A stretch of 64,000 nt of DNA from Clostridia bacterium (GTDB lineage Bacteria > Bacillota > Clostridia > Oscillospirales > Acutalibacteraceae): positions 1-64,000 of the forward strand of contig JAFWAC010000018.1 in assembly GCA_017507805.1 (NCBI GenBank), given 5' to 3'. Each line of letters begins with the position of its first letter. The first letter of the stretch is position 1. The translations under genes and the position numbers were made by a program. A model generated the notes under the pieces. The model had not been told where the DNA came from. It searched no databases and saw only the letters and a program-made list of their open reading frames with translations. Shown here one piece after another: positions 1 through 64,000 of this stretch.

Positions 1-2
1 CA

Positions 3-554
3 ATGCGTTATCTTACCCAACGATATTCACAACCCTTTAACGAAGTTAAGGGAATACTGACTGATATAGGTACAGAAGAATTAGCTCATCTTGAAATGGT
101 GTGTGCAATGGTGCATCAGCTTACCCGCAACCTGACCGAGGAGCAAATAAAAGAAAGCGGTTTTGATAAATACTTTGTTGATCACACAAATGCGGTTTAT
201 CCCGTAGCCGCTTCAGGTGTTCCGTGGACAGCGAGCTATATACAAGCTAAAGGTGATGTAATAGCTGACCTGCATGAGGATATGGCTGCTGAACAAAAGG
301 CAAGAGTAACCTATGAAAATCTTTTGAGATTAATCGATGACCCCGATATTATCCAACCTTTAAAATTCTTGAGAGAGCGCGAAATTGTCCATTATCAACG
401 CTTTGGTGATGCGACACTACCTGATTTAAACGGATTATCACATATTAAACCCCGCTACAACTATGGTGATTGTAGCGGGGTTATTAGCGTGAAATTAGTA
501 TTCAAGATACTTGTTAATTTCTTTTCGACTTTTGATTTTTCCAAGCCTTTTTAG
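3..554 (+). CDS. cotJC: CotJC-type spore coat protein (manganese-catalase fold), 5' part interrupted by an insertion
   Basis: CotJC is a mother-cell spore coat protein related to manganese catalases. The conserved family segments are visible: RYLTQRYSQP near the first in-window Met, GTEELAHLEM, the DHTNAVYP and ASGVPWTASYIQ region, EDMAAEQKARVTYENLL and FLREREIVHYQRFG. The Met at position 3 is internal; the family starts about 35 residues earlier, outside the window. After QRFG (codon 135) the sequence leaves the family and continues as an unrelated tail that reads through a terminator hairpin. The genuine C-terminal residues (RFGEAMRLTTDKLDSKNFYAF...) lie 13.3 kb away at 13743-13847. The gene is therefore split by a mobile element. 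Identification is confident; whether the truncated product has any function is unknown. Confidence 0.9.
   Translation: MRYLTQRYSQPFNEVKGILTDIGTEELAHLEMVCAMVHQLTRNLTEEQIKESGFDKYFVDHTNAVYPVAASGVPWTASYIQAKGDVIADLHEDMAAEQKARVTYENLLRLIDDPDIIQPLKFLREREIVHYQRFGDATLPDLNGLSHIKPRYNYGDCSGVISVKLVFKILVNFFSTFDFSKPF
399..414 (+). other. attL: left junction of the cotJC element
   Basis: This is codons 133-138 of the visible cotJC reading frame. The 16 bases CGCTTTGGTGATGCGA match attR at 14 of 16 positions, and GGTGA (405-409) is the identical central block. Chromosomal cotJC lies to the left and element DNA to the right. The exact crossover dinucleotide cannot be fixed from one sequence. Confidence 0.75.
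448..482. terminator. Bidirectional hairpin terminator just inside attL
   Basis: AACCCCGCTACAA pairs with TTGTAGCGGGGTT around a 9-nt loop. It lies 12 bases downstream of the stop of the minus-strand HTH pseudogene and also inside the read-through tail of the truncated cotJC frame, so it could end transcripts from both sides. Confidence 0.7.
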
Positions 555-831
555 CCGTGCTGAAATGCCGCCTTTTGTTCGACCTAAAAAGACGCATATT
601 TCTCTGATGGTGCGTCTGTCATCGAACATTTCGCACAACTTTTCATCCTCATACCTTGTCCAAGCCTTTCCATTATGCTGTTTAGAATATTGACCGCTTC
701 GACCTGATATTTCGCATTCGGCTATCTTTAATGCCTCTATTGTATCGGTATCTTCCGTAAAACCATCTATAACCTCACTTAAAATTTTTTGAAACCTCCG
801 ATTTTGTAAGCATCGTTTTAATCTTTTTCAT
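495..831 (-). pseudogene. Small Myb/SANT-like HTH protein with a +1 frameshift in an A6 run
   Basis: The ATG at 831 follows a GGAG-type ribosome site just after the recombinase stop. It gives an 18-residue product ending TGA. If one A of the AAAAAA run (785-790) is removed, the frame continues to the TAA at 495 and gives about 111 residues. These include KAWTRYEDEKLCEMFDD, then REICVFLGRTKGGISARLKRLG, a motif usual in small mobile-element DNA-binding proteins (W..-EDE-L with a GRT..I.ARL..LG helix). It is either a broken gene, a sequencing error in a homopolymer, or a slippage-expressed gene. It probably forms an operon with the recombinase upstream. Confidence 0.65.
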
Positions 832-844
832 AAGTATCTTTCTC

Positions 845-2356
845 CTAAATATTCCATAGTATTTCTGCGTTGCCTAATCCATCTATTACGATAGATTTAA
901 TCAGCACATTGCAAATGGCTTTTCGCTCCTTAAAATCAGCTTTATTCCATTTCTTTGAGAAGTTCAGGCTTTCCTTAACATTACTTGAAGATATAAGCAA
1001 ATCATCTATATCGTTAAGATATTTTCGTTTTTCCTCCGTAAGTTTCTTTGCTCTCTCATTTAAAACCGCAATCATTTCTTCATTTAATGAACCGCTTAAA
1101 ATAGCATCACTAAGCGAAGATAATTTTTGTTCAACCTCCTTGACCTTTAATTTGATTATATTAATCTGTGCGGAATTTTCGTCTGAATGATGGACTTTAG
1201 ATAGGTTGAGTGATTCGAGCTTATTTGAAATATATTCATCTATCATTTCTTCCATATCTTCGACATATATGGTCTGCTTAACACCTGTACAAGTCTTTTT
1301 ATGCGTTTTGCCTGTACATAAGAAATATTTTCTCGTCTCGCCTTTAACGGTTGTCATTGTATGTCCGCATTTAGCGCATACGAGCTTACCAGAAAGCCAC
1401 GAAGTATTATTGCTTAAGCTATTACCGATTTGCTTGTTCTGTTCAAGCTTCCTTTGACATTTTAACCAAATAGCTGAATCCACTATTCCGTGACTTTGAA
1501 GCAGAACTATTTTCATATCGCTCCAATCAGTTAGTTTTTTGTCGTGGGTTGTCTTTCCGTAAAGTTGAATATTATGTTTGCCATTAAAATCTTCAATATT
1601 TCCTACAATATTCGTGTTATTCCGCTCAAAATAGTCGTAAATATCTACATCAGCCTTAACGTATATAGGATTTCTGAGAAGTGTACCGAGCTTTCCAGTT
1701 GTCCAATCGACCCCATACAAAGGTTTAATACCATTTTCAAGAAGATTGTTTTGCAATAGCCGGAGCGTTACTGATGGCTGAGAGTACACCTCAAATATGT
1801 ACTTGATATGCTCTGCTTCTTTTTTGTTAATGACAAACTTTTTTGTTTTGATTCCGTTAATTACAGTATCTTCAAGATTATATCCATAAACTCTGCGACC
1901 ACCTGAATACAAACCCATATCGCTACGTTTGTCGTAAGCATCTCTTATACGATTAATGATAGAGGTTCTTTCAAATTCTGCAAATATCATCAAGAGCTTA
2001 CATATCATCTCCCCGTAAGGAGAACTTGTATCGAAGCACTCCTGCGAGCTTATGAATTCAACATTATATTTCTTGAACACTGCGAGCATATCTACAAAAT
2101 CAATCAGAGAACGGCTTACTCTGTCGAGTTTATAAACAATTACTTTTTTTACTTTTCCTCTGTGAATATCTTTCATCAATCGTTGAAAGTCAGGTCGATT
2201 CGTGTCTTTACCCGAGTAACCTTTATCAGAAAAGTTTTTGACATCATATAGCTTTTCATCAGGTCTAATCATTCCATTGCAATATTGAAGCTGAGTTTCT
2301 ATACTTATCGAGTTATCTCTCTCAATACTTTGTCGAGCGTATAACGCTATATACAT
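845..2356 (-). CDS. Large serine recombinase (site-specific integrase/excisionase)
   Basis: This 503-residue protein has the full architecture of large serine recombinases. An N-terminal resolvase domain carries YARQS, with Ser10 as the expected nucleophile, and VYKLDRVSRSLIDF. A recombinase domain covers roughly residues 155-260. A zinc ribbon has two CxxC-type pairs (CAKCG near 325 and a second pair around 348-357), followed by a coiled coil near 395-450. It lies next to attL and points towards it, as expected for the enzyme that integrated the element into cotJC. It could also carry out excision, which in this family usually needs a directionality factor. A hairpin abuts its AAGGAGG ribosome site. 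The family is certain; the role at this att pair is inferred from position. Confidence 0.95.
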   Translation of the reverse strand: MYIALYARQSIERDNSISIETQLQYCNGMIRPDEKLYDVKNFSDKGYSGKDTNRPDFQRLMKDIHRGKVKKVIVYKLDRVSRSLIDFVDMLAVFKKYNVEFISSQECFDTSSPYGEMICKLLMIFAEFERTSIINRIRDAYDKRSDMGLYSGGRRVYGYNLEDTVINGIKTKKFVINKKEAEHIKYIFEVYSQPSVTLRLLQNNLLENGIKPLYGVDWTTGKLGTLLRNPIYVKADVDIYDYFERNNTNIVGNIEDFNGKHNIQLYGKTTHDKKLTDWSDMKIVLLQSHGIVDSAIWLKCQRKLEQNKQIGNSLSNNTSWLSGKLVCAKCGHTMTTVKGETRKYFLCTGKTHKKTCTGVKQTIYVEDMEEMIDEYISNKLESLNLSKVHHSDENSAQINIIKLKVKEVEQKLSSLSDAILSGSLNEEMIAVLNERAKKLTEEKRKYLNDIDDLLISSSNVKESLNFSKKWNKADFKERKAICNVLIKSIVIDGLGNAEILWNI

Positions 2357-2364
2357 AAAATCAA

Positions 2365-2398
2365 CCTCCTTCCGCTCCGCAAATCAAATGCGGAGCGG
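2365..2398 (-). promoter_or_regulatory. Stem-loop flush against the recombinase ribosome-binding site
   Basis: CCGCTCCGC pairs with GCGGAGCGG (2372-2398), and the AAGGAGG site starts at the very next base on the minus strand. The hairpin has no U-tract in the minus direction, so it is unlikely to be a terminator for the upstream gene. It could limit ribosome access or stabilise the recombinase message. The function is inferred. Confidence 0.5.
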
Positions 2399-2407
2399 TT
2401 TTATAGG

Positions 2408-2584
2408 TCATACGCTTGCTTTTTTTGCGAAAATTCGGTATAAATCCTCTGCGATTCTATCTTCAAGCTCACGCTTTTCATAATCGGCAAGGATTATACT
2501 ATGTTTTATGGTATGTGAACGGTTTTTCGAGTCAATATATTCAGAAAAACCGACTTCATTAGTTAAATAATCTGAATTTAGCAT
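2408..2584 (-). CDS. Small unrecognised protein upstream of the recombinase (58 aa)
   Basis: The start MLNSDYLTNEVGFSEYID follows GGAGGTACATAAA, so the ATG at 2584 is preferred over an upstream start at 2638. The 58-residue product is hydrophilic and charged, ends in KKASV, and has no membrane segment or motif I recognise. It directly precedes the large serine recombinase on the same strand, with only the RBS hairpin between them. That makes it one candidate for a recombination directionality factor or element regulator, on position alone. Confidence 0.65.
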   Translation of the reverse strand: MLNSDYLTNEVGFSEYIDSKNRSHTIKHSIILADYEKRELEDRIAEDLYRIFAKKASV

Positions 2585-2694
2585 TTTATGTACCTCCAAT
2601 ATTAGGTTCTTAATACATAATATGCTTAAAATAAGCAATATTATATCTGTATCTTAATTCACCACCTTCACCATAAGATGAATATGTATATTAG

Positions 2695-3375
2695 TTAAAC
2701 ATTGCCACAAAGGGCAAAAGTATTGTTTTCAACATCAATACTCTTATCCGCTATGATTATGTCTGTAAAGTCACAATCAAGCTCACGATTGACCGTGTCG
2801 ATAATAGTTTTACGGTTATACTCTACAAAAACAGTTGTCAGCATTTGTGGTATAACCTTTGTTTTTGCCTTGTAAGACCTATCATAATAATAAGCCTCAA
2901 CCGCTCCCAAGTTATCTTTATAATAACTAATCCGTAGATAAATTTTGCGGTGTATTCGATTGGCAAGTCTTGTTGTGAGAGTTGACGGCAACTCATTAAT
3001 AATTTTACCCTCTCCAACAAAAATCAGAAACTTATAGCCTTTTTTAAGCTCGTTAAGCTTATATTCAATAAATTCTTTTGTTGACAATTCGGAAAATTCA
3101 TCAGAAAATTCTATTCCGTAATACTGCCGGTCAAGTTCCGTTGCAACGACATCTAAGATATCAGATTGATTAAAATGCTTCGTTACAAGTTTCTGCGGGG
3201 TAGCATAGTATTTGCCACCTCGAACCCTATCTAAGTATATACACCTCCTTACAGTAAATTTAGTATTGGCTTCTGTGCCAAGTTCTAAATATATCACTCT
3301 CCCGTGCTTGGTCTTTATAACAGTGCGGAATGTGTCTGCATTAGTTGTATGTAAAAATAATGACTGTCTTTTTAT
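2695..3375 (-). CDS. Unrecognised element protein, probable ATA (non-ATG) start
   Basis: From the GTG at 3297 the frame gives 200 residues beginning (V)IYLELGTEAN. The best ribosome site, AGGAGG at 3383-3388, lies upstream. The frame is open from there and reads KRQSLFLHTTNADTF, then VIKTKHGR, into the GTG. An ATA lies exactly 7 bases after AGGAGG, giving 226 residues. No ATG, GTG or TTG is available in the extension. The protein is mixed alpha/beta and rich in Tyr, Lys and Arg, with pieces such as CIYLDRVRGGKYYATPQ and LTTRLANRIHRKIYLRI. I recognise no family. It is followed by the 58-residue gene and the recombinase. Confidence 0.6.
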   Translation of the reverse strand: MKRQSLFLHTTNADTFRTVIKTKHGRVIYLELGTEANTKFTVRRCIYLDRVRGGKYYATPQKLVTKHFNQSDILDVVATELDRQYYGIEFSDEFSELSTKEFIEYKLNELKKGYKFLIFVGEGKIINELPSTLTTRLANRIHRKIYLRISYYKDNLGAVEAYYYDRSYKAKTKVIPQMLTTVFVEYNRKTIIDTVNRELDCDFTDIIIADKSIDVENNTFALCGNV

Positions 3376-3418
3376 AGTAATTCCTCCTTTGTAGTGACGA
3401 AATCCCGCACGATATTGA

Positions 3419-4969
3419 TTATATGATTTTTATGCTTCTAAATGCGGATTGGGTATTTTCGCCGCCATCTCTCATTTTAAAGTGTTTCAAACCTACCACA
3501 TCTTCAAGATATTGCTTAAAAACATTATATGAAGCAACAGCCTGATTATCTTCTACGCAATAATCTTCATATTGTCTATATAATTTCTTAACCAATTCTC
3601 CTTTATGTTTATTTGAAATTACACATCTTTCTTCTAAAAAACATTCAATAGAATCTGATGTTCTGCCTCTCCAAGATTGAATTTTCTTTTCAATTTCATA
3701 ATCTGTAGGAAACTGAAAATTGTTGTCAATAAGTTGCTTGGTGTATCTAAGAGCTTTACTGACAATAGCATCCTTCTCTTTTTGGAATTTTTCCAATAAT
3801 CTGCTATCTCGTTCTTCATAAGGAACAGTGTGGTTGAATGGCAAATATATCACTCTGCTCCAAAATGCATCATCATCTTCATTTAAGAGAATTGGATGAT
3901 TGGATGCAAAAAGAAATTTAGCTGAGTTTCGATATTTGAATTCAGGCTGGAATTTTTGATTTATATTAAGTGCATCACCTCCGGTGAATTTTTTTAACTT
4001 TGATACAGCTTTAGCATTTAATTTTGAAGCAGGCATATCAAGTGCAGTATTTAATACCGCTCCAACAATGGGTGCAATTGCAAAATTTCTGTTAAAATCA
4101 TTTAGTTCGATATTACTTACATACTTTTCTGGAAATAAGCTTTCTATAAATCTTCCTACAAGACTCTTTCCGGAGTCTCTTGCAAGCCCCATAAAGAAAA
4201 ACACCTTACCTTCCAATGTCTCAAGTAACAAATAACCAACCGACAACCAAAAACGGTTTATATATAATTCATTGGAGTCAAAGGTCTCATAAAGGAAGTT
4301 ATCAAAACACGGACATTCACCGTTTTCTATATAGTTTGCATCTATGTAGTAGCAAACTATATTTTCCGGCGAGTGTGGTAACAAAGTCATATTTTCAGCA
4401 TCATAAATGCCATTTTTTAAAACCGCAATGCGAAGATTTCTCTTGCGAATCGCTTTTGGAATAGTTTCATCAGAGAGCAAGCAATTGTATAGTTGATTTA
4501 TAGCACCCATTCCTTTGTCTGAATCGAGTGCAAAATCTACACAACTCCTATAAAGTTTTACAACATCTATGTCCGAAACCACATCATAACATATACCATT
4601 AAAGGCATATAAAATACCCTCTATAAAACAGAAATGTACCTTCTTTTTAAGATTTTCGGCACGAACTTCTATTGGAGGTGTTTTGTCATTTGTACCCCTT
4701 GGTGGTCTTTTTGCTGAAATGGTTTCAATTGTTGCTTTGTTTTCAGAAGTGCCATGCAAGCTCTCAATTAATGTGGAAAACTGCTTAAATTCTGAGTTTT
4801 CTTTTTTAGGTTTTGCTTGCCGTTGCTTTCTGACTGCCTTTTGGTTGTCGAGAGTTCTCGACAACCTATCATCTTCAAAGGTGTTTATATTTAATCTTTT
4901 TTGAGAAAATGCAGCATTTAGAAATCTACTATTAATTTCGACACTCACTTTCTTCACCTGCACTTTCAT
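3419..4969 (-). CDS. Phage/plasmid-type primase with SF3 helicase domain (P4/D5 family)
   Basis: The 516-residue protein has a charged N-terminal part with a D5-like region and then an SF3 ATPase. The Walker A region FMGLARDSGKSLVGRF is near residue 262. A B-motif region with NTALDMPASKL lies near 305. The sensor segment KFLFASNHPILLNEDDDAFW lies near 350-370, followed by RVIYLPF. Such proteins unwind and often prime replication origins of phages, satellites and plasmids. It suggests the element can replicate after excision. The start at 4969 overlaps the upstream gene by 38 bases. The family assignment is confident; the helicase role is inferred from motifs. Confidence 0.88.
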   Translation of the reverse strand: MKVQVKKVSVEINSRFLNAAFSQKRLNINTFEDDRLSRTLDNQKAVRKQRQAKPKKENSEFKQFSTLIESLHGTSENKATIETISAKRPPRGTNDKTPPIEVRAENLKKKVHFCFIEGILYAFNGICYDVVSDIDVVKLYRSCVDFALDSDKGMGAINQLYNCLLSDETIPKAIRKRNLRIAVLKNGIYDAENMTLLPHSPENIVCYYIDANYIENGECPCFDNFLYETFDSNELYINRFWLSVGYLLLETLEGKVFFFMGLARDSGKSLVGRFIESLFPEKYVSNIELNDFNRNFAIAPIVGAVLNTALDMPASKLNAKAVSKLKKFTGGDALNINQKFQPEFKYRNSAKFLFASNHPILLNEDDDAFWSRVIYLPFNHTVPYEERDSRLLEKFQKEKDAIVSKALRYTKQLIDNNFQFPTDYEIEKKIQSWRGRTSDSIECFLEERCVISNKHKGELVKKLYRQYEDYCVEDNQAVASYNVFKQYLEDVVGLKHFKMRDGGENTQSAFRSIKII

Positions 4970-5462
4970 TTGATGCTATTCCTAAAATGCTTTCTAAGCA
5001 ATAGCACAAAGATTTTTTTTCTTCGGAAGCAATAAAATCAATCACTTCAACAGAATTCGTTTTTCTATTTGCTGAGATGATTGTACAAAGCTTCTTAGTC
5101 TTAAATGCTACTAATAGGTTTTCGATGTCATCATTTGATTTTTTAAATCCAAACGAATAAACCTTACCCGAATCATCACTAATAGCAATTTTCTTATAGT
5201 CTTTGACCAGTATATAGATATTAGGCGGTCGCTGACCTTCGTTATTTGATGTCCAACAGGTAGATTCCCTCTTGCTATCAACCGATTCCGTTGTCATCAA
5301 AAAGTAATCTATAGGAGTTCCTGTTTTTTGGGAAACTATTCCAATAATATTATTTTTTGATACGATACCGTAAACATCTGCTTCTCCTTCCTCTAAATTT
5401 GTAATAAGATTTTCAAGTTTTTCTTCTGAGTAGCTTAATTCTTTTTTTGTTTCTTGATACAT
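4932..5462 (-). CDS. Unrecognised element protein upstream of the primase (176 aa)
   Basis: The 176-residue soluble protein begins MYQETKKELSYSEEKLENL and contains DVYGIVSKNNIIGIVSQKTG and RPPNIYILVKDYKKIAI. No motif identifies a family. Its 3' end overlaps the SF3 primase start by 38 bases, so the two are probably translationally coupled and it may be a replication accessory factor. Its own start overlaps a possible 33-codon ORF beginning with ATA at 5536. Confidence 0.65.
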   Translation of the reverse strand: MYQETKKELSYSEEKLENLITNLEEGEADVYGIVSKNNIIGIVSQKTGTPIDYFLMTTESVDSKRESTCWTSNNEGQRPPNIYILVKDYKKIAISDDSGKVYSFGFKKSNDDIENLLVAFKTKKLCTIISANRKTNSVEVIDFIASEEKKSLCYCLESILGIASNESAGEESECRN

Positions 5463-5536
5463 AGCTTATCTCTCCATTCAAATAATAATATAGGATATAA
5501 AAATAGATTTCCATTAGCTCCTAAAATAACGGATAT
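5435..5536 (-). CDS. Possible 33-residue ORF with ATA start behind a perfect AGGAGG
   Basis: AGGAGG (5544-5549) is followed after 7 bases by ATA, which opens a 33-codon frame (ISVILGANGNLFLYPILLFE...) ending TAA at 5435. It overlaps the start of the 176-residue gene in another frame. The arrangement AGGAGG + 7 + ATA is the same as at 3375. It may be a short leader or coupling ORF, or the AGGAGG may be incidental. Confidence 0.25.
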   Translation of the reverse strand: MSVILGANGNLFLYPILLFEWRDKLCIKKQKKN

Positions 5537-5655
5537 TTCAGTACCTCCTATATAAAGAATAGCACATTCTTTATATAATAGATAGGGACATTGTCATTAC
5601 CCACTTATGTTATAAACATCCCATTTTAAGCTGTTTTTCCAATTTTAGGCATAAA

Positions 5656-5690
5656 AAAATGTCCCCAATTTTTGAAATCGGGACATTTAT
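5656..5690. terminator. Bidirectional terminator after the coiled-coil gene
   Basis: AATGTCCC pairs with GGGACATT around an AT-rich loop. On the minus strand it is followed by a run of T (ATTTTTTTAT). It sits 9 bases past the stop of the 331-residue gene. A short TTA/ATT triplet run (5688-5702) overlaps the stop region. Confidence 0.75.
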
Positions 5691-5698
5691 TATTATTA

Positions 5699-6694
5699 TT
5701 ATTCAATTATTTCCATATTTTTATCCATTTCATATATGATATTAGACATAAAACTATTTGCTTCTTTGAAAAATCTTTTCGTATTATTTAAAAAGAGAAT
5801 TTTACTTTTTTCTTCATAATTTGCTTTATCTATATCGATATCTTCATCAATATCAATATCTTTAACTAACGACTGATTTAATTTTACGGAATCTTTTAGA
5901 AGTTCCAACCTTTGTAACAATCGTTCTGAAGAATACATATCATACATTTTAAATGTTACGTCAAATCTTTTTTCAATTTCATCAATATTTATACTCGACT
6001 GATGATACTTTAGTAATAATTCAACACCTTTTCTGCATTTTATTAAATAATTAATAGAAATTCTTTCATAATTTCCCTTTCTCAAATATTCTGCATTTAA
6101 ACTATCGTATGTATCTAATAAAAATATGAAAAAGCTAAAATCAAGCCTATTAAATTCAAATGATTTGTTATCTGCTCTTAAACAAGTGAAAATATCCTCT
6201 TTTCCTGTAAGTATATATAGCATCTTCTTCAATCTTCTATCTTCTGTCTTTTTAAAAGAATCATATTTTTCGGTGGAATAATCATTAATTCGTTTTACTA
6301 ATTTATCTATGCTCATACTATTATTTTTTATCTCTTCAAGTTTTTTCTGTCCATCCTTTTCTATGTTCTTTAGTAAAACATCCTTATATTTGTTTATATA
6401 CCTTATGTGATATAAATAATATAAGGTATGTCCCCTAAATTCAGAAAGTGCTTTTTGATATTTTTCTTTTAAAAATAGTATACCTGACCAAACCGGTATA
6501 TCAGACATCAATCTATAATATTTATTATAAACTTTTAATGTCACTTTATCTTTTGGTTTATTTTCCGCTGTTATGGATGCGTATTCTTTTGTTTTTTCTA
6601 AGACTTCTACTGTTTTTTTATACTTATCTATCTTCTTATTGTATTTATCAATTTTCTTGTTATACTTATCAATTTTTTTGTTCCAATGCTCCAT
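5699..6694 (-). CDS. Unrecognised AT-rich coiled-coil protein (331 aa)
   Basis: The N-terminus carries near-perfect 7-residue repeats, with KIDKYNK repeated about three times in residues 5-27, so a coiled coil is likely. The rest is Lys-, Tyr- and Leu-rich and helical, with no membrane segment, and there is an acidic DIDEDIDID stretch near residue 275. Base composition is more AT-rich than neighbouring element genes. It has its own promoter with repeated ATGGAGCAT motifs and its own terminator, so it is a self-contained cargo unit between the replication genes and the resolvase. No function can be assigned; an anti-phage or stress role is possible but not supported by a motif. Confidence 0.7.
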   Translation of the reverse strand: MEHWNKKIDKYNKKIDKYNKKIDKYKKTVEVLEKTKEYASITAENKPKDKVTLKVYNKYYRLMSDIPVWSGILFLKEKYQKALSEFRGHTLYYLYHIRYINKYKDVLLKNIEKDGQKKLEEIKNNSMSIDKLVKRINDYSTEKYDSFKKTEDRRLKKMLYILTGKEDIFTCLRADNKSFEFNRLDFSFFIFLLDTYDSLNAEYLRKGNYERISINYLIKCRKGVELLLKYHQSSINIDEIEKRFDVTFKMYDMYSSERLLQRLELLKDSVKLNQSLVKDIDIDEDIDIDKANYEEKSKILFLNNTKRFFKEANSFMSNIIYEMDKNMEIIE

Positions 6695-6741
6695 AGAAAA
6701 AATCCTCTTTTCTTATTTTAATATTGAATTACGGTAATCCT

Positions 6742-6770
6742 ATTATAATATAAAAAAGTGACTGGAGCAA
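6742..6770 (-). promoter_or_regulatory. Sigma-A-type promoter of the coiled-coil gene
   Basis: On the minus strand TTGCTC (6770-6765), a 17-base spacer and TATAAT (6747-6742) form a good vegetative promoter 48 bases before the ATG. ATGGAGCAT occurs at 6770-6778, touching the -35, and again at 6816-6824. These are candidate operator sites. Confidence 0.65.
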
Positions 6771-6830
6771 TGGAGCATTTGAATTTTATATAATAATTTG
6801 AAAATCTCTGGAACTATGGAGCATATCATT

Positions 6831-7430
6831 TTATATATCGTTTACTAATTTGTAAAATGTTGATTTGCTTATGTGAAGTTTTTCTACTGCTTTTCTTGCA
6901 GTGATTTTTTTATCTTTCCACTCGGTTATAACTTCGTCCCAATTATCGGGGATGGTTAGTTTAGGTCTGCCAAGATGTTTTCCTTTGGCTTTTGCAGCAT
7001 CAATACCTTCTCTTTGTCTTTGCCGTATTGTCTGTCGCTCCTGCTCAGCGATTGTACCAAGCACCTCAATCAGAATATTATTTACCATTTCAAACACCCA
7101 TTCCTGACCTTTAGGTAAATCCATCATTGTTGTAGGTAAATCTATAACCTTTAATCTGATATTATTATCCTTGAAGTATTGAAGTTCATTTTTTATATCT
7201 GCTTTATTACGGCTTAGTCTGTCAAGGGATTTTACTATCAGTGTATCACCGCTACGAAGCATTGCATTTTTTAATGCCTGATACCCTCTACGTTCTAAAT
7301 TCTTTCCACTTTCTTTATCGCAGATAATCTCCCTTTCATCAGCTCCTAAATTTTTAAAGACTTCGAGCTGACGGTCTAAATTTTGCTCTTTACTCGATAC
7401 TCTTGCATAATAAAATATTTTATTTTCCAT
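6831..7430 (-). CDS. Resolvase/invertase-family serine recombinase (199 aa)
   Basis: The likely start MENKIFYYARVSSKEQ (7430) follows a G-rich site; an in-frame upstream start at 7514 would add 28 residues unlike the family. Ser12 in YARVS is the expected nucleophile. KSLDRLSRNKADI and the ERQTIRQRQREGIDAAKAKG arm helix match resolvases. After GRPKLT a C-terminal HTH (ITARKAVEKLHISKSTFYKLV) completes the domain order. It could resolve multimers of an excised circular form or invert a segment. It is a second, distinct recombinase next to the large one at 845-2356. Confidence 0.92.
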   Translation of the reverse strand: MENKIFYYARVSSKEQNLDRQLEVFKNLGADEREIICDKESGKNLERRGYQALKNAMLRSGDTLIVKSLDRLSRNKADIKNELQYFKDNNIRLKVIDLPTTMMDLPKGQEWVFEMVNNILIEVLGTIAEQERQTIRQRQREGIDAAKAKGKHLGRPKLTIPDNWDEVITEWKDKKITARKAVEKLHISKSTFYKLVNDI

Positions 7431-7447
7431 AATTGCCCCCAAAAAGG

Positions 7448-7513
7448 AAGTGTCCAAAAAGGTCATTGAGTTTAAGGATATTTCCAAAAACTTGCACAGA
7501 AGCTTAAAGGACA
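7448..7513. other. Candidate resolvase site upstream of the resolvase gene
   Basis: GTGTCCAAAAAGG (from about 7450) and AAAGGACACTTTTTT (7506-7520) are imperfect inverted copies around GTGTCC/GGACAC, about 60 bases apart, directly before the resolvase start. Resolvase genes often carry their res site here. This is based on position and partial symmetry only. Confidence 0.35.
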
Positions 7514-7542
7514 CTTTTTTGTTGTTTTACTGATATTTTTAG

Positions 7543-7574
7543 AGAGTGTATAAAGGTACACCTTTAAACACTCT
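7543..7574. terminator. Hairpin at the end of the amidoligase operon
   Basis: AGAGTGTATAAAGGT pairs with ACCTTTAAACACTCT with one mismatch. It directly follows (and overlaps) the stop of the 27-residue ORF. On the minus strand an A-rich, weakly T-rich tail follows, so termination may be modest. Confidence 0.55.
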
Positions 7575-7656
7575 AACGCTTATGCTTTATATATACTTCC
7601 GTTACTACGTCGAATATAAGGTCTATTGCAGTTATAATAAATCGAACAAATTTCAT
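7573..7656 (-). CDS. 27-residue ORF with a strong RBS at the end of the amidoligase/GATase operon
   Basis: AGGAGGAATTACAACT precedes the ATG at 7656, giving MKFVRFIITAIDLIFDVVTE followed by VYIKHKR. It starts 22 bases after the stop of the glutamine amidotransferase gene and ends in the operon hairpin. The peptide is amphipathic to hydrophobic with a basic tail. It could be a small membrane-associated peptide, a substrate of the neighbouring enzymes, or chance. The ribosome site is the main support for translation. Confidence 0.5.
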   Translation of the reverse strand: MKFVRFIITAIDLIFDVVTEVYIKHKR

Positions 7657-7677
7657 AGTTGTAATTCCTCCTATATT

Positions 7678-8607
7678 TTAAAATTCATAGCCACAGTACA
7701 AATGCTCTTCAATTTCTTCGGGACTAAAACCGCTCCCTATAAGTTCATCAACTGTTTCGGGAGAATATCCTTGAAAACAAGCAAGTGATTTTAAGTCCTC
7801 TATATAGTCATCTTTATTGCTTATAGAACTGCTATAAGGTACGATACCAAAATCCCACCAATTTCTCCCATAATAATACCTATAGTTAAAATCTCTTTTC
7901 TCCAACTTACCATCAGAGCAGATTTTTAAAATATTGCCTTCGTTGATTTCAATCTCCTCAAAAGCACCACTTTTAAGTTCTGAAAGCAACTTTGTATCAA
8001 TTACAGATTTATATAAGATTTCATCTGTAGAAGCGAATACATATATTTTGTAATTTGGGAAGTGAAGTATAGATAGCGGACTATCGCCTTTAACAAGATA
8101 AATATTATTTTTATCATCAATGATAGAGTAGGAGAAACTCCCCTCTGTCTTTTCAGCCATATATTTTATGCTATCAAAATCTAAATGCTTTTTGCTTTCT
8201 ATGAGCTGAACTGCTATGTAAGAATCGGTTTCGATTTTTGTTTTGGGTAGGCGCAGGGATTTTCTTAATTCCTTATCGTTGCATAAAACTCCGTTATGAG
8301 CAAGAGCAAATTTTGTGTTTTGACATTTACCTGAAAAGGGATGATTATTATAATTTTTCTTTTCAGAACCTTGTGTACTGTGTCTTGTATGACCTATTAA
8401 AGCTATTGTGTTGTCAGGATGCTTAAAATCCATTCTGTAAGCCGATTTACTGTCCTTTACAGTATTAATGCCACTGGAACTTGTAAAAGCAATTCCAGTG
8501 GCATCTGTACCTCTTATGGCTGATTGTTCGGCTAATGAATTAGTTAGAACAGATAAGTTCATAGTTTTATCATTGCTATAATTTAAAAATCCAAATAGAC
8601 CGCACAT
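7678..8607 (-). CDS. Class II glutamine amidotransferase (Ntn hydrolase)
   Basis: The 309-residue protein begins Met-Cys-Gly-Leu-Phe-Gly, so Cys2 is the expected N-terminal nucleophile after Met removal. Other class II GATase motifs are present: IRGTDATGIAF (residues 33-43), GHTRHSTQG (near 72), FALAHNGVLCN (near 103) and ETDSYIAVQLIE. It would release ammonia from glutamine for a partner. No synthetase domain follows in the same chain; a short C-terminal helical segment (YSPETVDELIGSGFSPEEIE) is UBA-like. The start codon follows the TAA of the amidoligase directly, so the two genes are coupled. Known amidoligase families occur next to such GATases in mobile elements. The substrate is unknown. 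Confidence 0.9.
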   Translation of the reverse strand: MCGLFGFLNYSNDKTMNLSVLTNSLAEQSAIRGTDATGIAFTSSSGINTVKDSKSAYRMDFKHPDNTIALIGHTRHSTQGSEKKNYNNHPFSGKCQNTKFALAHNGVLCNDKELRKSLRLPKTKIETDSYIAVQLIESKKHLDFDSIKYMAEKTEGSFSYSIIDDKNNIYLVKGDSPLSILHFPNYKIYVFASTDEILYKSVIDTKLLSELKSGAFEEIEINEGNILKICSDGKLEKRDFNYRYYYGRNWWDFGIVPYSSSISNKDDYIEDLKSLACFQGYSPETVDELIGSGFSPEEIEEHLYCGYEF

Positions 8608-9714
8608 TTACATTTCCTCACTTTCTGTTACGGCTTCGTTCACATAAAGTCTTTTTGATTTTAAATACTCTATTAACTCAACCTTTTTCGGCAGTATTTT
8701 AGATACGAAGTCAGACCAAGATAATTCTTCCATTTCCTTGTCTGTAAGATTAATCGCCCAATAACAAATTTCATCAACCAACTGTAATGTCGCAATAAAG
8801 GTTTTGTAGCATAGAGTACCTCTAAAAAGGCGAAATTCTATCGTGCTACCGTTTTCAAGATTTACAGCAACATATCTGCCCATCCGCTTGTCCTTTGCCT
8901 TTTTATATGTTTCTTCCGTAGTGTCAGATATAGTCGCATATTTAGCTGCCCAATGGCTTAAATTTTCGGGTGTTCTACGGCTGAATTTTACAAGCTCGTT
9001 CCAATGCCTTTCAACAAAGAAAACCACTCTGCCGATTGCCTTTTCCTGCTTTTCATAATCTTTACCAAAAGCAGAGCGGGAGCAATGTATATGTAATCCG
9101 CAAGTAGTTGTGTTATGGGAGCGATAATCAAGCTCAACAGCCTTTTCAAATACACTAAGCCAATTCATATTGTTAATGTGATAATCAAGGCTCATTGGAT
9201 GGGATACAACCTCAAAACCGTCATAGATGCTACCATCGTGTTTGCAGTAGATTCTTTCACCATTTTTATTTGCAATGTCAAGCAAAATTTGAGCGTTTGA
9301 GCCATCTTCACCGCCTTTATCGATTTCCAATTCAACCCCATAAAACAAATTGCCTGAACCGTAGAAAATCGGCTCAGGCTTGTAATAGTAATTTTTTATT
9401 GAATTATTATTTAGCTTTTCAAAGCAATCTCGGCAATACGGATAATCTTCATCATCCATATACAAAGCATCCTCGTTGTGAATAAGTCTTCCGCAATCCT
9501 CACAAGAAGTGTAATGGTTTTCATAACAATGGTGACATAGAGTGTATGTAGCATCTCCCTCAGCTTCGTCCCTCCAAATTCTGTCCTGACAATTATCGCA
9601 TAAAACCGTCTTATCATATAAACAGGTTTCACACATAATACGTCCTTCAAATTCTCTCGCATTTTCCTCTGTTAATACTGCTCCGCATACAGAGCATACT
9701 GTTTTTTCTTTCAT
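8608..9714 (-). CDS. Amidoligase (COOH-NH2 ligase) with N-terminal LIM-like zinc-binding cluster
   Basis: The start MKEKTVCSVCG (9714) follows AGGAGG with good spacing; a start at 9753 lacks one. Residues 6-100 hold about sixteen Cys in CxxC pairs (CSVCG, CETC, CDNC, CHHC, CEDCG, CRDC), a tandem LIM/zinc-ribbon arrangement. The rest fits Amidoligase_2: GVELEIDKGG near 127, EVVSHPMSL, GLHIHCS near 213, and STIEFRLFRGT near 293. These enzymes form amide bonds between carboxylates and amines using ATP. With the adjacent GATase as ammonia source, the pair could amidate or cross-link a peptide or wall component. The target is not visible; the zinc cluster may bind it. Confidence 0.88.
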   Translation of the reverse strand: MKEKTVCSVCGAVLTEENAREFEGRIMCETCLYDKTVLCDNCQDRIWRDEAEGDATYTLCHHCYENHYTSCEDCGRLIHNEDALYMDDEDYPYCRDCFEKLNNNSIKNYYYKPEPIFYGSGNLFYGVELEIDKGGEDGSNAQILLDIANKNGERIYCKHDGSIYDGFEVVSHPMSLDYHINNMNWLSVFEKAVELDYRSHNTTTCGLHIHCSRSAFGKDYEKQEKAIGRVVFFVERHWNELVKFSRRTPENLSHWAAKYATISDTTEETYKKAKDKRMGRYVAVNLENGSTIEFRLFRGTLCYKTFIATLQLVDEICYWAINLTDKEMEELSWSDFVSKILPKKVELIEYLKSKRLYVNEAVTESEEM

Positions 9715-9762
9715 TTTATAAAATCCTCCTAAGTTTATAATGGTATTAACCAAAGGTATAAT

Positions 9763-9834
9763 ATATAAACAAAATTGGATTTGTTTGCGTATCTAATATA
9801 AACTTATATAAACCAACAAACACTAATATAAAAC
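9763..9834. repeat. Iteron-like ATATAAAC repeats between the amidoligase and the excisionase-like gene
   Basis: Three exact copies of ATATAAAC (9763-9770, 9796-9803, 9806-9813) and a fourth with one extra A (9826-9834) lie on the plus strand in a very AT-rich divergent region. They could be binding sites for the adjacent HTH protein, or iterons for replication with the SF3 protein. Confidence 0.5.
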
Positions 9835-9863
9835 AAAAAATAAAAAGATGGGAGCGGATGTTA

Positions 9864-10037
9864 ATGTTTGAAAATATCTCCGATATACTAACCTTTAATG
9901 AGTGTAAGCAACTTTTAAAGGTTGGAAAAAATACAATGCTTGATTTATTACATAGCGGTCAAATTGAAGCATTTAAAATTGGCAATAGGTGGAAAATACC
10001 TAAAGATAACATTTTAGAATATCTCTACTATAAATAA
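9864..10037 (+). CDS. Excisionase-like HTH protein (57 aa)
   Basis: The product is MFENISDILTFNECKQLLKV... with a MerR/Xis-type winged HTH (HTH_17 style): LTFNECKQLLKVGKNTMLDL then IEAFKIGNRWKIPKDNILEYL. GGGAGC precedes the ATG. It is the only plus-strand gene in the centre of the element, divergent from the amidoligase operon and followed by its own terminator. Such proteins act as excisionases or small regulators. It is a candidate directionality factor, although that role is usually paired with tyrosine integrases. Confidence 0.8.
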   Translation: MFENISDILTFNECKQLLKVGKNTMLDLLHSGQIEAFKIGNRWKIPKDNILEYLYYK

Positions 10038-10068
10038 GACAGTTCAAATCAAATTGAACTGTCTTATT
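10034..10068. terminator. Bidirectional terminator between convergent genes
   Basis: AATAAGACAGTTCAA pairs perfectly with TTGAACTGTCTTATT around a 5-nt loop (ATCAA). It separates the plus-strand HTH gene from the minus-strand 504-residue gene that ends at 10073. Confidence 0.8.
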
Positions 10069-10072
10069 TATT

Positions 10073-11587
10073 CTAATATTTCGTGTAAACACCGCAAAAA
10101 CTACACGACCAACTTGCATCAAATATTTCTACTGTGTTACTATCCAGAATTCTAAGCGAAAAAGAATGAGTGTCACCATCAGAATAACACAATGTATTAT
10201 TTTCTTCTAAAAACAATTTTCCTTCTAAATCCTCGCCGCCTCTGTATGTGCCTATTGTGATATAAAATCCATTTCCATTATTTTCGAGGTAAATACTGTT
10301 CATACCATCACCCGAATATTCACCGAGCATATTATCCCAATTCAAGTCGTTATTTTCTTCAAGGTATTCTGTATTTATTTCTACTTCTTTAGGTTCGCTC
10401 CATTCGCTATATATGCGTTTTCCGTTTTCATTGTCTATATATGCTCTTACTCTAACTTTAGCAATTAGCGGCATTGAAGTTGCAACCTCATAGAACAAAT
10501 CGGTAGTTTCTTTAGTTTCTGTATATGAACCGTCGTTAGTAAGTTGAGTAGACTCAATTTCATATCCTGTGGCATTTTCGATTCCACCCCAATGTGTTCT
10601 ATAACATTGACCATCAAGTCCGTTAGATACATTCACAGAATAAAATCCCGATAAAATAGGTGTTGAAAGTGATGTTACATATTCTGGCGGTGTTTCTTCG
10701 GACATTGTTTCATCAGAAAATATTTCTTCCGATGAAGCTTCTTCGGAAGATGTTTCTAAATCTGTTTTAGGTTTTTTTTCAAATACACTTTCCATAAGTA
10801 AGGCATACGTTTCCATATCTTGAATTTCTCCATTTATGGTAAAGTATGAGAGTTCAAAAGTGTCGTTAACATCATCCATAGTATATTGCATAAGGACAGT
10901 TGCATTTTCTCCATCCATTAAGAAAGTTCCTTTGAATTCCGCTACTTTTCTGCCATCATCAGCATTAAACCCTTCCCAAGTTGCATCTGTGAAGAAATCT
11001 GCAAAAGCCTCTCCGTATGTAACATTATATCCTTCGGGGACAGAGTTTTTAACTACATCTACATATCCTTTTTTCAAAGAAACTACTGAAAAAATTATTA
11101 ATACTATAGATATTAAAGCTAAAAGATTTGTAAGCATAGATATATTAGAAACAGATTTTATCTTTTTTTCGTTTTCCGTTTCATTTGTTTTATTACCGCT
11201 TATATTCTCAAAAATTGAATTAATTTCATTAGCCATTTTCATTTTAGGTACAATTTTTAACCAAGCTAAAAATCTACCTATTCGGCTTATTCTAAAACCG
11301 TATTTAATAAGTTCGCATTTTACATAACCTTTTTCAAGATAAAACAAATGCGTACCTATATTTCCTATAACCTCAACTTGTTCAGAAGGATTTATTGTTG
11401 CTCCTTTTATAATATTAGAACTGGTTTCTGTAATTTTATTTTTCAGTTCTTCTGCTGAGGACAATTCAGTAGCAATACCTTCACGATACTTATTTTCTAT
11501 AATGCCAAGAAAATTTGTGCCTTTTATTAAAACTATGTGTGATAATACGGCAACAATAATCAAAATTAATAAACCAACTAAAATCAT
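10073..11587 (-). CDS. Membrane-anchored protein with Fn3-like region (504 aa), function unknown
   Basis: Residues 1-22 form a membrane segment and a second lies near 150-172 (MLTNLLALISIVLIIFSVVS). Between them is a soluble stretch with no Cys-based motif. After the second segment comes VPEGYNVTYGEAFADFFTDA, a domain often found in clostridial secreted proteins. A Ser/Glu/Thr-rich linker follows at about 283-310, then a fibronectin-type-III-like region (TPILSGFYSVNVS to SEWSEPKEV), and a C-terminal beta domain with CSFC. AAGGAA precedes the ATG. It is probably surface-exposed cargo of the element. No enzymatic motif is visible. Confidence 0.75.
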   Translation of the reverse strand: MILVGLLILIIVAVLSHIVLIKGTNFLGIIENKYREGIATELSSAEELKNKITETSSNIIKGATINPSEQVEVIGNIGTHLFYLEKGYVKCELIKYGFRISRIGRFLAWLKIVPKMKMANEINSIFENISGNKTNETENEKKIKSVSNISMLTNLLALISIVLIIFSVVSLKKGYVDVVKNSVPEGYNVTYGEAFADFFTDATWEGFNADDGRKVAEFKGTFLMDGENATVLMQYTMDDVNDTFELSYFTINGEIQDMETYALLMESVFEKKPKTDLETSSEEASSEEIFSDETMSEETPPEYVTSLSTPILSGFYSVNVSNGLDGQCYRTHWGGIENATGYEIESTQLTNDGSYTETKETTDLFYEVATSMPLIAKVRVRAYIDNENGKRIYSEWSEPKEVEINTEYLEENNDLNWDNMLGEYSGDGMNSIYLENNGNGFYITIGTYRGGEDLEGKLFLEENNTLCYSDGDTHSFSLRILDSNTVEIFDASWSCSFCGVYTKY

Positions 11588-11621
11588 TGTCTTGTATTCC
11601 TTTTATTCTAATCTTTTAATG

Positions 11622-11792
11622 TTAAATTAAACCTATTTTCATTGATATACCCGCCAAAACAGCGATAACAATCATCCATACGATTACGAAACGTTTTATG
11701 TATGCGTATGTTGTTCCTATACTATTTCTGTTCATCAGATGGCAAATTACACCTGCAATAATTAACGATAAAATCAAGATTACCCAAGCCAT
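11622..11792 (-). CDS. Small membrane protein, two TM segments (56 aa)
   Basis: AGGAGAG lies 6-7 bases before the ATG at 11792. The product is MAWVILILSLIIAGVICHLM, a short polar loop, then FVIVWMIVIAVLAGISM. It sits between the Mor-like HTH gene and the 504-residue membrane protein on the same strand and is probably part of that operon. No family is recognised; a holin-like or assembly role cannot be separated from others. Confidence 0.65.
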   Translation of the reverse strand: MAWVILILSLIIAGVICHLMNRNSIGTTYAYIKRFVIVWMIVIAVLAGISMKIGLI

Positions 11793-11818
11793 TTATTTTC
11801 TCTCCTATAATTATAAAT

Positions 11819-12067
11819 TTATTTTGCAAATTCATTTAAAATCTGTCTTACTCGTCTGTCTGAATATCCAAACATTTTCGATAACTCACGAATATTTTTG
11901 CCGTTGTAATTCTGTTTGATATAGTTATATATGTAGTCTTTCTTATATAACTTCTGCGGAAACAAAATCTGCTGACCTTTAAACAATTTATGTATAGCAA
12001 CAGCGGTTTCCGCTCCCACTTCAACGGCAATTTCCTCATAAATATCCGCAAAATCTTTTGCTTCCAT
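11819..12067 (-). CDS. Mor-like HTH transcription regulator (82 aa)
   Basis: GGAGGTGAACTCAA precedes the ATG. The N-terminal part (DIYEEIAVEVGAETAVAIHKLF) and the C-terminal HTH (KNIRELSKMFGYSDRRVRQIL) fit the Mor/C family of phage middle-gene activators, common as short stand-alone proteins in clostridial mobile elements. It heads the minus-strand operon with the 56- and 504-residue membrane proteins and probably controls it or the divergent cargo gene. Confidence 0.8.
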   Translation of the reverse strand: MEAKDFADIYEEIAVEVGAETAVAIHKLFKGQQILFPQKLYKKDYIYNYIKQNYNGKNIRELSKMFGYSDRRVRQILNEFAK

Positions 12068-12329
12068 TTGAGTTCACCTCCAAATAATACTTATATTTAT
12101 AATTTTAGATATTTTTCCCTGAAATTACCATTTGCAAGTTTCAATGAAATTTACATTGTTTATTTCTGAATAAGATTTGCTTGTTTAAGAAAATGCTATA
12201 TGTTTTTCATAAAGATAATATATAATTGAAAATTAAATGGTATACTTTTTAAAGACTGCATTGCTAATAACATTGAAACATTTAGTAAAATATGTTAATA
12301 TATATTTGTAAATTTAAGAGGTGAAAATA

Positions 12330-13682
12330 ATGAAAAAATTTTTTATTTGGATACTAATAGTTGTTATATGTATATTTTCAATTAATATTGTCGTATTCTT
12401 TTTAGATATAGGGTTAGGAATATCAAAATTTATGCCTAAATCTTTAATTAATGTATTTATAGATTCATCAAGAACATTTGATATACCGGAATTTATCGAC
12501 TTATGGTTTTCATTTATTGGAATATTGGTAACTGCAGTTTTAAGCTACTTACTTTTAAAAGTATCGCAAAAAAGTAATAATATTTCAGAACAAATATCAA
12601 ATTTAGAAAAAAACAGAGATAAACAACTATTAAACGACAATATTGCTACTATATATTATCAAACAATATATTCTATAAGGCAATTACATAATCTTTATAT
12701 AGCCTATTTTATAAATGGTAAAACTCCAACATATACTAATATAAAATTATATGAGAATTGGGTTGTTGTCTTAGGTTCTATTCAAAGCAAGTTGTCGGTA
12801 GCAGAAATCGACATACTATATCAATTTTTTATTGATATAGAGAATTTAAATGATGATTTATCACACGAAAAACAAGCTAACATATCAAATATTTATAAAA
12901 AAATAATGTTGCCCTGTTATTTTGATAGCCCTAAAATGTTTGATTTAACAGAAATTGATCCAATCACAATGCTTAAACCTAAGTTTTTATCAATACTATT
13001 ATCTTTGTTTTTTGCTTTGAAAAAAGATAGTTTTATCTATAATAAAAATAATAATGTTTACACTATATATGAGACTGACGATAATTCTTTTAATGGAAAT
13101 GTAGAAATTAAGAATAATCAATTTGATGGAAAAATAGAATTAAATTATAATAATATTAAAGTAAATGCAAAGTATTTAAAAAATAAATTTCGTTCAGGAA
13201 CAATTAAGGCTTATTACGATAATACTTGGAAAGTTTTTTATGAGATTGATTATAAGAGTCCCAATGATTTTGATGCTAAATTTTTTAATTCTAAACTTAA
13301 CAGTTGTACAGGAGAAAAAATAATAGACGCAGATTACAAAAATTTCGAATTTCAAAAAGGATATTTAAAATTCTATAAACGTAACGAATTATGGGACGGA
13401 GTCATAAAACGAAATGATTCGAATTATGAAATGATTGATGGTATAATTCATCACAGATTAGTTGAAGATTCTGAAGGATATAATTATGATGTTGAACAAG
13501 AACAAATAGCAAGATATGAAGAATTGCAAAATGATTCGCAATATCAAGAATATTTAGCAGTTAATCAACAGAATTATGAAGATGAAGTTGGTTATGAAGT
13601 ATACGAAGACTTTATGTATGAAAATGGTGAAGTCATTAAACGTATTAACAGAAGAACAGAAGAACAATACAGTTGTTTATAA
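12330..13682 (+). CDS. Unrecognised AT-rich membrane protein at the right end of the element (450 aa)
   Basis: AAGAGGTG before the ATG at 12330 sets the start; an in-frame GTG at 12321 lies within that site. Two membrane segments (residues about 5-27 and 60-80) precede a coiled-coil stretch (SNNISEQISNLEKN) and a helical domain. Residues 240-360 contain irregular MORN-like strands (FNGNVEIKNNQFDGKIEL, FRSGTIKAYY, LWDGVIKR). The C-terminus is Glu-, Asn- and Tyr-rich. Strong AT bias and its place beside attR mark it as recently acquired cargo. Membrane-bound sensors in anti-phage systems can look like this, but no effector motif is visible. Confidence 0.7.
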   Translation: MKKFFIWILIVVICIFSINIVVFFLDIGLGISKFMPKSLINVFIDSSRTFDIPEFIDLWFSFIGILVTAVLSYLLLKVSQKSNNISEQISNLEKNRDKQLLNDNIATIYYQTIYSIRQLHNLYIAYFINGKTPTYTNIKLYENWVVVLGSIQSKLSVAEIDILYQFFIDIENLNDDLSHEKQANISNIYKKIMLPCYFDSPKMFDLTEIDPITMLKPKFLSILLSLFFALKKDSFIYNKNNNVYTIYETDDNSFNGNVEIKNNQFDGKIELNYNNIKVNAKYLKNKFRSGTIKAYYDNTWKVFYEIDYKSPNDFDAKFFNSKLNSCTGEKIIDADYKNFEFQKGYLKFYKRNELWDGVIKRNDSNYEMIDGIIHHRLVEDSEGYNYDVEQEQIARYEELQNDSQYQEYLAVNQQNYEDEVGYEVYEDFMYENGEVIKRINRRTEEQYSCL

Positions 13683-13689
13683 AAATAAT

Positions 13690-13728
13690 ATAGCCGTAAA
13701 CCCTCATTTTAAAAGGGGTTACGGCTAT
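13690..13728. terminator. Terminator of the right-end cargo gene
   Basis: ATAGCCGTAAACCC pairs with GGGGTTACGGCTAT around an A/T-rich loop, 8 bases after the stop of the 450-residue gene and 15 bases before the attR palindrome. It insulates cotJC 3' DNA from element transcription. Confidence 0.75.
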
Positions 13729-13740
13729 TCGTTTAATTTA

Positions 13741-13759
13741 ATCGCTTCGGTGAAGCGAT
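13741..13759 (+). other. attR: right junction of the cotJC element, a perfect palindrome around GGT
   Basis: ATCGCTTC and GAAGCGAT are perfect inverted arms around a GGT centre. From 13743 the sequence reads in the cotJC frame as RFGEAM. Element DNA lies to the left and the cotJC 3' end to the right. Symmetric short cores are typical of serine-recombinase sites. Confidence 0.75.
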
Positions 13760-13847
13760 GCGACTTACAACGGATAAGCTTGACAGCAAGAATTTTTATG
13801 CTTTCAACCCCGGTTTTGATACAAAGCCTTGCAGCAAGCTTAAATAG
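13743..13847 (+). pseudogene. cotJC: Displaced 3' end of cotJC (34 codons and stop)
   Basis: The frame from CGC at 13743 reads RFGEAMRLTTDKLDSKNFYA followed by FNPGFDTKPCSKLK and TAG. The KLDSKNFYAFNP segment is the conserved CotJC C-terminus. Joined to codon 132 of the left fragment it completes the protein in frame: 132 visible residues plus 34, plus about 35 upstream of the window, matching the usual length of about 190-200. No start codon or ribosome site precedes it, so it is silent unless the element excises. The absence of stop codons or decay in these 34 codons is notable. Confidence 0.88.
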
Positions 13848-13851
13848 CAGA

Positions 13852-13886
13852 AAAACCGTTAGTGTGAATTTCACACTAACGGTTTT
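13852..13886. terminator. Bidirectional terminator of cotJC and the SPFH gene
   Basis: AAAACCGTTAGTGTGA pairs perfectly with TCACACTAACGGTTTT, with A/T runs at both ends. It lies 4 bases after the restored cotJC stop and 19 bases past the convergent SPFH gene's stop. It is the original cotJC terminator. Confidence 0.85.
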
Positions 13887-13905
13887 AAGCTTTAAAAGGC
13901 ACTTA

Positions 13906-14847
13906 TTAATCGCAACATTCGTCTTTTTTCTCTGGTTTAACCGGCTTTGGTGCTTCTTTAACATTATCACCCAATCCGGTTGTCTCAGTGAAAATCGCAT
14001 TATTGGTAACTGCATTTACAGCATCGGTAGGGATTATGAGCTTTGCGGCTGTTCCGTTTGACATTTCAACCAATGCCTCATATTTTTTAAGTTCCAAAAC
14101 CGCCAAATCTGCACCGGCTTCTTTTAATGCCTTAAGACCGTCTGCCTCGGCTTTTTTTGCCAGATAAATAGCCTTAGCTTCACCTTCAGCTCGGGCAATT
14201 CTGGCATCTCTCTCGCCTTCAGCGGCAAGAATCATTGCTTGCTTATCACCCTCTGCCCGTGTGATTGCAGCAGCCTTATGTCCCTCAGCCTGAAGCAATG
14301 TTTCACGGCGATCCCGTTCAGCCTTCATTTGCTTTTCCATGGCACTTTGAATTTCCTCGGGCGGAATAATGTTTTTAAGCTCTACCCTGTTTACCTTCAT
14401 TCCCCATTTATCTGTAGCATCATCCAAAATGGCAGTCATTTTCCCATTGATGGTATCTCGGGAGGTTAAGGTGCCGTCAAGCTCAAGCTCACCGACAAGG
14501 TTTCTGAGGGTTGTTGCAGTCAAGTTTTCAAGTGCATTTACAGGATTTACAACTCCATAGGTATAAAGCTTTGCATCAAATATACGATAATAAACTACGG
14601 TGTCAATTCTCATAGTTACATTATCCTTTGTGATAACCGGCTGTGGCGGAGAATCAAGCACCTGCTCCTTTAAGGTTATTTTTTTAGAAATCTTTTCTAA
14701 AAGAGGGATTTTGAAATGCAAACCTGCGCCCCAAGTGGTTTTATACTTTCCTAAAAATTCAATAACATATTCAGTTGCCTGGGGTACAATTTTAACATTA
14801 GGTACAAGGATTAAAAGAACAAAAATTAAAGCGAGAAAAAACCACAT
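13906..14847 (-). CDS. SPFH/band-7 (stomatin-like, QmcA-type) membrane protein
   Basis: A single N-terminal membrane anchor (residues 2-18) is followed by the SPFH domain: VKIVPQATEYVIEFLGKY, ITKDNVTMRIDTVVYYRI and VELKNIIPPEEIQSAMEKQM. A long Ala/Glu/Arg-rich helix (AEGDKQAMILAAEGERDARI) forms the flotillin-like coiled coil. The C-terminus is Pro/Lys-rich and ends DECCD. These proteins oligomerise in membrane microdomains and often modulate proteases. GGAGG precedes the ATG. No NfeD partner is adjacent. It is chromosomal, just outside attR, and probably cotranscribed from the gene at 14871-15623. Confidence 0.9.
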   Translation of the reverse strand: MWFFLALIFVLLILVPNVKIVPQATEYVIEFLGKYKTTWGAGLHFKIPLLEKISKKITLKEQVLDSPPQPVITKDNVTMRIDTVVYYRIFDAKLYTYGVVNPVNALENLTATTLRNLVGELELDGTLTSRDTINGKMTAILDDATDKWGMKVNRVELKNIIPPEEIQSAMEKQMKAERDRRETLLQAEGHKAAAITRAEGDKQAMILAAEGERDARIARAEGEAKAIYLAKKAEADGLKALKEAGADLAVLELKKYEALVEMSNGTAAKLIIPTDAVNAVTNNAIFTETTGLGDNVKEAPKPVKPEKKDECCD

Positions 14848-14870
14848 AAAGAAACCTCCGTAAATTAAAA

Positions 14871-15623
14871 TTATTTCACAAGTGCAGACAAAAGCTTTTT
14901 GTTCTTTATGAAAACAGCCTTAAAATTTTCATAAGAGGAAAGGAAATGCTTATCCTCCTCCAACATTGTCTTTATAGCAGTGTCAGCACTTTCATTCTTA
15001 TAGGATGCGGCGCAAAGTAAAGCGATAAGAATATTCACAGTATCCTTATCCCCTTTTACATAGGCATCCTCAAAAACATCATAAAGCTTTTTGATTTGCT
15101 TTTTGTTTCCTTCAGAAAAGAGCGAATTAAGACAAGGTACTAAATGCTCACCAAAGAAATTAATATAAAGAAAATTTCCGTAGGTTGCTATATGAGCTTT
15201 ATATTCGTCTTTCAATGCCGGAAATACATCAAGCATTTTTTTTGCAAATCCGGTAACTGTCATATTGCCGGATTTAGAGGCAGTTGGCAGCTCAACATCA
15301 GCCGTAGATGCCACGCGCTTATGCTTAATACCAAGATGCTTTCGCAAGGAAACGCCGAAATCAATTCCAACGGATACGGCATCCTTTGCGTTTTGCGTAT
15401 CGTCAAAAAGCCAAGAGCTCAACTCGCTGTATTCACCGAATTTTTTTGAATCCTCATCAAAATCAGCAACCGAAAGTATATACATCTGGCGAGCTTCATC
15501 ATAATCAATTTTTACAGACTTGGATGAATTTTCATAAGCTCCGTTATCATTGAGCTTAAAGCCGTGTTCATCAAAAAAAGCCTGCATTTCAGAAATTACA
15601 TTTTCATAATACCTATTATCCAA
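14871..15623 (-). CDS. Conserved-looking protein of unknown function (250 aa)
   Basis: TTG at 15623 with GGATGTGA upstream is the most likely start (MDNRYYENVISEMQAFFDEH). The protein is soluble and acidic. The first 70 residues look like a small beta-rich domain (VKIDYDEARQMYILSVADFD); the rest is helical, with repeated hydrophobic helices ending KKLLSALVK. No motif names a family. It precedes the SPFH gene by 23 bases on the same strand, so a shared transcript is likely, and it is divergent from rsmA. Confidence 0.7.
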   Translation of the reverse strand: MDNRYYENVISEMQAFFDEHGFKLNDNGAYENSSKSVKIDYDEARQMYILSVADFDEDSKKFGEYSELSSWLFDDTQNAKDAVSVGIDFGVSLRKHLGIKHKRVASTADVELPTASKSGNMTVTGFAKKMLDVFPALKDEYKAHIATYGNFLYINFFGEHLVPCLNSLFSEGNKKQIKKLYDVFEDAYVKGDKDTVNILIALLCAASYKNESADTAIKTMLEEDKHFLSSYENFKAVFIKNKKLLSALVK

Positions 15624-15696
15624 CTTAAGTTCACATCCAAAAATATATTTAAAAACATTTTAACATATATTTTTCAATTTGTCATCAAAAATTTTA

Positions 15697-15725
15697 TTGC
15701 AACGGTCAATTTATTGGAGTATAAT
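15697..15725 (+). promoter_or_regulatory. Sigma-A promoter of rsmA
   Basis: TTGCAA, a 17-base spacer and TATAAT lie 29 bases before the rsmA start. Confidence 0.75.
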
Positions 15726-15754
15726 GAAATATATTAAATTTACGGAGTAATTAA

Positions 15755-16600
15755 ATGAAGCTTTCTGATATTAATGCCATTGAAAATTTACTTAAAAACG
15801 CTGGTTTTTCCTTCAAAAAAAGCTTGGGGCAAAATTTTTTGATAGACGATTCTGTATGCCCTGCCATGGCAAGCGCCGCCTGCGATGATGACACGGGTGT
15901 TATAGAAATAGGTCCCGGAATCGGTGTACTTACAACCGAGCTTTCCAAAAGGGCAAAAAAGGTTGTTGCTATTGAGCTGGATGAACGGCTGAAAAAAATA
16001 CTGCCTGTTACCCTTGCAGACTGTGAAAATGTTGAAGTGATATACGGTGATGCCATGAAGCTTGATCTAAAAAGACTTATCACTGAAAAGTTTTCAGATT
16101 GTTCCGGGGTTTGCGTTTGTGCAAATCTCCCCTATTATATTACCTCACCCATTATTATGTCCCTACTTGAAAGCGAGTTGCCGATTAAAAATATTACCGT
16201 GATGGTGCAATTAGAAGCAGCAAAGCGCCTTTGTGCTGAGGTTGGAAGCCGCGAATCGGGAGCTGTAACGGTGGCAGTAAACTATTATGCGGATGCAGAA
16301 ATTCTTTTTGAGGTCGGAAAAGAAAGCTTTTTACCGTCCCCCAAGGTTGATTCCGCAGTTATAAGCTTAAAAATAAGAAATAAGCCGCCTGTTAATGTTT
16401 CGGACAAATCAAAGTTTTTCAAACTTATTAAAGCCTGCTTTGCACAGCGCAGAAAAACACTTGTCAACACTGTTTCAAATACTTTGGGAATAGATAAAGA
16501 TGTTATTCGCAATGCTTTGCAGGAACTCGGACTTTCCGAGACGGTGCGTTCTGAACAATTAACTATGCAACAATTAGCCGACTTATCAGAAAGAATATAG
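15755..16600 (+). CDS. rsmA: 16S rRNA dimethyladenosine transferase (KsgA/RsmA)
   Basis: RsmA dimethylates two adjacent adenosines (A1518 and A1519 in E. coli) in 16S helix 45 using S-adenosylmethionine. The family motifs are all present: LGQNFLID near residue 25, the SAM-binding IEIGPGIGVLTTEL near 50, VAIELDERL, the NLPYYITSPI catalytic motif near 124, and C-terminal AQRRKTLVNTVSN. The length of 281 is normal. ACGGAG precedes the ATG. It is a monocistronic plus-strand gene between minus-strand neighbours, and a palindromic repeat follows its stop. Confidence 0.97.
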   Translation: MKLSDINAIENLLKNAGFSFKKSLGQNFLIDDSVCPAMASAACDDDTGVIEIGPGIGVLTTELSKRAKKVVAIELDERLKKILPVTLADCENVEVIYGDAMKLDLKRLITEKFSDCSGVCVCANLPYYITSPIIMSLLESELPIKNITVMVQLEAAKRLCAEVGSRESGAVTVAVNYYADAEILFEVGKESFLPSPKVDSAVISLKIRNKPPVNVSDKSKFFKLIKACFAQRRKTLVNTVSNTLGIDKDVIRNALQELGLSETVRSEQLTMQQLADLSERI

Positions 16601-16628
16601 TCGGGGGTTGATAATTGTATAGCAAGCA

Positions 16629-16714
16629 ATATTTCGTAGGGGCGGTCTGAGTGTTACCCGTTAGAATTTATCAATATCCAACGGAACGACACACAGGTCG
16701 TTCCCTACGAAATA
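16629..16714. repeat. Palindromic intergenic repeat, copy A
   Basis: Imperfect inverted arms (16629-16660 and 16682-16714), both ending in ATTTCGTAGGG-type sequence read outward-in, surround a short AT-rich centre. The same family occurs at 19220-19302. The two copies bracket the methyltransferase/DUF262 module. Confidence 0.7.
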
Positions 16715-16733
16715 TCTTTTTCTCCCCTCTTTT

Positions 16734-17897
16734 TTACCTGTTACCCTTGATACGGTTGTGCGTTTTACAAAGCATTTGGCAGTTGTTAATTTCTGTCGCT
16801 CCGCCCTTGCTCCACGCGGTTACATGGTCTGCATCCATTTCGGTTATTTTCCAGATACGGTTTTTGTTATTATCGCCACCCATAGCACACAATGGACAGT
16901 TAGAAACAGTTTTGACTTTTGCTTCATTTGTTTGGCGGCTGTAGACCGTCTTTTTAGTCGGCTCGTCAAACACACGGATATTTAAAAGCTTGTTATCGGT
17001 ACAACCGCCGAGTATATACTCGTAAATCCCTTTTTTATCCTTAACATAAAAGTCAGCATACAGTTCGTGCAGTTTGGCTGAGACCTCATCAGGTGCATAA
17101 GAATTGCGGTGATAACGCTCGTAAAGCACGCCCCAAGGTAAACCTCTCATTTCGCTTTCAATATCTATAAACACACTTGAAACCCAATCAATAACACTTG
17201 TGAAATAAGACTTAAGCTCGGTGATGTTATCATCATAACGGTGTCGGCTCATATAATCGTCAATGTTACCTTTGCTCACCCATTCAAGCGCTGTTCTCAA
17301 ATAGTCCTGACGGAGAACATTACCCGAAACATAAGCGCTCCACTTTTGGATGTTTGCGTTTTGACTGTTTGAAAATTCCTCTTTCGCCTTTGTTACAAAG
17401 GGCCCCGAATGGATTGCGTTTGACAGCTCTTGCTCGTTAAGAGGCACACCTGCAATATTTATTGTCTTAAACCATTCCTTAATCTCGCTTTCAGTGCCCT
17501 CGCATATATAGACGGTGAGCTTCGTCTCCATTATTTTTTTCTGCAAATCCTCTGCAAGCCCTGAAAAATATCTCGGTATGCCGTTACAGTCCTTAATTGC
17601 AAACTTACCCGTAACATATCGACCAAAGCTTGTTATGCGCTGTTGACCGTCAAGCACCTCGTATTTGTCCTCTGCAACCTTTGTAAAATAGATAAGCCCT
17701 AAAGGATAACCTTTGATAATTGACTCGATAACCGCAACATCGCGCTTTCCGTCAGCATATATGTAATTTCTTTGGTATTCCGGCTGTATCGTCAGCTTGC
17801 CGGACAGTCCGAATAATCCTTTGCCCTCATATTCATTATACACAAAGCCTTGGCAAATATCAGCTACGGTTATATCGGTTTTTAATGTAGTAATCAT
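16734..17897 (-). CDS. DUF262 protein with C-terminal HNH nuclease (387 aa)
   Basis: The ATG at 17897 follows AAGGAGATAGTTTG inside the end of the methyltransferase gene. The N-terminal DUF262 (ParB/GmrS-like) domain shows [10 protein letters not shown] near 40 and [14 protein letters not shown] near 82. The C-terminus is an HNH nuclease: CPLC near 338, [19 protein letters not shown] near 355 and CKTHNRIKG. GmrSD-type and related DUF262-HNH proteins cut DNA, often depending on modification state, with the DUF262 part using NTP. Its stop-to-start distance of 4 bases from an EcoRI-family adenine methyltransferase suggests a restriction-modification pair. The cutting specificity cannot be read from sequence. 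Confidence 0.9.
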
Positions 17898-17901
17898 CAA
17901 A

Positions 17902-18948
17902 CTATCTCCTTCGTATCAAAATTCTAAAGTAAGGGCATTTCCCATTAACACTTAAATCCTTCTCATCGTCACCTTTTCTGAATTTAATTATTTCAAATTG
18001 CTCAGGACAGTATTTCAGTAAAAAAGAAATCGGCACACCCATTACGCCATCATAGTCACAAGGTATTGCATCAGTAAAAGGTACTTCGATGGCATCGCAA
18101 TTATCATATTTCTGATACCCTTGTTCTTTTATCTCTTTATGTTTACTGAATTTAATGTTATCCTCCATTGACATTAGTTGTAGCGGTTGATGTCGTCTGC
18201 CGTGGTCAACATTAGTAAACCAACAGCAATTACGGAACTTAACCAACCCTGTCTTTTCGTCATATACACCGCTTGCATATTCAAAAACATTTGCAGATGC
18301 GGGCATAAAATAAGCATTACCAGCGCTAAAGCCGTTACCAAGCCAAACCGTATTTTGCATAATTAATGGGAAAACTTCTTTATATGTAATAGCATTCATA
18401 TTACCAATAATAATAAAATCTTTTCCACCCTCAATTATCCATGTTAAAAATTCCCTAAATAATGAAAAAGGTGGATTGGTGATTATTATGTCGGCTTCGT
18501 CACGTAAAGCCTTTACTTCATTGCTTCTGAAATCTCCGTCACCCTCTAAATATTGCCATTCGAGGTCGTCAATATCAATTACACCAGATTTGTTACTATC
18601 CTTTGTTAATGTAAAAATTTTGCCGTGTGTTCTGGTTTTGTTCTCATCAAAGTTTAATGAGGTTTCCTCAAATACAGATGACTTATATTTTACATTTGAA
18701 TTTTTACTTTCATACGCAAAGCTTGTACTAATAAGCTTTTTTAATCCGAAATTTTCAAAGTTTTGAGCAAAAAATCTTGTGAAGTTCGACCATTCCGGAT
18801 CATCACAAGGTAAAAGCACAGTTTTGCCACGGAACACATCAGGATTGTATTCAAGATAGGCATTGATTTCCCGCTGTATATCCTCGTATTGTGTGTAAAA
18901 TTCATCATTCTTTGTATTTTTTGCTTCAGCAAGCGTTGCATTTGCCAT
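17902..18948 (-). CDS. EcoRI-family adenine-specific DNA methyltransferase
   Basis: The start [20 protein letters not shown] at 18948 has AAGGAG at the right distance; the longer frame from 19008 runs through a repeated inverted sequence and is not preferred. The catalytic motif [13 protein letters not shown] (NPPF type) is near residue 158. The N-terminal [20 protein letters not shown] and [13 protein letters not shown] match the EcoRI methylase family. It transfers methyl groups to adenine N6. It probably protects the host from the downstream DUF262-HNH protein, with which it forms an operon. An inverted repeat pair in its leader suggests autoregulation. Confidence 0.9.
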
Positions 18949-18969
18949 ATAACAATCTCCTTGTACCAT

Positions 18970-18993
18970 TATCAAAAGGTGTGCTTTTTGATA
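18970..18993. repeat. Inverted repeat pair, proximal copy over the methyltransferase leader
   Basis: The 24-base near-palindrome TATCAAAAGGTGTGCTTTTT+GATA ends 11 bases before the methyltransferase AAGGAG site. It is the reverse complement of 19117-19140 at 23 of 24 positions. Confidence 0.65.
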
Positions 18994-19106
18994 ATAGTTG
19001 CAAGGCATTTAATTTTAACGAGAAAATCATTTTAAAAGACAAAATTTGAATATTTTTTCTCCAAAATCTTGCATTTATGGAGATTGTAATGTATAATTTT
19101 AATATA

Positions 19107-19150
19107 AAAACCCGACTATCAAAAAGCACACCTTTTGAGAGTCGGGTTTT
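19107..19150. terminator. Hairpin containing the distal inverted-repeat copy
   Basis: AAAACCCGACT pairs with AGTCGGGTTTT and the loop region contains the 24-base repeat at 19117-19140. T-runs follow on both strands, so it can act as a bidirectional terminator. It lies about 160 bases before the methyltransferase start, with an AT-rich promoter-like stretch between the copies. Confidence 0.7.
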
Positions 19151-19219
19151 ATTGTAATTTCTTAGAATAAAAGGACAGAATGACCGCTAAATTATAGTTT
19201 GCCGCACTAATTTAATTAA

Positions 19220-19302
19220 TTTCGTAGGGGGCGATGCCCACATCGCCCCGTTGGGTTTCTGCAAATTTTAGCGGGACGATGTGGGCATCGTCCCCTACAA
19301 AT
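19220..19302. repeat. Palindromic intergenic repeat, copy B
   Basis: Arms 19220-19250 and 19272-19302 pair with few mismatches; the shared core is CGATGCCCACATCG with GTAGGGG at the outer ends. It is the same family as 16629-16714. The stretch 18949-19343 otherwise holds only the inverted repeats and leader of the methyltransferase. Confidence 0.75.
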
Positions 19303-19343
19303 AACCACAATAAACTATAATTTTACATATAAAATACAAATAC

Positions 19344-21095
19344 TCAAATTGCAAATTGGCTGTTATAAAGCTGGGTATAAAATCCGTTTTTCGCTAAAAG
19401 CTCTGTGTGTGTTCCCTGCTCAACGATATTTCCGTCTTTCATAACAAGAATAACATCAGCATCGATGACGGTGGAAAGTCTGTGTGCAACAACAAATGAG
19501 GTTTTCCCTTGCATAAGCTTTTTAAAGGCATCCTGTACCTTAAGCTCGGTTGCAGTGTCAATAGATGAGGTCGCTTCATCAAGAATTAACATTGATGGAG
19601 CCGACAGCATTGCTCTTGCAATACAGAGTAATTGCTTCTCACCTTGGGACAGTTGTGAGCCCTTACCACCTAAAACAGTATCATAGCCGTCAGGCAACCG
19701 CATAATAAAGCTATGTGCGTGTGCGGCTTTTGCCGCCGTTATTATATCCTCCTCGGTAGCATCAGCATTTCCGTAGGATATATTTTCTCTGACGTTGCCC
19801 TCTTTAAGCCATGTCTCCTGTAAAACCATACCGTAATGATCTCTTAGTGAATTTTTAGTAATATTTTTTACATCAATCCCATCAACGCTTATAGTTCCGC
19901 TATCCATATCGTAAAAGCGCATAAGTAGGTTAATTAATGTGGTTTTTCCGCAACCCGTGGGGCCGACAATCGCAATTTTCTGACCTGCAGAAACATTCAA
20001 ATTCAGGTTTTGCAACAGTTTTTTGCTTTTATCATACGAAAAATACAAACCGTCTATCTTAATATCACCGTTTATATTTTTCAAATCAAGAGCATCGTTT
20101 TTATCCGGTACTTCCGGAGAAGCATCCAACAGTTCAAAAACCCTTTGAATACAGGCAAAAGCATTTTGCAATTCGGTAATCACACCCGAAATTTCATTGA
20201 ATGGCTTGGTATATTGATTAGCGTATGCCAAAAAGCTTACAAAACCGCCCACACTCAACACTCCTGCGAGTGAAGCTAATGCACCTGATAAGCCAACAGC
20301 GGCATAAATTAAATTATTAACAAATCTGGTAAACGGATTTGTTAGCGAGGAGAAAAATATTGCTTTGATAGAACAATCACTTAATTCTTTATTAATCTCA
20401 TCAAATCTGACAGCACTTCTATCCTCATACGAAAAAGCCTGAACTGTTTTTTGGTTGCTGACAATTTCATTTATCAGCGCGGTTTGTTCTCCCCTGATTT
20501 TTGATTGTTTACCAAAGAGTGAATAGGTTTTTGACGCAATAAATCTTGCAATAAATAATGATATAGGTGTCAGCGCAACCACCACGATGGCTATAACGGG
20601 GCTCAAAGTGAGCATAAAAATAAGTGTTATTATAATTGTAACTGCTCCGTTAAACAACTGTGAAAAGCCCAACAAAAGACCGTCCGTGAAAACATCGGTA
20701 TCAGATGTAACTCGGCTGACAATATCACCGTAGGGGTGCGAATCGATATACGAAAGCGGCAAGCTGTTTATATGCTGTGCAACACGGTTTCTTAAATCGT
20801 TGGCGGTTTTATAGGCAACCCGGTTATTTATAACCGAAATTAACCATTGCAGCATTCCCGAAGCACCGGCACAAACCGCAATCAAAAAAAGATTCTGAAC
20901 AATAACATCCAGCCGAACATCATTTTTACCAATAATAGCATCAATTGCATTTCCGGCAAGTATAGGAATATACAATGTAAGCGCTACACTGAATACGGTT
21001 AGCAACAGTGAGAGTAAAATAAGATACTTATTATTGCCAACAGTTGCTAAAATGCGTTTAAGAAGGGTTTGTTTTGTTTTTTCGGATTTACTCAT
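19344..21095 (-). CDS. ABC exporter half-transporter, catalytically canonical subunit
   Basis: The start MSKSEKTKQ at 21095 follows AGGAGG; the 8 preceding codons overlap the upstream gene. Residues about 25-300 form a type-IV exporter membrane domain (LSLLLTVFSVALTLYIPILAG, then SYIDSHPYGDIVSRVTSDTD). The ATPase has GPTGCGKT near 380, LSQGEKQLLCIARAML near 482, LILDEATSSID near 505 and a canonical H-loop (VVAHRLSTV). It overlaps its partner gene by 8 bases and forms a heterodimer with it. Close relatives export drugs or peptides; the substrate is not identifiable. Confidence 0.93.
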   Translation of the reverse strand: MSKSEKTKQTLLKRILATVGNNKYLILLSLLLTVFSVALTLYIPILAGNAIDAIIGKNDVRLDVIVQNLFLIAVCAGASGMLQWLISVINNRVAYKTANDLRNRVAQHINSLPLSYIDSHPYGDIVSRVTSDTDVFTDGLLLGFSQLFNGAVTIIITLIFMLTLSPVIAIVVVALTPISLFIARFIASKTYSLFGKQSKIRGEQTALINEIVSNQKTVQAFSYEDRSAVRFDEINKELSDCSIKAIFFSSLTNPFTRFVNNLIYAAVGLSGALASLAGVLSVGGFVSFLAYANQYTKPFNEISGVITELQNAFACIQRVFELLDASPEVPDKNDALDLKNINGDIKIDGLYFSYDKSKKLLQNLNLNVSAGQKIAIVGPTGCGKTTLINLLMRFYDMDSGTISVDGIDVKNITKNSLRDHYGMVLQETWLKEGNVRENISYGNADATEEDIITAAKAAHAHSFIMRLPDGYDTVLGGKGSQLSQGEKQLLCIARAMLSAPSMLILDEATSSIDTATELKVQDAFKKLMQGKTSFVVAHRLSTVIDADVILVMKDGNIVEQGTHTELLAKNGFYTQLYNSQFAI

Positions 21096-22821
21096 CACTT
21101 TCCCCTCCTGCTTCTTCAAACTGTGTGCGGCGGATTTCTCGGTATATTCCGCACCGTTCTTTTAGTTCATTATCTGTACCGACATCAACTATGCTTCCCT
21201 TCTCAAGTACAACTATTTTATCGGCATGGCGCAAGGAGGATGCCCTTTGAGAGACAATAATAACAGTGCATGGAAAATCCAAATTCTTTATAGCTGTACG
21301 CAGTGCCGCATCGGTTGCATAGTCAAGCGCACTTGAGGAATCATCCAAAATAAGAATTTCCGGCTTGCGAACAAGCGCTCTCGCGATATTAAGTCTTTGA
21401 CGCTGACCGCCCGAAAGATTTTTTCCGTTTTGCTCAACCACAAAATCAAGCACCCCGTTTTTTTTCAAAATAAAATCCTCTGCCTGCGCAGTCTTTAATG
21501 CGGCAAAAATTTCCTCGTCTGTGGCATTTGGATTGGACATTCTCATATTTTCTCGCACGGTTCCTTTGAACAAAACTGCATTTTGCGGCACAAGACCAAT
21601 TTTACCACGCAAAAAGTCAAGAGAAAAGGAATTTACATTTTTTCCAAAAACAGAAACCGTTCCGCTGTCCGGAGTATAAAAATGCGGTATTAAATTAATC
21701 AATGTGCTTTTTCCTGAGCCTGTTGCGCCTATAATACCAACCGTTTCGTGCGGCTTGATTTTTAAATTGATATTTTTAATTGCAGGCTCGGCACCCTTTG
21801 CATAGGCAAAGGTTACATTGTCAAATTCGATTGCATATTCAGCCGGCGTTGCCACGGTTGTATCACCTGAAACAATATCAGGCTGAGTGTCAAAAACAGC
21901 TTGAATGCGATTGCCGCAAGCTATGGATTTGGCAATATTAATTATCAGGTTTGCAAGCTTTATAAGCTCTATTAATATTTGTGTCATATAATTATATAAT
22001 GCCACAACCTGACCTTTGCTAAGATAACCGCTGTCAACCTGCAAAGCGCCCCTGTAAATCAGTAACGCTATTGAAAGATTTACAATCACTACCGTTAGCG
22101 GATTTAACAACGCAGAAATTCTGCCAACCCTTAATTGAGTGGCGCAAAGCTTAGAATTTGCCGCCTCAAATTCAGAATATTCCTCTCTTTCCTTACAAAA
22201 GGCGCGGATAACACGCACACCGAGTAATGATTCGGAAATTTTACTTAAAAGCTTATCAAGCAGTTGCTGTGTGTGTTTGTAAAGCGGTATGGTTATAAGC
22301 ATTACAGCGAAAATTATCACCGCCAAAATCGGTACAGTAACGGCAAATACTGTGGCGGCACGCGAATCAACGGTAAATGCCATTATTACTGCGCCAAACA
22401 CAACAAAGGGAGACCGTATCAAAAGTCTCAATGTCAAATTAACGCCTGTTTGCACCTGATTAAGGTCACCTGTAAGACGAGTGATTAAGGTAGGTGTACC
22501 AATACCGTCTATCTGAGAAAAAGAGAGCTTTGAAATATGTTTAAAAAGCGCTGAACGAATATCACTGCAAAATGACACCGAAGCTTTTGCTGCGAAATAC
22601 TGTGCCAGAAGTGTGCAGGAAAGTCCAACCACAGCCAACAGCACTAATACACCGCACATTTTAAAAATATAGGGTTTATCTGCCAGGACAATTCCCTTAT
22701 CAATTACAGCCGCAATTACAATCGGAACAATTAACTCAAAGGCTACCTCCAATCCTTTGAAAATTGGAGCGCATACGCTTTGAGCAGCATATTTTTTCAA
22801 AAATCGTAAAAGCTTCCACAT
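21088..22821 (-). CDS. ABC exporter half-transporter, degenerate-site subunit
   Basis: This 577-residue partner has the same layout: a membrane domain to about residue 310, GATGSGKS near 365, LSGGQRQRLNIARAL near 470 and LILDDSSSALD near 490. The residue after the Walker B aspartate is Asp rather than the catalytic Glu, and the H-loop position reads IIVSQRAS, with Gln in place of His. This matches heterodimeric exporters such as TM287/288 or BmrCD, in which one ATP site is degenerate. It starts 3 bases after the addA stop, so the exporter is in the addBA operon. Confidence 0.93.
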   Translation of the reverse strand: MWKLLRFLKKYAAQSVCAPIFKGLEVAFELIVPIVIAAVIDKGIVLADKPYIFKMCGVLVLLAVVGLSCTLLAQYFAAKASVSFCSDIRSALFKHISKLSFSQIDGIGTPTLITRLTGDLNQVQTGVNLTLRLLIRSPFVVFGAVIMAFTVDSRAATVFAVTVPILAVIIFAVMLITIPLYKHTQQLLDKLLSKISESLLGVRVIRAFCKEREEYSEFEAANSKLCATQLRVGRISALLNPLTVVIVNLSIALLIYRGALQVDSGYLSKGQVVALYNYMTQILIELIKLANLIINIAKSIACGNRIQAVFDTQPDIVSGDTTVATPAEYAIEFDNVTFAYAKGAEPAIKNINLKIKPHETVGIIGATGSGKSTLINLIPHFYTPDSGTVSVFGKNVNSFSLDFLRGKIGLVPQNAVLFKGTVRENMRMSNPNATDEEIFAALKTAQAEDFILKKNGVLDFVVEQNGKNLSGGQRQRLNIARALVRKPEILILDDSSSALDYATDAALRTAIKNLDFPCTVIIVSQRASSLRHADKIVVLEKGSIVDVGTDNELKERCGIYREIRRTQFEEAGGESDE

Positions 22822-22823
22822 AC

Positions 22824-25800
22824 TTATTTTACCTCAATCTCCCTCGATAAAGCAAAGGAATAAATTATTTTTTGTTTTACCGGCTTTTCAAATATTTTTT
22901 CACAGGCAGCAGCATAAATATTAAGCTGTTCGGAATAAGCGGCGGCGAGCTGTAACGGCGAGTCTACTCTATCGGTTTTGAAATCCAAAATAACGATACC
23001 GTCAGGCTCAATAAAGCAAACATCAACCGCACCCTGCACGATTATCTTTTCGTCAGAAAGCTCATTTTCAAGCTCGGCAGAGAGCTGACCTGCAGGAACC
23101 TCTGTCAAAAAACGCATTTCCCGTTTTACGGTTTGAGACTGCCTTATTCTGGAAAAAATCTCACTTCCGAAAAAGCTTTTTAAAGCCTTTATATCCATCG
23201 CCTTGGCTTCCCTTTCGGATATGAACTGCCATTCATAAAGCCGTTCTATTTCAAGCTCGGGTTGTTCAAAATTTTCAAAGTCAAAAAACTGCATCACCCG
23301 ATGCATTGCAGTTCCGCGTTCCGAAGCGGTTATACCACCCACGCTCATAAAAGAAGGTTTGCCGGAAAATGCATATTTAGCGCTTTCTGCACTGTTTGCA
23401 AGTCTTGAAACCGAAGCCTTTGACTCTATATTCAATAGCTTTTCAAAGGGATAAACAAAGCTTATATTGTTTTTGATTTTGTCCGTCAAAGTCTTGTCCT
23501 CACACAGCTTTGCCTTTCCTTTGGTTTCGGAACGGTCGGGCAGGCTTTCAGCATCAAAAACCGAAACGGCAATTTTACTCTTTGTATCAACGGTTATAAT
23601 CGAAGAACCGTTTCCGCGAATACACTTACCGTCCGGATGAAGCAGTAGCGAAATCAAAAGCCAATCGGCATAAGATTTGGTTCGAGAAAACAAATTGGAG
23701 GTAACTGAGCAACCGGAAGAAATAAGCAGTGTTTTTATTTCCTCCACCTTTTTTTCAACATCAGAAAAGGTTGCGGTCATTAACAGTCTGTCCTGAGTAC
23801 GGGTTAATGCCACATAAAAAAGTCTTAACTCCTCCTCCAAGCGCGTTCTGCGAATACGATCAAGTATTACCTCGCGCCCCACCGTTGTGAGCTTCTTTTT
23901 CTCCACCTCATCAAAGTATTTAAAGCCAATTCCGAAATCGGTTGAATACAGAGTGGCAGAATGTGCTTCGTTATCATTAAAGTCGGCAGAGAGTCCCGCA
24001 ACAATACAAACCGGAAACTGAAGTCCCTTAGAGGCATGTATACTCATTATTTTTACAGAATCGCTTCCTCCGCCGACAGATGCCGCTTTTAATCCGCCCT
24101 CGGACTGTTTGGAAATAAACCTGATAAAGCCCCCTAATGTGGGGCTTGAGTTTTTAATATACTGTTCTGCATAATCGCAAAGCAGCAAGAGGTTATATCG
24201 CCGTTTTGCACCGTCAGGCATAACAGAAACAATATCAATATAATTTGTTTCATTAAGCAACAGGGAAATAAAACGCGGCAACGGATTGGTAACCGAATAC
24301 AAACGATATTTTTCAATTTGTTTTAAAAAGCTTTTTGCCGCCTCCTTTCCCTGTGCCCCTGCCAAAACAACCGCTGAATATAAAGAAGCATCTCTTTTCT
24401 CAATTCGGAAATTTGAAACATCATCAGGGGTGAAGCCGAAAATGGGTGACAGCATAACACTCAAAAGCTCAATATCTCTTTGCGGGTTATCAATTACAGT
24501 AAGCAAGGAAAGAAAGGTGGAAATTTCAATTGTTTGTGTGAAATTTTCCAAGGTGAAGCTAACGGGAATCCCCTGCTTTTTTAATTCCTCTGCCATTGCG
24601 GGAGCTTTAAGCTTAGCACTGCGAAGTAAAATCGCAAAGTCAGAAAAACGCGCAGGTCTTAAGTTTTCATTATCAACCTTGATAACAGGTCCGCTATTCA
24701 TAACCTTGTGAATATAGTCCGCTATAAGACGCGCTTCAAGCAGATTGTTTTTTGAAGCGGTGGCTTTGCTGTTCAAAATATAAAAATCTGTACTGATTTC
24801 ATTGGGGATTTCGGGATAAACTGCAGCAGGTATAAGCTTTTCTTCCTCGTTATAAACAATTTCCCCCGTGTCAGGATTCATAAACAGCGTAAAGAAAAAA
24901 TTCACAAAATCGCAAACCTGCGGTTTACATCTGAAATTATTGCCTAAAATGATTTTTTGCGGATTGCCGGTCTTTGCTTCGGCAAAGGGTATATATCTGT
25001 TTTTCTTTTTAAGAAAGTTCCTTGGATTAGCGCCTCTGAAGCCATATATACTTTGCTTCACATCACCGACTACAAAGAGGCGGCTTTCACGGTTGGAAAG
25101 AACATAAAAAAGCATATCCTGAAGGTCGTTAGTGTCCTGATATTCGTCAACCATAACCTCACTAAAACGGTTCAACAGTTTTTCAGCCTGCGGTTTGACA
25201 ATTATCTCGCCCTCCCTTTGCTCGCACAATAGTCTCAAAGCCAAATGCTCGGTATTGTGAAATGTAAAGGTATTAAGCGAGGTGTATTCCTCAAAAAGCG
25301 CTGTGTCAAATTCGGTCAAAATATCGGCTAAAAGAGCAATCGGTTTGGAAAGCATTGAAAATTGACCGTTAATAACGGATAAATCAGCATAAAAAATCTT
25401 TTTCAGCTTATCAATCGCCTTATCGGAAATATATTTATATATATTTTTGGCGGCGGTAACCTCGTATATACTACTGACACCGCGTACAACAGGCAAAGAC
25501 GGCAGATAGAAATCAACCAAAGCATAATAGAAAATATCCCAATCACCTGTATCCAAAGCGTTAGTTAAAATATTCAGATATTCTTTTGCCTGTAAAAACT
25601 GAGGCATCATAACCTCGGACGCTTTTTCGCAAACGCTCAGTAGGTCAATCGCACAGGAAAGCGCACCGACACACTCATCAATCACCTCGCTTGCCCGACC
25701 AAAGGCATAAACATACCAGGGTGATTCATTTGAGAAAACCCCTTGTGAATAAAACTCTGCAATTTCATTAAACCAGATTTCCGGGAAAGGTAATTGGCGT

Positions 25801-26339
25801 GAATATTCATATATTCCTAAAACAAATTCAACAAAGCTTGTTTCATCGTATTCTGTGCCGACAATATCCAAAAGCTCCTCAAAATACGGCGTATTTTCTT
25901 TAAGATGTCTGTTTACGATGCTTGACAAAACTCTTTCATTGATTGCTTTAAGAGAGTTACCGTCACTAATTTTGAAATCCGGAGAAACACCGGCAATTTC
26001 AAAATTCTCCCGAACCAAATCAATACAAAAGGAGTCAATCGTACAGATTTTTGCACTGCTTAGCAAATGCTTTTGTCTCAGCAAAGAAACATCATCGGGA
26101 TGTTTCCTGCATTCCTCGTCCAAGCGCATTTCTATTCGTGAACGCATTTCGGCTGCGGCGGCATTTGTAAAGGTTACAATCAAAAGACTGTCTGCGCTTA
26201 CACATTCGTCAGGTGAGCAAAGCTTTTGTATTACGCGCTCAACCAAAACGGCTGTTTTGCCCGACCCTGCGGCGGCAGAAACCAAAATATTACCCTTTGC
26301 AAATATTGCAGAATGTTGTTCGGGTGTAGGATTAAATGC
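22824..26339 (-). CDS. addA: AddA helicase-nuclease subunit
   Basis: The start MAFNPTPEQHSAIFAKG (26339) has AAGGAGATAACA before it and overlaps the addB stop by 8 bases. The 1171-residue protein shows SF1A helicase motifs: VSAAAGSGKTAVL near 25, VMVDEYQDTNDLQ, VGDVKQSIYGFRGANP and the LFYVALTRTQDRL motif. A C-terminal RecB-family nuclease has GAVDVCFIEPDGIVILDFKT near 1110. With AddB it processes double-strand ends for recombination, replacing RecBCD in Firmicutes. Order and overlap with addB are typical. Confidence 0.97.
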   Translation of the reverse strand, partial: AFNPTPEQHSAIFAKGNILVSAAAGSGKTAVLVERVIQKLCSPDECVSADSLLIVTFTNAAAAEMRSRIEMRLDEECRKHPDDVSLLRQKHLLSSAKICTIDSFCIDLVRENFEIAGVSPDFKISDGNSLKAINERVLSSIVNRHLKENTPYFEELLDIVGTEYDETSFVEFVLGIYEYSRQLPFPEIWFNEIAEFYSQGVFSNESPWYVYAFGRASEVIDECVGALSCAIDLLSVCEKASEVMMPQFLQAKEYLNILTNALDTGDWDIFYYALVDFYLPSLPVVRGVSSIYEVTAAKNIYKYISDKAIDKLKKIFYADLSVINGQFSMLSKPIALLADILTEFDTALFEEYTSLNTFTFHNTEHLALRLLCEQREGEIIVKPQAEKLLNRFSEVMVDEYQDTNDLQDMLFYVLSNRESRLFVVGDVKQSIYGFRGANPRNFLKKKNRYIPFAEAKTGNPQKIILGNNFRCKPQVCDFVNFFFTLFMNPDTGEIVYNEEEKLIPAAVYPEIPNEISTDFYILNSKATASKNNLLEARLIADYIHKVMNSGPVIKVDNENLRPARFSDFAILLRSAKLKAPAMAEELKKQGIPVSFTLENFTQTIEISTFLSLLTVIDNPQRDIELLSVMLSPIFGFTPDDVSNFRIEKRDASLYSAVVLAGAQGKEAAKSFLKQIEKYRLYSVTNPLPRFISLLLNETNYIDIVSVMPDGAKRRYNLLLLCDYAEQYIKNSSPTLGGFIRFISKQSEGGLKAASVGGGSDSVKIMSIHASKGLQFPVCIVAGLSADFNDNEAHSATLYSTDFGIGFKYFDEVEKKKLTTVGREVILDRIRRTRLEEELRLFYVALTRTQDRLLMTATFSDVEKKVEEIKTLLISSGCSVTSNLFSRTKSYADWLLISLLLHPDGKCIRGNGSSIITVDTKSKIAVSVFDAESLPDRSETKGKAKLCEDKTLTDKIKNNISFVYPFEKLLNIESKASVSRLANSAESAKYAFSGKPSFMSVGGITASERGTAMHRVMQFFDFENFEQPELEIERLYEWQFISEREAKAMDIKALKSFFGSEIFSRIRQSQTVKREMRFLTEVPAGQLSAELENELSDEKIIVQGAVDVCFIEPDGIVILDFKTDRVDSPLQLAAAYSEQLNIYAAACEKIFEKPVKQKIIYSFALSREIEVK

Positions 26340-29300
26340 CATTGTTATCTCCTTCCTTGATTTTTTCAAAAACTTCCTCATTATTTATGTCGGGCACGCG
26401 TGGCACTTCCCTGCCTTCAATCCCACATACACAATAGAAATCACAGTATTTACAGGCGGGCGATTCCCTACCGTCAATCGGGGAAACCGAAATATCCCCG
26501 TTAGAAATAAGCTTGCCTGTTTTTTTCATAGTTTTCTCAATATAGTCAAAAATCTCTGTGAATTTTTCAGCAGAAATATAAGAAGCCGATCTCTTTGAAA
26601 TGCTCCCATCCTTATTAAAAGCAAGTTTTGGCACGAACTCGCCCTGACCCGCCTTATCCATTGCATCAACAAGTGCCTTATCACCCTGAAGTAACCCGTT
26701 CATTGCCATACCGTTATTATTAATATCCCGTTTTGACGGTTGATATAAAATTCCTGCGCCAAAGGAATCCTGCAGGCCGCTTCCTCTGATAACGGCATAT
26801 AAGTATAAAAGCATTTGCATATTTAGACCGAATAATATATCGGGAAGCTTAAAGCTTTTACTGCCTGTTTTATAATCTATTATACGGATATAACCGTTAT
26901 ATTTGTCAACACGGTCGATACTTCCCTCCAACAAAAGTGTTCCATCGTCAAAGTTAAATTCAATTGCAGGAATATCGCCGTTTTTTCCGATTTTGAGCTC
27001 GCATGCAACAGGCTTGAAATCGCTTTGCGAAAGCTCTGCGGCAATATGACGCACAACCTCCTTTAATGAACGCAAAAGCCTTGAAATCGAGAATTTGAAT
27101 TTAGGATTTTCAATGCTTCGGTATCCGGGAATAGCATCCAAATATAAATTAACAGCATTTTCTGTAAATAAATCCAAAGCTTCAAGCGAAAGCCTTGAAA
27201 TACCATCGCCATGCTCGGTAATAAGCTTTTCCAACACAAAATGAACGACAGTGCCGCGTTGCATTACATTAAGCTGTGCCGGTTCGATTTTTCTCACACC
27301 CAAACCGTATCTGCAAAAATATGAAAAATGACAGCGGTTAAAGGTATCAAGCTTGGAAGCAGACATTTTGATATTTTTACCGTAAAGCTTGCGTGCAGTT
27401 GCAGGTGAAACTGTTTTTTGAGGATTATAAAATATATTTTCGATATATTCAAGCCTTTTTCCGCTTCCGTCTGCAATAATAGCCTCTCTTAAGGAAAGAA
27501 TTTCGTCAGCGGAATTCTGCCTTCTGCGGCAATATTCACTGTAAGCAGCTTGGGCGGTTTCGGGCGCATTATCTATCGAAAAAAATGCATTTGGTTCATA
27601 TACCCTGTTGCACTCGATTTTTTTACATATCAAATCAACAAATGCAGACGGTTCCTTTTTTTCGCCCGAAAAAGACTGATTGCTGTAAGAAACATATATT
27701 TCATCGGTTGCACAGCAGAGACTGCAATAAACAAGAAAATCCTCGTCTATGGCAGAATAAACCGAATTGTCCGCTATATCTATGCCGTATTCAATTAATC
27801 CTTTTCTTTCGGATGTGTTAAGTAAACCGTTATTCACGGCACTGCAAGGGAAAACACCTTGATTTGCTCCTAAAACAAAAGCAATTTTAGGTCTTGACGG
27901 ACGAATTCTGTCTGCAGAGCCGAAGGTTACCTCATCGAGCATTTGAGGTATAACACCAATATCGCAATTAGAAACCGCGAGAATGAGCGCTTCAGAGAAT
28001 TCCTCAGTCTTGAGACTTTGTCCGCCAAAGCAGGTAACCAAGCTGTCAAGTATCTTAATATACTCGTCATACGCCTGTATAAAAGCATCATAGGACATAA
28101 TATTGTTATCGTATTTAAAGCTTTCACTTATTGCAGACAGCTTGTCCGACATTGCGCAAGCATCAATTAAAGCTATGATTGCACGCACCATATCGGCAGC
28201 ATTTCCTTTGAAGCTATCGCGGAATGCCAATAAAGGCGAGATTGCCCGTTTGCGCAAATTGTTTATTTGCTCTGTTTCCTGTGACAATTCGGCAGTATTA
28301 TCATCAGCAGAAGCAAAGCCTTTAGGATTCATATCCCATTCTTTAAGCCAAAGCTCCCCGTCAATATTCCATAGCAGGGCATAATTTTCAAGCTGTGATA
28401 TTTCATCGGTCTCAAGGGTTCCTAAGCCGCTTTTATGAAATCTTAATATATTTTCAGTTGAAATTGATTTAGCAGAAATTGCAGCCTCAACTGCAACCGC
28501 CAAGGGAAATGCCGATAAAGGAATACGGCTGTCATAAAAACAGCTCACAGAATTTCTTTCGCAAGAAGCAAAAACAGCCTCTTTATACTTTTCGGCATCT
28601 CTTGCTATTATAATAAAATCACGGTATCTGTAGCCCTTTGTTCTTACGAGCCTTCTTATAGTGCGAGCTGTAAATTCAGCTTCATCGTAAGCAGTAACCG
28701 CAGAGCATATAGTAATATGCTCTGCTGAAATATTTTCCGTAATGTTTTTTCCGGAAAGAAGCCCTTCAAGTACATTTAATTCCTTGTGAGTATAGCGGCT
28801 TTCACCTAAAATCAAAGGTGCATCAATATCAATGTTATATTTTCTGGCTATTTTTGAAATTCGTTCTGCCGAAATACGAATATTCGTATAAACATTGTAT
28901 TCCCTTGAATTTTCCACATCGTTTGTAAGCGCTATATATACATCCTCTGACTGCGCCATTATCCGTTCAATTATTTTGTATTGTTGACCGGTAAAGCCTC
29001 TAAAGCAATCGAAAAAGACTGTTTTTCCTTTGAAAAAATCAAAATCTGCAAGCTTACGGTATAAAATAGTGAGATTATCAGCCGGGTCGATAAATTTTTC
29101 ACCCGTCAAAATATCAAAGGTTTCGTAAATCAACGCAATATCCGAAAGCTTTGTTTTAAGGGTGGTATTTTCGGTAAAAGCAGCAGCATCGCGGATTTTT
29201 TCGGGAGTAACTGCGTTAATTTTAAATTCTCCAACGGTATCGAGCATAATTTTTGCAAAGCTTACAGAATCTGCATATTTAGACCAAAGGGTTAATTCAC

Positions 29301-29610
29301 TCTTAATTTCACGCAAAGCTCGCTTCATAAAAATGATTTTATCGCTTGAGCTTAGCACCGTACCGCAAAGTCCGCCCACATTGCGCAAGATCTCATCATA
29401 CAAGCGCGAAAAGCTGAGAACGGTTGCTTTCAAAGCCGCTTTATCTCCTAACGCCTGCAAAAGTGCTCTTTCACTTTCGAAGGTGAACTGTTCAGGAACA
29501 ATCAAAACACATTCCTTGTCTTGACCTATTACCTGCTTTATTTTATTTATTATTGTGTATGTTTTGCCGGATGCGGGTTTACCAAAAATAAATTGCAGCA
29601 AAAAACTCAC
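26332..29610 (-). CDS. addB: AddB nuclease/structural subunit
   Basis: The 1092-residue protein has an N-terminal GKPASGKTYTI (near 10-20) ATP-binding loop characteristic of AddB. A degenerate helicase body follows, then a C-terminal nuclease domain with IRIIDYKTGSK. Cysteines near 1056 (CKYCDFYCVC, fitting CX2CX5C) and an upstream Cys in FNRCHFSYFC fit the AddB iron-sulfur cluster. It heads the operon addB-addA-ABC-ABC. Confidence 0.96.
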   Translation of the reverse strand: MSFLLQFIFGKPASGKTYTIINKIKQVIGQDKECVLIVPEQFTFESERALLQALGDKAALKATVLSFSRLYDEILRNVGGLCGTVLSSSDKIIFMKRALREIKSELTLWSKYADSVSFAKIMLDTVGEFKINAVTPEKIRDAAAFTENTTLKTKLSDIALIYETFDILTGEKFIDPADNLTILYRKLADFDFFKGKTVFFDCFRGFTGQQYKIIERIMAQSEDVYIALTNDVENSREYNVYTNIRISAERISKIARKYNIDIDAPLILGESRYTHKELNVLEGLLSGKNITENISAEHITICSAVTAYDEAEFTARTIRRLVRTKGYRYRDFIIIARDAEKYKEAVFASCERNSVSCFYDSRIPLSAFPLAVAVEAAISAKSISTENILRFHKSGLGTLETDEISQLENYALLWNIDGELWLKEWDMNPKGFASADDNTAELSQETEQINNLRKRAISPLLAFRDSFKGNAADMVRAIIALIDACAMSDKLSAISESFKYDNNIMSYDAFIQAYDEYIKILDSLVTCFGGQSLKTEEFSEALILAVSNCDIGVIPQMLDEVTFGSADRIRPSRPKIAFVLGANQGVFPCSAVNNGLLNTSERKGLIEYGIDIADNSVYSAIDEDFLVYCSLCCATDEIYVSYSNQSFSGEKKEPSAFVDLICKKIECNRVYEPNAFFSIDNAPETAQAAYSEYCRRRQNSADEILSLREAIIADGSGKRLEYIENIFYNPQKTVSPATARKLYGKNIKMSASKLDTFNRCHFSYFCRYGLGVRKIEPAQLNVMQRGTVVHFVLEKLITEHGDGISRLSLEALDLFTENAVNLYLDAIPGYRSIENPKFKFSISRLLRSLKEVVRHIAAELSQSDFKPVACELKIGKNGDIPAIEFNFDDGTLLLEGSIDRVDKYNGYIRIIDYKTGSKSFKLPDILFGLNMQMLLYLYAVIRGSGLQDSFGAGILYQPSKRDINNNGMAMNGLLQGDKALVDAMDKAGQGEFVPKLAFNKDGSISKRSASYISAEKFTEIFDYIEKTMKKTGKLISNGDISVSPIDGRESPACKYCDFYCVCGIEGREVPRVPDINNEEVFEKIKEGDNNGI

Positions 29611-29667
29611 CTACTAAATTAAACTTCTTTTATTTTAACACAAAACAGTCATTATTGCGAGTAATAT

Positions 29668-29940
29668 TTATATAAAAATAAATCTTAACAGCAAAAATCC
29701 GCAAATTGCGGGTAAACCGTATATACTGCTTCCTAAAACAGTGTATTCATTTATTGGGATATACACCCCTGTAAGCTTTGAGCTTAAATCGACAATACCC
29801 AAAACGGCAACACCCAATATCGCATTTAAAATCAAGGCTTTAAAGGGCTTCTTGCTCTTAATGGCAAAAATCAAAATAACAAATGCCGATATTCCCAACA
29901 AAGTAATAACAGCATATTTTAAAAAAATCACAATCATCAC
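29668..29940 (-). CDS. bofA: BofA-like inhibitor of pro-sigma-K processing
   Basis: This 90-residue integral membrane protein has three hydrophobic stretches: FLKYAVITLLGISAFVILIF, LILNAILGVAVLGIVDL and the C-terminal ICGFLLLRFIFI. The VYIPINEYTVLGSSIYGLPA segment matches the conserved end of the BofA family. BofA holds the SpoIVFB protease inactive until forespore signalling. The gene sits alone between addB and the cohesin protein. Together with the sigK gene at 34990-35667 it indicates that regulated sigma-K processing is kept. SpoIVFB is not in the window. Confidence 0.82.
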   Translation of the reverse strand: MMIVIFLKYAVITLLGISAFVILIFAIKSKKPFKALILNAILGVAVLGIVDLSSKLTGVYIPINEYTVLGSSIYGLPAICGFLLLRFIFI

Positions 29941-29987
29941 CCAATAAAGGGTATGCGAAATAAATATAATAAATTACTAATAAACGG

Positions 29988-30016
29988 TCACGCCGCTATA
30001 AATTATAGCGGCGTGG
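29988..30016 (-). terminator. Terminator after the cohesin gene
   Basis: ACGCCGCTATAA pairs with TTATAGCGGCGT, 12 bases past the stop of the minus-strand cohesin gene. Confidence 0.75.
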
Positions 30017-30027
30017 TATTTTGAAAA

Positions 30028-31530
30028 TTATTTTTCCTTTTCATCATCGGACGCAAGCAAAGAAAACTTGCTGTTTAAGGTGACCTCATCAAAATCATCC
30101 TCAGAACTATCTTCTTCACTGTTTGGATCAGCGTTATTATTCATAACCTTTATTACCGCTAAAACAGCCAAGGCAACAACAGCTAAAACGATAAAAATAA
30201 ATGCGATAACAATCATTTTTGAGTTTGTGGTCAAGGTATTGAAGCGGGCAATAATTCCGTCAGGTCGTTCGGCATCGCTGTCTACAACAGGGCTTATAGT
30301 TTGTGTGGCTGAAAGCTCAGGAAAACGCTGCATTACATTTTCTCTGGTATCATATCTGTAAAAACCATATATACCGTCAGAATAGCAATACAGATAATAA
30401 AAATCGCGAGTGCCGCTTTCAGAATTAGCATAGCAATATATATTCATATCCAAAAGCTTTAAATTTGTTTGATAATAATTCTCGGGCATAACCATATCAT
30501 CGGGCAATTGTGCGAAAATATAGGTGTAGTCACCCTGAGTATAATATTCAAGCTTTGTAAAGAAGCCGGTTTGTTCATCGTAGGTATAAGGCACAAGCTC
30601 GGGCTCTTCTTCTGAGGAAAGATAATATATGGTATATTGATCATTATCATCCTTTAAAACAGAAATATTTTCACCGTTATATGTGACATTTGAAACCGTG
30701 AAGCCGTTAAAAATCTTCACAGACGAAATATCTGCGGCTACTTTATATACTACGCCGTCAATTTCTGTTTCAAGGGGATTTTCGGTATTATCATCGGGCT
30801 CCTCGGAGGTTACAGGCTCATCCTCGGTGTCACTTCTGGTAATAGTTATTGTATAACTCTTTTGTGTACCGTTGGGGGCAGTAACGGTAACTGTACGGAC
30901 ATTTTTACCTATTTTAAGTGTCGAGCTGCCAGAAACAGAAACCTTAGCTTCACTATCGGCGGCAGTTGCGTATACTTTACACTCTGTAACAGAATTTTTA
31001 ACACCGACAGTGTATGATGTTTTTGACGCTGAAAAGCTTGGTGACAAAGTACCCTCGCTTACAGAAAGAGATTTTAAATTTGCATTACCTGAAAGTGCTT
31101 TATCCTTAACTGTAAGAGTCGCACCTTGATTTGCAACATCAACCATTTCCTCGGAGAGTGGAATATATATCAAATCACTGGTTACAATTTGACATGAGCC
31201 GGCTTTTATTGCTTTGAATGTATAGCTCAGTGATTTTGTTTTGGAATCTGCACCGGAAGCAACGGTCAATGCCCCTGCTCCGCCGGAGCAAGCGTCTCCT
31301 GATTGAAATTCCAATATAGCATCATCATAGGTCAGAACAAATTGAATACCGTACATAGCTTCATCAGCACTGACTTTAACGGTAACTGTTACATTTTCCC
31401 CCACATTAACCGAGTTTTTACTGAAATGCAGTGTGCATTTTCCTGCTGCCGAAACACTGAGCATACTAAAACAGGATAATGCTAAAACAACAGCGATTAT
31501 TAAGCTAATAATTTTTTTCATACCATTCAC
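30028..31530 (-). CDS. Membrane-anchored cohesin-domain protein with cadherin-like repeat
   Basis: A signal peptide (residues 1-28, ending SVSAAG) is followed by a cohesin domain at about 30-145 (HFSKNSVNVGENVTVTVKVS, YGIQFVLTYDDAILEF, YTFKAIKAGSCQIV). A cadherin-like beta-sandwich at 150-232 has NLKSLSVSEGTLSPSFSAS. An acidic linker, a Tyr-rich region of unknown type, a membrane segment near 440-463 (IVIAFIFIVLAVVALAVLAV) and an acidic cytoplasmic tail follow. It can display a dockerin partner on the cell. The adjacent upstream gene encodes a dockerin protein and ends 3 bases before this start, so the pair is coexpressed. Confidence 0.85.
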   Translation of the reverse strand: MNGMKKIISLIIAVVLALSCFSMLSVSAAGKCTLHFSKNSVNVGENVTVTVKVSADEAMYGIQFVLTYDDAILEFQSGDACSGGAGALTVASGADSKTKSLSYTFKAIKAGSCQIVTSDLIYIPLSEEMVDVANQGATLTVKDKALSGNANLKSLSVSEGTLSPSFSASKTSYTVGVKNSVTECKVYATAADSEAKVSVSGSSTLKIGKNVRTVTVTAPNGTQKSYTITITRSDTEDEPVTSEEPDDNTENPLETEIDGVVYKVAADISSVKIFNGFTVSNVTYNGENISVLKDDNDQYTIYYLSSEEEPELVPYTYDEQTGFFTKLEYYTQGDYTYIFAQLPDDMVMPENYYQTNLKLLDMNIYCYANSESGTRDFYYLYCYSDGIYGFYRYDTRENVMQRFPELSATQTISPVVDSDAERPDGIIARFNTLTTNSKMIVIAFIFIVLAVVALAVLAVIKVMNNNADPNSEEDSSEDDFDEVTLNSKFSLLASDDEKEK

Positions 31531-31532
31531 CT

Positions 31533-33332
31533 TTATTGTTCAATTAATTTAACCTTAAGAATGTGCATTTGCACCCTTGCTAAATCAACGATATTAACCT
31601 TGCCGTCTTTATTAATATCACCTGCGTTAAGGTTATCACCCGTAAGTGTTTTCACTTTAAGAATATGCATTTGCACCCTTGCTAAATCAACTATAGTTAT
31701 TTTTCCGTCACCGCTTGTGTCACCGAGCATAATGACCTTTTCTTCCGGCGGCTCCTCAGTAGCACCGCTTGGAAGCTTACCGTCAGAAGTAAGATATAGC
31801 GTACATTCCTTTGATGCATTTACAGAAATAGTATAATTATTTAAGTATCCTGTTTCGGACTTAACAGAAATCACGACCTGATTTTCGCCCTTTTTAAGAG
31901 CAATTTCTTTACTTGAAGCTATGGTTGCACCGTTTACTGCTGCAACTTTTAAGGCGGTGTTTCCGCTAACTGCCAAAGCATAGCTGTAAGTATACATTTC
32001 AAAGGATGGCGTAAGTCCTGAAACGGAAAGCTCAGAAAGATAATAATTGTTTTTCTTGTTGCTTGACGCAGGCTTTTCTGCTGCCGTTTCGGGCATATCT
32101 GTAAACACCGGAATACGGAAGCTTAATGACATATCGGTATAGCTTTCATAGGTCTTTTTGAGTGAAGTTCCTTTATTATACGCATCGTGCACAGCCTGTG
32201 CATACTGCCACGCAACATTGCCGTGAACATTGAAATCCTGATAATAATAGGTATCCTGACCTTTTGAAATATAGTTTTTTGCAAGGAACTGCGCGCCGCC
32301 CAAAATTGATTTGTATCTCGTATTCCAATCCTTAGCTTTGGCATAAGCAAGACCGTTGGCAACAACCTCTGCATTAGTCGAGCCGCTTGCGCTGACATTA
32401 AAGAAATTATAATAACCCTTATAGGTATCATTATAGGTGCCGGAAATCAAAGCGCTTGTACCCTTTGAGCCTTGTTCCTGAATTATTTTTGAAGCGATTA
32501 TATAAGGATTAACTCCTGATGCCTTGGCAGCAAGCATTATGACCTCAGCATAAGAGCCGCCACCCGGCTCGTCTGTTGCAGGTGTATAATTCGTTGCAAG
32601 AAAGGTTCCTTTTATTATTTGTTCGACACCTGCTTTATTTTGAACAGCGGAATTATAGCTCTGCTCCAAAAACATATATACTGTGCTTGAGCTCAGAAAA
32701 TTTCGCGGGTCCATATAATATGCAATAATTTCCCTTGAAGCACCGGTCCATCCTCCATTGGTTTCAACCCATTTTCCTGTACTCCATGTATATGAGCCGG
32801 AACCCATTGAACGCCAGGAAACCGGTTGTGATGACATCTGCACCTGCTTTCGCATCTTAACCGTCTGCTCTGCTACAGCATCGCTAAATGATTTTGCCAC
32901 CGGATCGGGAATAAATTCCCAATTAGGATATGCGGCATGCAAATCGCGCAGGGCATCGCGGTAGCTTTCAGGAAAGGCTTTAAGCTTCTCTTCAAAAGAT
33001 GTGTCCGGATTATATGTGACAATTCTTATATATGATTTATCATAAAAAATATAACCCGTTATTTGTTCGGTTCCGTTATGATAGGTGACTTTGTACCAAA
33101 TATTATTTTCGTCAATTTTTTCAGTACCGATAACGGTAACGCTTGTATTAGAAAGCTTCTCAATAATTGTACTTGTGGTTGAAGGACCTGTTCTTACATT
33201 AATATTAGTCCCCTCAATATATGCCGTTGTTACCGTTGCCGCATAAGAATGCAACAAACAGGTATTAACGGCTGTTGTAAAAAGCATAACAGCCATAACA
33301 ATAAGCGAAACGGATTTTTTAAAAAAGTCCAT
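31533..33332 (-). CDS. Secreted SH3b-glucosaminidase with cadherin-like domain and C-terminal dockerin
   Basis: Domains in order: a signal peptide (1-31); a bacterial SH3 domain (about 33-105, INVRTGPSTTSTIIEKLSN); an N-acetylglucosaminidase of the LytG/flagellar-hydrolase type (about 190-370, with YMDPRNFLSSSTVYMFLEQ and IIASKIIQEQGSKGTSALIS); a cadherin-like beta-sandwich (about 420-510); and a type I dockerin (about 535-599). The dockerin has two Ca-binding loops, GDTSGDGKITIVDLARVQMH and GDINKDGKVNIVDLARVQMH. It cleaves peptidoglycan glycan strands. The dockerin probably docks it on the cohesin protein encoded next door rather than in a cellulosome. It is upstream in the same operon. Confidence 0.9.
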   Translation of the reverse strand: MDFFKKSVSLIVMAVMLFTTAVNTCLLHSYAATVTTAYIEGTNINVRTGPSTTSTIIEKLSNTSVTVIGTEKIDENNIWYKVTYHNGTEQITGYIFYDKSYIRIVTYNPDTSFEEKLKAFPESYRDALRDLHAAYPNWEFIPDPVAKSFSDAVAEQTVKMRKQVQMSSQPVSWRSMGSGSYTWSTGKWVETNGGWTGASREIIAYYMDPRNFLSSSTVYMFLEQSYNSAVQNKAGVEQIIKGTFLATNYTPATDEPGGGSYAEVIMLAAKASGVNPYIIASKIIQEQGSKGTSALISGTYNDTYKGYYNFFNVSASGSTNAEVVANGLAYAKAKDWNTRYKSILGGAQFLAKNYISKGQDTYYYQDFNVHGNVAWQYAQAVHDAYNKGTSLKKTYESYTDMSLSFRIPVFTDMPETAAEKPASSNKKNNYYLSELSVSGLTPSFEMYTYSYALAVSGNTALKVAAVNGATIASSKEIALKKGENQVVISVKSETGYLNNYTISVNASKECTLYLTSDGKLPSGATEEPPEEKVIMLGDTSGDGKITIVDLARVQMHILKVKTLTGDNLNAGDINKDGKVNIVDLARVQMHILKVKLIEQ

Positions 33333-33471
33333 TATTTTGTCCTTTCATTAAAATTAAAATCATACACACCAATTATATATATTATTTGTTTTTATGTCAA
33401 CCTAATTTCGACAAAAAAGCCTGCTTTTTTACAAATTTAAAAATTCTTAATATTTTTTAAAAAATAAAAAA

Positions 33472-33489
33472 GCCCGCAACAAAGCGGGC
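33472..33489 (-). terminator. Terminator of uxaC
   Basis: GCCCGC pairs with GCGGGC around AACAAA, with A/T runs on both sides; 7 bases past the uxaC stop. Confidence 0.8.
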
Positions 33490-33496
33490 AAAAAAA

Positions 33497-34897
33497 TTAT
33501 TCTATTCCGAAAAATCTTGCTGCATTATTATAGCAAATGTCTTTCACTAAGGATTCCAAAGTGGTTTCATCGTCCGGATATTCTCCGTTTTCAACCCATT
33601 CGCCTATCAGGTTACAAAGTATACGGCGGAAATATTCATGCCTTGTATATGATAAAAAGCTTCTTGAATCTGTAAGCATTCCTATGAAGTTTCCAAGCAA
33701 GGAAAGATTTGCAAGTGATTTCAACTGAGCTTCCATACCGGATTTTGTATCGCTGAACCACCACGCACTGCCATGCTGGATTTTGCCTGCGACCTCAGTG
33801 CCCTGAAAACAGCCGAGAATGGTATCCAACAGCTCGTTATCATTGGGATTGAGTGAATAAAGAACGGTTTTCGGAAGCTTATCGGCCTTTGCCAATTCGT
33901 TTAAGAAAGCAGTTATTGCCTCACCGCAATTAATTGTCGAAATACAGTCAAATCCGGTATCGGGACCGAGAGAATTAAACATTTTTGTATTTGTATTGCG
34001 TTGTGCGCCATAATGTATCTGCATTACAACACCCAAACGGGAGTATTCCTTACCTAAATGCAGTAAAATAGCGGTTTTGTACTTATCGGCATCAAATTTA
34101 CAGATTTTCTCACCGTTCATAGCGGCAACGAATATTTTTTCCAATTCGTTTTCATCTGCAATAGCAAAAGGAACATAATCAAGACCGTGGTCAGACGCAC
34201 AACAGCCCAAGCCACAAAAATATTCAAGGCGTTTTGTGAGTGCAGTCTTAACATCGTCAACAGAATTAATTTCAATATCGGCACTAACGGATAATCTTTT
34301 TATGTAATCCACAAAGCCTTCTTTATCAATATTAACTGCCTTATCAGGTCTGAAGGAAGGAACAACCTTGGCTGTGCAACCGTTTTCCTCGGCTATTTTC
34401 TTGTGCCATTCAAGGCTGTCAATCGGGTCATCGGTTGTTCCGATTAACTTGACATTTGAATTTTTTATAATGCTCCGCACGGTCATATCACTCTCAGCTA
34501 ATCTGCGATTGCAAATATCCCAGACCTCTCCTGCGGTATTTCCGTTCAAAATTCCGTCATACCCGAAATAGCGCTTTAATTCCAAATGCGTCCAATGGTA
34601 CATCGGATTGCCGATTGCGCGCGGAAGCATCTGAGCAAAGCGTTCAAATTTAATGCGGTCATCCGCAGAGCCCGTAATTTCGTCCTCTGAAACACCGTTA
34701 CTGCGTATAAGACGCCATTTATAATGGTCACCGCCAAGCCAGATGCGGGTTATATTCTCAAACTGCTTATCCTCATAAATTTCTTGTGGATTAATGTGGC
34801 AATGATAATCAATAATCGGCATATCAGCGGCATATTTATGATAAAGTCTTTTTGCCGTTTCGTTTGTAAGTAAAAAATCCTCTTTAATAAAACACAT
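33497..34897 (-). CDS. uxaC: Uronate isomerase
   Basis: UxaC interconverts D-glucuronate with D-fructuronate and D-galacturonate with D-tagaturonate, the first step in using uronic acids from pectin or glucuronides. The 466-residue length is normal. Family segments include MPIIDYHCHINPQEIYED with the metal-site HxH, IWLGGDHYKWRLIRSNGV, IGTTDDPIDSLEWHKKI, QIHYGAQRNTN and WWFSDTKSGMEAQLKSLA. GAGAGGAATCCGTT precedes the ATG. It is monocistronic with its own terminator; no other uronate genes are adjacent. Confidence 0.96.
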   Translation of the reverse strand: MCFIKEDFLLTNETAKRLYHKYAADMPIIDYHCHINPQEIYEDKQFENITRIWLGGDHYKWRLIRSNGVSEDEITGSADDRIKFERFAQMLPRAIGNPMYHWTHLELKRYFGYDGILNGNTAGEVWDICNRRLAESDMTVRSIIKNSNVKLIGTTDDPIDSLEWHKKIAEENGCTAKVVPSFRPDKAVNIDKEGFVDYIKRLSVSADIEINSVDDVKTALTKRLEYFCGLGCCASDHGLDYVPFAIADENELEKIFVAAMNGEKICKFDADKYKTAILLHLGKEYSRLGVVMQIHYGAQRNTNTKMFNSLGPDTGFDCISTINCGEAITAFLNELAKADKLPKTVLYSLNPNDNELLDTILGCFQGTEVAGKIQHGSAWWFSDTKSGMEAQLKSLANLSLLGNFIGMLTDSRSFLSYTRHEYFRRILCNLIGEWVENGEYPDDETTLESLVKDICYNNAARFFGIE

Positions 34898-34989
34898 AAC
34901 GGATTCCTCTCTTAAATATTTAACTTCATTTCAATTATACATTCTTTTGTTTAAAAATCAAGTCAAACTATACATTAAACGGTTATTTC

Positions 34990-35667
34990 TTAAAACTGCC
35001 GTCTTAATTTTTCCAAAGCAGATTTTTCTATTCTCGAAATATAGCTTCGGGAAATACCTAATTTTTTTGCAATTTCCCGTTGCGTAAGCTCTTGACATCC
35101 GTTTATACCGTAACGCATTTCCAAAATTTGCTTTTCCCTTTCGTCAAGACAAACCGAAAGTATTTTTCTGAGCTTCTCAAGCTTCAGCTTTGTATCTATT
35201 TCTTCAACAATATCGCGTTTATCAGCAATGATATCTATCAATGTGAGTGCATTACCGTCTTTATCGGTGTCAATCGGGTCACTTATAAAAACATCCTGTG
35301 CAGTTTTTTTCTGATTTCTGAAAAACATAAGTATTTCGTTTTCTATACACCGTGCGGCATAAGTGGCGAGACGGATACCCTTGTCTGTATTAAATGTGGA
35401 AACCGCTTTTATAAGTCCTATTGTTCCTATGGAAATCAAATCGTCCTGTTCGGCGCCTGTTGCGTAATATTTTTTGACGATATGTGCCACTAATCTGAGG
35501 TTGTGCTCTATAAGCACATTTCTGGCATCAATATCGCCGTTACGGCTTTTTTCAAACAGCTCCGCTTCCCTTGCCGCAGAAAGCGGAGGCGGAAACGAAC
35601 CTGCTCCTTTTACATGAAGTGCGAAATAATAGATTCCGGATATTAACTCTAAAAACAGCTTAAACAA
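34990..35667 (-). CDS. sigK: RNA polymerase sigma-K (late mother-cell sporulation), TTG start
   Basis: This 225-residue sigma-70 family protein fits SigK. A short hydrophobic N-terminus (FKLFLELISGIYYFALHVKG) resembles the pro-sequence. Region 2 reads ARNVLIEHNLRLVAHIVKKY, DLISIGTIGLIKAVSTFNTDKGIRLATYAARCIENEIL. Region 4 has REKQILEMRYGINGCQELTQREIAKKLGISRSYISRIEKSALEKL. The TTG at 35667 is needed to include the pro-sequence. The gene is uninterrupted, unlike sigK genes with a skin element. Sigma-K normally drives coat genes such as those cut by the element at 0.4-13.7 kb. A hairpin lies right before the start. Confidence 0.92.
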   Translation of the reverse strand: MFKLFLELISGIYYFALHVKGAGSFPPPLSAAREAELFEKSRNGDIDARNVLIEHNLRLVAHIVKKYYATGAEQDDLISIGTIGLIKAVSTFNTDKGIRLATYAARCIENEILMFFRNQKKTAQDVFISDPIDTDKDGNALTLIDIIADKRDIVEEIDTKLKLEKLRKILSVCLDEREKQILEMRYGINGCQELTQREIAKKLGISRSYISRIEKSALEKLRRQF

Positions 35668-35724
35668 AAAACCAGCCCCTGACGATACATTTTCATTACA
35701 GAAAAGTATATGTTTTCAGGGGCT
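35666..35724 (-). promoter_or_regulatory. Terminator-like hairpin overlapping the sigK start
   Basis: AGCCCCTGA (35674-35682) pairs with TCAGGGGCT (35716-35724), with an inner stem of ATAC/GTAT and TTTTC/GAAAA. On the minus strand it is followed by GG and TTTTTT, and the last T's belong to the TTG start. The only SD-like sequence, AGGGG, is inside the stem. It may simply terminate the upstream peptidase gene, or attenuate sigK. Confidence 0.65.
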
Positions 35725-35781
35725 TGTTTGTTGTCGATAATTTTTATATCCGTACTATGGTTATTCTGGCTGAATGATTTT

Positions 35782-37344
35782 TTATCCAATTGTCACATTC
35801 TCACCCGCAATATATCGTTTCAGGCGTATTAAATCAAGCAAATCAATTTTACCGTCTGCGGCATAATCGAATAACAGATTATCACTAAGCATTAAGAGTT
35901 CTTTTGAAAGATTTACCAAATCCTCACCATTCGGTATTGTTTTGGGAATAACCATTACATCGGTGATTTCATCGCAATTAATGCAATGTCTCGATTTGCA
36001 GCCCTCCTCAAAATGAGTAGGCTGTTTATCAACAGTATACTCCGTATTATAGTTATGATAGGGCTCAATCGCTTGCGTTTCCGAAAAATCACATTCATTA
36101 CACCTGCGGCTTTTTATTCCTGCTGTAGTGCAAGTGGCACCAATATCAATTACCCAATCATCAAAAGAATGGTTTACTTCGCCTGTAGGAGTGACAACAA
36201 CCGCCTGTGCACCTAATCCATAGTAAGCAATTTCTGCATTATTGCGCAAATAATAGGTGTACTTTTTATTTAGCGGATCATTAAAAATATAGTGATGCTC
36301 TGTATATCCAACGAGTACGAGACAATGTTCCGGAGCAATCCATTGAATAGTTTTTCCGTTATAGGAAAGCTTTTTGCCGTTACGGGGTGTTTCCATTCCG
36401 ACTGTAGCCCACACAATGACGGGAATATCGTTATCGACATATTCCTTACACAAGTCGTTCAGGCTTTTACCGCAAAGTGTTTCGGCTTTAAGCTTCATAC
36501 ATTTATTTATACTGTTTACTGCTCGTTCAATTACAGGTGCATAGCAACCCATTCCTGTCGAGCTTCTTGGATCTCCGCCAAAGCATTCATCGGGGTCAAA
36601 GCTATCAACAGAGCCCTTTTCAAGATAGCTGTCAATAAATTCATCAACTGTGATATCAAGCCCATAATACTGCAAAGTCATAACAGCGCTTACACTTTCA
36701 CAGCCCGTTGGATATGTATTTGCCTGATTAATATAAGGCACATCAAAAAACTTGGTTGTACCGCTTTCACCAAGAGAAGTTATTATTTCGTTTTCTTCAA
36801 AAATACGGATTTCGATGCCTGTAATAAAGCTACCATCATCAAGTCCAGCATAATTATTTGCTACATCAGCTTTGTCAATAACACCTGTAAGACCATATTT
36901 TCGCTGAACAAAGTATCGCCAATCAAGCGCGGCACTGCTTGCCCAAGCAAGCCAACGCCCACCTGTTTTAACACGGTACATCACTACGATTTTTTCTGTG
37001 ATGTTTTTTCCGGTGCTTTTGTCAACAACATTGATTTTAAGCTTTTGTATGCGCCGACCGGCTAATCCGGCATAATCATTTTCAATGCTTGTAACTGCAG
37101 GATAAAAATAGGTCTTGCCTTCGTTATAGGTCTGATAACTTAGATAATAGCTTTTGGAACTGCTTGTCTGAATTTTCAGGCAATCTATATAGCTTTCGTT
37201 TTCAATAAAACCGTCAAACTCCGTCCAATCACTGCCTGAAGGCTGATACAGAAAATCAGCATACACAGAGACTTCAACCGCACTTACTGAAAATGCAGTC
37301 AAAAAAATAATTAAGGCTAATAGGAAGGAAGGTTTTTTAAGCAT
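35782..37344 (-). CDS. Secreted C39-like cysteine peptidase with dockerin-like C-terminus
   Basis: A signal peptide (1-22) is followed by an all-beta region (to about 190) with WTEFDGFIEN. A papain-like peptidase_C39_2 domain comes next: FFDVPYINQANTYPTGCESV (catalytic Cys in GCES near 215) and APEHCLVLVGYTEHHYIFND with the catalytic His. A Cys-pair region (CTTAGIKSRRCNECDF and GCKSRHCINCDE) then matches repeats of the large protein at 56483-59839. The end has a good second dockerin segment, YAADGKIDLLDLIRLKRYIA, while the first loop is degenerate. It is a likely surface or extracellular protease that could dock on cohesins. Confidence 0.82.
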   Translation of the reverse strand: MLKKPSFLLALIIFLTAFSVSAVEVSVYADFLYQPSGSDWTEFDGFIENESYIDCLKIQTSSSKSYYLSYQTYNEGKTYFYPAVTSIENDYAGLAGRRIQKLKINVVDKSTGKNITEKIVVMYRVKTGGRWLAWASSAALDWRYFVQRKYGLTGVIDKADVANNYAGLDDGSFITGIEIRIFEENEIITSLGESGTTKFFDVPYINQANTYPTGCESVSAVMTLQYYGLDITVDEFIDSYLEKGSVDSFDPDECFGGDPRSSTGMGCYAPVIERAVNSINKCMKLKAETLCGKSLNDLCKEYVDNDIPVIVWATVGMETPRNGKKLSYNGKTIQWIAPEHCLVLVGYTEHHYIFNDPLNKKYTYYLRNNAEIAYYGLGAQAVVVTPTGEVNHSFDDWVIDIGATCTTAGIKSRRCNECDFSETQAIEPYHNYNTEYTVDKQPTHFEEGCKSRHCINCDEITDVMVIPKTIPNGEDLVNLSKELLMLSDNLLFDYAADGKIDLLDLIRLKRYIAGENVTIG

Positions 37345-37367
37345 TGTTTTGTCACCGTTTTTTCTGA

Positions 37368-38591
37368 TTATTTAATTACAAACTTGTTATATACCTTTTT
37401 ACCCTTTTTAAGAATTACGCCATCGGCGAATTTTTCAGCCTCAATAGCAAATGTGGGATCGGTAATTTTAACATCATCAATGCTGACACCGCCCTGCTGA
37501 ACAAGGCGTCTGCCCTCACCCTTGGAGGGTATAAGACCTGCAACGAGCATCATATCGAGAACTCCGATTTTACCGTCAGTAAAATTCTCAGCGGTAAGCT
37601 CTGTTGTGGGCATATTTTCATCGGAGCCAATTCCGCCAAATACGGCGCGCGCAGTGCTTTGCGCTTTCTCGGCTTCCTCCTCGCCGTGAACAAGCTTGGT
37701 AAGCTCATAAGCCAAAATCTCTTTAGCAGTATTAAGCTGACTGCCCTCCCATGAGTCCATCTTATCGATTTCCTCAAGTGGCAGGAAGGTAAGCATACGG
37801 ATACATTTTAAAACATCCTTATCCCCTACATTGCGCCAATACTGATAAAACTCATAGGGCGAGGTCTTTTCGGGGTCGAGCCATACTGCACCCGAAGCGG
37901 TTTTGCCCATTTTCTTACCCTCAGAATTAAGCAAAAGAGTAATGGTCATGGCAAAGGCATCTTTTCCGAGCTTCTTTCTTATAAGCTCAGAGCCAAAGAG
38001 CATATTTGACCATTGGTCATCGCCGCCAAACTGCATATTACAGCCATACTCTTTATAAAGGTGATAGAAGTCATAGCTTTGCATTATCATATAGTTGAAC
38101 TCAAGGAAAGAAAGTCCCTTTTCCATTCTTTGCTTGTAGCATTCAGCTCTCAGCATATTATTAACCGAGAAGCAGGCACCCACATCACGCAAAAGCTCTA
38201 TATAATTAAGATTTAAAAGCCAATCAGAGTTATTTACCATTTGGGCTTTACCCTCACCAAACTCAATGAAACGGCTCATCTGCTTTTTAAAGCATTCGCA
38301 GTTGTGCTGAATTTGCTCAGGTGTCATCATAGAGCGCATATCACTTCTGCCGGAAGGGTCACCGATATAACCTGTACCGCCGCCGATAAGAGCAATGGGC
38401 TTATTTCCAGCCATTTGCAAACGCTTCATAAGACAAAGCGCCATAAAGTGTCCTACATGCAAACTATCTGCTGTGGGGTCAAATCCAATGTAAAAGGTAG
38501 CCTTGCCGTTATTAACAAGCTCACGAATTTCATCCTCATCGGTTACCTGAGCGATAAGTCCGCGTGCCACAAGTTCGTCATAAATTTTCAT
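37368..38591 (-). CDS. tyrS: Tyrosyl-tRNA synthetase
   Basis: MKIYDELVARGLIAQVTDED at 38591 is placed 8 bases after AGGAG; longer starts are within the recN overlap and lack family similarity. The 407-residue class I synthetase shows YIGFDPTADSLHVGHF (HIGH-type motif), FGGDDQWSNML and KMGKTASGAVW (KMSKS-type). A C-terminal S4-like RNA-binding domain follows (LVQQGGVSIDDVKI). It charges tRNA-Tyr. It is last in the nusB operon, overlapping the recN stop by 14 bases; no T-box is visible before it. Confidence 0.97.
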   Translation of the reverse strand: MKIYDELVARGLIAQVTDEDEIRELVNNGKATFYIGFDPTADSLHVGHFMALCLMKRLQMAGNKPIALIGGGTGYIGDPSGRSDMRSMMTPEQIQHNCECFKKQMSRFIEFGEGKAQMVNNSDWLLNLNYIELLRDVGACFSVNNMLRAECYKQRMEKGLSFLEFNYMIMQSYDFYHLYKEYGCNMQFGGDDQWSNMLFGSELIRKKLGKDAFAMTITLLLNSEGKKMGKTASGAVWLDPEKTSPYEFYQYWRNVGDKDVLKCIRMLTFLPLEEIDKMDSWEGSQLNTAKEILAYELTKLVHGEEEAEKAQSTARAVFGGIGSDENMPTTELTAENFTDGKIGVLDMMLVAGLIPSKGEGRRLVQQGGVSIDDVKITDPTFAIEAEKFADGVILKKGKKVYNKFVIK

Positions 38592-40254
38592 AATCATTAC
38601 TCCTGTCCAATAATTCCTTAGCTGAATTGTAAAAATTCTCCGTAAGCTCTGTTCCGGACATAATTCTTGCAATTTCGCTTATTCTTCCGTTATATTCAAG
38701 GGGCAACACCCTTGTGTAGGTTCTGCCGCCATCAATATTTTTTTCAATCAGCAGATGATTGCTTGCCATTGCCGCAATCTGTGCTAAATGTGTTACGCAG
38801 ATAACCTGACGGTTTTCAGATACACGCCGTAGCTGAATTCCCACCTTATCTGCGGCAAATCCGCTGATGCCGGCATCAATTTCGTCAAAAATCATCGTTT
38901 CGGTATTATCCTTATCAAGCAATGAGCTTTTAATTGCAAGCATTGTCCTCGAAAGCTCACCGCCGGAAGCAATTTTTGCCAATGGTTTTAAATTTTCGCC
39001 CTTGTTTGCAGAAATTAAAAACTCAACAACATCGCAACCGATTTTTGTGTATCTCCCCTGTACTATCTGTACCTTAAAAACAACATCGGGCATATTGAGA
39101 TATTTTAAAACCTCGCACACCTTTTGTTCAAAGCTGCAAGCCGCAGATTTTCGGTTTTCTGTGAGTTTTTGCGCCAATGCAACAAGCCGTTCCTTTGAAA
39201 GGTCTAATTCCTCGGATAATTCCTGTGCTCTCTGCTCTGAAAGATTAATATCATTCAGTTGAATTTTTGCTTTTTCTAAAAAGCTGAGCATTTCTGCCTC
39301 GCTATTGCCGTATTTTAACATAAGCTTATGCAAACAGTCAAGTCTAATATTAATTTCATCTGAATTAATTTCCAAAAGCTCATCATCATTCAGAAAACCC
39401 GAAAGCTCAAGATTAACATCCTTGACGAGTGATACCGACTCGGCAAGCTTTTGAAGCACAGCATCAAAGGTATCATTTTTTAAAGATAAAAGCTGTTTCT
39501 CAGCCGTTTCCAAAAGTGATATTGCGCCGTCAGCATCATCTCCGCCGGATATTACATTTAAGGCAATATTCAGGGCTTTAAGTGTCGCTTCATAATCCTC
39601 AGCAATTTTAAGCTTCTTTTTAAGGCTTTCAAGCTCACCGATTTTTATATCTGCCGCTTCAAGCTCCTCAATCTGATATTTAAGCAGATCAATTTGCTGT
39701 GCCTTTTCCTGCTCTTGCGTTTCAATTTCTTTAAGCTCACGCCGAATTTGATTTAACCTTTTAAATTCAGCATAATATTTGGAAAGCAGCTCCTGATTTT
39801 CTGCAACAGCATCTATAAAATCAATATGTCTGTCAGGATTAAGCAAAGCCTGATTATCGTGCTGACCGTGTATATTAATAAGCTTATCGGCAGCATCGCG
39901 CAAAATCGAAGCTGTGAACGGTTTTCCGTTTATTTTGATTATTCCCTTACCGGACAGGCTTAATTTTCTGGTTATCAGAATATTTCCTTCCTCGTCCGGG
40001 AAAACATCATACTCCTTTAAGGCTTCAATGCACGAAGGAGAAAGTTCACCGAAAAGCGCAGAAACCTCTGCAGTATCGCATCCTGCTCTTATTAAATCCT
40101 TAGAGGTGCGTTCTCCCAAAACAGCATTAATCGAATCAATTATTATAGATTTACCTGCACCTGTTTCGCCGGTAAGAACATTAAAGCCTTTATCAAATTC
40201 AATATCGGTTTTTTCGATAACTGCAATATTCTCAATATGTAAAAACTTAAGCAT
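38578..40254 (-). CDS. recN: DNA repair protein RecN
   Basis: The 558-residue SMC-like ATPase has Walker A GETGAGKSIIIDSINAVLG near residue 30, INIHGQHDNQALL, and long central coiled coils. The C-terminal signature ASGGELSRTMLAIKS, the Walker B region TMIFDEIDAGISG and QVICVTHLAQIAAMA complete it. RecN acts early in double-strand break repair. Its place after argR is conserved in Firmicutes. Confidence 0.97.
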   Translation of the reverse strand: MLKFLHIENIAVIEKTDIEFDKGFNVLTGETGAGKSIIIDSINAVLGERTSKDLIRAGCDTAEVSALFGELSPSCIEALKEYDVFPDEEGNILITRKLSLSGKGIIKINGKPFTASILRDAADKLINIHGQHDNQALLNPDRHIDFIDAVAENQELLSKYYAEFKRLNQIRRELKEIETQEQEKAQQIDLLKYQIEELEAADIKIGELESLKKKLKIAEDYEATLKALNIALNVISGGDDADGAISLLETAEKQLLSLKNDTFDAVLQKLAESVSLVKDVNLELSGFLNDDELLEINSDEINIRLDCLHKLMLKYGNSEAEMLSFLEKAKIQLNDINLSEQRAQELSEELDLSKERLVALAQKLTENRKSAACSFEQKVCEVLKYLNMPDVVFKVQIVQGRYTKIGCDVVEFLISANKGENLKPLAKIASGGELSRTMLAIKSSLLDKDNTETMIFDEIDAGISGFAADKVGIQLRRVSENRQVICVTHLAQIAAMASNHLLIEKNIDGGRTYTRVLPLEYNGRISEIARIMSGTELTENFYNSAKELLDRSNDYENL

Positions 40255-40270
40255 ATATTTATCGCCGCCG

Positions 40271-40723
40271 TTAAATAAGTTTATTTAATTGCTCGCATAA
40301 AAGCTTTGATTGTTCTTCGCTAACGGTAACAATTATTATGGTGTCATCACCTGCCAATGAGCCGAGCATCATATCACCAAATAGCTCATCAATTGCAACA
40401 CAGGCACTTGATGCCATACCGTTACCGCATTTAACCACCACATTGTTAATCGAATAATCAACCCGTTGAACAGCGCCGGAAATCAAGCTTTTATATTGCG
40501 GATAGTTTGAGCCCGATTGATTTGCCGAATGATTTGACAAATAGCGGTAATTACCCTTTTCGTCACGCCCCTTAACAAGCTTTAATTCTCTTATATCTCT
40601 CGAAACGGTGGACTGTGTCACATCAAAGCCTGCCGCCAATAATCCGTTTTGCAAATCCTCCTGTGTTACGCAGATTTGTTCGGATATAAGCTCAAGTATT
40701 TTTTGCTGCCTTTTTCTTTTCAT
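40271..40723 (-). CDS. argR: Arginine repressor
   Basis: The 150-residue ArgR has an N-terminal winged HTH (VTQSTVSRDIRELKLVKGRD) and a C-terminal arginine-binding hexamerisation domain with IDELFGDMMLGSLAGDDTII. It represses arginine synthesis and activates catabolism; regulated genes are not in the window. It begins 2 bases before the nadK stop in operon order, typical of the nadK-argR-recN block. Confidence 0.95.
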   Translation of the reverse strand: MKRKRQQKILELISEQICVTQEDLQNGLLAAGFDVTQSTVSRDIRELKLVKGRDEKGNYRYLSNHSANQSGSNYPQYKSLISGAVQRVDYSINNVVVKCGNGMASSACVAIDELFGDMMLGSLAGDDTIIIVTVSEEQSKLLCEQLNKLI

Positions 40724-40724
40724 A

Positions 40725-41579
40725 TCAAATACTCCTGCCGTCTTTAAATTTATAGGAAAGGGTTTTATAAAATGAACGGTCGTTTAGTCGGACTAATTGT
40801 ACGGTTCTTTCCGAACGGGTTATTCTTACCTCAGTAAACGGTCGCATCGCCGCTACCTTCCGTCCGTCAACCGTCAAGAAAATATCGGTGCGTTTCTTGG
40901 AAAAAGCCTTTAATTTAATTGTATTATCAGCTCCGAGAAGTATCGGCTTGGCAGAAAGCGAATGTGAGCATATAGGCGTTATGCAGAAGCTTTCTGTAAG
41001 CGGGTCAATAATCGGTCCTCCGGCAGACATAGAATATGCCGTGGAGCCGGTAGGGGTTGAGACAATTAAGCCGTCTGCCCGATAGCTTATCGAATCCCCG
41101 TCCACAGTGGCGGAAATATCAATTATGCGGGAAATAAAACCGCTTGTTATGACTGCATCGTTAAGTGCAGTATATTCATTAATAAGTCTGCCGTTTTCCA
41201 AAAGTGAAACCGAAAGCATCATTCGCTTTTCAATAACATATTCGCCCCTGTTAAGCTTTGAAAGCAATGGAAGCTCATTCTGTTCAATATTCGCAAGGTA
41301 ACCCATTCTGCCGGCGTTAATTCCCAAAACAGGCTTATTATCAAGTGCCGCGCGCTTGGCATAGCGGATTATTGTACCGTCTCCGCCGATTGTGATTATA
41401 ATATCTGCAAGCTTGTAAAGCTGTTCCTCGGGAGCATGCTTAAAATCGGTGCCGCAGATACTGTCGGGCAGGTAGGCTTCTATATTTTCAGCTTTTAATA
41501 TTCTCCCAAGCTTAGCTACAACCTCGGCAGAGCCGCGTTTATCAAGGTTAGGAATTACTGCAATAACCAAAATATTCAC
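40725..41579 (-). CDS. nadK: NAD kinase
   Basis: NadK phosphorylates NAD to NADP. The GGDGT motif (IIITIGGDGTIIRYAKRA near 60) is present, along with LGINAGRMGYLANIEQNELP and DGLIVSTPTGSTAYSMSAGG with NE/D pairs. The 284-residue length is normal. It follows tlyA by 14 bases. Confidence 0.96.
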   Translation of the reverse strand: MNILVIAVIPNLDKRGSAEVVAKLGRILKAENIEAYLPDSICGTDFKHAPEEQLYKLADIIITIGGDGTIIRYAKRAALDNKPVLGINAGRMGYLANIEQNELPLLSKLNRGEYVIEKRMMLSVSLLENGRLINEYTALNDAVITSGFISRIIDISATVDGDSISYRADGLIVSTPTGSTAYSMSAGGPIIDPLTESFCITPICSHSLSAKPILLGADNTIKLKAFSKKRTDIFLTVDGRKVAAMRPFTEVRITRSERTVQLVRLNDRSFYKTLSYKFKDGRSI

Positions 41580-41593
41580 CCTTTACTTAAAGT

Positions 41594-42415
41594 TTATTTA
41601 TCAAGCGCCCCATGTGAGCGTTCAACCACATCCTGAGCAGTGGTTTCGGTTGCAATTACGGGCTCTGAGCTTTTTTGTATGTAACACAAATATTCAATAT
41701 TACCCTCAGGACCTTTAACAGGAGAATAATCAATTCCCAAAACTGAAAATCCCTCAGAAACAGCGAGGCAGATTATTTTTTCAACCACATCAGCATGTAC
41801 GGATTTTTCCCTTACAACACCCTTTTTCCCCACCTTTTCCTTACCTGCCTCAAACTGCGGCTTGATAAGACAAACGGCTGTGGCATTATCGTTCAAAAGC
41901 TTGTGCATAACAGGCAAAATATGAGACAGAGATATAAAAGAAACATCCACCGAAGCAAAATCAAGCTTATCAGGAATTTGTTCTTCGGTAACATATCTGA
42001 AATTTGTGCGTTCTAAGTTAATAACACGCTCGTCTGTTCTGAGCTTCCATGCAAGCTGACCGTAACCGACATCTATGGCATAAACCTTTTTTGCTCCGTT
42101 TTGAAGCATACAGTCGGTAAAGCCGCCGGTTGAGGCACCAATATCGGCACAAACAAAACCATTCAATGCAAGCTCAAAGGAGCTAACTGCCTTTTCAAGC
42201 TTTAAGCCACCTCTGCTTACATATTTTAAGGTCTCTCCCCTAACCTCAACAACATCATCAGGGCGAATTATATTACCGGCTTTATCTGATTTTTGATTAT
42301 TAACAAAAACTATTCCCGACATAATATATGCCTTGGCTTTTTCACGGCTTTCACAAAAGCCGTTTTCCACGAGGTATACATCCAATCTGCATTTTTCTGC
42401 CATAGTATTCTCCAA
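41594..42415 (-). CDS. tlyA: TlyA-family rRNA 2'-O-methyltransferase
   Basis: An N-terminal S4 RNA-binding domain (RLDVYLVENGFCESREKAKAYIMSG) precedes an FtsJ-type Rossmann fold with ADIGASTGGFTDCMLQNGA and VYAIDVGYGQLAWKLR. The KPQFEAG motif is present. Members methylate ribose in 16S and 23S rRNA; the old hemolysin name is historical. It lies 2 bases after dxs in the operon. Confidence 0.94.
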   Translation of the reverse strand: MENTMAEKCRLDVYLVENGFCESREKAKAYIMSGIVFVNNQKSDKAGNIIRPDDVVEVRGETLKYVSRGGLKLEKAVSSFELALNGFVCADIGASTGGFTDCMLQNGAKKVYAIDVGYGQLAWKLRTDERVINLERTNFRYVTEEQIPDKLDFASVDVSFISLSHILPVMHKLLNDNATAVCLIKPQFEAGKEKVGKKGVVREKSVHADVVEKIICLAVSEGFSVLGIDYSPVKGPEGNIEYLCYIQKSSEPVIATETTAQDVVERSHGALDK

Positions 42416-42417
42416 AA

Positions 42418-44241
42418 TTATGAAAGTGATTTTACAATTAAATCGGCGTCAAGCATATTGTCCTTTAATATCTCTGCAATACTTGCACCTGAAACAAACT
42501 TGTTTTCTACAGTATGAGTACAAACGGTACCCTTATATCCTTTTTCTGCAAGCAGGGTGACAAAATGCTCGGAAACACCGCCGTTTCGTACCGATTCCTC
42601 ATAGAAGTGAAGCTCACTATATTTCAAAGCCTCGTTTACAAGAGCTTCCGAAAACGGGTAAACCTGATTAAGCTTTATTATGCTTATGTCGGGAAGGATT
42701 GATTTGGCGGCGCAAGCCTCCGAAAAAAGCCGTCCGTAGGTGATAACCGCTTTTTCTCCGTTTCCTTCGATAACCGAATATTCGGATTTGTAATCAAAAT
42801 CAATTGTTTCTTTTTCTCCGCCGCGCGGATACCTGACAGCAATCGGCGCATCGTAGTCTGCTGCAAATTCTATTCTGTATTCAAGCTCTTTATAGGTTGC
42901 AGGAGAATAAACACAAATGCCGGGTATGGCGGTGAGAAAAGACATATCAAACAAGCCCTGATGGGTTTCGCCGTCCTCGCCGACAATTCCGGCGCGGTCA
43001 ACAAGCAGCCTTACGGGCAGTCTGCCAATCGCCACATCGTGCACAAGCTGGTCAAAGCCTCTTTGCAGAAACGAGGAATAAACCACAAAAAAGGGTTTTA
43101 AGCCTGCTTTTGCCATACCGGCCGCAAATGTAACTGCGTGTTGTTCCGCAATACCGACATCGAAAAAACGCGAACGGTATTTTTGAGAAAAATTGCTCAA
43201 GCCTGTACCCTCTGTCATGGCGGCAGTTATGGCACAAATCTTATCATCCTTTTCAGCAAGCCTGCAAAGCGTGTCTCCTGCCGTCTTGGAAAAATTAACC
43301 TTTTCCGCGGAATCTGCACCCTCGTAAACATCAAAGGGCGACACTCCGTGATAGTTTTTAGGGCTTGTTTCTGCAAATGAATAGCCCTTACCCTTTATGG
43401 TTATAACATGAATTAACGATGGGCGGTTATAGGTCTGGGCGATTTTAAAGAGTGATTCCATCGCTGATATATTATGCCCATCCACAGGCCCTAAATAATT
43501 GAAGCCCAAAGCGCTGAAAACATTGTTCCTGTAAACCAAGCCTTTCACAGCTTCCTTACAAACGAAAACTGCGCGGTTGATATATTTTCCAACAAACGGA
43601 ATTTTGAGCAAAAAATTGCTCAAGGCGAATTTAAAACGGTGGTAACGCGGTTTGTTGCGCATTTTTGAAAGACTTCTTGCCAAAGCGCCGACATTGCGGG
43701 AAATGGACATTTTATTATCATTTAACACAACAATAAAATTACTTCTGCCGCTGCCTGCATTATTTAATGCTTCGTATGCCATACCGCCGGTCATAGCACC
43801 GTCACCTATAACAGCAACTGCAGTTCCGTCCTCACCGCTTATGCGTTTAGCTTTATAAATACCGTATGCCGCGGAAATTGAATTACTGCTGTGTCCTGTA
43901 ATAAACGGGTCATGCTCGCTTTCGTCCGGACGCATAAAGCCTGATATGCCGTTTTTGGTTCTCAGTGTATCAAAACGGTCAAACCGACCGGTAATCAGCT
44001 TATGTGCATAACACTGATGACCGACATCGAAAATTATGCTGTCATCAGGTGATGAAAAGGCACGGTGCAAGGCTACCGTAAGCTCTATCGCACCAAGATT
44101 AGATGCCAAATGACCGCCGTTTTTGGAAACGGTTGATATAATGCAATCTCTTAGTTCATCACACAAAATATGAAGCTCTGAGTCGTTTAATTTTTTTACA
44201 TCATCAGGAGAATTAACCTTCCCCAAAATCTTATATTCCAA
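42418..44241 (-). CDS. dxs: 1-deoxy-D-xylulose-5-phosphate synthase
   Basis: Dxs condenses pyruvate and glyceraldehyde-3-phosphate with thiamine diphosphate, opening the MEP isoprenoid pathway. The 607-residue protein has DVGHQCYAHKLITGR, the TPP motif GDGAMTGGMAYEALNNAG, GPVDGHNI, VVYSSFLQRGFDQLVHDV and DRAGIVGEDGETHQGLFD. It is coupled with the prenyl synthase ispA upstream, a usual pairing. Confidence 0.97.
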   Translation of the reverse strand: MEYKILGKVNSPDDVKKLNDSELHILCDELRDCIISTVSKNGGHLASNLGAIELTVALHRAFSSPDDSIIFDVGHQCYAHKLITGRFDRFDTLRTKNGISGFMRPDESEHDPFITGHSSNSISAAYGIYKAKRISGEDGTAVAVIGDGAMTGGMAYEALNNAGSGRSNFIVVLNDNKMSISRNVGALARSLSKMRNKPRYHRFKFALSNFLLKIPFVGKYINRAVFVCKEAVKGLVYRNNVFSALGFNYLGPVDGHNISAMESLFKIAQTYNRPSLIHVITIKGKGYSFAETSPKNYHGVSPFDVYEGADSAEKVNFSKTAGDTLCRLAEKDDKICAITAAMTEGTGLSNFSQKYRSRFFDVGIAEQHAVTFAAGMAKAGLKPFFVVYSSFLQRGFDQLVHDVAIGRLPVRLLVDRAGIVGEDGETHQGLFDMSFLTAIPGICVYSPATYKELEYRIEFAADYDAPIAVRYPRGGEKETIDFDYKSEYSVIEGNGEKAVITYGRLFSEACAAKSILPDISIIKLNQVYPFSEALVNEALKYSELHFYEESVRNGGVSEHFVTLLAEKGYKGTVCTHTVENKFVSGASIAEILKDNMLDADLIVKSLS

Positions 44242-44253
44242 ATTATCAATCCT

Positions 44254-45132
44254 TTAATAGCTTCTTACAAGTAGCTTTTTAGTAAGCTCTCTAAGAACCG
44301 TTGTATCGCCTTTGAGTCTGTCAAGACAATCACTTGCAGCCTCCGTGAGCTCTGTCGCCATTTGGCGTGACCTTTCTAACCCGAAAATGGAAACAAATGT
44401 GGTTTTATTATTTTTCTCGTCACTGCCCACAGGCTTTCCTAAAACCAATTGGTCAGCAGTGCAATCAAGAATATCATCGATTATCTGAAAAGCCAGACCT
44501 AAATTTTCTGCATATTCGGCAGCGGTTTTAACTGTAGACACATCTGCGCCTGCTAAAACACAGCCAATTTCTGCGGCGGCACAAAGCAAAGCACCTGTTT
44601 TTCTTTTATACATATCCTCAAGCTGACTAACGGCAGGCTTGCTTTTCTCAAAGCTAATGTCGCACACCTGACCGCCAATCATTCCGTGAAGACCTGCACT
44701 ATCTGCCAAAATACCGATTGCCTTTATGGCTCTGTCTGGTGAAGCGCCGGAGCTTGCGGCAACCGAAAAGGCGGTTGTTAATAAAGTATCCCCCGCAAGC
44801 AGAGCTATATCCTCACCGAATTTTTTATGGCAAGACGGTTTTCCTCTGCGCATATCATCATTATCCATACAGGGTAAATCATCATGAATTAGGGAATATG
44901 TATGTATCATTTCAAGTGCAACGGCAAAATTTTCAGCTTTGTCATCATTTCCGCCGCAAAGCTTATAAAACTCCAATAAAATAATCGGTCGGATGCGTTT
45001 TCCGCCTAACAAAAGACTATAGCGCGCCGCATCACAAGCAAGTGAATAATCGGTTTCAATTTCGGGAAAAAGTTGATTGATTTTATTTTCAATTTTTTCC
45101 TGATGTTCTTTCAAAATTAAATCAATCACCAT
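44254..45132 (-). CDS. ispA: Geranyl/farnesyl diphosphate synthase
   Basis: A polyprenyl synthetase of 292 residues. The first aspartate-rich motif is DDLPCMDNDDMRRGKPSCHK near 85 and the second is FQIIDDILD near 215; GGKRIRP near 45 binds pyrophosphate. It elongates isoprenoids made from Dxs-derived precursors. It overlaps xseB by 11 bases. Confidence 0.95.
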   Translation of the reverse strand: MVIDLILKEHQEKIENKINQLFPEIETDYSLACDAARYSLLLGGKRIRPIILLEFYKLCGGNDDKAENFAVALEMIHTYSLIHDDLPCMDNDDMRRGKPSCHKKFGEDIALLAGDTLLTTAFSVAASSGASPDRAIKAIGILADSAGLHGMIGGQVCDISFEKSKPAVSQLEDMYKRKTGALLCAAAEIGCVLAGADVSTVKTAAEYAENLGLAFQIIDDILDCTADQLVLGKPVGSDEKNNKTTFVSIFGLERSRQMATELTEAASDCLDRLKGDTTVLRELTKKLLVRSY

Positions 45133-45334
45133 CTGCTACCTCTTCTGCTTCACAAAGTGAAATTATGCGTTTTTGCGCGGTTTTCAAAGCAGTGCGACAC
45201 TCCTCAGTATGCTTTATCCCCTGCTCAAACAGCTTGATTGATTCATCAAGGGTACATTCTCCGCTTTCCAGACGGGAAATTATTTTTTCAAGCTCATTCA
45301 AGGATTTTTCAAAATCAATTTTTTCAACCATCAT
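45122..45334 (-). CDS. xseB: Exodeoxyribonuclease VII small subunit
   Basis: The 70-residue helical protein has FEKSLNELEKIISRLESGEC followed by TLDESIKLFEQG, the family core. It overlaps xseA by 11 bases and ispA by 11 bases. Confidence 0.95.
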   Translation of the reverse strand: MMVEKIDFEKSLNELEKIISRLESGECTLDESIKLFEQGIKHTEECRTALKTAQKRIISLCEAEEVADGD

Positions 45335-46544
45335 TTTTCTCCTTGGTAATTTCTAAAATTTCACATTTTGCGCTACCGTCACGCAATCTTAAATCAATAA
45401 TATCGCAGGGTTTTATATCATTAATGCTGTAAACCGCTTCGCCGTCCTTTTGGAGCGCGGCATAACCTCTTGAAAGCACCTTAAGCGGGCTTAACCCGTC
45501 AAGCCTTAATGCCAGACTCGCGAGTGAATCCTCGTACCGCTTAAACTGCTGATTACCGCAATCGCACAGTTTTTCATAAAGGTGGTCGAGTTGCATAAAA
45601 TTATTATTCACAAAGGCATCCATCGGCTTTTTGAAATAGATACTCTCAAGGCATTTTTCCAAGCGCGAAAGACATAGCTCATACTTGGCGGTGAGTGAAT
45701 TTTTCAATCCCCTCTCAAACCGTTCAAGCTTAAGATTTATTTCTGCACAATCGGGTACGGCAAGCTCTGCCGCGGCAGAGGGTGTCGGTGCCCGCAGATC
45801 GGCAACAAAATCACAAATCGTAAAATCGGTTTCGTGACCTACGGCAGAAATGACCGGTATCGGTGATTCAAAAATCTTTCTCGCAAGTGTTTCGCTGTTA
45901 AATGCCCATAAATCCTCTACCGAACCGCCGCCGCGACCGATGATTATAAGGTCAGCAAGACCAAGGTTATAAACCCTTTCAAGTGCTTCAAGCATTTCGG
46001 GAACAGCAAGCTCTCCCTGAACGGAAACCGGACATATTATAATTTGGGTCAAGGGCCATCTTCTGCCGAGAATATTAAGTATATCCTGAATGGCGGCACC
46101 TGTTTGCGAGGTTATTACTGCAATATTTTTCGGAAATTTCGGAATCGGTCTTTTAGATTCGGGGTCAAACAAGCCTTCAGCCTCTAAGCGTGCCTTAATT
46201 TGTTCGAACTGTAATGCAACATCTCCAATACCTAAAGGTGACATTTCCTCGGCATAGAATTGGTACTGACCGTCCTTTTCATAAACCGATACTCTGCCGC
46301 GTAAAACAACCTGAATACCGTCCTCAGGCTTAAATTTTATCCTTGAAGCAAAGGTGCGAAACATAACACAGCGGATAGAAGCATCGTTATCCTTTAAGGT
46401 AAAATATAAATGACCGCTTGAATAATGATTTTTAAGGTTGGAAATTTCACCTGTTACCGCAATATTTAAAAGTCGGCTATCCCCTTCAAGCAAGGAACGG
46501 ACATAGAGATTAAGCTGGCGGACGGTAATTACGGATTTTTCCAT
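45324..46544 (-). CDS. xseA: Exodeoxyribonuclease VII large subunit
   Basis: An N-terminal OB fold (ITVRQLNLYVRSLLEGD, VTGEISNLKNHYSSGHLYFT) is followed by the catalytic domain with IIIGRGGGSVEDLWAFN and ISAVGHETDFTICDFVADLR. It degrades single-stranded DNA together with XseB. The length of 406 is near the family norm. Confidence 0.96.
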   Translation of the reverse strand: MEKSVITVRQLNLYVRSLLEGDSRLLNIAVTGEISNLKNHYSSGHLYFTLKDNDASIRCVMFRTFASRIKFKPEDGIQVVLRGRVSVYEKDGQYQFYAEEMSPLGIGDVALQFEQIKARLEAEGLFDPESKRPIPKFPKNIAVITSQTGAAIQDILNILGRRWPLTQIIICPVSVQGELAVPEMLEALERVYNLGLADLIIIGRGGGSVEDLWAFNSETLARKIFESPIPVISAVGHETDFTICDFVADLRAPTPSAAAELAVPDCAEINLKLERFERGLKNSLTAKYELCLSRLEKCLESIYFKKPMDAFVNNNFMQLDHLYEKLCDCGNQQFKRYEDSLASLALRLDGLSPLKVLSRGYAALQKDGEAVYSINDIKPCDIIDLRLRDGSAKCEILEITKEKNDG

Positions 46545-46545
46545 C

Positions 46546-46938
46546 TTATGAACTTTTTTCCACTGATGATAAAATTCCGTTTACAAAAGCCGCTTCCTCT
46601 TGGGTAGCATATTTTTTGCACAGCTCAACAGCTTCGTTTATGGAAACGGATACAGGAATTTCATCAATGAATTTTATTTCGTATATTGCAAGTCTCAACA
46701 CAGAAAGGGCAGTTTTGGAAATTCTACCGATTTTCCATCCCTTTGCATTTTCTGAAATCAAGCTGTCAATTACTTCAAGATTACTGAAAACTCCCGAAAA
46801 AACACCGATTATATATTCATCGGGCTCCAAATCGCGCACCTCACGCGCAATTTCCAGAATTTCCTCAATCGAAATATCATTAAAGGCTTTTTCAAAAATC
46901 AAAATAAAAGCTTCTTCTCTTGCCTGTTTGCGGGTCAT
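46546..46938 (-). CDS. nusB: Transcription antitermination factor NusB
   Basis: The 130-residue helical RNA-binding protein begins MTRKQAREEAFILIFEKAFN and contains PVSVSINEAVELCKKYATQE and AAFVNGILSSV. It supports rRNA antitermination with NusE. It is first in a ten-gene operon with a strong promoter upstream. Confidence 0.93.
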   Translation of the reverse strand: MTRKQAREEAFILIFEKAFNDISIEEILEIAREVRDLEPDEYIIGVFSGVFSNLEVIDSLISENAKGWKIGRISKTALSVLRLAIYEIKFIDEIPVSVSINEAVELCKKYATQEEAAFVNGILSSVEKSS

Positions 46939-46987
46939 ATACCATCTCTCCTAAATCCCAAAATCGTAAAAAACTCCAATTTAATTA

Positions 46988-47016
46988 AGTATACACGAAA
47001 ATATGCATTTTTTCAA
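46988..47016 (-). promoter_or_regulatory. Sigma-A promoter of the nusB operon
   Basis: On the minus strand TTGAAA, a 17-base spacer and TATACT, 50 bases before nusB. Confidence 0.8.
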
Positions 47017-47045
47017 GCATAAACTGCATATTTTACAAATAATTA

Positions 47046-47069
47046 AGGCTCTCTTAACAGAGAGCCTAC
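47046..47069 (-). terminator. Hairpin after the HAD phosphatase gene
   Basis: AGGCTCTC pairs with GAGAGCCT around TTAACA, 6 bases past the stop; only a weak U-tract follows. Confidence 0.6.
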
Positions 47070-47074
47070 AAATT

Positions 47075-47869
47075 CTATATGTTCAACATTTTTATGATTT
47101 CACCGGCATCATTTAAAACAATATCCGGCTTATCATCTGAAGCGGCGAGAATTTCATCTGTCGTTTCGCCACTCATCACCAAAATACTCAATGCGCCCGA
47201 ATTAATGCCGCTTTTTATGTCGGTATAAATTCTGTCACCAATCACAGCAGTTTCCTCCGGAACGCAATTCCACTTTTCCATAGCAAGCTGGGGCATAAGC
47301 GGAGCAGGCTTTCCGATAAAGACAGGTCTTTTGCCGGTCGAGTTGAAAATCATATCGCAAAAGCTGCCGCAATCAGGTACGCTGCCAAATTCGGTGGGAC
47401 AAACATAATCAGGATTGGTTGCAATATACGGCAATTCCTTTGTAAGCAAAAGCTTGCAGATATCCTCTAATTTTTTAAAGGTAAGCTCAGTATCATTTCC
47501 GATAACAATACATTCTGTTTCATCAATATTATCGCTTACCCTAAATCCCTCTGTCATTAGCTCCTGCTTTAGCGATTTAGTACCGCAAACATAAAGCACA
47601 GCATCCTTATGATGCTTTTTTAAATAATAAGCAGTTGCCTGAGATGAGGTGATAAAATCCTCCCTATCAGCCTTAATACCAAGCTTACTAAGCTTTAAAA
47701 TATAATCTGCAACACTTTTTGAGGAATTGTTTGTCATAAATAAATATCTTTTACCCGCAGCCTTTATAGCTTGCAAAAGCTCGGTCGTAAAGGAATAAAG
47801 CCTGTTTCCGAGATAAAGAGTGCCGTCCATATCAAACAAAAAAAGATTGATATTTGAAATTCTGTTCAT
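47075..47869 (-). CDS. HAD-IIA (NagD-like) sugar-phosphate phosphatase
   Basis: Motif I is LFLFDMDGTLYLGNRL, motif II is YLFMTNNSSKS, and motif III/IV are GKPAPLM and AVIGDRIYTDIKSG. The cap insertion is of the NagD type. The 264-residue protein overlaps DUF1667 by 4 bases and ends the glycerol-3-phosphate cluster, so glycerol-3-phosphate or a related small phosphate is a plausible substrate. That is inferred from context only. Confidence 0.88.
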   Translation of the reverse strand: MNRISNINLFLFDMDGTLYLGNRLYSFTTELLQAIKAAGKRYLFMTNNSSKSVADYILKLSKLGIKADREDFITSSQATAYYLKKHHKDAVLYVCGTKSLKQELMTEGFRVSDNIDETECIVIGNDTELTFKKLEDICKLLLTKELPYIATNPDYVCPTEFGSVPDCGSFCDMIFNSTGKRPVFIGKPAPLMPQLAMEKWNCVPEETAVIGDRIYTDIKSGINSGALSILVMSGETTDEILAASDDKPDIVLNDAGEIIKMLNI

Positions 47870-48219
47870 ACTTCCACCGTCTTTGTAGCAATAATATCTG
47901 TTCCGTAAATGTTTTCAATTATAACCTGACCGATTTTAACAGGCGCGTTTACGGTTGTATTGTGTATAATCTGCATTAAATCAAATATGTTTTCTTTCGG
48001 GATTGGTGAAGCGGTTTTAACACTTACCATTGTATCTGCAAGGTTGGCAATCCTGACCGATGATGTTACCGTTCGGGTTGGATTAGTATACTCATCGGTG
48101 GCATATTTAAGACCGCGAGGGCAGGTATAACCGCTGACATTCAAACCGTCAGCCCCCATTTCCGCAACCATCGGGCAACCCTTGGGACAAATTATACAGG
48201 TAATTGATTTTTTCATCAC
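47866..48219 (-). CDS. DUF1667 protein associated with glycerol-3-phosphate oxidation
   Basis: The 117-residue protein starts MMKKSITCIICPKGCPMVAE with CxxCPxGC, followed by VSGYTCPRGLKYATDE with another Cys. The four cysteines look like a metal or Fe-S site. DUF1667 is found mainly beside the two FAD oxidoreductases that precede it here and overlaps the upstream gene by 4 bases. It may carry electrons for that complex. Confidence 0.88.
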   Translation of the reverse strand: MMKKSITCIICPKGCPMVAEMGADGLNVSGYTCPRGLKYATDEYTNPTRTVTSSVRIANLADTMVSVKTASPIPKENIFDLMQIIHNTTVNAPVKIGQVIIENIYGTDIIATKTVEV

Positions 48220-49463
48220 ATTTCCTCCAAGGTAACAGTAATATCCTGATTTATTTCTTTAAGCATTTCAGGTTTTAAGGTGATTTTTTCCATTTCGCCG
48301 GGGACAGCACGCACACGAACTACTTGATTTAAAATGTTGTCACCTGAGATAACCTTAATTTTCACTTTACCAAATGGCTTGGTAACACGGAAATATAAAT
48401 CTGTATTTTCTGTGCCGCAGGTATGAATTCGTTGCGGTAAAACATATCTCACACCGTTACCCGAGCTTGTATTGACCGCCTGTGCAACCGGCAATTGACT
48501 TTTAACAAATTTTGCGGCAGAAACACCTGCGATTTCAGCTTCATCCGAAACATAATCGACAAGGTCATGCACCTGCAAAACATTTCCGCAAGCAAAAATA
48601 CCGCTTACATCTGTCTGGCGAAACTCATCAACAACCGCACCGCCGGTAACAGGGTCAATTGTAATCCCTGCCTGACGGGTTAATTCATTTTCGGGGATAA
48701 GACCGACCGATAAAAGTAGAGTGTCACACTCAATATATCTTTTGGTTTGGTCAATTATACGCCTGTTTTCATCAACCTCGGCAATGGTAACACCCTCAAG
48801 TCTGTCCTTTCCGTGAATTTCCGCAACTGTATGGTTAAGATAAAGGGGTATGTTATAATCCTCAAGGCACTGAACGATATTTCTGGTAAGACCACCCGAA
48901 TAGGGCATTATTTCACAGACCGCCTCAACTGTTGCACCCTCTAAGGAAAGGCGGCGAGCCATAATAAGACCTATATCACCGGAGCCCAAAATAACTGCTT
49001 TTTTGCCAACACTAAAGCCCTCAAGATTTATAAGCCTTTGAGCAGTACCGGCGCTGTAAATACCGGCAGGTCGTGTGCCGCTTATATTCAAAGCTCCGCG
49101 GCTTCTTTCGCGGCATCCCATTGCAAGAATTACCGCCTTTGCCTGTACCTCAATTATACCCTCTGAATTGCGTGCGGTTACAACACGGTCAGAGGATAAA
49201 TCGGTAACTGTGGTATTATTATAAATCTTTATTCCTCTTTTTGCAACCATTCCACTGAAAACATCTGCATATTCCGGTCCGGTCAGCTCTTGTCCCAGCT
49301 TATGAAGTCCAAAACCGTTATGAATGCACTGACGCAAAATACCGCCCGTGGTTTGTTCGCGGTCAAATATAACAATATCCCTTATACCGTTTTCATAAGC
49401 CGCAACCGCCGCTGCCAATCCGGCAGGACCGCCACCGATAATAACTATATCATTTTTAATCAC
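48216..49463 (-). CDS. FAD/NAD(P)-dependent oxidoreductase, GlpB-like partner
   Basis: Two dinucleotide-binding motifs are present: VIIGGGPAGLAAAVAAYENG at the N-terminus and KAVILGSGDIGLIMARRLSL near 155. Family features include RQCIHNGFGLHKLGQELTGP and AVILAMGCRERSRGALNISG. The end is DVSGIFACGNVLQVHDLVDY. The 415-residue protein belongs to the pyridine-nucleotide-disulfide oxidoreductases that accompany GlpA-like dehydrogenases in clostridia. The gene starts 12 bases after that dehydrogenase and is in one operon with DUF1667. Confidence 0.9.
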   Translation of the reverse strand: MIKNDIVIIGGGPAGLAAAVAAYENGIRDIVIFDREQTTGGILRQCIHNGFGLHKLGQELTGPEYADVFSGMVAKRGIKIYNNTTVTDLSSDRVVTARNSEGIIEVQAKAVILAMGCRERSRGALNISGTRPAGIYSAGTAQRLINLEGFSVGKKAVILGSGDIGLIMARRLSLEGATVEAVCEIMPYSGGLTRNIVQCLEDYNIPLYLNHTVAEIHGKDRLEGVTIAEVDENRRIIDQTKRYIECDTLLLSVGLIPENELTRQAGITIDPVTGGAVVDEFRQTDVSGIFACGNVLQVHDLVDYVSDEAEIAGVSAAKFVKSQLPVAQAVNTSSGNGVRYVLPQRIHTCGTENTDLYFRVTKPFGKVKIKVISGDNILNQVVRVRAVPGEMEKITLKPEMLKEINQDITVTLEEM

Positions 49464-49475
49464 AGCAATTCCTCC

Positions 49476-50906
49476 TTACAGCTTACCCTTGAGTAATACC
49501 GAGCCGCTTCCTCTTTTAGTTACCTCAGTCATTGAAATATTATGCTCCTGCGCTAATATTTTTATAACTGTAGGCATACAGAAGCCGCCTTGACATCTTC
49601 CCATACCTGAGCGAGTTCTTCTTTTAACACCGTCAACATCAAATGCAGGCGGATTTTGCCTTATTACCCTACGGATTTCTCCCTCGCTGACACCCTCACA
49701 TCTGCAAACGATTTTACCGTATTCGGGATTTTTCTTTATAAATTCGTTTTTCTCCTCATTGTTCATATTTCGAAAGAAATGCGGATCCGTTCTTTTTCCG
49801 TTCCAATTTTTCTTTAATTCAAGCTTAATGCCTAAGGATTTTAAGATTTCAACCGTATACTCAGCAATGGCAACTGCACTTGTAAGACCGGGAGAATCTA
49901 TTGCCGCTACATTAATAAGCCCCTCAACCTTTTTACTGCCCTCGATAATAAAATCACCGTTCTTTTCCGATGCACGCACACCGCAGAAGGAGGTTATTGT
50001 CTGACGGAAATCAACAGCAGGCACGCTTTTTTGCGCAAGCTCGATAACCTTGTTAAGTCCCGAAACGGTGGTATTGGTGCTTTCGGGCGTATCAACAGCT
50101 ACAGCAGTAGGGCCTGTGAGCAAATTACCGTCAACCGTGGGAGTTACAAGTATCCCCTTTCCCTCTTTAGTGGGAACCTGAAAAACAGTATGTCCAACAA
50201 GTCCGCCTTCCTCCTTGTCAAGCAAGATGTATTCTCCGCAACGGGGGATGATTTCAAAAGTGCCATCCCCTGCAAGCTTAGCGATTTTATCGGAATAAGC
50301 TCCTGCACAATTAATCAAAAATTTCCCCTCAAATTTACGCATATCAGCCCCCGAGACTACAAAGCATTCCTCGTCACGGACAATTTCAGTCACCTCAAAA
50401 TTCAGACTTAAATCCACCGCATTATCCATTGCGTTTCCTATAGCGGCGATTGTAAGCTCATAGGGGCAAACAATTCCGGCATTTGGTACCAAAAGTGCCT
50501 TAGTAACCTCTTTGGAAAGCTCGGGCTCTAATTCCCTCGCTTCATCCCCTGAAATTATCGATAATCCGCTTATACCGTTTTGATTACCTCGGTTTAAAAG
50601 CTCCTCCAAAAAACCGTTTTCGGCTTCACTGAAGGCACAAACCATTGAGCCGTTATTCTTGATAGGCACATTAAGCTCTCTTGCAGTATCATAAAGCTTT
50701 TGTATACCTGCAGTATTAAGCTGTGCCTTTAATGTTCCGGGCTCCGGGTCATAGCCACCGTGAACTATTCCGCTGTTTGCCTTTGAAGCACCGCAGGCAA
50801 CATCGTTTTCCTTTTCCAAAATACAAACAGAAAGCTCATATTTTGAAAGCTCTCTTGCCAGCATGCCGCCGATAACACCGGCACCTATAATCAAAACATC
50901 ATACAT
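49476..50906 (-). CDS. Glycerol-3-phosphate dehydrogenase-like FAD oxidoreductase with [2Fe-2S]-type C-terminus
   Basis: The N-terminal FAD motif is VLIIGAGVIGGMLARELSKY, followed by CGASKANSGIVHGGYD as in GlpA/GlpD-type enzymes. The C-terminus carries a BFD-like cysteine cluster (IVCRCEGVSEGEIR, then RCQGGFCMPTVIKILAQ). It should oxidise glycerol-3-phosphate to dihydroxyacetone phosphate. A terminator hairpin and the glpP antiterminator gene lie upstream, consistent with glycerol-3-phosphate control. Confidence 0.9.
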   Translation of the reverse strand: MYDVLIIGAGVIGGMLARELSKYELSVCILEKENDVACGASKANSGIVHGGYDPEPGTLKAQLNTAGIQKLYDTARELNVPIKNNGSMVCAFSEAENGFLEELLNRGNQNGISGLSIISGDEARELEPELSKEVTKALLVPNAGIVCPYELTIAAIGNAMDNAVDLSLNFEVTEIVRDEECFVVSGADMRKFEGKFLINCAGAYSDKIAKLAGDGTFEIIPRCGEYILLDKEEGGLVGHTVFQVPTKEGKGILVTPTVDGNLLTGPTAVAVDTPESTNTTVSGLNKVIELAQKSVPAVDFRQTITSFCGVRASEKNGDFIIEGSKKVEGLINVAAIDSPGLTSAVAIAEYTVEILKSLGIKLELKKNWNGKRTDPHFFRNMNNEEKNEFIKKNPEYGKIVCRCEGVSEGEIRRVIRQNPPAFDVDGVKRRTRSGMGRCQGGFCMPTVIKILAQEHNISMTEVTKRGSGSVLLKGKL

Positions 50907-50958
50907 TTATTAAAACCTCCTAAAATAATAACGCGTAATTTTGCCGTTAAATGCAAAA

Positions 50959-51001
50959 AAAGGCAGAACGACAACAGTATTATTATCGTTCCATGCCTTT
51001 T
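50959..51001 (-). terminator. Terminator between glpP and the glp oxidoreductase genes
   Basis: AAAGGCATGGAACGA pairs with TCGTTCTGCCTTT (one bulge and few mismatches), followed on the minus strand by TTTTTT. It stands about 50 bases before the dehydrogenase start and is a candidate GlpP target. Confidence 0.75.
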
Positions 51002-51037
51002 CGTTACTCCAAAAAACTCCACGAAATATTTAATTTA

Positions 51038-51592
51038 TTACATATACCAAAGCTCGGTTTTGCCGGTTGAAACTGCCTCTGCGCCGTTATTCAGCGCCTG
51101 AGTAACCTCATTTTTGGTTTCAATCAGTCCGCCGGCTATAACCGGTATATTACCGCCGGAGAACCTTTTTATAACCTTCCCGATAACTCCCGGCATTATT
51201 TCTATAAGGTCGGGCTTTGAATTTTCAAGCATATCGGATATTGCATCAACACCCTTACTGTCAAGCGCAAAGAAACGCTGAACGGTAAACATACCGCACT
51301 CTTTGGCATAGCGTATAAGCTGAGTACGGGTACTGATTATACCGTCAACACCGCAAGACGAAAGATATTCGATAGCCGTCTTATCCTTTCCAATACCGTC
51401 AGCAAGGTCAATATGGATAAACAGCTTCTTTTCCGCTTCATGTGCCGCCGCAACATAAAGACCGATTTCCGGCAAGGATGAGCTTAACAAAAACACAATT
51501 TCGCAGGGGGAATTTAAAGCTTCATTCAAGCGATTGCTTTGCACAGCGGCGATAACCGGAGAACGCTCAATAAAATTTTTCAGCTCTGTCAA
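51038..51592 (-). CDS. glpP: GlpP-family glycerol-3-phosphate-responsive antiterminator, TTG start
   Basis: The start LTELKNFIERSPVIAAVQ at the TTG (51592) follows GGAGG; an upstream ATG at 51703 would read through a terminator hairpin. The 184 residues fit GlpP: PCEIVFLLSSSLPEIGLYVA, KKLFIHIDLADGIGKDKTAI, GIISTRTQLIRYAKECGMFT, IEIMPGVIGKVIKRF and VIAGGLIETKNEV. GlpP binds leader mRNA with glycerol-3-phosphate and prevents termination. It heads the gene cluster it probably controls, and an intrinsic terminator precedes its own ribosome site. Confidence 0.92.
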   Translation of the reverse strand: MTELKNFIERSPVIAAVQSNRLNEALNSPCEIVFLLSSSLPEIGLYVAAAHEAEKKLFIHIDLADGIGKDKTAIEYLSSCGVDGIISTRTQLIRYAKECGMFTVQRFFALDSKGVDAISDMLENSKPDLIEIMPGVIGKVIKRFSGGNIPVIAGGLIETKNEVTQALNNGAEAVSTGKTELWYM

Positions 51593-51610
51593 CCTTTGTC
51601 TACCTCCAAA

Positions 51611-51655
51611 TAAAAAGACGCAAGGATACAATAACACATTGTAAATCCTTGCATC
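51611..51655 (-). promoter_or_regulatory. Leader terminator of glpP, candidate autoregulatory antitermination site
   Basis: GATGCAAGGAT pairs with ATCCTTGCGTC around an AT-rich loop and is followed on the minus strand by TTTTTATTT, 3 bases before GGAGG. Transcription of glpP must pass it. Confidence 0.75.
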
Positions 51656-51715
51656 TCCAAAACTCTGCAATACTATTTTATAGACTTTGCTGACAAATGT
51701 CAAGAAAAAATTATA

Positions 51716-52363
51716 TTACTCCTCAATAGCGAAAACTACGCCCTCGATATCCAAAAAAAGCTTGATATCAAACTTAAAGGCTTTTTTAATGGTAATATTT
51801 ATTCCCAAATTTCCTTTGCTCTCGCTTTTTGGCGGAACAACCGATACCGAATGACGGACAGGTATCCTGCTTTCAATTTCGGCAAGTATATCATTAGTGC
51901 GGCGCATATCGTCAATTTCTATGTAAACAAGCTCTGTTGTTCTTTTCGACCTTTCAAGCTTCGCGAAAAGAATAACAGAAATAAGATAAAATGCCGCCAC
52001 GATAAGGGCGCCCTCATAAAATCCGTAACCTAAGGCTATTCCGATTACGGCAGTAGTCCACATACCTGCGGCGGTTGTGAGACCTGTAATGACATTTCCG
52101 TTTTTAAGGATTATCATACCGGCACCCAAGAAGCCTATGCCGGAAATCACCTGCGCAGAAATGCGCATAACATCGCCAGAACAGTAAACCTCGTTTACAA
52201 AAACACCTGTCATTGCGGTAAGTGCCGCACCCAAGCACACAAGAATGTGTGTTCTCATACCGGCAGCTCTGCCGTGACGGGCACGCTCGGTACCTATAAG
52301 TCCGCCTACAATAATAGCCACAACCGTTCTTGTTAAAACATCAAAAATATCTATTTCAAACAC
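51716..52363 (-). CDS. MgtC/SapB-family membrane protein
   Basis: Four to five membrane segments fill the first 130 residues, including RTVVAIIVGGLIGTERARHG and GMRTHILVCLGAALTAMTGV, the MgtC signature. FLGAGMIILKNGNVITGLTTAAGMWTTAVIGIALG follows in the usual place. A C-terminal ACT-like soluble domain begins near 140. It is linked to magnesium homeostasis in some bacteria. The gene starts 8 bases after maf. Confidence 0.9.
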   Translation of the reverse strand: MFEIDIFDVLTRTVVAIIVGGLIGTERARHGRAAGMRTHILVCLGAALTAMTGVFVNEVYCSGDVMRISAQVISGIGFLGAGMIILKNGNVITGLTTAAGMWTTAVIGIALGYGFYEGALIVAAFYLISVILFAKLERSKRTTELVYIEIDDMRRTNDILAEIESRIPVRHSVSVVPPKSESKGNLGINITIKKAFKFDIKLFLDIEGVVFAIEE

Positions 52364-52371
52364 CTCTATAT

Positions 52372-52932
52372 TTATTTTATAAAAATTTCAAGCTCTCTTT
52401 TAAGGCGCGCTATCGGCAAACCAACCACATTGTAATAATCGCCGATAATTTGTTTCACGAATAAACCTCCCTTAGACTGTATACCGTATCCCCCTGCTTT
52501 ATCATACGGTTCTTCTGTGGAGATATATTCCTCGATTTCAGATGCAGAAAGCTTGAAAAATTCAACATTAGTCACGACAGAAAAGCTCTTTACCACTCCG
52601 CCTGCCGAAAATGCACAGCCTGTAACAACCCGATGGACATTACCCGAAAGCATTTCAAGCATTTGACGGGCTTGAGCCTTTGTTTTCGGTTTGCCAAGTA
52701 TGATGTTTTCAAAAAGCACCGAAGTATCCGCCCCGATAACAAGGCTATCGGGATTTTTTTCGGCAATATCCTTAGCCTTCAGATTAGCAAGAAATTCAGG
52801 CTGTTCTTCAGTATTAAGTCCTTCAGGAACAATTTCCGGTGCAAAAGAAGGAATTATTTGAAATTCGTTAAAAATCATCTTTAAAAGCTCCTGTCTTCTC
52901 GGAGAAGCGGAAGCTAATATAATATTATTCAT
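52372..52932 (-). CDS. maf: Maf-family nucleotide pyrophosphatase
   Basis: The 186-residue protein begins with ILASASPRRQELLKMI and contains VIGADTSVLFENIILGKP and YDKAGGYGIQSKGGLFVKQI, all Maf signature segments. Members hydrolyse non-canonical or dTTP/UTP nucleotides. The stop-to-start gaps with neighbours are 2-8 bases, so it is in one operon with mgtC and the membrane protein upstream. Confidence 0.95.
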   Translation of the reverse strand: MNNIILASASPRRQELLKMIFNEFQIIPSFAPEIVPEGLNTEEQPEFLANLKAKDIAEKNPDSLVIGADTSVLFENIILGKPKTKAQARQMLEMLSGNVHRVVTGCAFSAGGVVKSFSVVTNVEFFKLSASEIEEYISTEEPYDKAGGYGIQSKGGLFVKQIIGDYYNVVGLPIARLKRELEIFIK

Positions 52933-52934
52933 AA

Positions 52935-53738
52935 TTAAAACCCTGCAACAAAGCTTTGAAATTCATCGGTCTCATTCTTTTCAATATGCTTATTATATTC
53001 AGCAACTGCAAATCTAACATGCACCGCATAGGAAGTAATCATATAAGGCAGTGTGAAAATCAAAGGTATCATAAAGACAGAGAGCAAAATCCACCCCAAA
53101 AAGCTTAACAACAAATAGAAAAAATCAAGACCTGATTTTTTTGAAATGGTTGCGGACATATATATCGCTTCATTAACATCCATATTTTCATCTGCCACGA
53201 AAAGTAAGGGAGACATATAATATTTAAGCATAAAAACACATAACAGCACACTTGAAAATGTTCGCAGAAAAACAAATAAGTGGTCAAGATTTGCCGTCCA
53301 CATTGGGATAGGAATATTAATAAGCTCAAAAATAAAGCTTTGTGACAGCACCCAAACAGCAATAACCGGAAAAAATAAAATCAGTGCCGCCGGAATTGCG
53401 CGCAGGATAATTGAAAAATTAAGCTTAATTGCTTTAAGATACAGTTCCTTTGTGGATAAATAATAAAACACCGAAACAGGACTGTCCTCCACAGCAAACA
53501 GTAAACGCCAAAAATAGCGAATTAACCCTAAAAGCAAAGGAACGGTGATAAATATTGAATAAGCAAGGGAAAAAATATAATAAAAATGCTCTGTAGAAAC
53601 AAATTCAACAAGCGAGGCAAGCAGCTCACCGATAATAACAGAAAAAATCAAACACAAGCTACTGAATATCGCCCCTAAATACCTGCCCTTAAGGGCGGTT
53701 TTTGCCGTAATTTTAACGACACGGTTTCCGGCTGTCAT
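52935..53738 (-). CDS. DUF975-like integral membrane protein (267 aa)
   Basis: Six hydrophobic segments alternate with short loops, among them FSSLCLIFSVIIGELLASLV, IPAALILFFPVIAVWVLSQS and LLLSFLGWILLSVFMIPLIF. The RYLGAIFSSL start and the ISKKSGLDFFYLLLSFLGW segment fit the DUF975 group of clostridial membrane proteins. No function is known. It starts a short operon with maf and mgtC. Confidence 0.75.
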   Translation of the reverse strand: MTAGNRVVKITAKTALKGRYLGAIFSSLCLIFSVIIGELLASLVEFVSTEHFYYIFSLAYSIFITVPLLLGLIRYFWRLLFAVEDSPVSVFYYLSTKELYLKAIKLNFSIILRAIPAALILFFPVIAVWVLSQSFIFELINIPIPMWTANLDHLFVFLRTFSSVLLCVFMLKYYMSPLLFVADENMDVNEAIYMSATISKKSGLDFFYLLLSFLGWILLSVFMIPLIFTLPYMITSYAVHVRFAVAEYNKHIEKNETDEFQSFVAGF

Positions 53739-53803
53739 AAGCGACTCTCCCTAATAACAAATTCATTATTATATTTTAGCACCAAAATACTGAGCAACTG
53801 TTG

Positions 53804-56161
53804 CTAAACTGTTAATTTTGCAAAGTTCGCCATAATTTTTTTAGTACCGACATTCTCAAAAGCAATTTCAAGCAAGGTATCGCCGCCGGCAGGAACAACC
53901 GACAGAATCGTACCCTTTCCGAAGGTTTTGTGTGTAACCTGCTGTCCGACAGTATAGGTCTGTGATGCGGTCGGCTTTGCGGCAAAATCTTTGGTTTTTT
54001 CGGCACTTATAAATGAGTTGCCGAACAAATTGCCTCTCTGGGTATTGTTGGATTTGAAGCTCGAGGCCTGTGAAATGACAGGTTTTGCAACCAAACCGGA
54101 GGACTCACAGTATTCATCAGGAATTTCCCTTACAAAGCGTGAGGGCATATTTCGGTTTGTGGTTCCGAAAAGCATTCTCATATATGTATTAGTTATTGTG
54201 AGTCTGCGCTTTGCTCTTGTAATTGCAACATAGGCAAGGCGGCGCTCCTCCTCAATTTCCTCGGGACCGCCGTATATAGACTGATTTCCGGGGAAAATAC
54301 CCTCCTCCATACCCACAAGGTATACATTATTAAATTCAAGTCCCTTTGCGGAATGAACGGTCATTAAGACAACACGGTCGGACTCGCTGTCAAGTGAATC
54401 AATATCACTTATAAGTGCAATCTGCTCGAGGAAATCCGAAAGCGTTGGCTCCTCATTTTCAAGCTCATATTGAGCGATATTGGAAGAAAATTCCTTTACA
54501 TTTTCAAGTCTGTCCTTACCCTCGTCACCCTCTGCAATCAGTGCGTTTGTGTAACCCGTTGTCTCAAGCATAGCCTCGAAAAGCTCGCTGATTGTAGCTG
54601 TTTTTGAAAGCTCAATAAGCTGATTTATTATTTCACAAAATTCTTTTAGCTTAACAGCCGCGCGGGTAAGCGGCGTAAACTGCTCTGCCTGCATTAAAGC
54701 CTCAAAAAGTGATAACCCGAGCTGTGAGGCGATTTCTGCGGCGCGGTTTACCGTGGTATCTCCAATACCTCTCTTAGGCTCGTTTATAATTCGCCTCAGA
54801 CGCAGGTCATCGTTACTGTTATTAATAAGCTGTAAATAGGCTAAAACATCCTTAATTTCCTTGCGGTCATAAAACTTAGTGCCGCCCACAACCTTATATG
54901 CCACACCGCTTCGGGCAAAAACATTTTCAAGCGCATTGGATTGGGCATTCATTCGGTAAAGAATTGCATGGTCGGAAAATTTAGCGCCTTTCCGTACATT
55001 TTCAAGAATACTGTCGGTAACATAGCGCGCTTCCATGCGTTCGTCCTCGGCAGTGTAGAGGGTGATTTTTTCACCCTCGCCGTTATCGGTCCAGAGCGTT
55101 TTCCCTTTTCTCCCCTTATTATTTTCAATAACACTGTTCGCGGCGTTAAGAATGTTCGAGGTTGAACGGTAATTCTGCTCCAAACGAATGGTTTTGGCAT
55201 TTTCGTATTCATCCTCAAAATTAAGTATGTTCTCGATTGTGGCACCGCGGAAGCGATAGATACTCTGGTCATCATCACCAACAACACAAATATTGTTTCT
55301 GCCCGATGCCAAAAGGCTTACAAGCACATACTGTGCGTGGTTTGTATCCTGATATTCATCAACCATAACATAACGGAATTTATTGGTGTAATACTCCAAA
55401 ACATCAGGATTATCGTTAAGCAACTTTACAGTATTTACAATCATATCGTCAAAATCCATTGCATCCGCCGCTTTAAGCCTTTTTTGATATGAGGTATAAA
55501 GCTCAGCAATCTGCTTTTGGCGAAAATCCCCACCCACAGATGCAGAAAATTCCTGCGGTGAAATAAGCTTATCCTTGGCGTTTGAAATCGCCGCCAACAC
55601 TGATTTGTGCGGAATAAACTTATCATCAATATTATGCTCTTTCATGATTTCCTTCATAACACGGCGTTGGTCATCAGTGTCATAAATCGTGAAATGCGAG
55701 GTATATCCGATATATTCAGCATTGCGCCTTAATATCTTTCCGCAAACCGAGTGAAAAGTACCTGCCCAAATATCGTTACCAATATCACCGAGCTTGGCTA
55801 TGATACGCTCCTTAAGCTCACCTGCCGCTTTGTTTGTAAAGGTAATGGCAAGTATCTGCCAAGGCTTTGCGGCATCTACACTGAAAACCGTGTCGGGAAC
55901 ATCATCAGCAATGCCTGCCAAAAAATCGTTGCCGGCAGTAATATCCGCAGGGGAATATGTGTAAACAAGATCACTGTTATAAGCGTTGCCAAATTTTACA
56001 AGATTTAAAATCCTGTTTACAAGCACCGTTGTTTTTCCGCTTCCTGCACCTGCCAAAACAAGAACAGGGCCGTTGACAGTAGTTACAGCTTCAAACTGAC
56101 GGTCGTTCATTCTTGAAAAATATTTCTTTATAATTTCGCGTCTGAGGGTTATAAAATCCAT
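53804..56161 (-). CDS. pcrA: ATP-dependent DNA helicase PcrA/UvrD
   Basis: The 785-residue SF1A helicase has LAGAGSGKTTVLVNRI near 36, ILAITFTNKAAGELKERI, GTFHSVCGKIL, YVMVDEYQDTNHAQY, VGDDDQSIYRFRGATI and TVHSAKGLEFNNVYLVGMEE. The C-terminal RNA-polymerase-binding tudor-like module (QQVTHKTFGKGTILSVV) is present. It works in replication restart and repair. An insert around residues 55-95 (AYNSDLVYTYSPADITAGND) appears between motif I and Ia, somewhat longer than usual. Confidence 0.96.
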   Translation of the reverse strand: MDFITLRREIIKKYFSRMNDRQFEAVTTVNGPVLVLAGAGSGKTTVLVNRILNLVKFGNAYNSDLVYTYSPADITAGNDFLAGIADDVPDTVFSVDAAKPWQILAITFTNKAAGELKERIIAKLGDIGNDIWAGTFHSVCGKILRRNAEYIGYTSHFTIYDTDDQRRVMKEIMKEHNIDDKFIPHKSVLAAISNAKDKLISPQEFSASVGGDFRQKQIAELYTSYQKRLKAADAMDFDDMIVNTVKLLNDNPDVLEYYTNKFRYVMVDEYQDTNHAQYVLVSLLASGRNNICVVGDDDQSIYRFRGATIENILNFEDEYENAKTIRLEQNYRSTSNILNAANSVIENNKGRKGKTLWTDNGEGEKITLYTAEDERMEARYVTDSILENVRKGAKFSDHAILYRMNAQSNALENVFARSGVAYKVVGGTKFYDRKEIKDVLAYLQLINNSNDDLRLRRIINEPKRGIGDTTVNRAAEIASQLGLSLFEALMQAEQFTPLTRAAVKLKEFCEIINQLIELSKTATISELFEAMLETTGYTNALIAEGDEGKDRLENVKEFSSNIAQYELENEEPTLSDFLEQIALISDIDSLDSESDRVVLMTVHSAKGLEFNNVYLVGMEEGIFPGNQSIYGGPEEIEEERRLAYVAITRAKRRLTITNTYMRMLFGTTNRNMPSRFVREIPDEYCESSGLVAKPVISQASSFKSNNTQRGNLFGNSFISAEKTKDFAAKPTASQTYTVGQQVTHKTFGKGTILSVVPAGGDTLLEIAFENVGTKKIMANFAKLTV

Positions 56162-56279
56162 AAAGCATCTCCGATAATATACTATAATATAACATAATAC
56201 TATTTTAATTTACAAAAGTCAAATAAAAGTAATTTGTTCAAGTTATACTTTTTTATAATTGTTATTTTTATATCAAAGC

Positions 56280-56308
56280 TTGCAATTTACAATTTAAGGT
56301 GGTAAAAT
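56280..56308 (+). promoter_or_regulatory. Sigma-A-like promoter of the 1118-residue surface protein
   Basis: TTGCAA, a 17-base spacer and TAAAAT place the start of transcription at about 56314-56316, exactly where the long inverted repeat begins. Confidence 0.6.
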
Positions 56309-56313
56309 ATGCT

Positions 56314-56414
56314 TGCGACACATATGAATATTTCCCACGTGAGTGTGTATTTTTATTTAGGTAAAAATACATTCTCTATTTTCACATTCGCGTGGATTGA
56401 AAATATGTGTCGCA
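56314..56414 (+). ncRNA. Structured leader RNA (about 101 nt), class unknown
   Basis: TGCGACACATAT pairs with ATATGTGTCGCA at the two ends. Inside, CCCACG faces CGTGG, and GTATTTTT pairs with AAAAATAC around ATTTAGGT. The outer stem, internal loops and apical hairpin form one long imperfect rod or cruciform. It begins at the predicted transcript 5' end and is followed by an intrinsic terminator and then the RBS. It may be a riboswitch-like or protein-responsive leader. I recognise no known class. Confidence 0.55.
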
Positions 56415-56436
56415 GCATAAAGAGTTTGTGTTTTTC

Positions 56437-56464
56437 GTGCGCAGGCTCTGCTTGCGCACTTTTT
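56437..56464 (+). terminator. Intrinsic terminator in the leader of the surface protein gene
   Basis: GTGCGCA pairs with TGCGCAC, extended by AG/CT in the loop, and TTTTT follows. It lies only 6 bases before GGAGGT of the downstream gene, so it behaves as an attenuator. The rest of 56162-56482 is AT-rich with no other ORF. Confidence 0.75.
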
Positions 56465-56482
56465 AAATTGGAGGTATAAATA

Positions 56483-59400
56483 ATGCACATTAAAAAATTA
56501 TTGTCTGTTATTTTATCGCTTGTCCTTTTTATGGGTATTATGCCGCTTAACACTGTCGCAACCGATACATCAATAAGCGGTATCACTGGTGATTGCATAT
56601 GGTCGCTTGACGGCACTATTCTTACAATCTCACCCACACTTTCAGGCGGTGATATGGCAGATTATGATGAGCCCACTTCTTATGAGAGTGATATTACTGT
56701 TGTCGAGTGGGAAAACCAACCTCCCTGGTACGAATATGATATAACCGAGATTTTGATATTAGAGGGTGTTACCCACATCGGCAGTTACGCCTTTAATTCC
56801 AAGGATTACATATTTGAAATATATGATAACGGCGATTGCCCGGGTTGTCATAATATATTACCGGATTCTTTTGATGAGTTTACTTATTGCGATGTTTGTC
56901 TCGGTACTTTTATACCGTATGTAATGTATACTCAAGAATTTACCTCCGGCATTAATGTTTCCTCCATAATCATTCCCTCCACCGCAACGAGTATAGGCGA
57001 GAATGCTTTTATCGGCGCAGATGTAACCTTCATTTATGGTGCAAGCTCGGACGGCGAATTAACCACCGCCGATTTGGATTATATCATGAAAGCGCTTGTC
57101 GGTATATGTGAATATAATTCTGCTTTAGACTATAACGGCGATTGTGTCATAGACACCAAAGACTATGTCCAACTGAAAAAATATTTATCCGGCGCAGGCT
57201 CTGACAATACCTCCTCAACCGGCGATACTGTTTTGCTCTCGGTTTCAAACGAGGATATAACCTCCGCCGATACCTCTGTTACCGTTTCGGTTGATATATC
57301 AAACAATCCCGGTATTATGGTATTATTAACAGAAATACAATTTGATTCCGGTGTGTTCAGCTTTGTAGGCTACGGCGGTTCCTCAGATATATTCGATGAT
57401 TGTATAGTTGATTATTCCGATAATTCCGTAACTGTACTTTCGGTTTCAAATGACGGCAACAAAACCAAAGACGGTAGAGTTCTTTTTCTAACCTTTGATG
57501 TTATCTCAAGCACCGCCGGCACCTATCCCTTTGAAATCATAAGAACAGATATAAGCGACTATAACGAAATGTCAGTTATTGCCCAAACCACAGATGGAAA
57601 TGTAACGATAACTACACATACCCACAGCTTCGGCAATTGGAGAACTACAACAACTGCAGATTGCGTAAATAATGGAAGCAGAGTTCGCACCTGTACGGAT
57701 TGCGGATATATAGAAACCGAAACTATTTCTGCCCTCGGACACGAATATTCGGCAAGCTTCACGATTGATACTAAGGCTACCTGTACAGCTACGGGCAGTA
57801 AATCCCGCCATTGCCTTTATTGCACTGCTAAAACAGATATAACTGAAATTCCGTCAACAGCACACAATTATAATTCTATTATAACTCCACCCACCTGCAC
57901 AGAAAAGGGATATACCACCCATACCTGTCCCGATTGCGGCAAAAAATTGATTGACAGTTATGTTGATGCACTCGGTCACAGCTACAGCGAGTGGCAAACC
58001 GTGACCGAGCCCACCTGCACCGTAAAGGGAACTCAAAGCCGCACCTGCTCTGCTTGCGGTGATGTTCAGACAAAGGCAATTTCTGCCACAGGTCACAACC
58101 TTAAAACACGCTACACCTGTGTTACTGAATGTCCCCTTTGTGCAGATAATGAGTTTGAAATGCCACATGACGGTTGTGTTTATTATCATTTGACTTACTT
58201 TAAAAACCACTGCACAGACTGCGATTATTCGGAAATTTATGAAACGATTTATCCCACCGCAACAGTTGTTGCTCCCACCTGTACAGAGCAGGGATATACA
58301 ATCGAAGCTTGCCAATATTGCGATTACGCAAAAACATACGATTATACAGAAGCAACCAACCACAGCTACAGCGAGTGGAAAATTATAATACAAGCCACCT
58401 GTACCGAAAACGGCATTAAAAGACAGCTTTGCTCCGCCTGCGGTGATATCAAAACCGAGGTCATTTCCGCAACGGGACACAACTATACCTCGGTTGTAAC
58501 AGCACCCACCTGCACCGCACAGGGTTATACTACCCACACCTGCTCCGGCTGTGGGTACAGCTACATTGACGGCTATGTAGATGCTACCTCTCACAGCTTT
58601 GAAACGAGATATGAATGTGTTACCGAATACAACGGTGATAACGCCTTGGATTGTTCAAAATATTCTCATTCGACCTATCTCCAACAATACTGTACCGTCT
58701 GTAGTTATGTAGCTGATAAACAATTTGTGGGTTATCCCCCGAAAACTGTAATCCAGCCCACCTGCACAGAGCATGGCTATACAATCGAAGCTTGCCAATA
58801 TTGCGATTACTCTTATAGCTATGACTACACCGATACAACCAAACACGGCTATGGTGAATGGCAAACCGTAACCCCGTCAACCTGTACGGCAGAGGGAACA
58901 CAGAACCGCACCTGTTCTGCTTGCGGAAATACCGAAACGGCAGTTATCGGCAAGCTTGACCACGAATATTCCTTTGATTTTACGGTTGATACCCAAGCCA
59001 CCTGCGGAGCTTCCGGCAGTAAGTCTCGCCACTGCCTACACTGTGAAGCTAAAACCGATATTACAGAAATTCCCGCCCTTTCAACGGAACATGATTATAC
59101 GGTTAGCATATTAGAGCCTACTCCCTATTTAAAGGGAGGAACACTCCACACCTGCACCGTTTGCGGAAATAGCTTTATCGACAACGAAACTGAATATTTC
59201 GGCGGTGCGGCAATCCGCCTTTCCCCCGTAACCGCAGTTGCAGGCAAAGGTAAGCTTGTAAAGGTTAAGGCGTACATAGAAAATAATCCGGGTATAATCG
59301 GATTTAAGCTCGGTATTAAATATGACAAAGATGTTCTCACCCTCCAAAATGCCGAGGTTAACTCACATCTTGGCGGAATAAGCTACTTTGAGGAAAGTGT

Positions 59401-59839
59401 GGTTTGGTTTTCACTTAACGGCAGGGATGTGAAATATAACGGCGAAGCTATACTGCTCACATTTGTTGTGAACACTGATGCGCCTGTGGGCGAAACCGTA
59501 ATAACTCTTACCTATTCGGACGGAGATATTGGTAACACAGCAGAGGAAAATGTTGATTTTGCGATAATACCAACCGTAATCACAGTGGAGCAGCACACTC
59601 CCGGCGATATTAATGGTGACGGTGTATTTAATATGCATGACATTACCCGACTTTATAATTATCTTGCCCGAGTTAAAGATACAGAGGTCAATTATATTGC
59701 ACTTGACACCAATAATGATGGCTATGTAAATAATAAAGATTTAATAAGACTCGTAAGAGCCTATGCCGGAGACTCAAGCACCGGCGGCGGTGCAGAGGCT
59801 GAGGACGGCGAAACCGGAGAAAGAGTGGAGATTTACTGA
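56483..59839 (+). CDS. Large secreted protein with two cohesin-like domains, two dockerins and Cys-rich repeats (1118 aa)
   Basis: Order: a signal peptide (1-27); short BspA-type leucine-rich pieces (ILEGVTHIGSYAFNSKDY, IIIPSTATSIGENAFIGADV); dockerin 1 (about 190-235, LDYNGDCVIDTKDYVQLKKY); cohesin-like 1 (about 248-372). A region of about 500 residues (378-890) follows with repeats of the form PTCTxxGYTxxxCxxCGY and CSACG. Cohesin-like 2 (about 906-1035, VKVKAYIENNPGIIGFKLGI) and dockerin 2 (about 1040-1098, GDINGDGVFNMHDITRLYNY and DTNNDGYVNNKDLIRLVRAY) end it. The tail is acidic without an LPXTG motif. It can both display and dock, so it looks like a scaffold. Its stop overlaps the next gene. 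Confidence 0.85.
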   Translation: MHIKKLLSVILSLVLFMGIMPLNTVATDTSISGITGDCIWSLDGTILTISPTLSGGDMADYDEPTSYESDITVVEWENQPPWYEYDITEILILEGVTHIGSYAFNSKDYIFEIYDNGDCPGCHNILPDSFDEFTYCDVCLGTFIPYVMYTQEFTSGINVSSIIIPSTATSIGENAFIGADVTFIYGASSDGELTTADLDYIMKALVGICEYNSALDYNGDCVIDTKDYVQLKKYLSGAGSDNTSSTGDTVLLSVSNEDITSADTSVTVSVDISNNPGIMVLLTEIQFDSGVFSFVGYGGSSDIFDDCIVDYSDNSVTVLSVSNDGNKTKDGRVLFLTFDVISSTAGTYPFEIIRTDISDYNEMSVIAQTTDGNVTITTHTHSFGNWRTTTTADCVNNGSRVRTCTDCGYIETETISALGHEYSASFTIDTKATCTATGSKSRHCLYCTAKTDITEIPSTAHNYNSIITPPTCTEKGYTTHTCPDCGKKLIDSYVDALGHSYSEWQTVTEPTCTVKGTQSRTCSACGDVQTKAISATGHNLKTRYTCVTECPLCADNEFEMPHDGCVYYHLTYFKNHCTDCDYSEIYETIYPTATVVAPTCTEQGYTIEACQYCDYAKTYDYTEATNHSYSEWKIIIQATCTENGIKRQLCSACGDIKTEVISATGHNYTSVVTAPTCTAQGYTTHTCSGCGYSYIDGYVDATSHSFETRYECVTEYNGDNALDCSKYSHSTYLQQYCTVCSYVADKQFVGYPPKTVIQPTCTEHGYTIEACQYCDYSYSYDYTDTTKHGYGEWQTVTPSTCTAEGTQNRTCSACGNTETAVIGKLDHEYSFDFTVDTQATCGASGSKSRHCLHCEAKTDITEIPALSTEHDYTVSILEPTPYLKGGTLHTCTVCGNSFIDNETEYFGGAAIRLSPVTAVAGKGKLVKVKAYIENNPGIIGFKLGIKYDKDVLTLQNAEVNSHLGGISYFEESVVWFSLNGRDVKYNGEAILLTFVVNTDAPVGETVITLTYSDGDIGNTAEENVDFAIIPTVITVEQHTPGDINGDGVFNMHDITRLYNYLARVKDTEVNYIALDTNNDGYVNNKDLIRLVRAYAGDSSTGGGAEAEDGETGERVEIY

Positions 59840-60516
59840 TGAAAAATAATACAATAAAAATTTTAACATTAATTTTGTCTTTCTTGCTCTTGTTACCTTG
59901 CATTTTTGTTCATGCCAATGGCACCTTAACTCCTACCATAGCGGTTGATACCGCTGAAGCTGTTTGCGGTCAGACAGTTGAATTAGAGGTCAGCCTTCAA
60001 AACAACCCCGGAATTGCCAGCTTTGCATTAGACGTTGGTTACGATGCCACAAAGCTTATATATAACGGAGCAACTGTAAATGAAAGCTTTTCGTCAGCCG
60101 CTGTAAATGAAAATTTTATTTTTTGGTATGATTGGGCTGATTCCTATTATAACGGAGTTGTATTCACTCTCAGTTTTACTGTCAAAGATGCTGTACTTTC
60201 CGGTCGCACACAGATTTCCGTCAACTATGACAACGAGACCGGCGGTATTATCAATTTTGGTGAGGAAAATGTAGATTTCGCAATTTCCTCGGGGTATATC
60301 GATATTCTATCTGAAATAGGCGACCCAAACAATGACAAAAAAATCAATTCCGAAGACTTGGTTGTTCTTAATCAAATCCTTTTCGGAAACATTTTAGCTG
60401 ACGATGTTTTGACTGCAGTGTGTGATGTAAAACCCGATATGGAAATAAACATTCTTGACTTGATAAGGCTTAAGAGATACATTTGCGGCGATAATATTTC
60501 TCTTGGAAATGTTTAA
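59839..60516 (+). CDS. Small secreted cohesin-dockerin protein (225 aa)
   Basis: A signal peptide (1-27, ending VHAN) precedes a single cohesin domain (about 30-155: VCGQTVELEVSLQNNPGIAS, FALDVGYDATKLIYNGATVN, VVFTLSFTVKDAV). A dockerin (about 160-222) has GDPNNDKKINSEDLVVLNQI and PDMEINILDLIRLKRYICGD. The ATGA overlap with the scaffold gene shows coexpression. Its dockerin end closely matches that of the C39 peptidase at 35782-37344. It could act as an adaptor linking dockerin enzymes to a cohesin scaffold. Confidence 0.85.
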   Translation: MKNNTIKILTLILSFLLLLPCIFVHANGTLTPTIAVDTAEAVCGQTVELEVSLQNNPGIASFALDVGYDATKLIYNGATVNESFSSAAVNENFIFWYDWADSYYNGVVFTLSFTVKDAVLSGRTQISVNYDNETGGIINFGEENVDFAISSGYIDILSEIGDPNNDKKINSEDLVVLNQILFGNILADDVLTAVCDVKPDMEINILDLIRLKRYICGDNISLGNV

Positions 60517-60562
60517 ATTCAACTAACCAAGCATATTACCGTAAATGTTAAGCAAAAGAAGC

Positions 60563-60591
60563 TTGCTATATTTAAAAGCTTCTGTTATAAT
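60563..60591 (+). promoter_or_regulatory. Sigma-A promoter of the DivIVA-like gene
   Basis: TTGCTA, a 17-base spacer and TATAAT lie 43 bases before the ATG. A hairpin (AGAAGCTT/AAGCTTCT, 60558-60583) overlaps the -35 region and may end the upstream cohesin transcript. Confidence 0.7.
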
Positions 60592-60634
60592 GATAATAAT
60601 TTAAAATGATATATAGGAATAAGGACGGTTAAAT

Positions 60635-61183
60635 ATGGCAATTGGTTTTAGAAAAAGTCTGTTCGGCTTTAATTGCGAGGATGTAACACAATATATTGAA
60701 AAAACACACAAAACCTTTTTGAGCCGTGAAAAAGAATTAAACGAAAAGCTTTCCGGCATTATAGACCAGCTTAATCTTTCAAAGGATGAGCAAAAAAAGC
60801 TTTCTGCCGAAAAAGAGGAGCTCAGCAAGAAATTAGCTGAGTTTACTGAAAAATATGACGAAATTGAACGCTTGTCTGAAAATATCGGTAAGCTTTATCT
60901 TGTTGCTCAGGCAAATGCTCAGGCAATAATCGAAAACTCAGAAAACAGTGCGCGCATCTCTAACGAGGAGGTTTCCAAAAATCTTTGCACTATTGATGAA
61001 GCGCATAAATCTCTGCATGAGCTTCGCCTTAACATTACCAAAACCTCTGAGGATTTTGTTACAGAGGTTGATAAGCTAATCTCCTCTCTTGACAACACAA
61101 GGGAGCAAATTACCGCAAACACAGACTCGGCAGTTGCCGCAAAGGATGAATTTGACAGGGTTTACAGCAGTATAGTGGAATGA
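60635..61183 (+). CDS. DivIVA/GpsB-like coiled-coil protein (182 aa)
   Basis: The N-terminus GFRKSLFGFNCEDVTQYIEK resembles the membrane-binding start of DivIVA (G-Y-x-x-x-D-V-x-x-F/Y). Long heptads follow (LNEKLSGIIDQLNLSKDEQK, SEKEELSKKLAEF-type). A VAQANAQAIIENSENSARIS segment with alanine-rich spacing is also seen in DivIVA proteins. It may localise to poles or septa. Its stop overlaps the start of the fumarase-beta gene by 4 bases, so the two are made together, an odd pair. Confidence 0.75.
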   Translation: MAIGFRKSLFGFNCEDVTQYIEKTHKTFLSREKELNEKLSGIIDQLNLSKDEQKKLSAEKEELSKKLAEFTEKYDEIERLSENIGKLYLVAQANAQAIIENSENSARISNEEVSKNLCTIDEAHKSLHELRLNITKTSEDFVTEVDKLISSLDNTREQITANTDSAVAAKDEFDRVYSSIVE

Positions 61184-61713
61184 AGGAATATAATTTAACC
61201 ACAGAGCAGTTAAAACAATATATCCCCCTGCTTGAATGCGGTGACAGGATATATCTTTCGGGCACGGTATACACTGCTCGCGATGCGGCACACAAACGAA
61301 TTTTTGAGCTTATTGATAAAAAAAAGCCCCTTCCTTTTGAAATTAAAAATTCAGTTATTTATTATGCAGGCCCCACACCCACTCCTGAAGGTCTTGCAAT
61401 CGGGAGCTGCGGTCCCACCACCTCCTGTCGAATGGATCCTTACACTCCAAAGCTTTTTGACATGGGACTTGTTGCAACCATTGGCAAGGGAGAACGCTCT
61501 GAAGCGGTAACCGAAGCTATAAAGCGAAATTCCGCGGTTTATCTGTGTGCAATCGGCGGTGCCGGTGCGCTTGCCGCATTAAGCATTACAAAGTGTGAAG
61601 TTATTGCATTTGAGGATTTGGGCTGCGAGTCCGTAAAAAAGCTCACCTTTAAAGATTTCCCCCTCATTGTCGGAATAGACGGTAGCGGAAAAAGCATATT
61701 TAGAAACGAATAA
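61180..61713 (+). CDS. Class I fumarase/tartrate dehydratase beta subunit, orphan
   Basis: The 177 residues match the C-terminal half of class I fumarases (FumB type): LLECGDRIYLSGTVYTARDA AHKR-type start, IYYAGPTPTPEGLAIGSCGP, TTSCRMDPYTPKLFDMG, IGKGERS and AIGGAGALAALSI. Two-subunit enzymes pair this chain with an Fe-S alpha subunit, which normally lies immediately upstream. Here that position is held by a DivIVA-like gene, so the alpha subunit must be elsewhere or absent. It hydrates fumarate or a related dicarboxylate if complete. A terminator follows. Confidence 0.9.
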   Translation: MKEYNLTTEQLKQYIPLLECGDRIYLSGTVYTARDAAHKRIFELIDKKKPLPFEIKNSVIYYAGPTPTPEGLAIGSCGPTTSCRMDPYTPKLFDMGLVATIGKGERSEAVTEAIKRNSAVYLCAIGGAGALAALSITKCEVIAFEDLGCESVKKLTFKDFPLIVGIDGSGKSIFRNE

Positions 61714-61718
61714 ATTTC

Positions 61719-61747
61719 AGGCTGTGTGAAAATTCGCACAGCCTTTT
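61719..61747 (+). terminator. Terminator of the fumarase-beta gene
   Basis: AGGCTGTGTGAA pairs with TTCGCACAGCCT, followed by TTTT. Confidence 0.85.
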
Positions 61748-61768
61748 AATTTAAGTATTAAGCGAATA

Positions 61769-61796
61769 AAAAGCACCGGCTTCAAGCCGGTGCTTT
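61769..61796 (-). terminator. Terminator of the ylxM-ffh-rpsP-khpA operon
   Basis: AAAAGCACCGGCTT pairs with AAGCCGGTGCTTT; on the minus strand a T-run follows. It stands 3 bases past the khpA stop. Confidence 0.85.
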
Positions 61797-61798
61797 GC

Positions 61799-62032
61799 TT
61801 AGTCGATTTCGACCGATACATTTTGATTTTGTCTGCTGGCGGCGGCGCGCATTACAACGCGGATTGCATTAGCAATTCTACCCTGCTTACCGATTACGCG
61901 TCCCATATCATTTTCTGCAACATGCAAATGATAAACGGTTACGCCGTCCTCGGTAGGCTCGTCAACAACTACCTTAACAGCCTCAGGATTTTCAACTAAA
62001 CCTGAAGCCAAAGAAATCAGAAGCTCTTTCAT
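61799..62032 (-). CDS. khpA: KH-domain RNA-binding protein KhpA
   Basis: The 77-residue type II KH protein has the VIGKQGRIANAIRVVMRAAA loop-helix that grips RNA. KhpA works with KhpB in cell-size and small-RNA control in Firmicutes. It follows rpsP as usual. A strong terminator directly after it means rimM, trmD and rplS, which often follow, are not here. Confidence 0.94.
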   Translation of the reverse strand: MKELLISLASGLVENPEAVKVVVDEPTEDGVTVYHLHVAENDMGRVIGKQGRIANAIRVVMRAAASRQNQNVSVEID

Positions 62033-62074
62033 TAATAATTAACCTCACAAAATTTGACATTCGTTTGTCTTGGA

Positions 62075-62317
62075 TTAGATTACACCGTTTTTCTTAAGCA
62101 AAGCTTTAACGGTGTCTGTCGGCTGAGCTCCGTTAGCAATCCATTTCTTAGCCTTTTCGCTATCGATATTAACAGCTGCCGGATCCTTAGTGGGATCGTA
62201 GGTACCGATTTCCTCGATAAAACGACCGTCACGCGGGTATCTTGAATCAGCTACAACTACACGGTAGAAAGGAGCCTTTTTAGCGCCCATACGGCGAAGT
62301 CTGATTTTTACTGCCAT
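62075..62317 (-). CDS. rpsP: 30S ribosomal protein S16
   Basis: The 80-residue protein begins [20 protein letters not shown] and contains [20 protein letters not shown], both S16 signatures. GGAGG precedes the ATG. It lies between ffh and khpA. Confidence 0.98.
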
Positions 62318-62368
62318 TATAATACACCTCCGTTTTTAAAATTACATCTATGTTTTAAAGACAACAGT

Positions 62369-63721
62369 CTAAAAACCGAAATTACCCGGACCGCCGGGGA
62401 AATTTATTCCGCGCATAAGTCTGCGCTTTCCACCCTTAACATTCATCTGCTTGAACATTTTTTTCATCTGTTCATACTGTTTCAGTAAGCGGTTTACATC
62501 CTCAACCTTAACTCCGGCGCCAGCCGCAATGCGGCGCTTGCGGGACGCGTTGATAATGTCCGGCTTTGCTCTTTCCTTTTTGGTCATTGAGGTTATAATA
62601 GCCTCAATTCTAAGCATCTGGCGGTCATCAATATCAACATCACGAAGCTGTTTGTCCATTCCGGGAAGCATTGAAAGAATACTTTTCAAGGACCCCATTT
62701 TCTTTATCTGACCAAACTGCTCCAAAAGGTCGTTCATATCAAACTTATTTTCCTGAAGCCTTTTAGCGGTTTCCTCTGCCTTTTTCTCATCAAGCTCAGA
62801 CTCAACTTTTTCAATGAGCGAAAGCACATCGCCCATCCCAAGTATACGGGAAGCCATACGGTCGGGATGAAATTCATCAAGCTCATCAAGCTTTTCTCCC
62901 ACACCTGCGAACATAATAGGTTTTCCTGTAACCGCCCTCACCGAAAGCGCGGCACCGCCACGGGTATCACCGTCAAGCTTAGTAAGGATTATACCGTCAA
63001 TTTCAAGGATATCGTTAAAAGCCTTAGCAATGTTTACTGCATCCTGACCGACCATAGAATCAACAACAAGCAGAATGTTATTAACCTCAACCGCTTCGGT
63101 TATGCGCTTCAACTCATCCATAAGCTCGGTATCAATATGCAAGCGACCTGCGGTGTCAAGAATTAAATAATCGTAACCGTAATCTCTTGCGTATGCAACC
63201 GCCTTTTGAGCAATCTTTTCGGGCTTTTCTGTACCCATTTCAAAAACCGGCGCATCAACGGCTTTACCAACCACCTTTAACTGCTCGATTGCGGCAGGAC
63301 GGTAAATATCACAGGCGGCAAGCATAGGTCTGTGTCCCTGTGCCTTAAGAAGCCTTGCAAGCTTTGCAGAGTGGGTTGTTTTACCTGAGCCCTGCAAGCC
63401 GCACATCATAACAACGGTTGGAATTTTAGACGAGGTTTTAAGCCTTGCCTGTTCATTACCCATTAAAGCGGTAAGCTCTTCTTTTACAATTTTTACCACC
63501 ATTTGCGCCGCAGTAAGGCTTTCCATTACATTGGCACCAATACATTTTTCGGTTACAGTGTTAGTGAAATCCTTAGCAACCTTATAGTTGACATCAGCTT
63601 CAAGAAGCGCTAAACGCACCTCACGCATAGCGGTTTTAACATCACTTTCGGAAAGCTTACCCTTTGAGCGCAGGCGTTTAAATACGCTGCCAAGCTTATC
63701 GGATAAATTATCAAACGCCAT
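62369..63721 (-). CDS. ffh: Signal recognition particle GTPase Ffh
   Basis: The start MAFDNLSDKLGSVFKRLRSK at 63721 has GAGGTGGGC before it; a GTG three codons earlier is part of that site. The NG domain has CGLQGSGKTTHSAKLARLL near 105, DTAGRLHIDTELMDEL and ILTKLDGDTRGGAALS. The methionine-rich M domain (KQYEQMKKMFKQMNVKGGKR) binds SRP RNA and signal peptides. The length of 450 is normal. Confidence 0.98.
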   Translation of the reverse strand: MAFDNLSDKLGSVFKRLRSKGKLSESDVKTAMREVRLALLEADVNYKVAKDFTNTVTEKCIGANVMESLTAAQMVVKIVKEELTALMGNEQARLKTSSKIPTVVMMCGLQGSGKTTHSAKLARLLKAQGHRPMLAACDIYRPAAIEQLKVVGKAVDAPVFEMGTEKPEKIAQKAVAYARDYGYDYLILDTAGRLHIDTELMDELKRITEAVEVNNILLVVDSMVGQDAVNIAKAFNDILEIDGIILTKLDGDTRGGAALSVRAVTGKPIMFAGVGEKLDELDEFHPDRMASRILGMGDVLSLIEKVESELDEKKAEETAKRLQENKFDMNDLLEQFGQIKKMGSLKSILSMLPGMDKQLRDVDIDDRQMLRIEAIITSMTKKERAKPDIINASRKRRIAAGAGVKVEDVNRLLKQYEQMKKMFKQMNVKGGKRRLMRGINFPGGPGNFGF

Positions 63722-63732
63722 TTTGCCCACCT

Positions 63733-64000
63733 CTACAATTCGTCAATAATATCAAAAATTTCAGCTACCGAAGCAGTATCACCGTTACGCGCCTTATCAC
63801 TTAACTCCTTAAGCCTTAAAAAGCGTTCACAGTAATGACATTTTGCCTCAAAAGCATTTAGCTGTGCCTCTGCACGCTTTATTAAATCACACACACCCTG
63901 ACGGGTTATACCTTCATTTTCGGCAATTTCTGCAAGGGATAAATCATCGTTATAATAATGCTCAGTAACAACTCTTTGCTTTTCGCTTAAAAACTCGCCG
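63733..64000 (-). CDS. ylxM: YlxM/UPF0122 HTH protein, 5' end beyond the window
   Basis: The visible C-terminal 88 residues read EFLSEKQRVVTEHYYNDDLS, then LAEIAENEGITRQGVCDLIK and RAEAQLNAFEAKC, a sigma-region-4-like HTH typical of YlxM, and end DIIDEL. YlxM stimulates the SRP GTPase in some Gram-positives and its gene normally precedes ffh, as here (12 bases apart). The start is outside the window. Confidence 0.92.
   Translation of the reverse strand, partial: GEFLSEKQRVVTEHYYNDDLSLAEIAENEGITRQGVCDLIKRAEAQLNAFEAKCHYCERFLRLKELSDKARNGDTASVAEIFDIIDEL

Follow-up and report, generated by a model that had tools for sequence, protein, structure and literature searches.

Large-serine-recombinase elements that split a sporulation gene are known as skin in sigK, SP-beta in spsM, vfbin in spoVFB, gin in gerE and yin in yabG, and in each of these joining the att cores restores the reading frame; in the portions of the reports cited, they are single cases with one element per gene (PMC5595907, PMC10747680, PMC5025042). 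Heterocyst-forming cyanobacteria offer a second parallel, i.e., several elements per gene, each with a recombinase and excised in the differentiated cell, and the part of the survey cited here records up to four interruption elements in one nifD (PMC4874684). These differ from the elements described below in phylum, cell type and target genes, and include both serine and tyrosine recombinases. The C. difficile prophages phi027 and phiCDKH01 adjoin a CotJC-like or Mn-catalase gene, however, they are described as neighbors of the gene, and the sections drawn on here report no split or rejoining (PMC11222575, PMC12122855, PMC8270841). Our literature search found no printed case of an intervening element in cotJC, which makes this gene a new target relative to the five sporulation genes above.

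The DNA analyzed, a stretch of 64,000 nucleotides from a member of the Acutalibacteraceae (the window), begins with base 1 of contig C5 of the host assembly, and all coordinates are window positions. Here, a serine-integrase element of 13,344 bp separates cotJC codons 40–173 (3–404, + strand) from codon 174 to the stop (13749–13847, + strand; TAG at 13845–13847). The left part is a CotJC/Mn-catalase sequence (PF05067, E 4e-38) matching our CotJC profile over codons 40–176, and the right part is the CotJC C-terminus (profile match over codons 165–199, E 1.1e-9 over the genome). The profile was built from 14 intact genes and was preferred because PF05067 on its own does not cover the C-terminal tail and also hits a Mn-catalase paralogue. 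Assignment to the CotJC/Mn-catalase family is supported by the profile match, the cotJ-operon neighbor and the conserved Glu/His positions. The earlier note on this DNA, which had described a serine-recombinase element splitting cotJC with both parts open, is borne out in this respect; its C-terminal segment (13743–13847) is CotJC from the core at 13749 on, and the left piece, taken there for the 5′ part up to codon 135, begins at the end of codon 39 and runs to codon 173/174.

The two parts meet at a GGTGA core that occurs once within 380–440 (attL, 405–409, + strand; codon 174 and the start of 175) and once within 13700–13800 (attR, 13749–13753, + strand). Joining at the core keeps the frame and yields 166 residues; compared with CotJC, as the earlier note had proposed, this reading shows 83% identity to codons 40–202 of an intact family CotJC with one gap, and joining lifts the profile score from 268 to 311 bits. 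The frame is thus restored as predicted, but not the normal length, the intact CotJC used for comparison having ~198–205 residues. The missing start is found elsewhere: codons 1–31, including the start codon, lie on contig C23 (C23:76599–76691) behind cotJB (PF12652), and ~25 bp past them is the end of another large serine recombinase gene. Of codons 32–39 the assembly contains just two bases, the final ones of codon 39, and it also lacks the far end of this second (site A) element; it comprises 36 contigs, is 87.6% complete and has a contig edge where the window opens. The host cotJC consists of three pieces interrupted by two elements. A second complete copy, which the earlier note, together with a missing excision product, would have counted against programmed excision, was not found by a CotJC profile search of the 87.6%-complete assembly. 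The host carries spoIVA and cotJB and is, by gene content, a spore-former.

The window element shares with the known intervening elements its place inside a sporulation gene, open gene fragments, a large serine recombinase and frame-restoring att cores. Excision has been shown for skin, SP-beta, vfbin, gin and yin; for the cotJC elements it is predicted from sequence. The recombinase (503 aa, 845–2356, − strand; PF00239, PF13408 and PF07508 above cut-off) lies beside attL, as had been noted earlier, and belongs to the clade of cotJC site D. Its best NCBIfam match, XisF of the fdxN element, is far below the cut-off (123.5 of 375 bits). Against named-phage records the best match is 29% for the D recombinase and 42% for the A recombinase (bajarodcaudo virus 3), a distance similar to that of other A-type members. 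Directly upstream is a small ORF (2408–2638, − strand; 76 aa from TTG) without a match in PHROGs but with a conserved place, being present upstream of 37 of the 40 D recombinases examined, which makes it a candidate recombination directionality factor; for site A no such factor was found, a profile grown from two seeds gaining no further members. A 200-aa ORF follows (2695–3297, − strand); some D elements, e.g., L117 and L118, have a relative of it upstream of the small ORF.

The remaining − strand genes are a P4-type phage/plasmid primase-helicase (3419–4969; TIGR01613 above cut-off; DUF5906, D5_N; phrog_864), two ORFs without Pfam or PHROGs match (4932–5462 and 5699–6694), a small serine resolvase/invertase (6831–7514), a class II glutamine amidotransferase domain protein (7678–8607), a LIM/amidoligase-like protein (8608–9753), a 504-aa ORF without match (10073–11587) and a Mor-type helix-turn-helix protein of 82 aa (11819–12067). 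The + strand encodes an excisionase-family helix-turn-helix protein of 59 aa (9858–10037; TIGR01764 above cut-off; HTH_17) and a 453-aa ORF without match (12321–13682). Hairpins lie just inside the left end (448–482, 13-bp arms, z −4.84) and the right end (13690–13728, 15-bp arms, z −4.91), neither being called by the terminator scan. No capsid, tail or packaging family was detected in the scanned ORFs of the element (10 by PHROGs, others by Pfam), and no relaxase or transfer gene in those scanned by Pfam, the small ORFs in part. Rfam gave nothing at gathering score in 1–15000, and ARAGORN no tRNA in the window.

Within the host's family, cotJC is split in 70 of 200 genomes, intact in 67 and unclear in 11. 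This count excludes paralogue matches (~125–145 bits over 1–190) and weak off-target matches; over-extended ends were trimmed beforehand (G103, G106, G127, G141, G191 and G080), surplus pieces were not counted (G158:C9, G186:C3, the second tail of G119 and the contig-edge piece of G030), nor were orphan pieces in genomes scored intact, and G024 was scored for site C only, though the B junction is also present. Insertions recur at four sites, A (codon ~31), B (62–65), C (136) and D (174), and a single cotJC carries up to three of them. The split is more than chance, because many other genomes have cotJC cut at identical places. In contrast to skin, SP-beta, vfbin, gin and yin, several integrase lineages hit this one gene at recurring sites, with up to three elements per gene, and roughly one in two cotJC carriers of the family has a split gene. 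An additional intact copy is present in 2 of 12 named-locus genomes. Cultured strains whose cotJC is split include Acutalibacter sp. 1XD8-36, Blautia sp. XA-2221 and Pseudoflavonifractor sp. 524-17.

Site and recombinase correspond. In a tree of 44 large recombinases, sites A, C and D are represented by one starred clade each and site B by two; of the 42 recombinase genes close to a junction, 40 point toward it and 35 also end within 80 bp. Of 80 loci with a D recombinase, 59 have it upstream of a D junction in cotJC and 16 lack any cotJC piece; among A-type loci in IMG/VR, 43 of 80 continue past the recombinase without one. In G180, of the host's genus, the site-D segment is 2.8 kb long with a small resolvase only and may not excise unaided.

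The absence of stops and frameshifts from the start-less 3′ fragment, pointed out earlier for the window, extends to relatives: none of 72 pieces starting inside cotJC has either in its CotJC part, and in five other genomes the exons, once joined, align gap-free to an intact CotJC over 198 residues. Two split pairs have co-diverged, G054/G173 with dN/dS 0.016 over 165 codons, and L139/L144 with dN 0 and dS 0.44 over 113 codons (dN/dS 0); in both, the element genes have diverged to a broadly similar degree. A further candidate pair, G021/G149, was dropped as its D-element ends are too alike. Furthermore, pN/pS of the split exons is about that of intact cotJC genes (each genome taken once, without the paralogue). 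Among the Glu/His positions, which we take to be metal ligands, H68 (65/65), E131 (63/63), E166 (79/79) and H169 (79/79) are invariant in split exons, whereas E65 (33/37) and E136 (60/63) are less constant. Judged from the open pieces, the co-diverged pairs and pN/pS, the start-less 3′ exons are under strong, lasting purifying selection in the relatives.

We consider it probable, at roughly 70%, that these are intervening elements of the skin type, whose excision, probably in the mother cell, rebuilds cotJC. Many relatives have cotJC cut at these few sites into pieces that still match, which makes removal by the cell at sporulation probable. This explanation builds on the split, the exact in-frame joins, the match between site and integrase clade, and the selection on the relatives' start-less 3′ exons; that the elements excise, when they do so and which ORF is the directionality factor are inferences beyond these. 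Mobile elements would take conserved cotJC stretches as attB, and in the host two of them would each have been inserted by its own site-specific integrase, at A after codon 31 and at D in codons 174–175. The integrase, with an element-coded directionality factor (candidate: ORF 2408–2638), would recombine attL with attR, release the element and rejoin the exons in frame, so that elements could persist without destroying cotJC. The most likely place of excision would be the mother cell, the coat-producing cell that dies afterwards; the forespore would retain the elements. The skin-like design proposed in the earlier note agrees with the integrase, the in-frame cores, the open pieces and the selection, but the second element and the frequency of splitting in the family lay beyond its view. 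Against a rebuilding of cotJC counts that, in the account cited, B. subtilis mutants lacking CotJC have no clear defects reported (PMC12122855). When the upstream regions of 16 cotJA genes were scanned with a sigma-E consensus as positive control, they scored 11.12 versus 10.97 for shuffles, and sigma-K and sigma-A scans were ~0.4–0.5 from shuffles; with its control failing, the scan could not judge the elements.

Ordinary lysogeny would account for the mobility and variety of the elements, some of which occur in IMG/VR contigs, and for D-element ends that are alike between species, those of G021 and G149 looking recently shared as for ordinary mobile DNA. Prophages or islands would then use cotJC as a convenient attB, with the gene off meanwhile and excision rare or stress-induced, unlinked to sporulation. 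We regard this as unlikely, because unused, start-less exons should decay, whereas the 3′ exons are constrained at the level of intact genes, and in the two co-diverged pairs the insertion appears lineage-old with a hardly changed 3′ exon protein. Far less probable is that each exon is translated alone and the parts assemble, making excision unnecessary: some pieces do follow a same-strand recombinase gene and could be cotranscribed with it, but the shortest exons have ~26–33 codons and no start of their own, the joins are exactly in frame, and a strong hairpin stands in front of the window's 3′ exon. The fragmented, incomplete host assembly and the contig edge could suggest that unrelated contigs or strains of a draft genome mimic a split gene; the probability of such an artefact is negligible, given that both window junctions lie on one contig and the same splits occur in named isolates and in the single-contig genomes G007, G054, G173 and G152.

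Excision of the cotJC elements is testable in the cultured isolates, and with it why mobile DNA favors sporulation genes, the suggested reason being that an element can safely leave a cell bound to die. In Acutalibacteraceae and other Clostridia this small coat gene is hit often, by independent integrase lineages and with elements stacked in it, which provides natural site-specific integrases together with their paired sites; in many Clostridia of the gut, gene callers may list a damaged cotJC or none. A wider view, to which we give slightly less than even odds, is that cotJC is a DNA-level 'exon' gene, made into up to four pieces by several unrelated integrase lineages and put together only in the terminal mother cell, through excision of several elements; that cell would thereby lose DNA, essential DNA included, that is retained in the spore line. 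The sole full-length isoleucyl-tRNA synthetase gene (ileS) found in the G067 assembly sits between cotJC exons 1 and 2.

The window's genome (2.34 Mb in 36 contigs, 87.6% complete) carries cotJC in three pieces, separated by two elements. The window comprises bases 1–64000 of contig C5, which starts inside the gene: codons 40–173 occupy window positions 3–404 (PF05067, E = 4e-38) and run into the first of two GGTGA cores, which lie at 405–409 and 13749–13753. The core-to-core span is 13,344 bp, and the flanks of the core are likewise common to both ends (CGCTT-x-GGTGA-x-GCG). From the core at 13749 the CotJC C-terminus is open to the stop at 13845–13847, in agreement with the earlier note, and the in-frame fusion proposed there is borne out: joining the exons at the cores raises the CotJC profile score from 268 to 311 bits and gives 166 residues that are 83% identical, with one gap, to codons 40–202 of an intact family CotJC. 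These 166 residues are not, as had been suggested, the normal length, nor is the gene split by one element only. The first 31 CotJC residues are encoded at 76599–76691 of C23, another contig of this genome, immediately 3′ of cotJB (PF12652), and a second large serine recombinase (478 aa), out of view in the window, ends about 25 bp past this exon. Since exon 1 and this recombinase lie on C23, cotJC is in three pieces and the fused reading falls short of full length. The distal end of the second element is absent from the assembly, and C5 starts about eight codons past the codon-31 split. A second complete cotJC, named in the note as counter-evidence, is not seen; the CotJC profile detects no further copy in the 87.6%-complete assembly. 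SpoIVA is present.

Upstream of its 503-aa large serine recombinase (845–2356, reverse strand), the window element carries a small ORF and a 200-aa ORF; it further encodes a P4-type primase, a small resolvase, an amidotransferase, an amidoligase-like protein, and excisionase-family and Mor-type HTH proteins, the rest being genes of no assigned family. None of the element proteins scanned matched a phage structural family. Strong hairpins lie immediately inside each end (z = −4.84 and −4.91); a terminator scan called neither of them, its sole call being a hairpin 3′ of the cotJC stop. On C23, a spermidine/putrescine-type ABC transporter operon, belonging to either element or chromosome, follows the second recombinase and an unassigned ORF (positions 6127–9918 of locus L003).

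A profile (A1) built from 14 intact CotJC sequences and searched against all 200 sampled Acutalibacteraceae genomes, in three sets, gave a CotJC-level match in 148, of which by our own rule, with some rows dropped, 70 are split, 67 intact and 11 ambiguous at contig edges; an orphan 3′ piece is additionally present in some of the 67. The split points fall at four sites, A (31 genomes), B (28, slightly undercounted), C (13) and D (19, including the window), with one site used in 54 split genomes, two in 11 and three in five. Four exons lie on a single contig in G106 and three in G125, and complete elements are visible in the single-contig genomes G007 (site B), G054, G173 and G152 (site A). Acutalibacter sp. 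1XD8-36 is a family member, since its record is identical to G125 over a 4-kb stretch and the genus is assigned to Acutalibacteraceae by NCBI. Behind an intact or otherwise split gene, orphan second copies of the cotJC 3′ end lie at L110 (G098, identical from about codon 64 onward), L042/L043 (G119), L372 (G185), L375 (G139), L373 (G171), L371 (G107) and L376 (G145); they may mark elements that bring along a replacement 3′ end. In G094, one locus (L362, contig C18) reads unbroken through site D to the contig edge and another (L107, C58) is an element/3′-exon junction, as if split and unsplit states were both in the sample.

Site and integrase clade go together. Among 44 large recombinases from family loci, two of them far from any junction, those of sites A (18 rows), C (3) and D (7) each form one starred clade and those of B (14) form two; the labels require five changes on the tree, against a minimum of four and a shuffled mean of 21.9. 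One long branch, G063, is of uncertain placement. Of the 42 recombinases that have a junction within 1.9 kb, all but two read toward it, and 35 of the 42 also terminate no more than 80 bp away; the window's, at 432 bp, is among the exceptions. Letters common to both sides are consistent with joins at codons 31 (A), 62–65 (B), 136 (C) and 174–175 (D). Both site-B clades accompany one cotJC in G106 (C23:90860–111530; L048, L049) and G080 (L082, L093), which suggests two site-B elements a few codons apart. G180, of the window's genus, has at site D a 2.8-kb segment (L056, C13:217493–220293) with a small resolvase as its only recombinase, yet the 3′ exon there is open.

None of 72 pieces starting in mid-gene, counted by hand and including about six that start at a contig edge rather than an element and some surplus copies, is broken by a stop or frameshift within CotJC sequence; stops flagged by the search sit in element flank or at the gene end. 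One of the surplus copies, that of G145, lacks some sequence through an in-frame deletion. All 18 pairs of start-less exons with at least 55 common codons and dS < 1.2 have dN/dS < 0.4, the four closest being G054/G173 (dN 0.005, dS 0.335, 165 codons), L139/L144 (0, 0.441, 113), L139/L279 (0.156, 0.687, 112) and G158/L117 (0.006, 0.689, 111). The insertions in G054/G173 and L139/L144 appear to be as old as their lineages, because the element genes have diverged broadly alike (recombinase dS 0.348 and, for the site-B recombinase of L139/L144, 0.946). Across family loci, mean pN/pS in split genes versus 15 intact ones is 0.249 versus 0.223 (codons 67–135), 0.168 versus 0.150 (139–172) and 0.212 versus 0.308 (177–196). 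The fused exons of G125, G106, G067, G180 and G054 align over 198 residues without gaps to intact CotJC (69–87% identity).

Regular rejoining of cotJC would be the simplest cause of this constraint on start-less pieces. In C. difficile, according to PMC5025042, production of the recombinase is widespread, and the restriction comes from a small directionality factor controlled by sigma E and SpoIIID. A candidate for such a factor is the small ORF found directly upstream of the D recombinase in 37 of 40 D modules (33 of the 80 named loci plus seven family loci), in clusters of 22, including the window, and 15. In G067, cotJC exon 1 is separated from exon 2 by ileS, an lspA-like gene and further genes of chromosomal type (L054, 1612–4410; C87:2011–4809). 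This ileS is the only full-length match to the G067 isoleucyl-tRNA synthetase in its assembly, so excision, if the placement is right, could be borne only by a cell destined to die, a hint consistent with excision in the mother cell. Against rejoining by excision, no excision product was seen, no large recombinase was found in the G180 site-D segment and a search at site A turned up no directionality factor. Some recombinase relatives, moreover, sit away from cotJC, the D elements of G021 and G149 look to have been shared recently, and B. subtilis CotJC mutants are said to be without clear defects (PMC12122855).

Elements are already known in sigK, spsM, spoVFB, gerE and yabG (PMC5595907, PMC10747680), and spoVR is likewise named as a target (PMC5025042). 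No published cotJC element was found in the literature searched, which covered few subscription papers and no bioRxiv preprints; a large-serine-recombinase survey names other favoured targets, and the word catalase is absent from its main text (PMC10083194). The C. difficile phages phi027 and phiCDKH01 adjoin CotJC-like genes (PMC11222575, PMC12122855, PMC8270841), and up to four elements occur in one gene in cyanobacteria (PMC4874684).

A D-recombinase scan of genome contigs gave 558 loci. In 59 of the best 80, the recombinase stop is followed downstream by a cotJC D junction: 27 are attR pieces, of which 25 lie no more than 80 bp away, and 32 are attL pieces at distances of 31 bp to 6.9 kb. 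Five others have another cotJC piece and 16 none. The attL pieces all depart from CotJC sequence at one point, with a left arm (e.g., EANHTDLSRF) common to many. Twelve of the 80 genomes, most of them isolates, were searched for cotJC, and the gene is in separate pieces in all 12, among them Anaerocolumna sp. MB42-C2, Acetatifactor muris DSM 23669, Pseudoflavonifractor sp. 524-17, Parablautia muri and Blautia sp. XA-2221, with an intact copy as well in two. Among the best 80 of 179 A-type loci in IMG/VR, 22 have an adjoining cotJC A piece, 15 end no more than 150 bp past the recombinase, and the remaining 43 continue further with no such piece. The IMG/VR contig L277, sole match in a left-arm pattern search, encodes a recombinase that shares 95% identity with that of the window; at about 11690 our alignment reads two D-type elements in tandem, with a GGTGA junction resembling attP.
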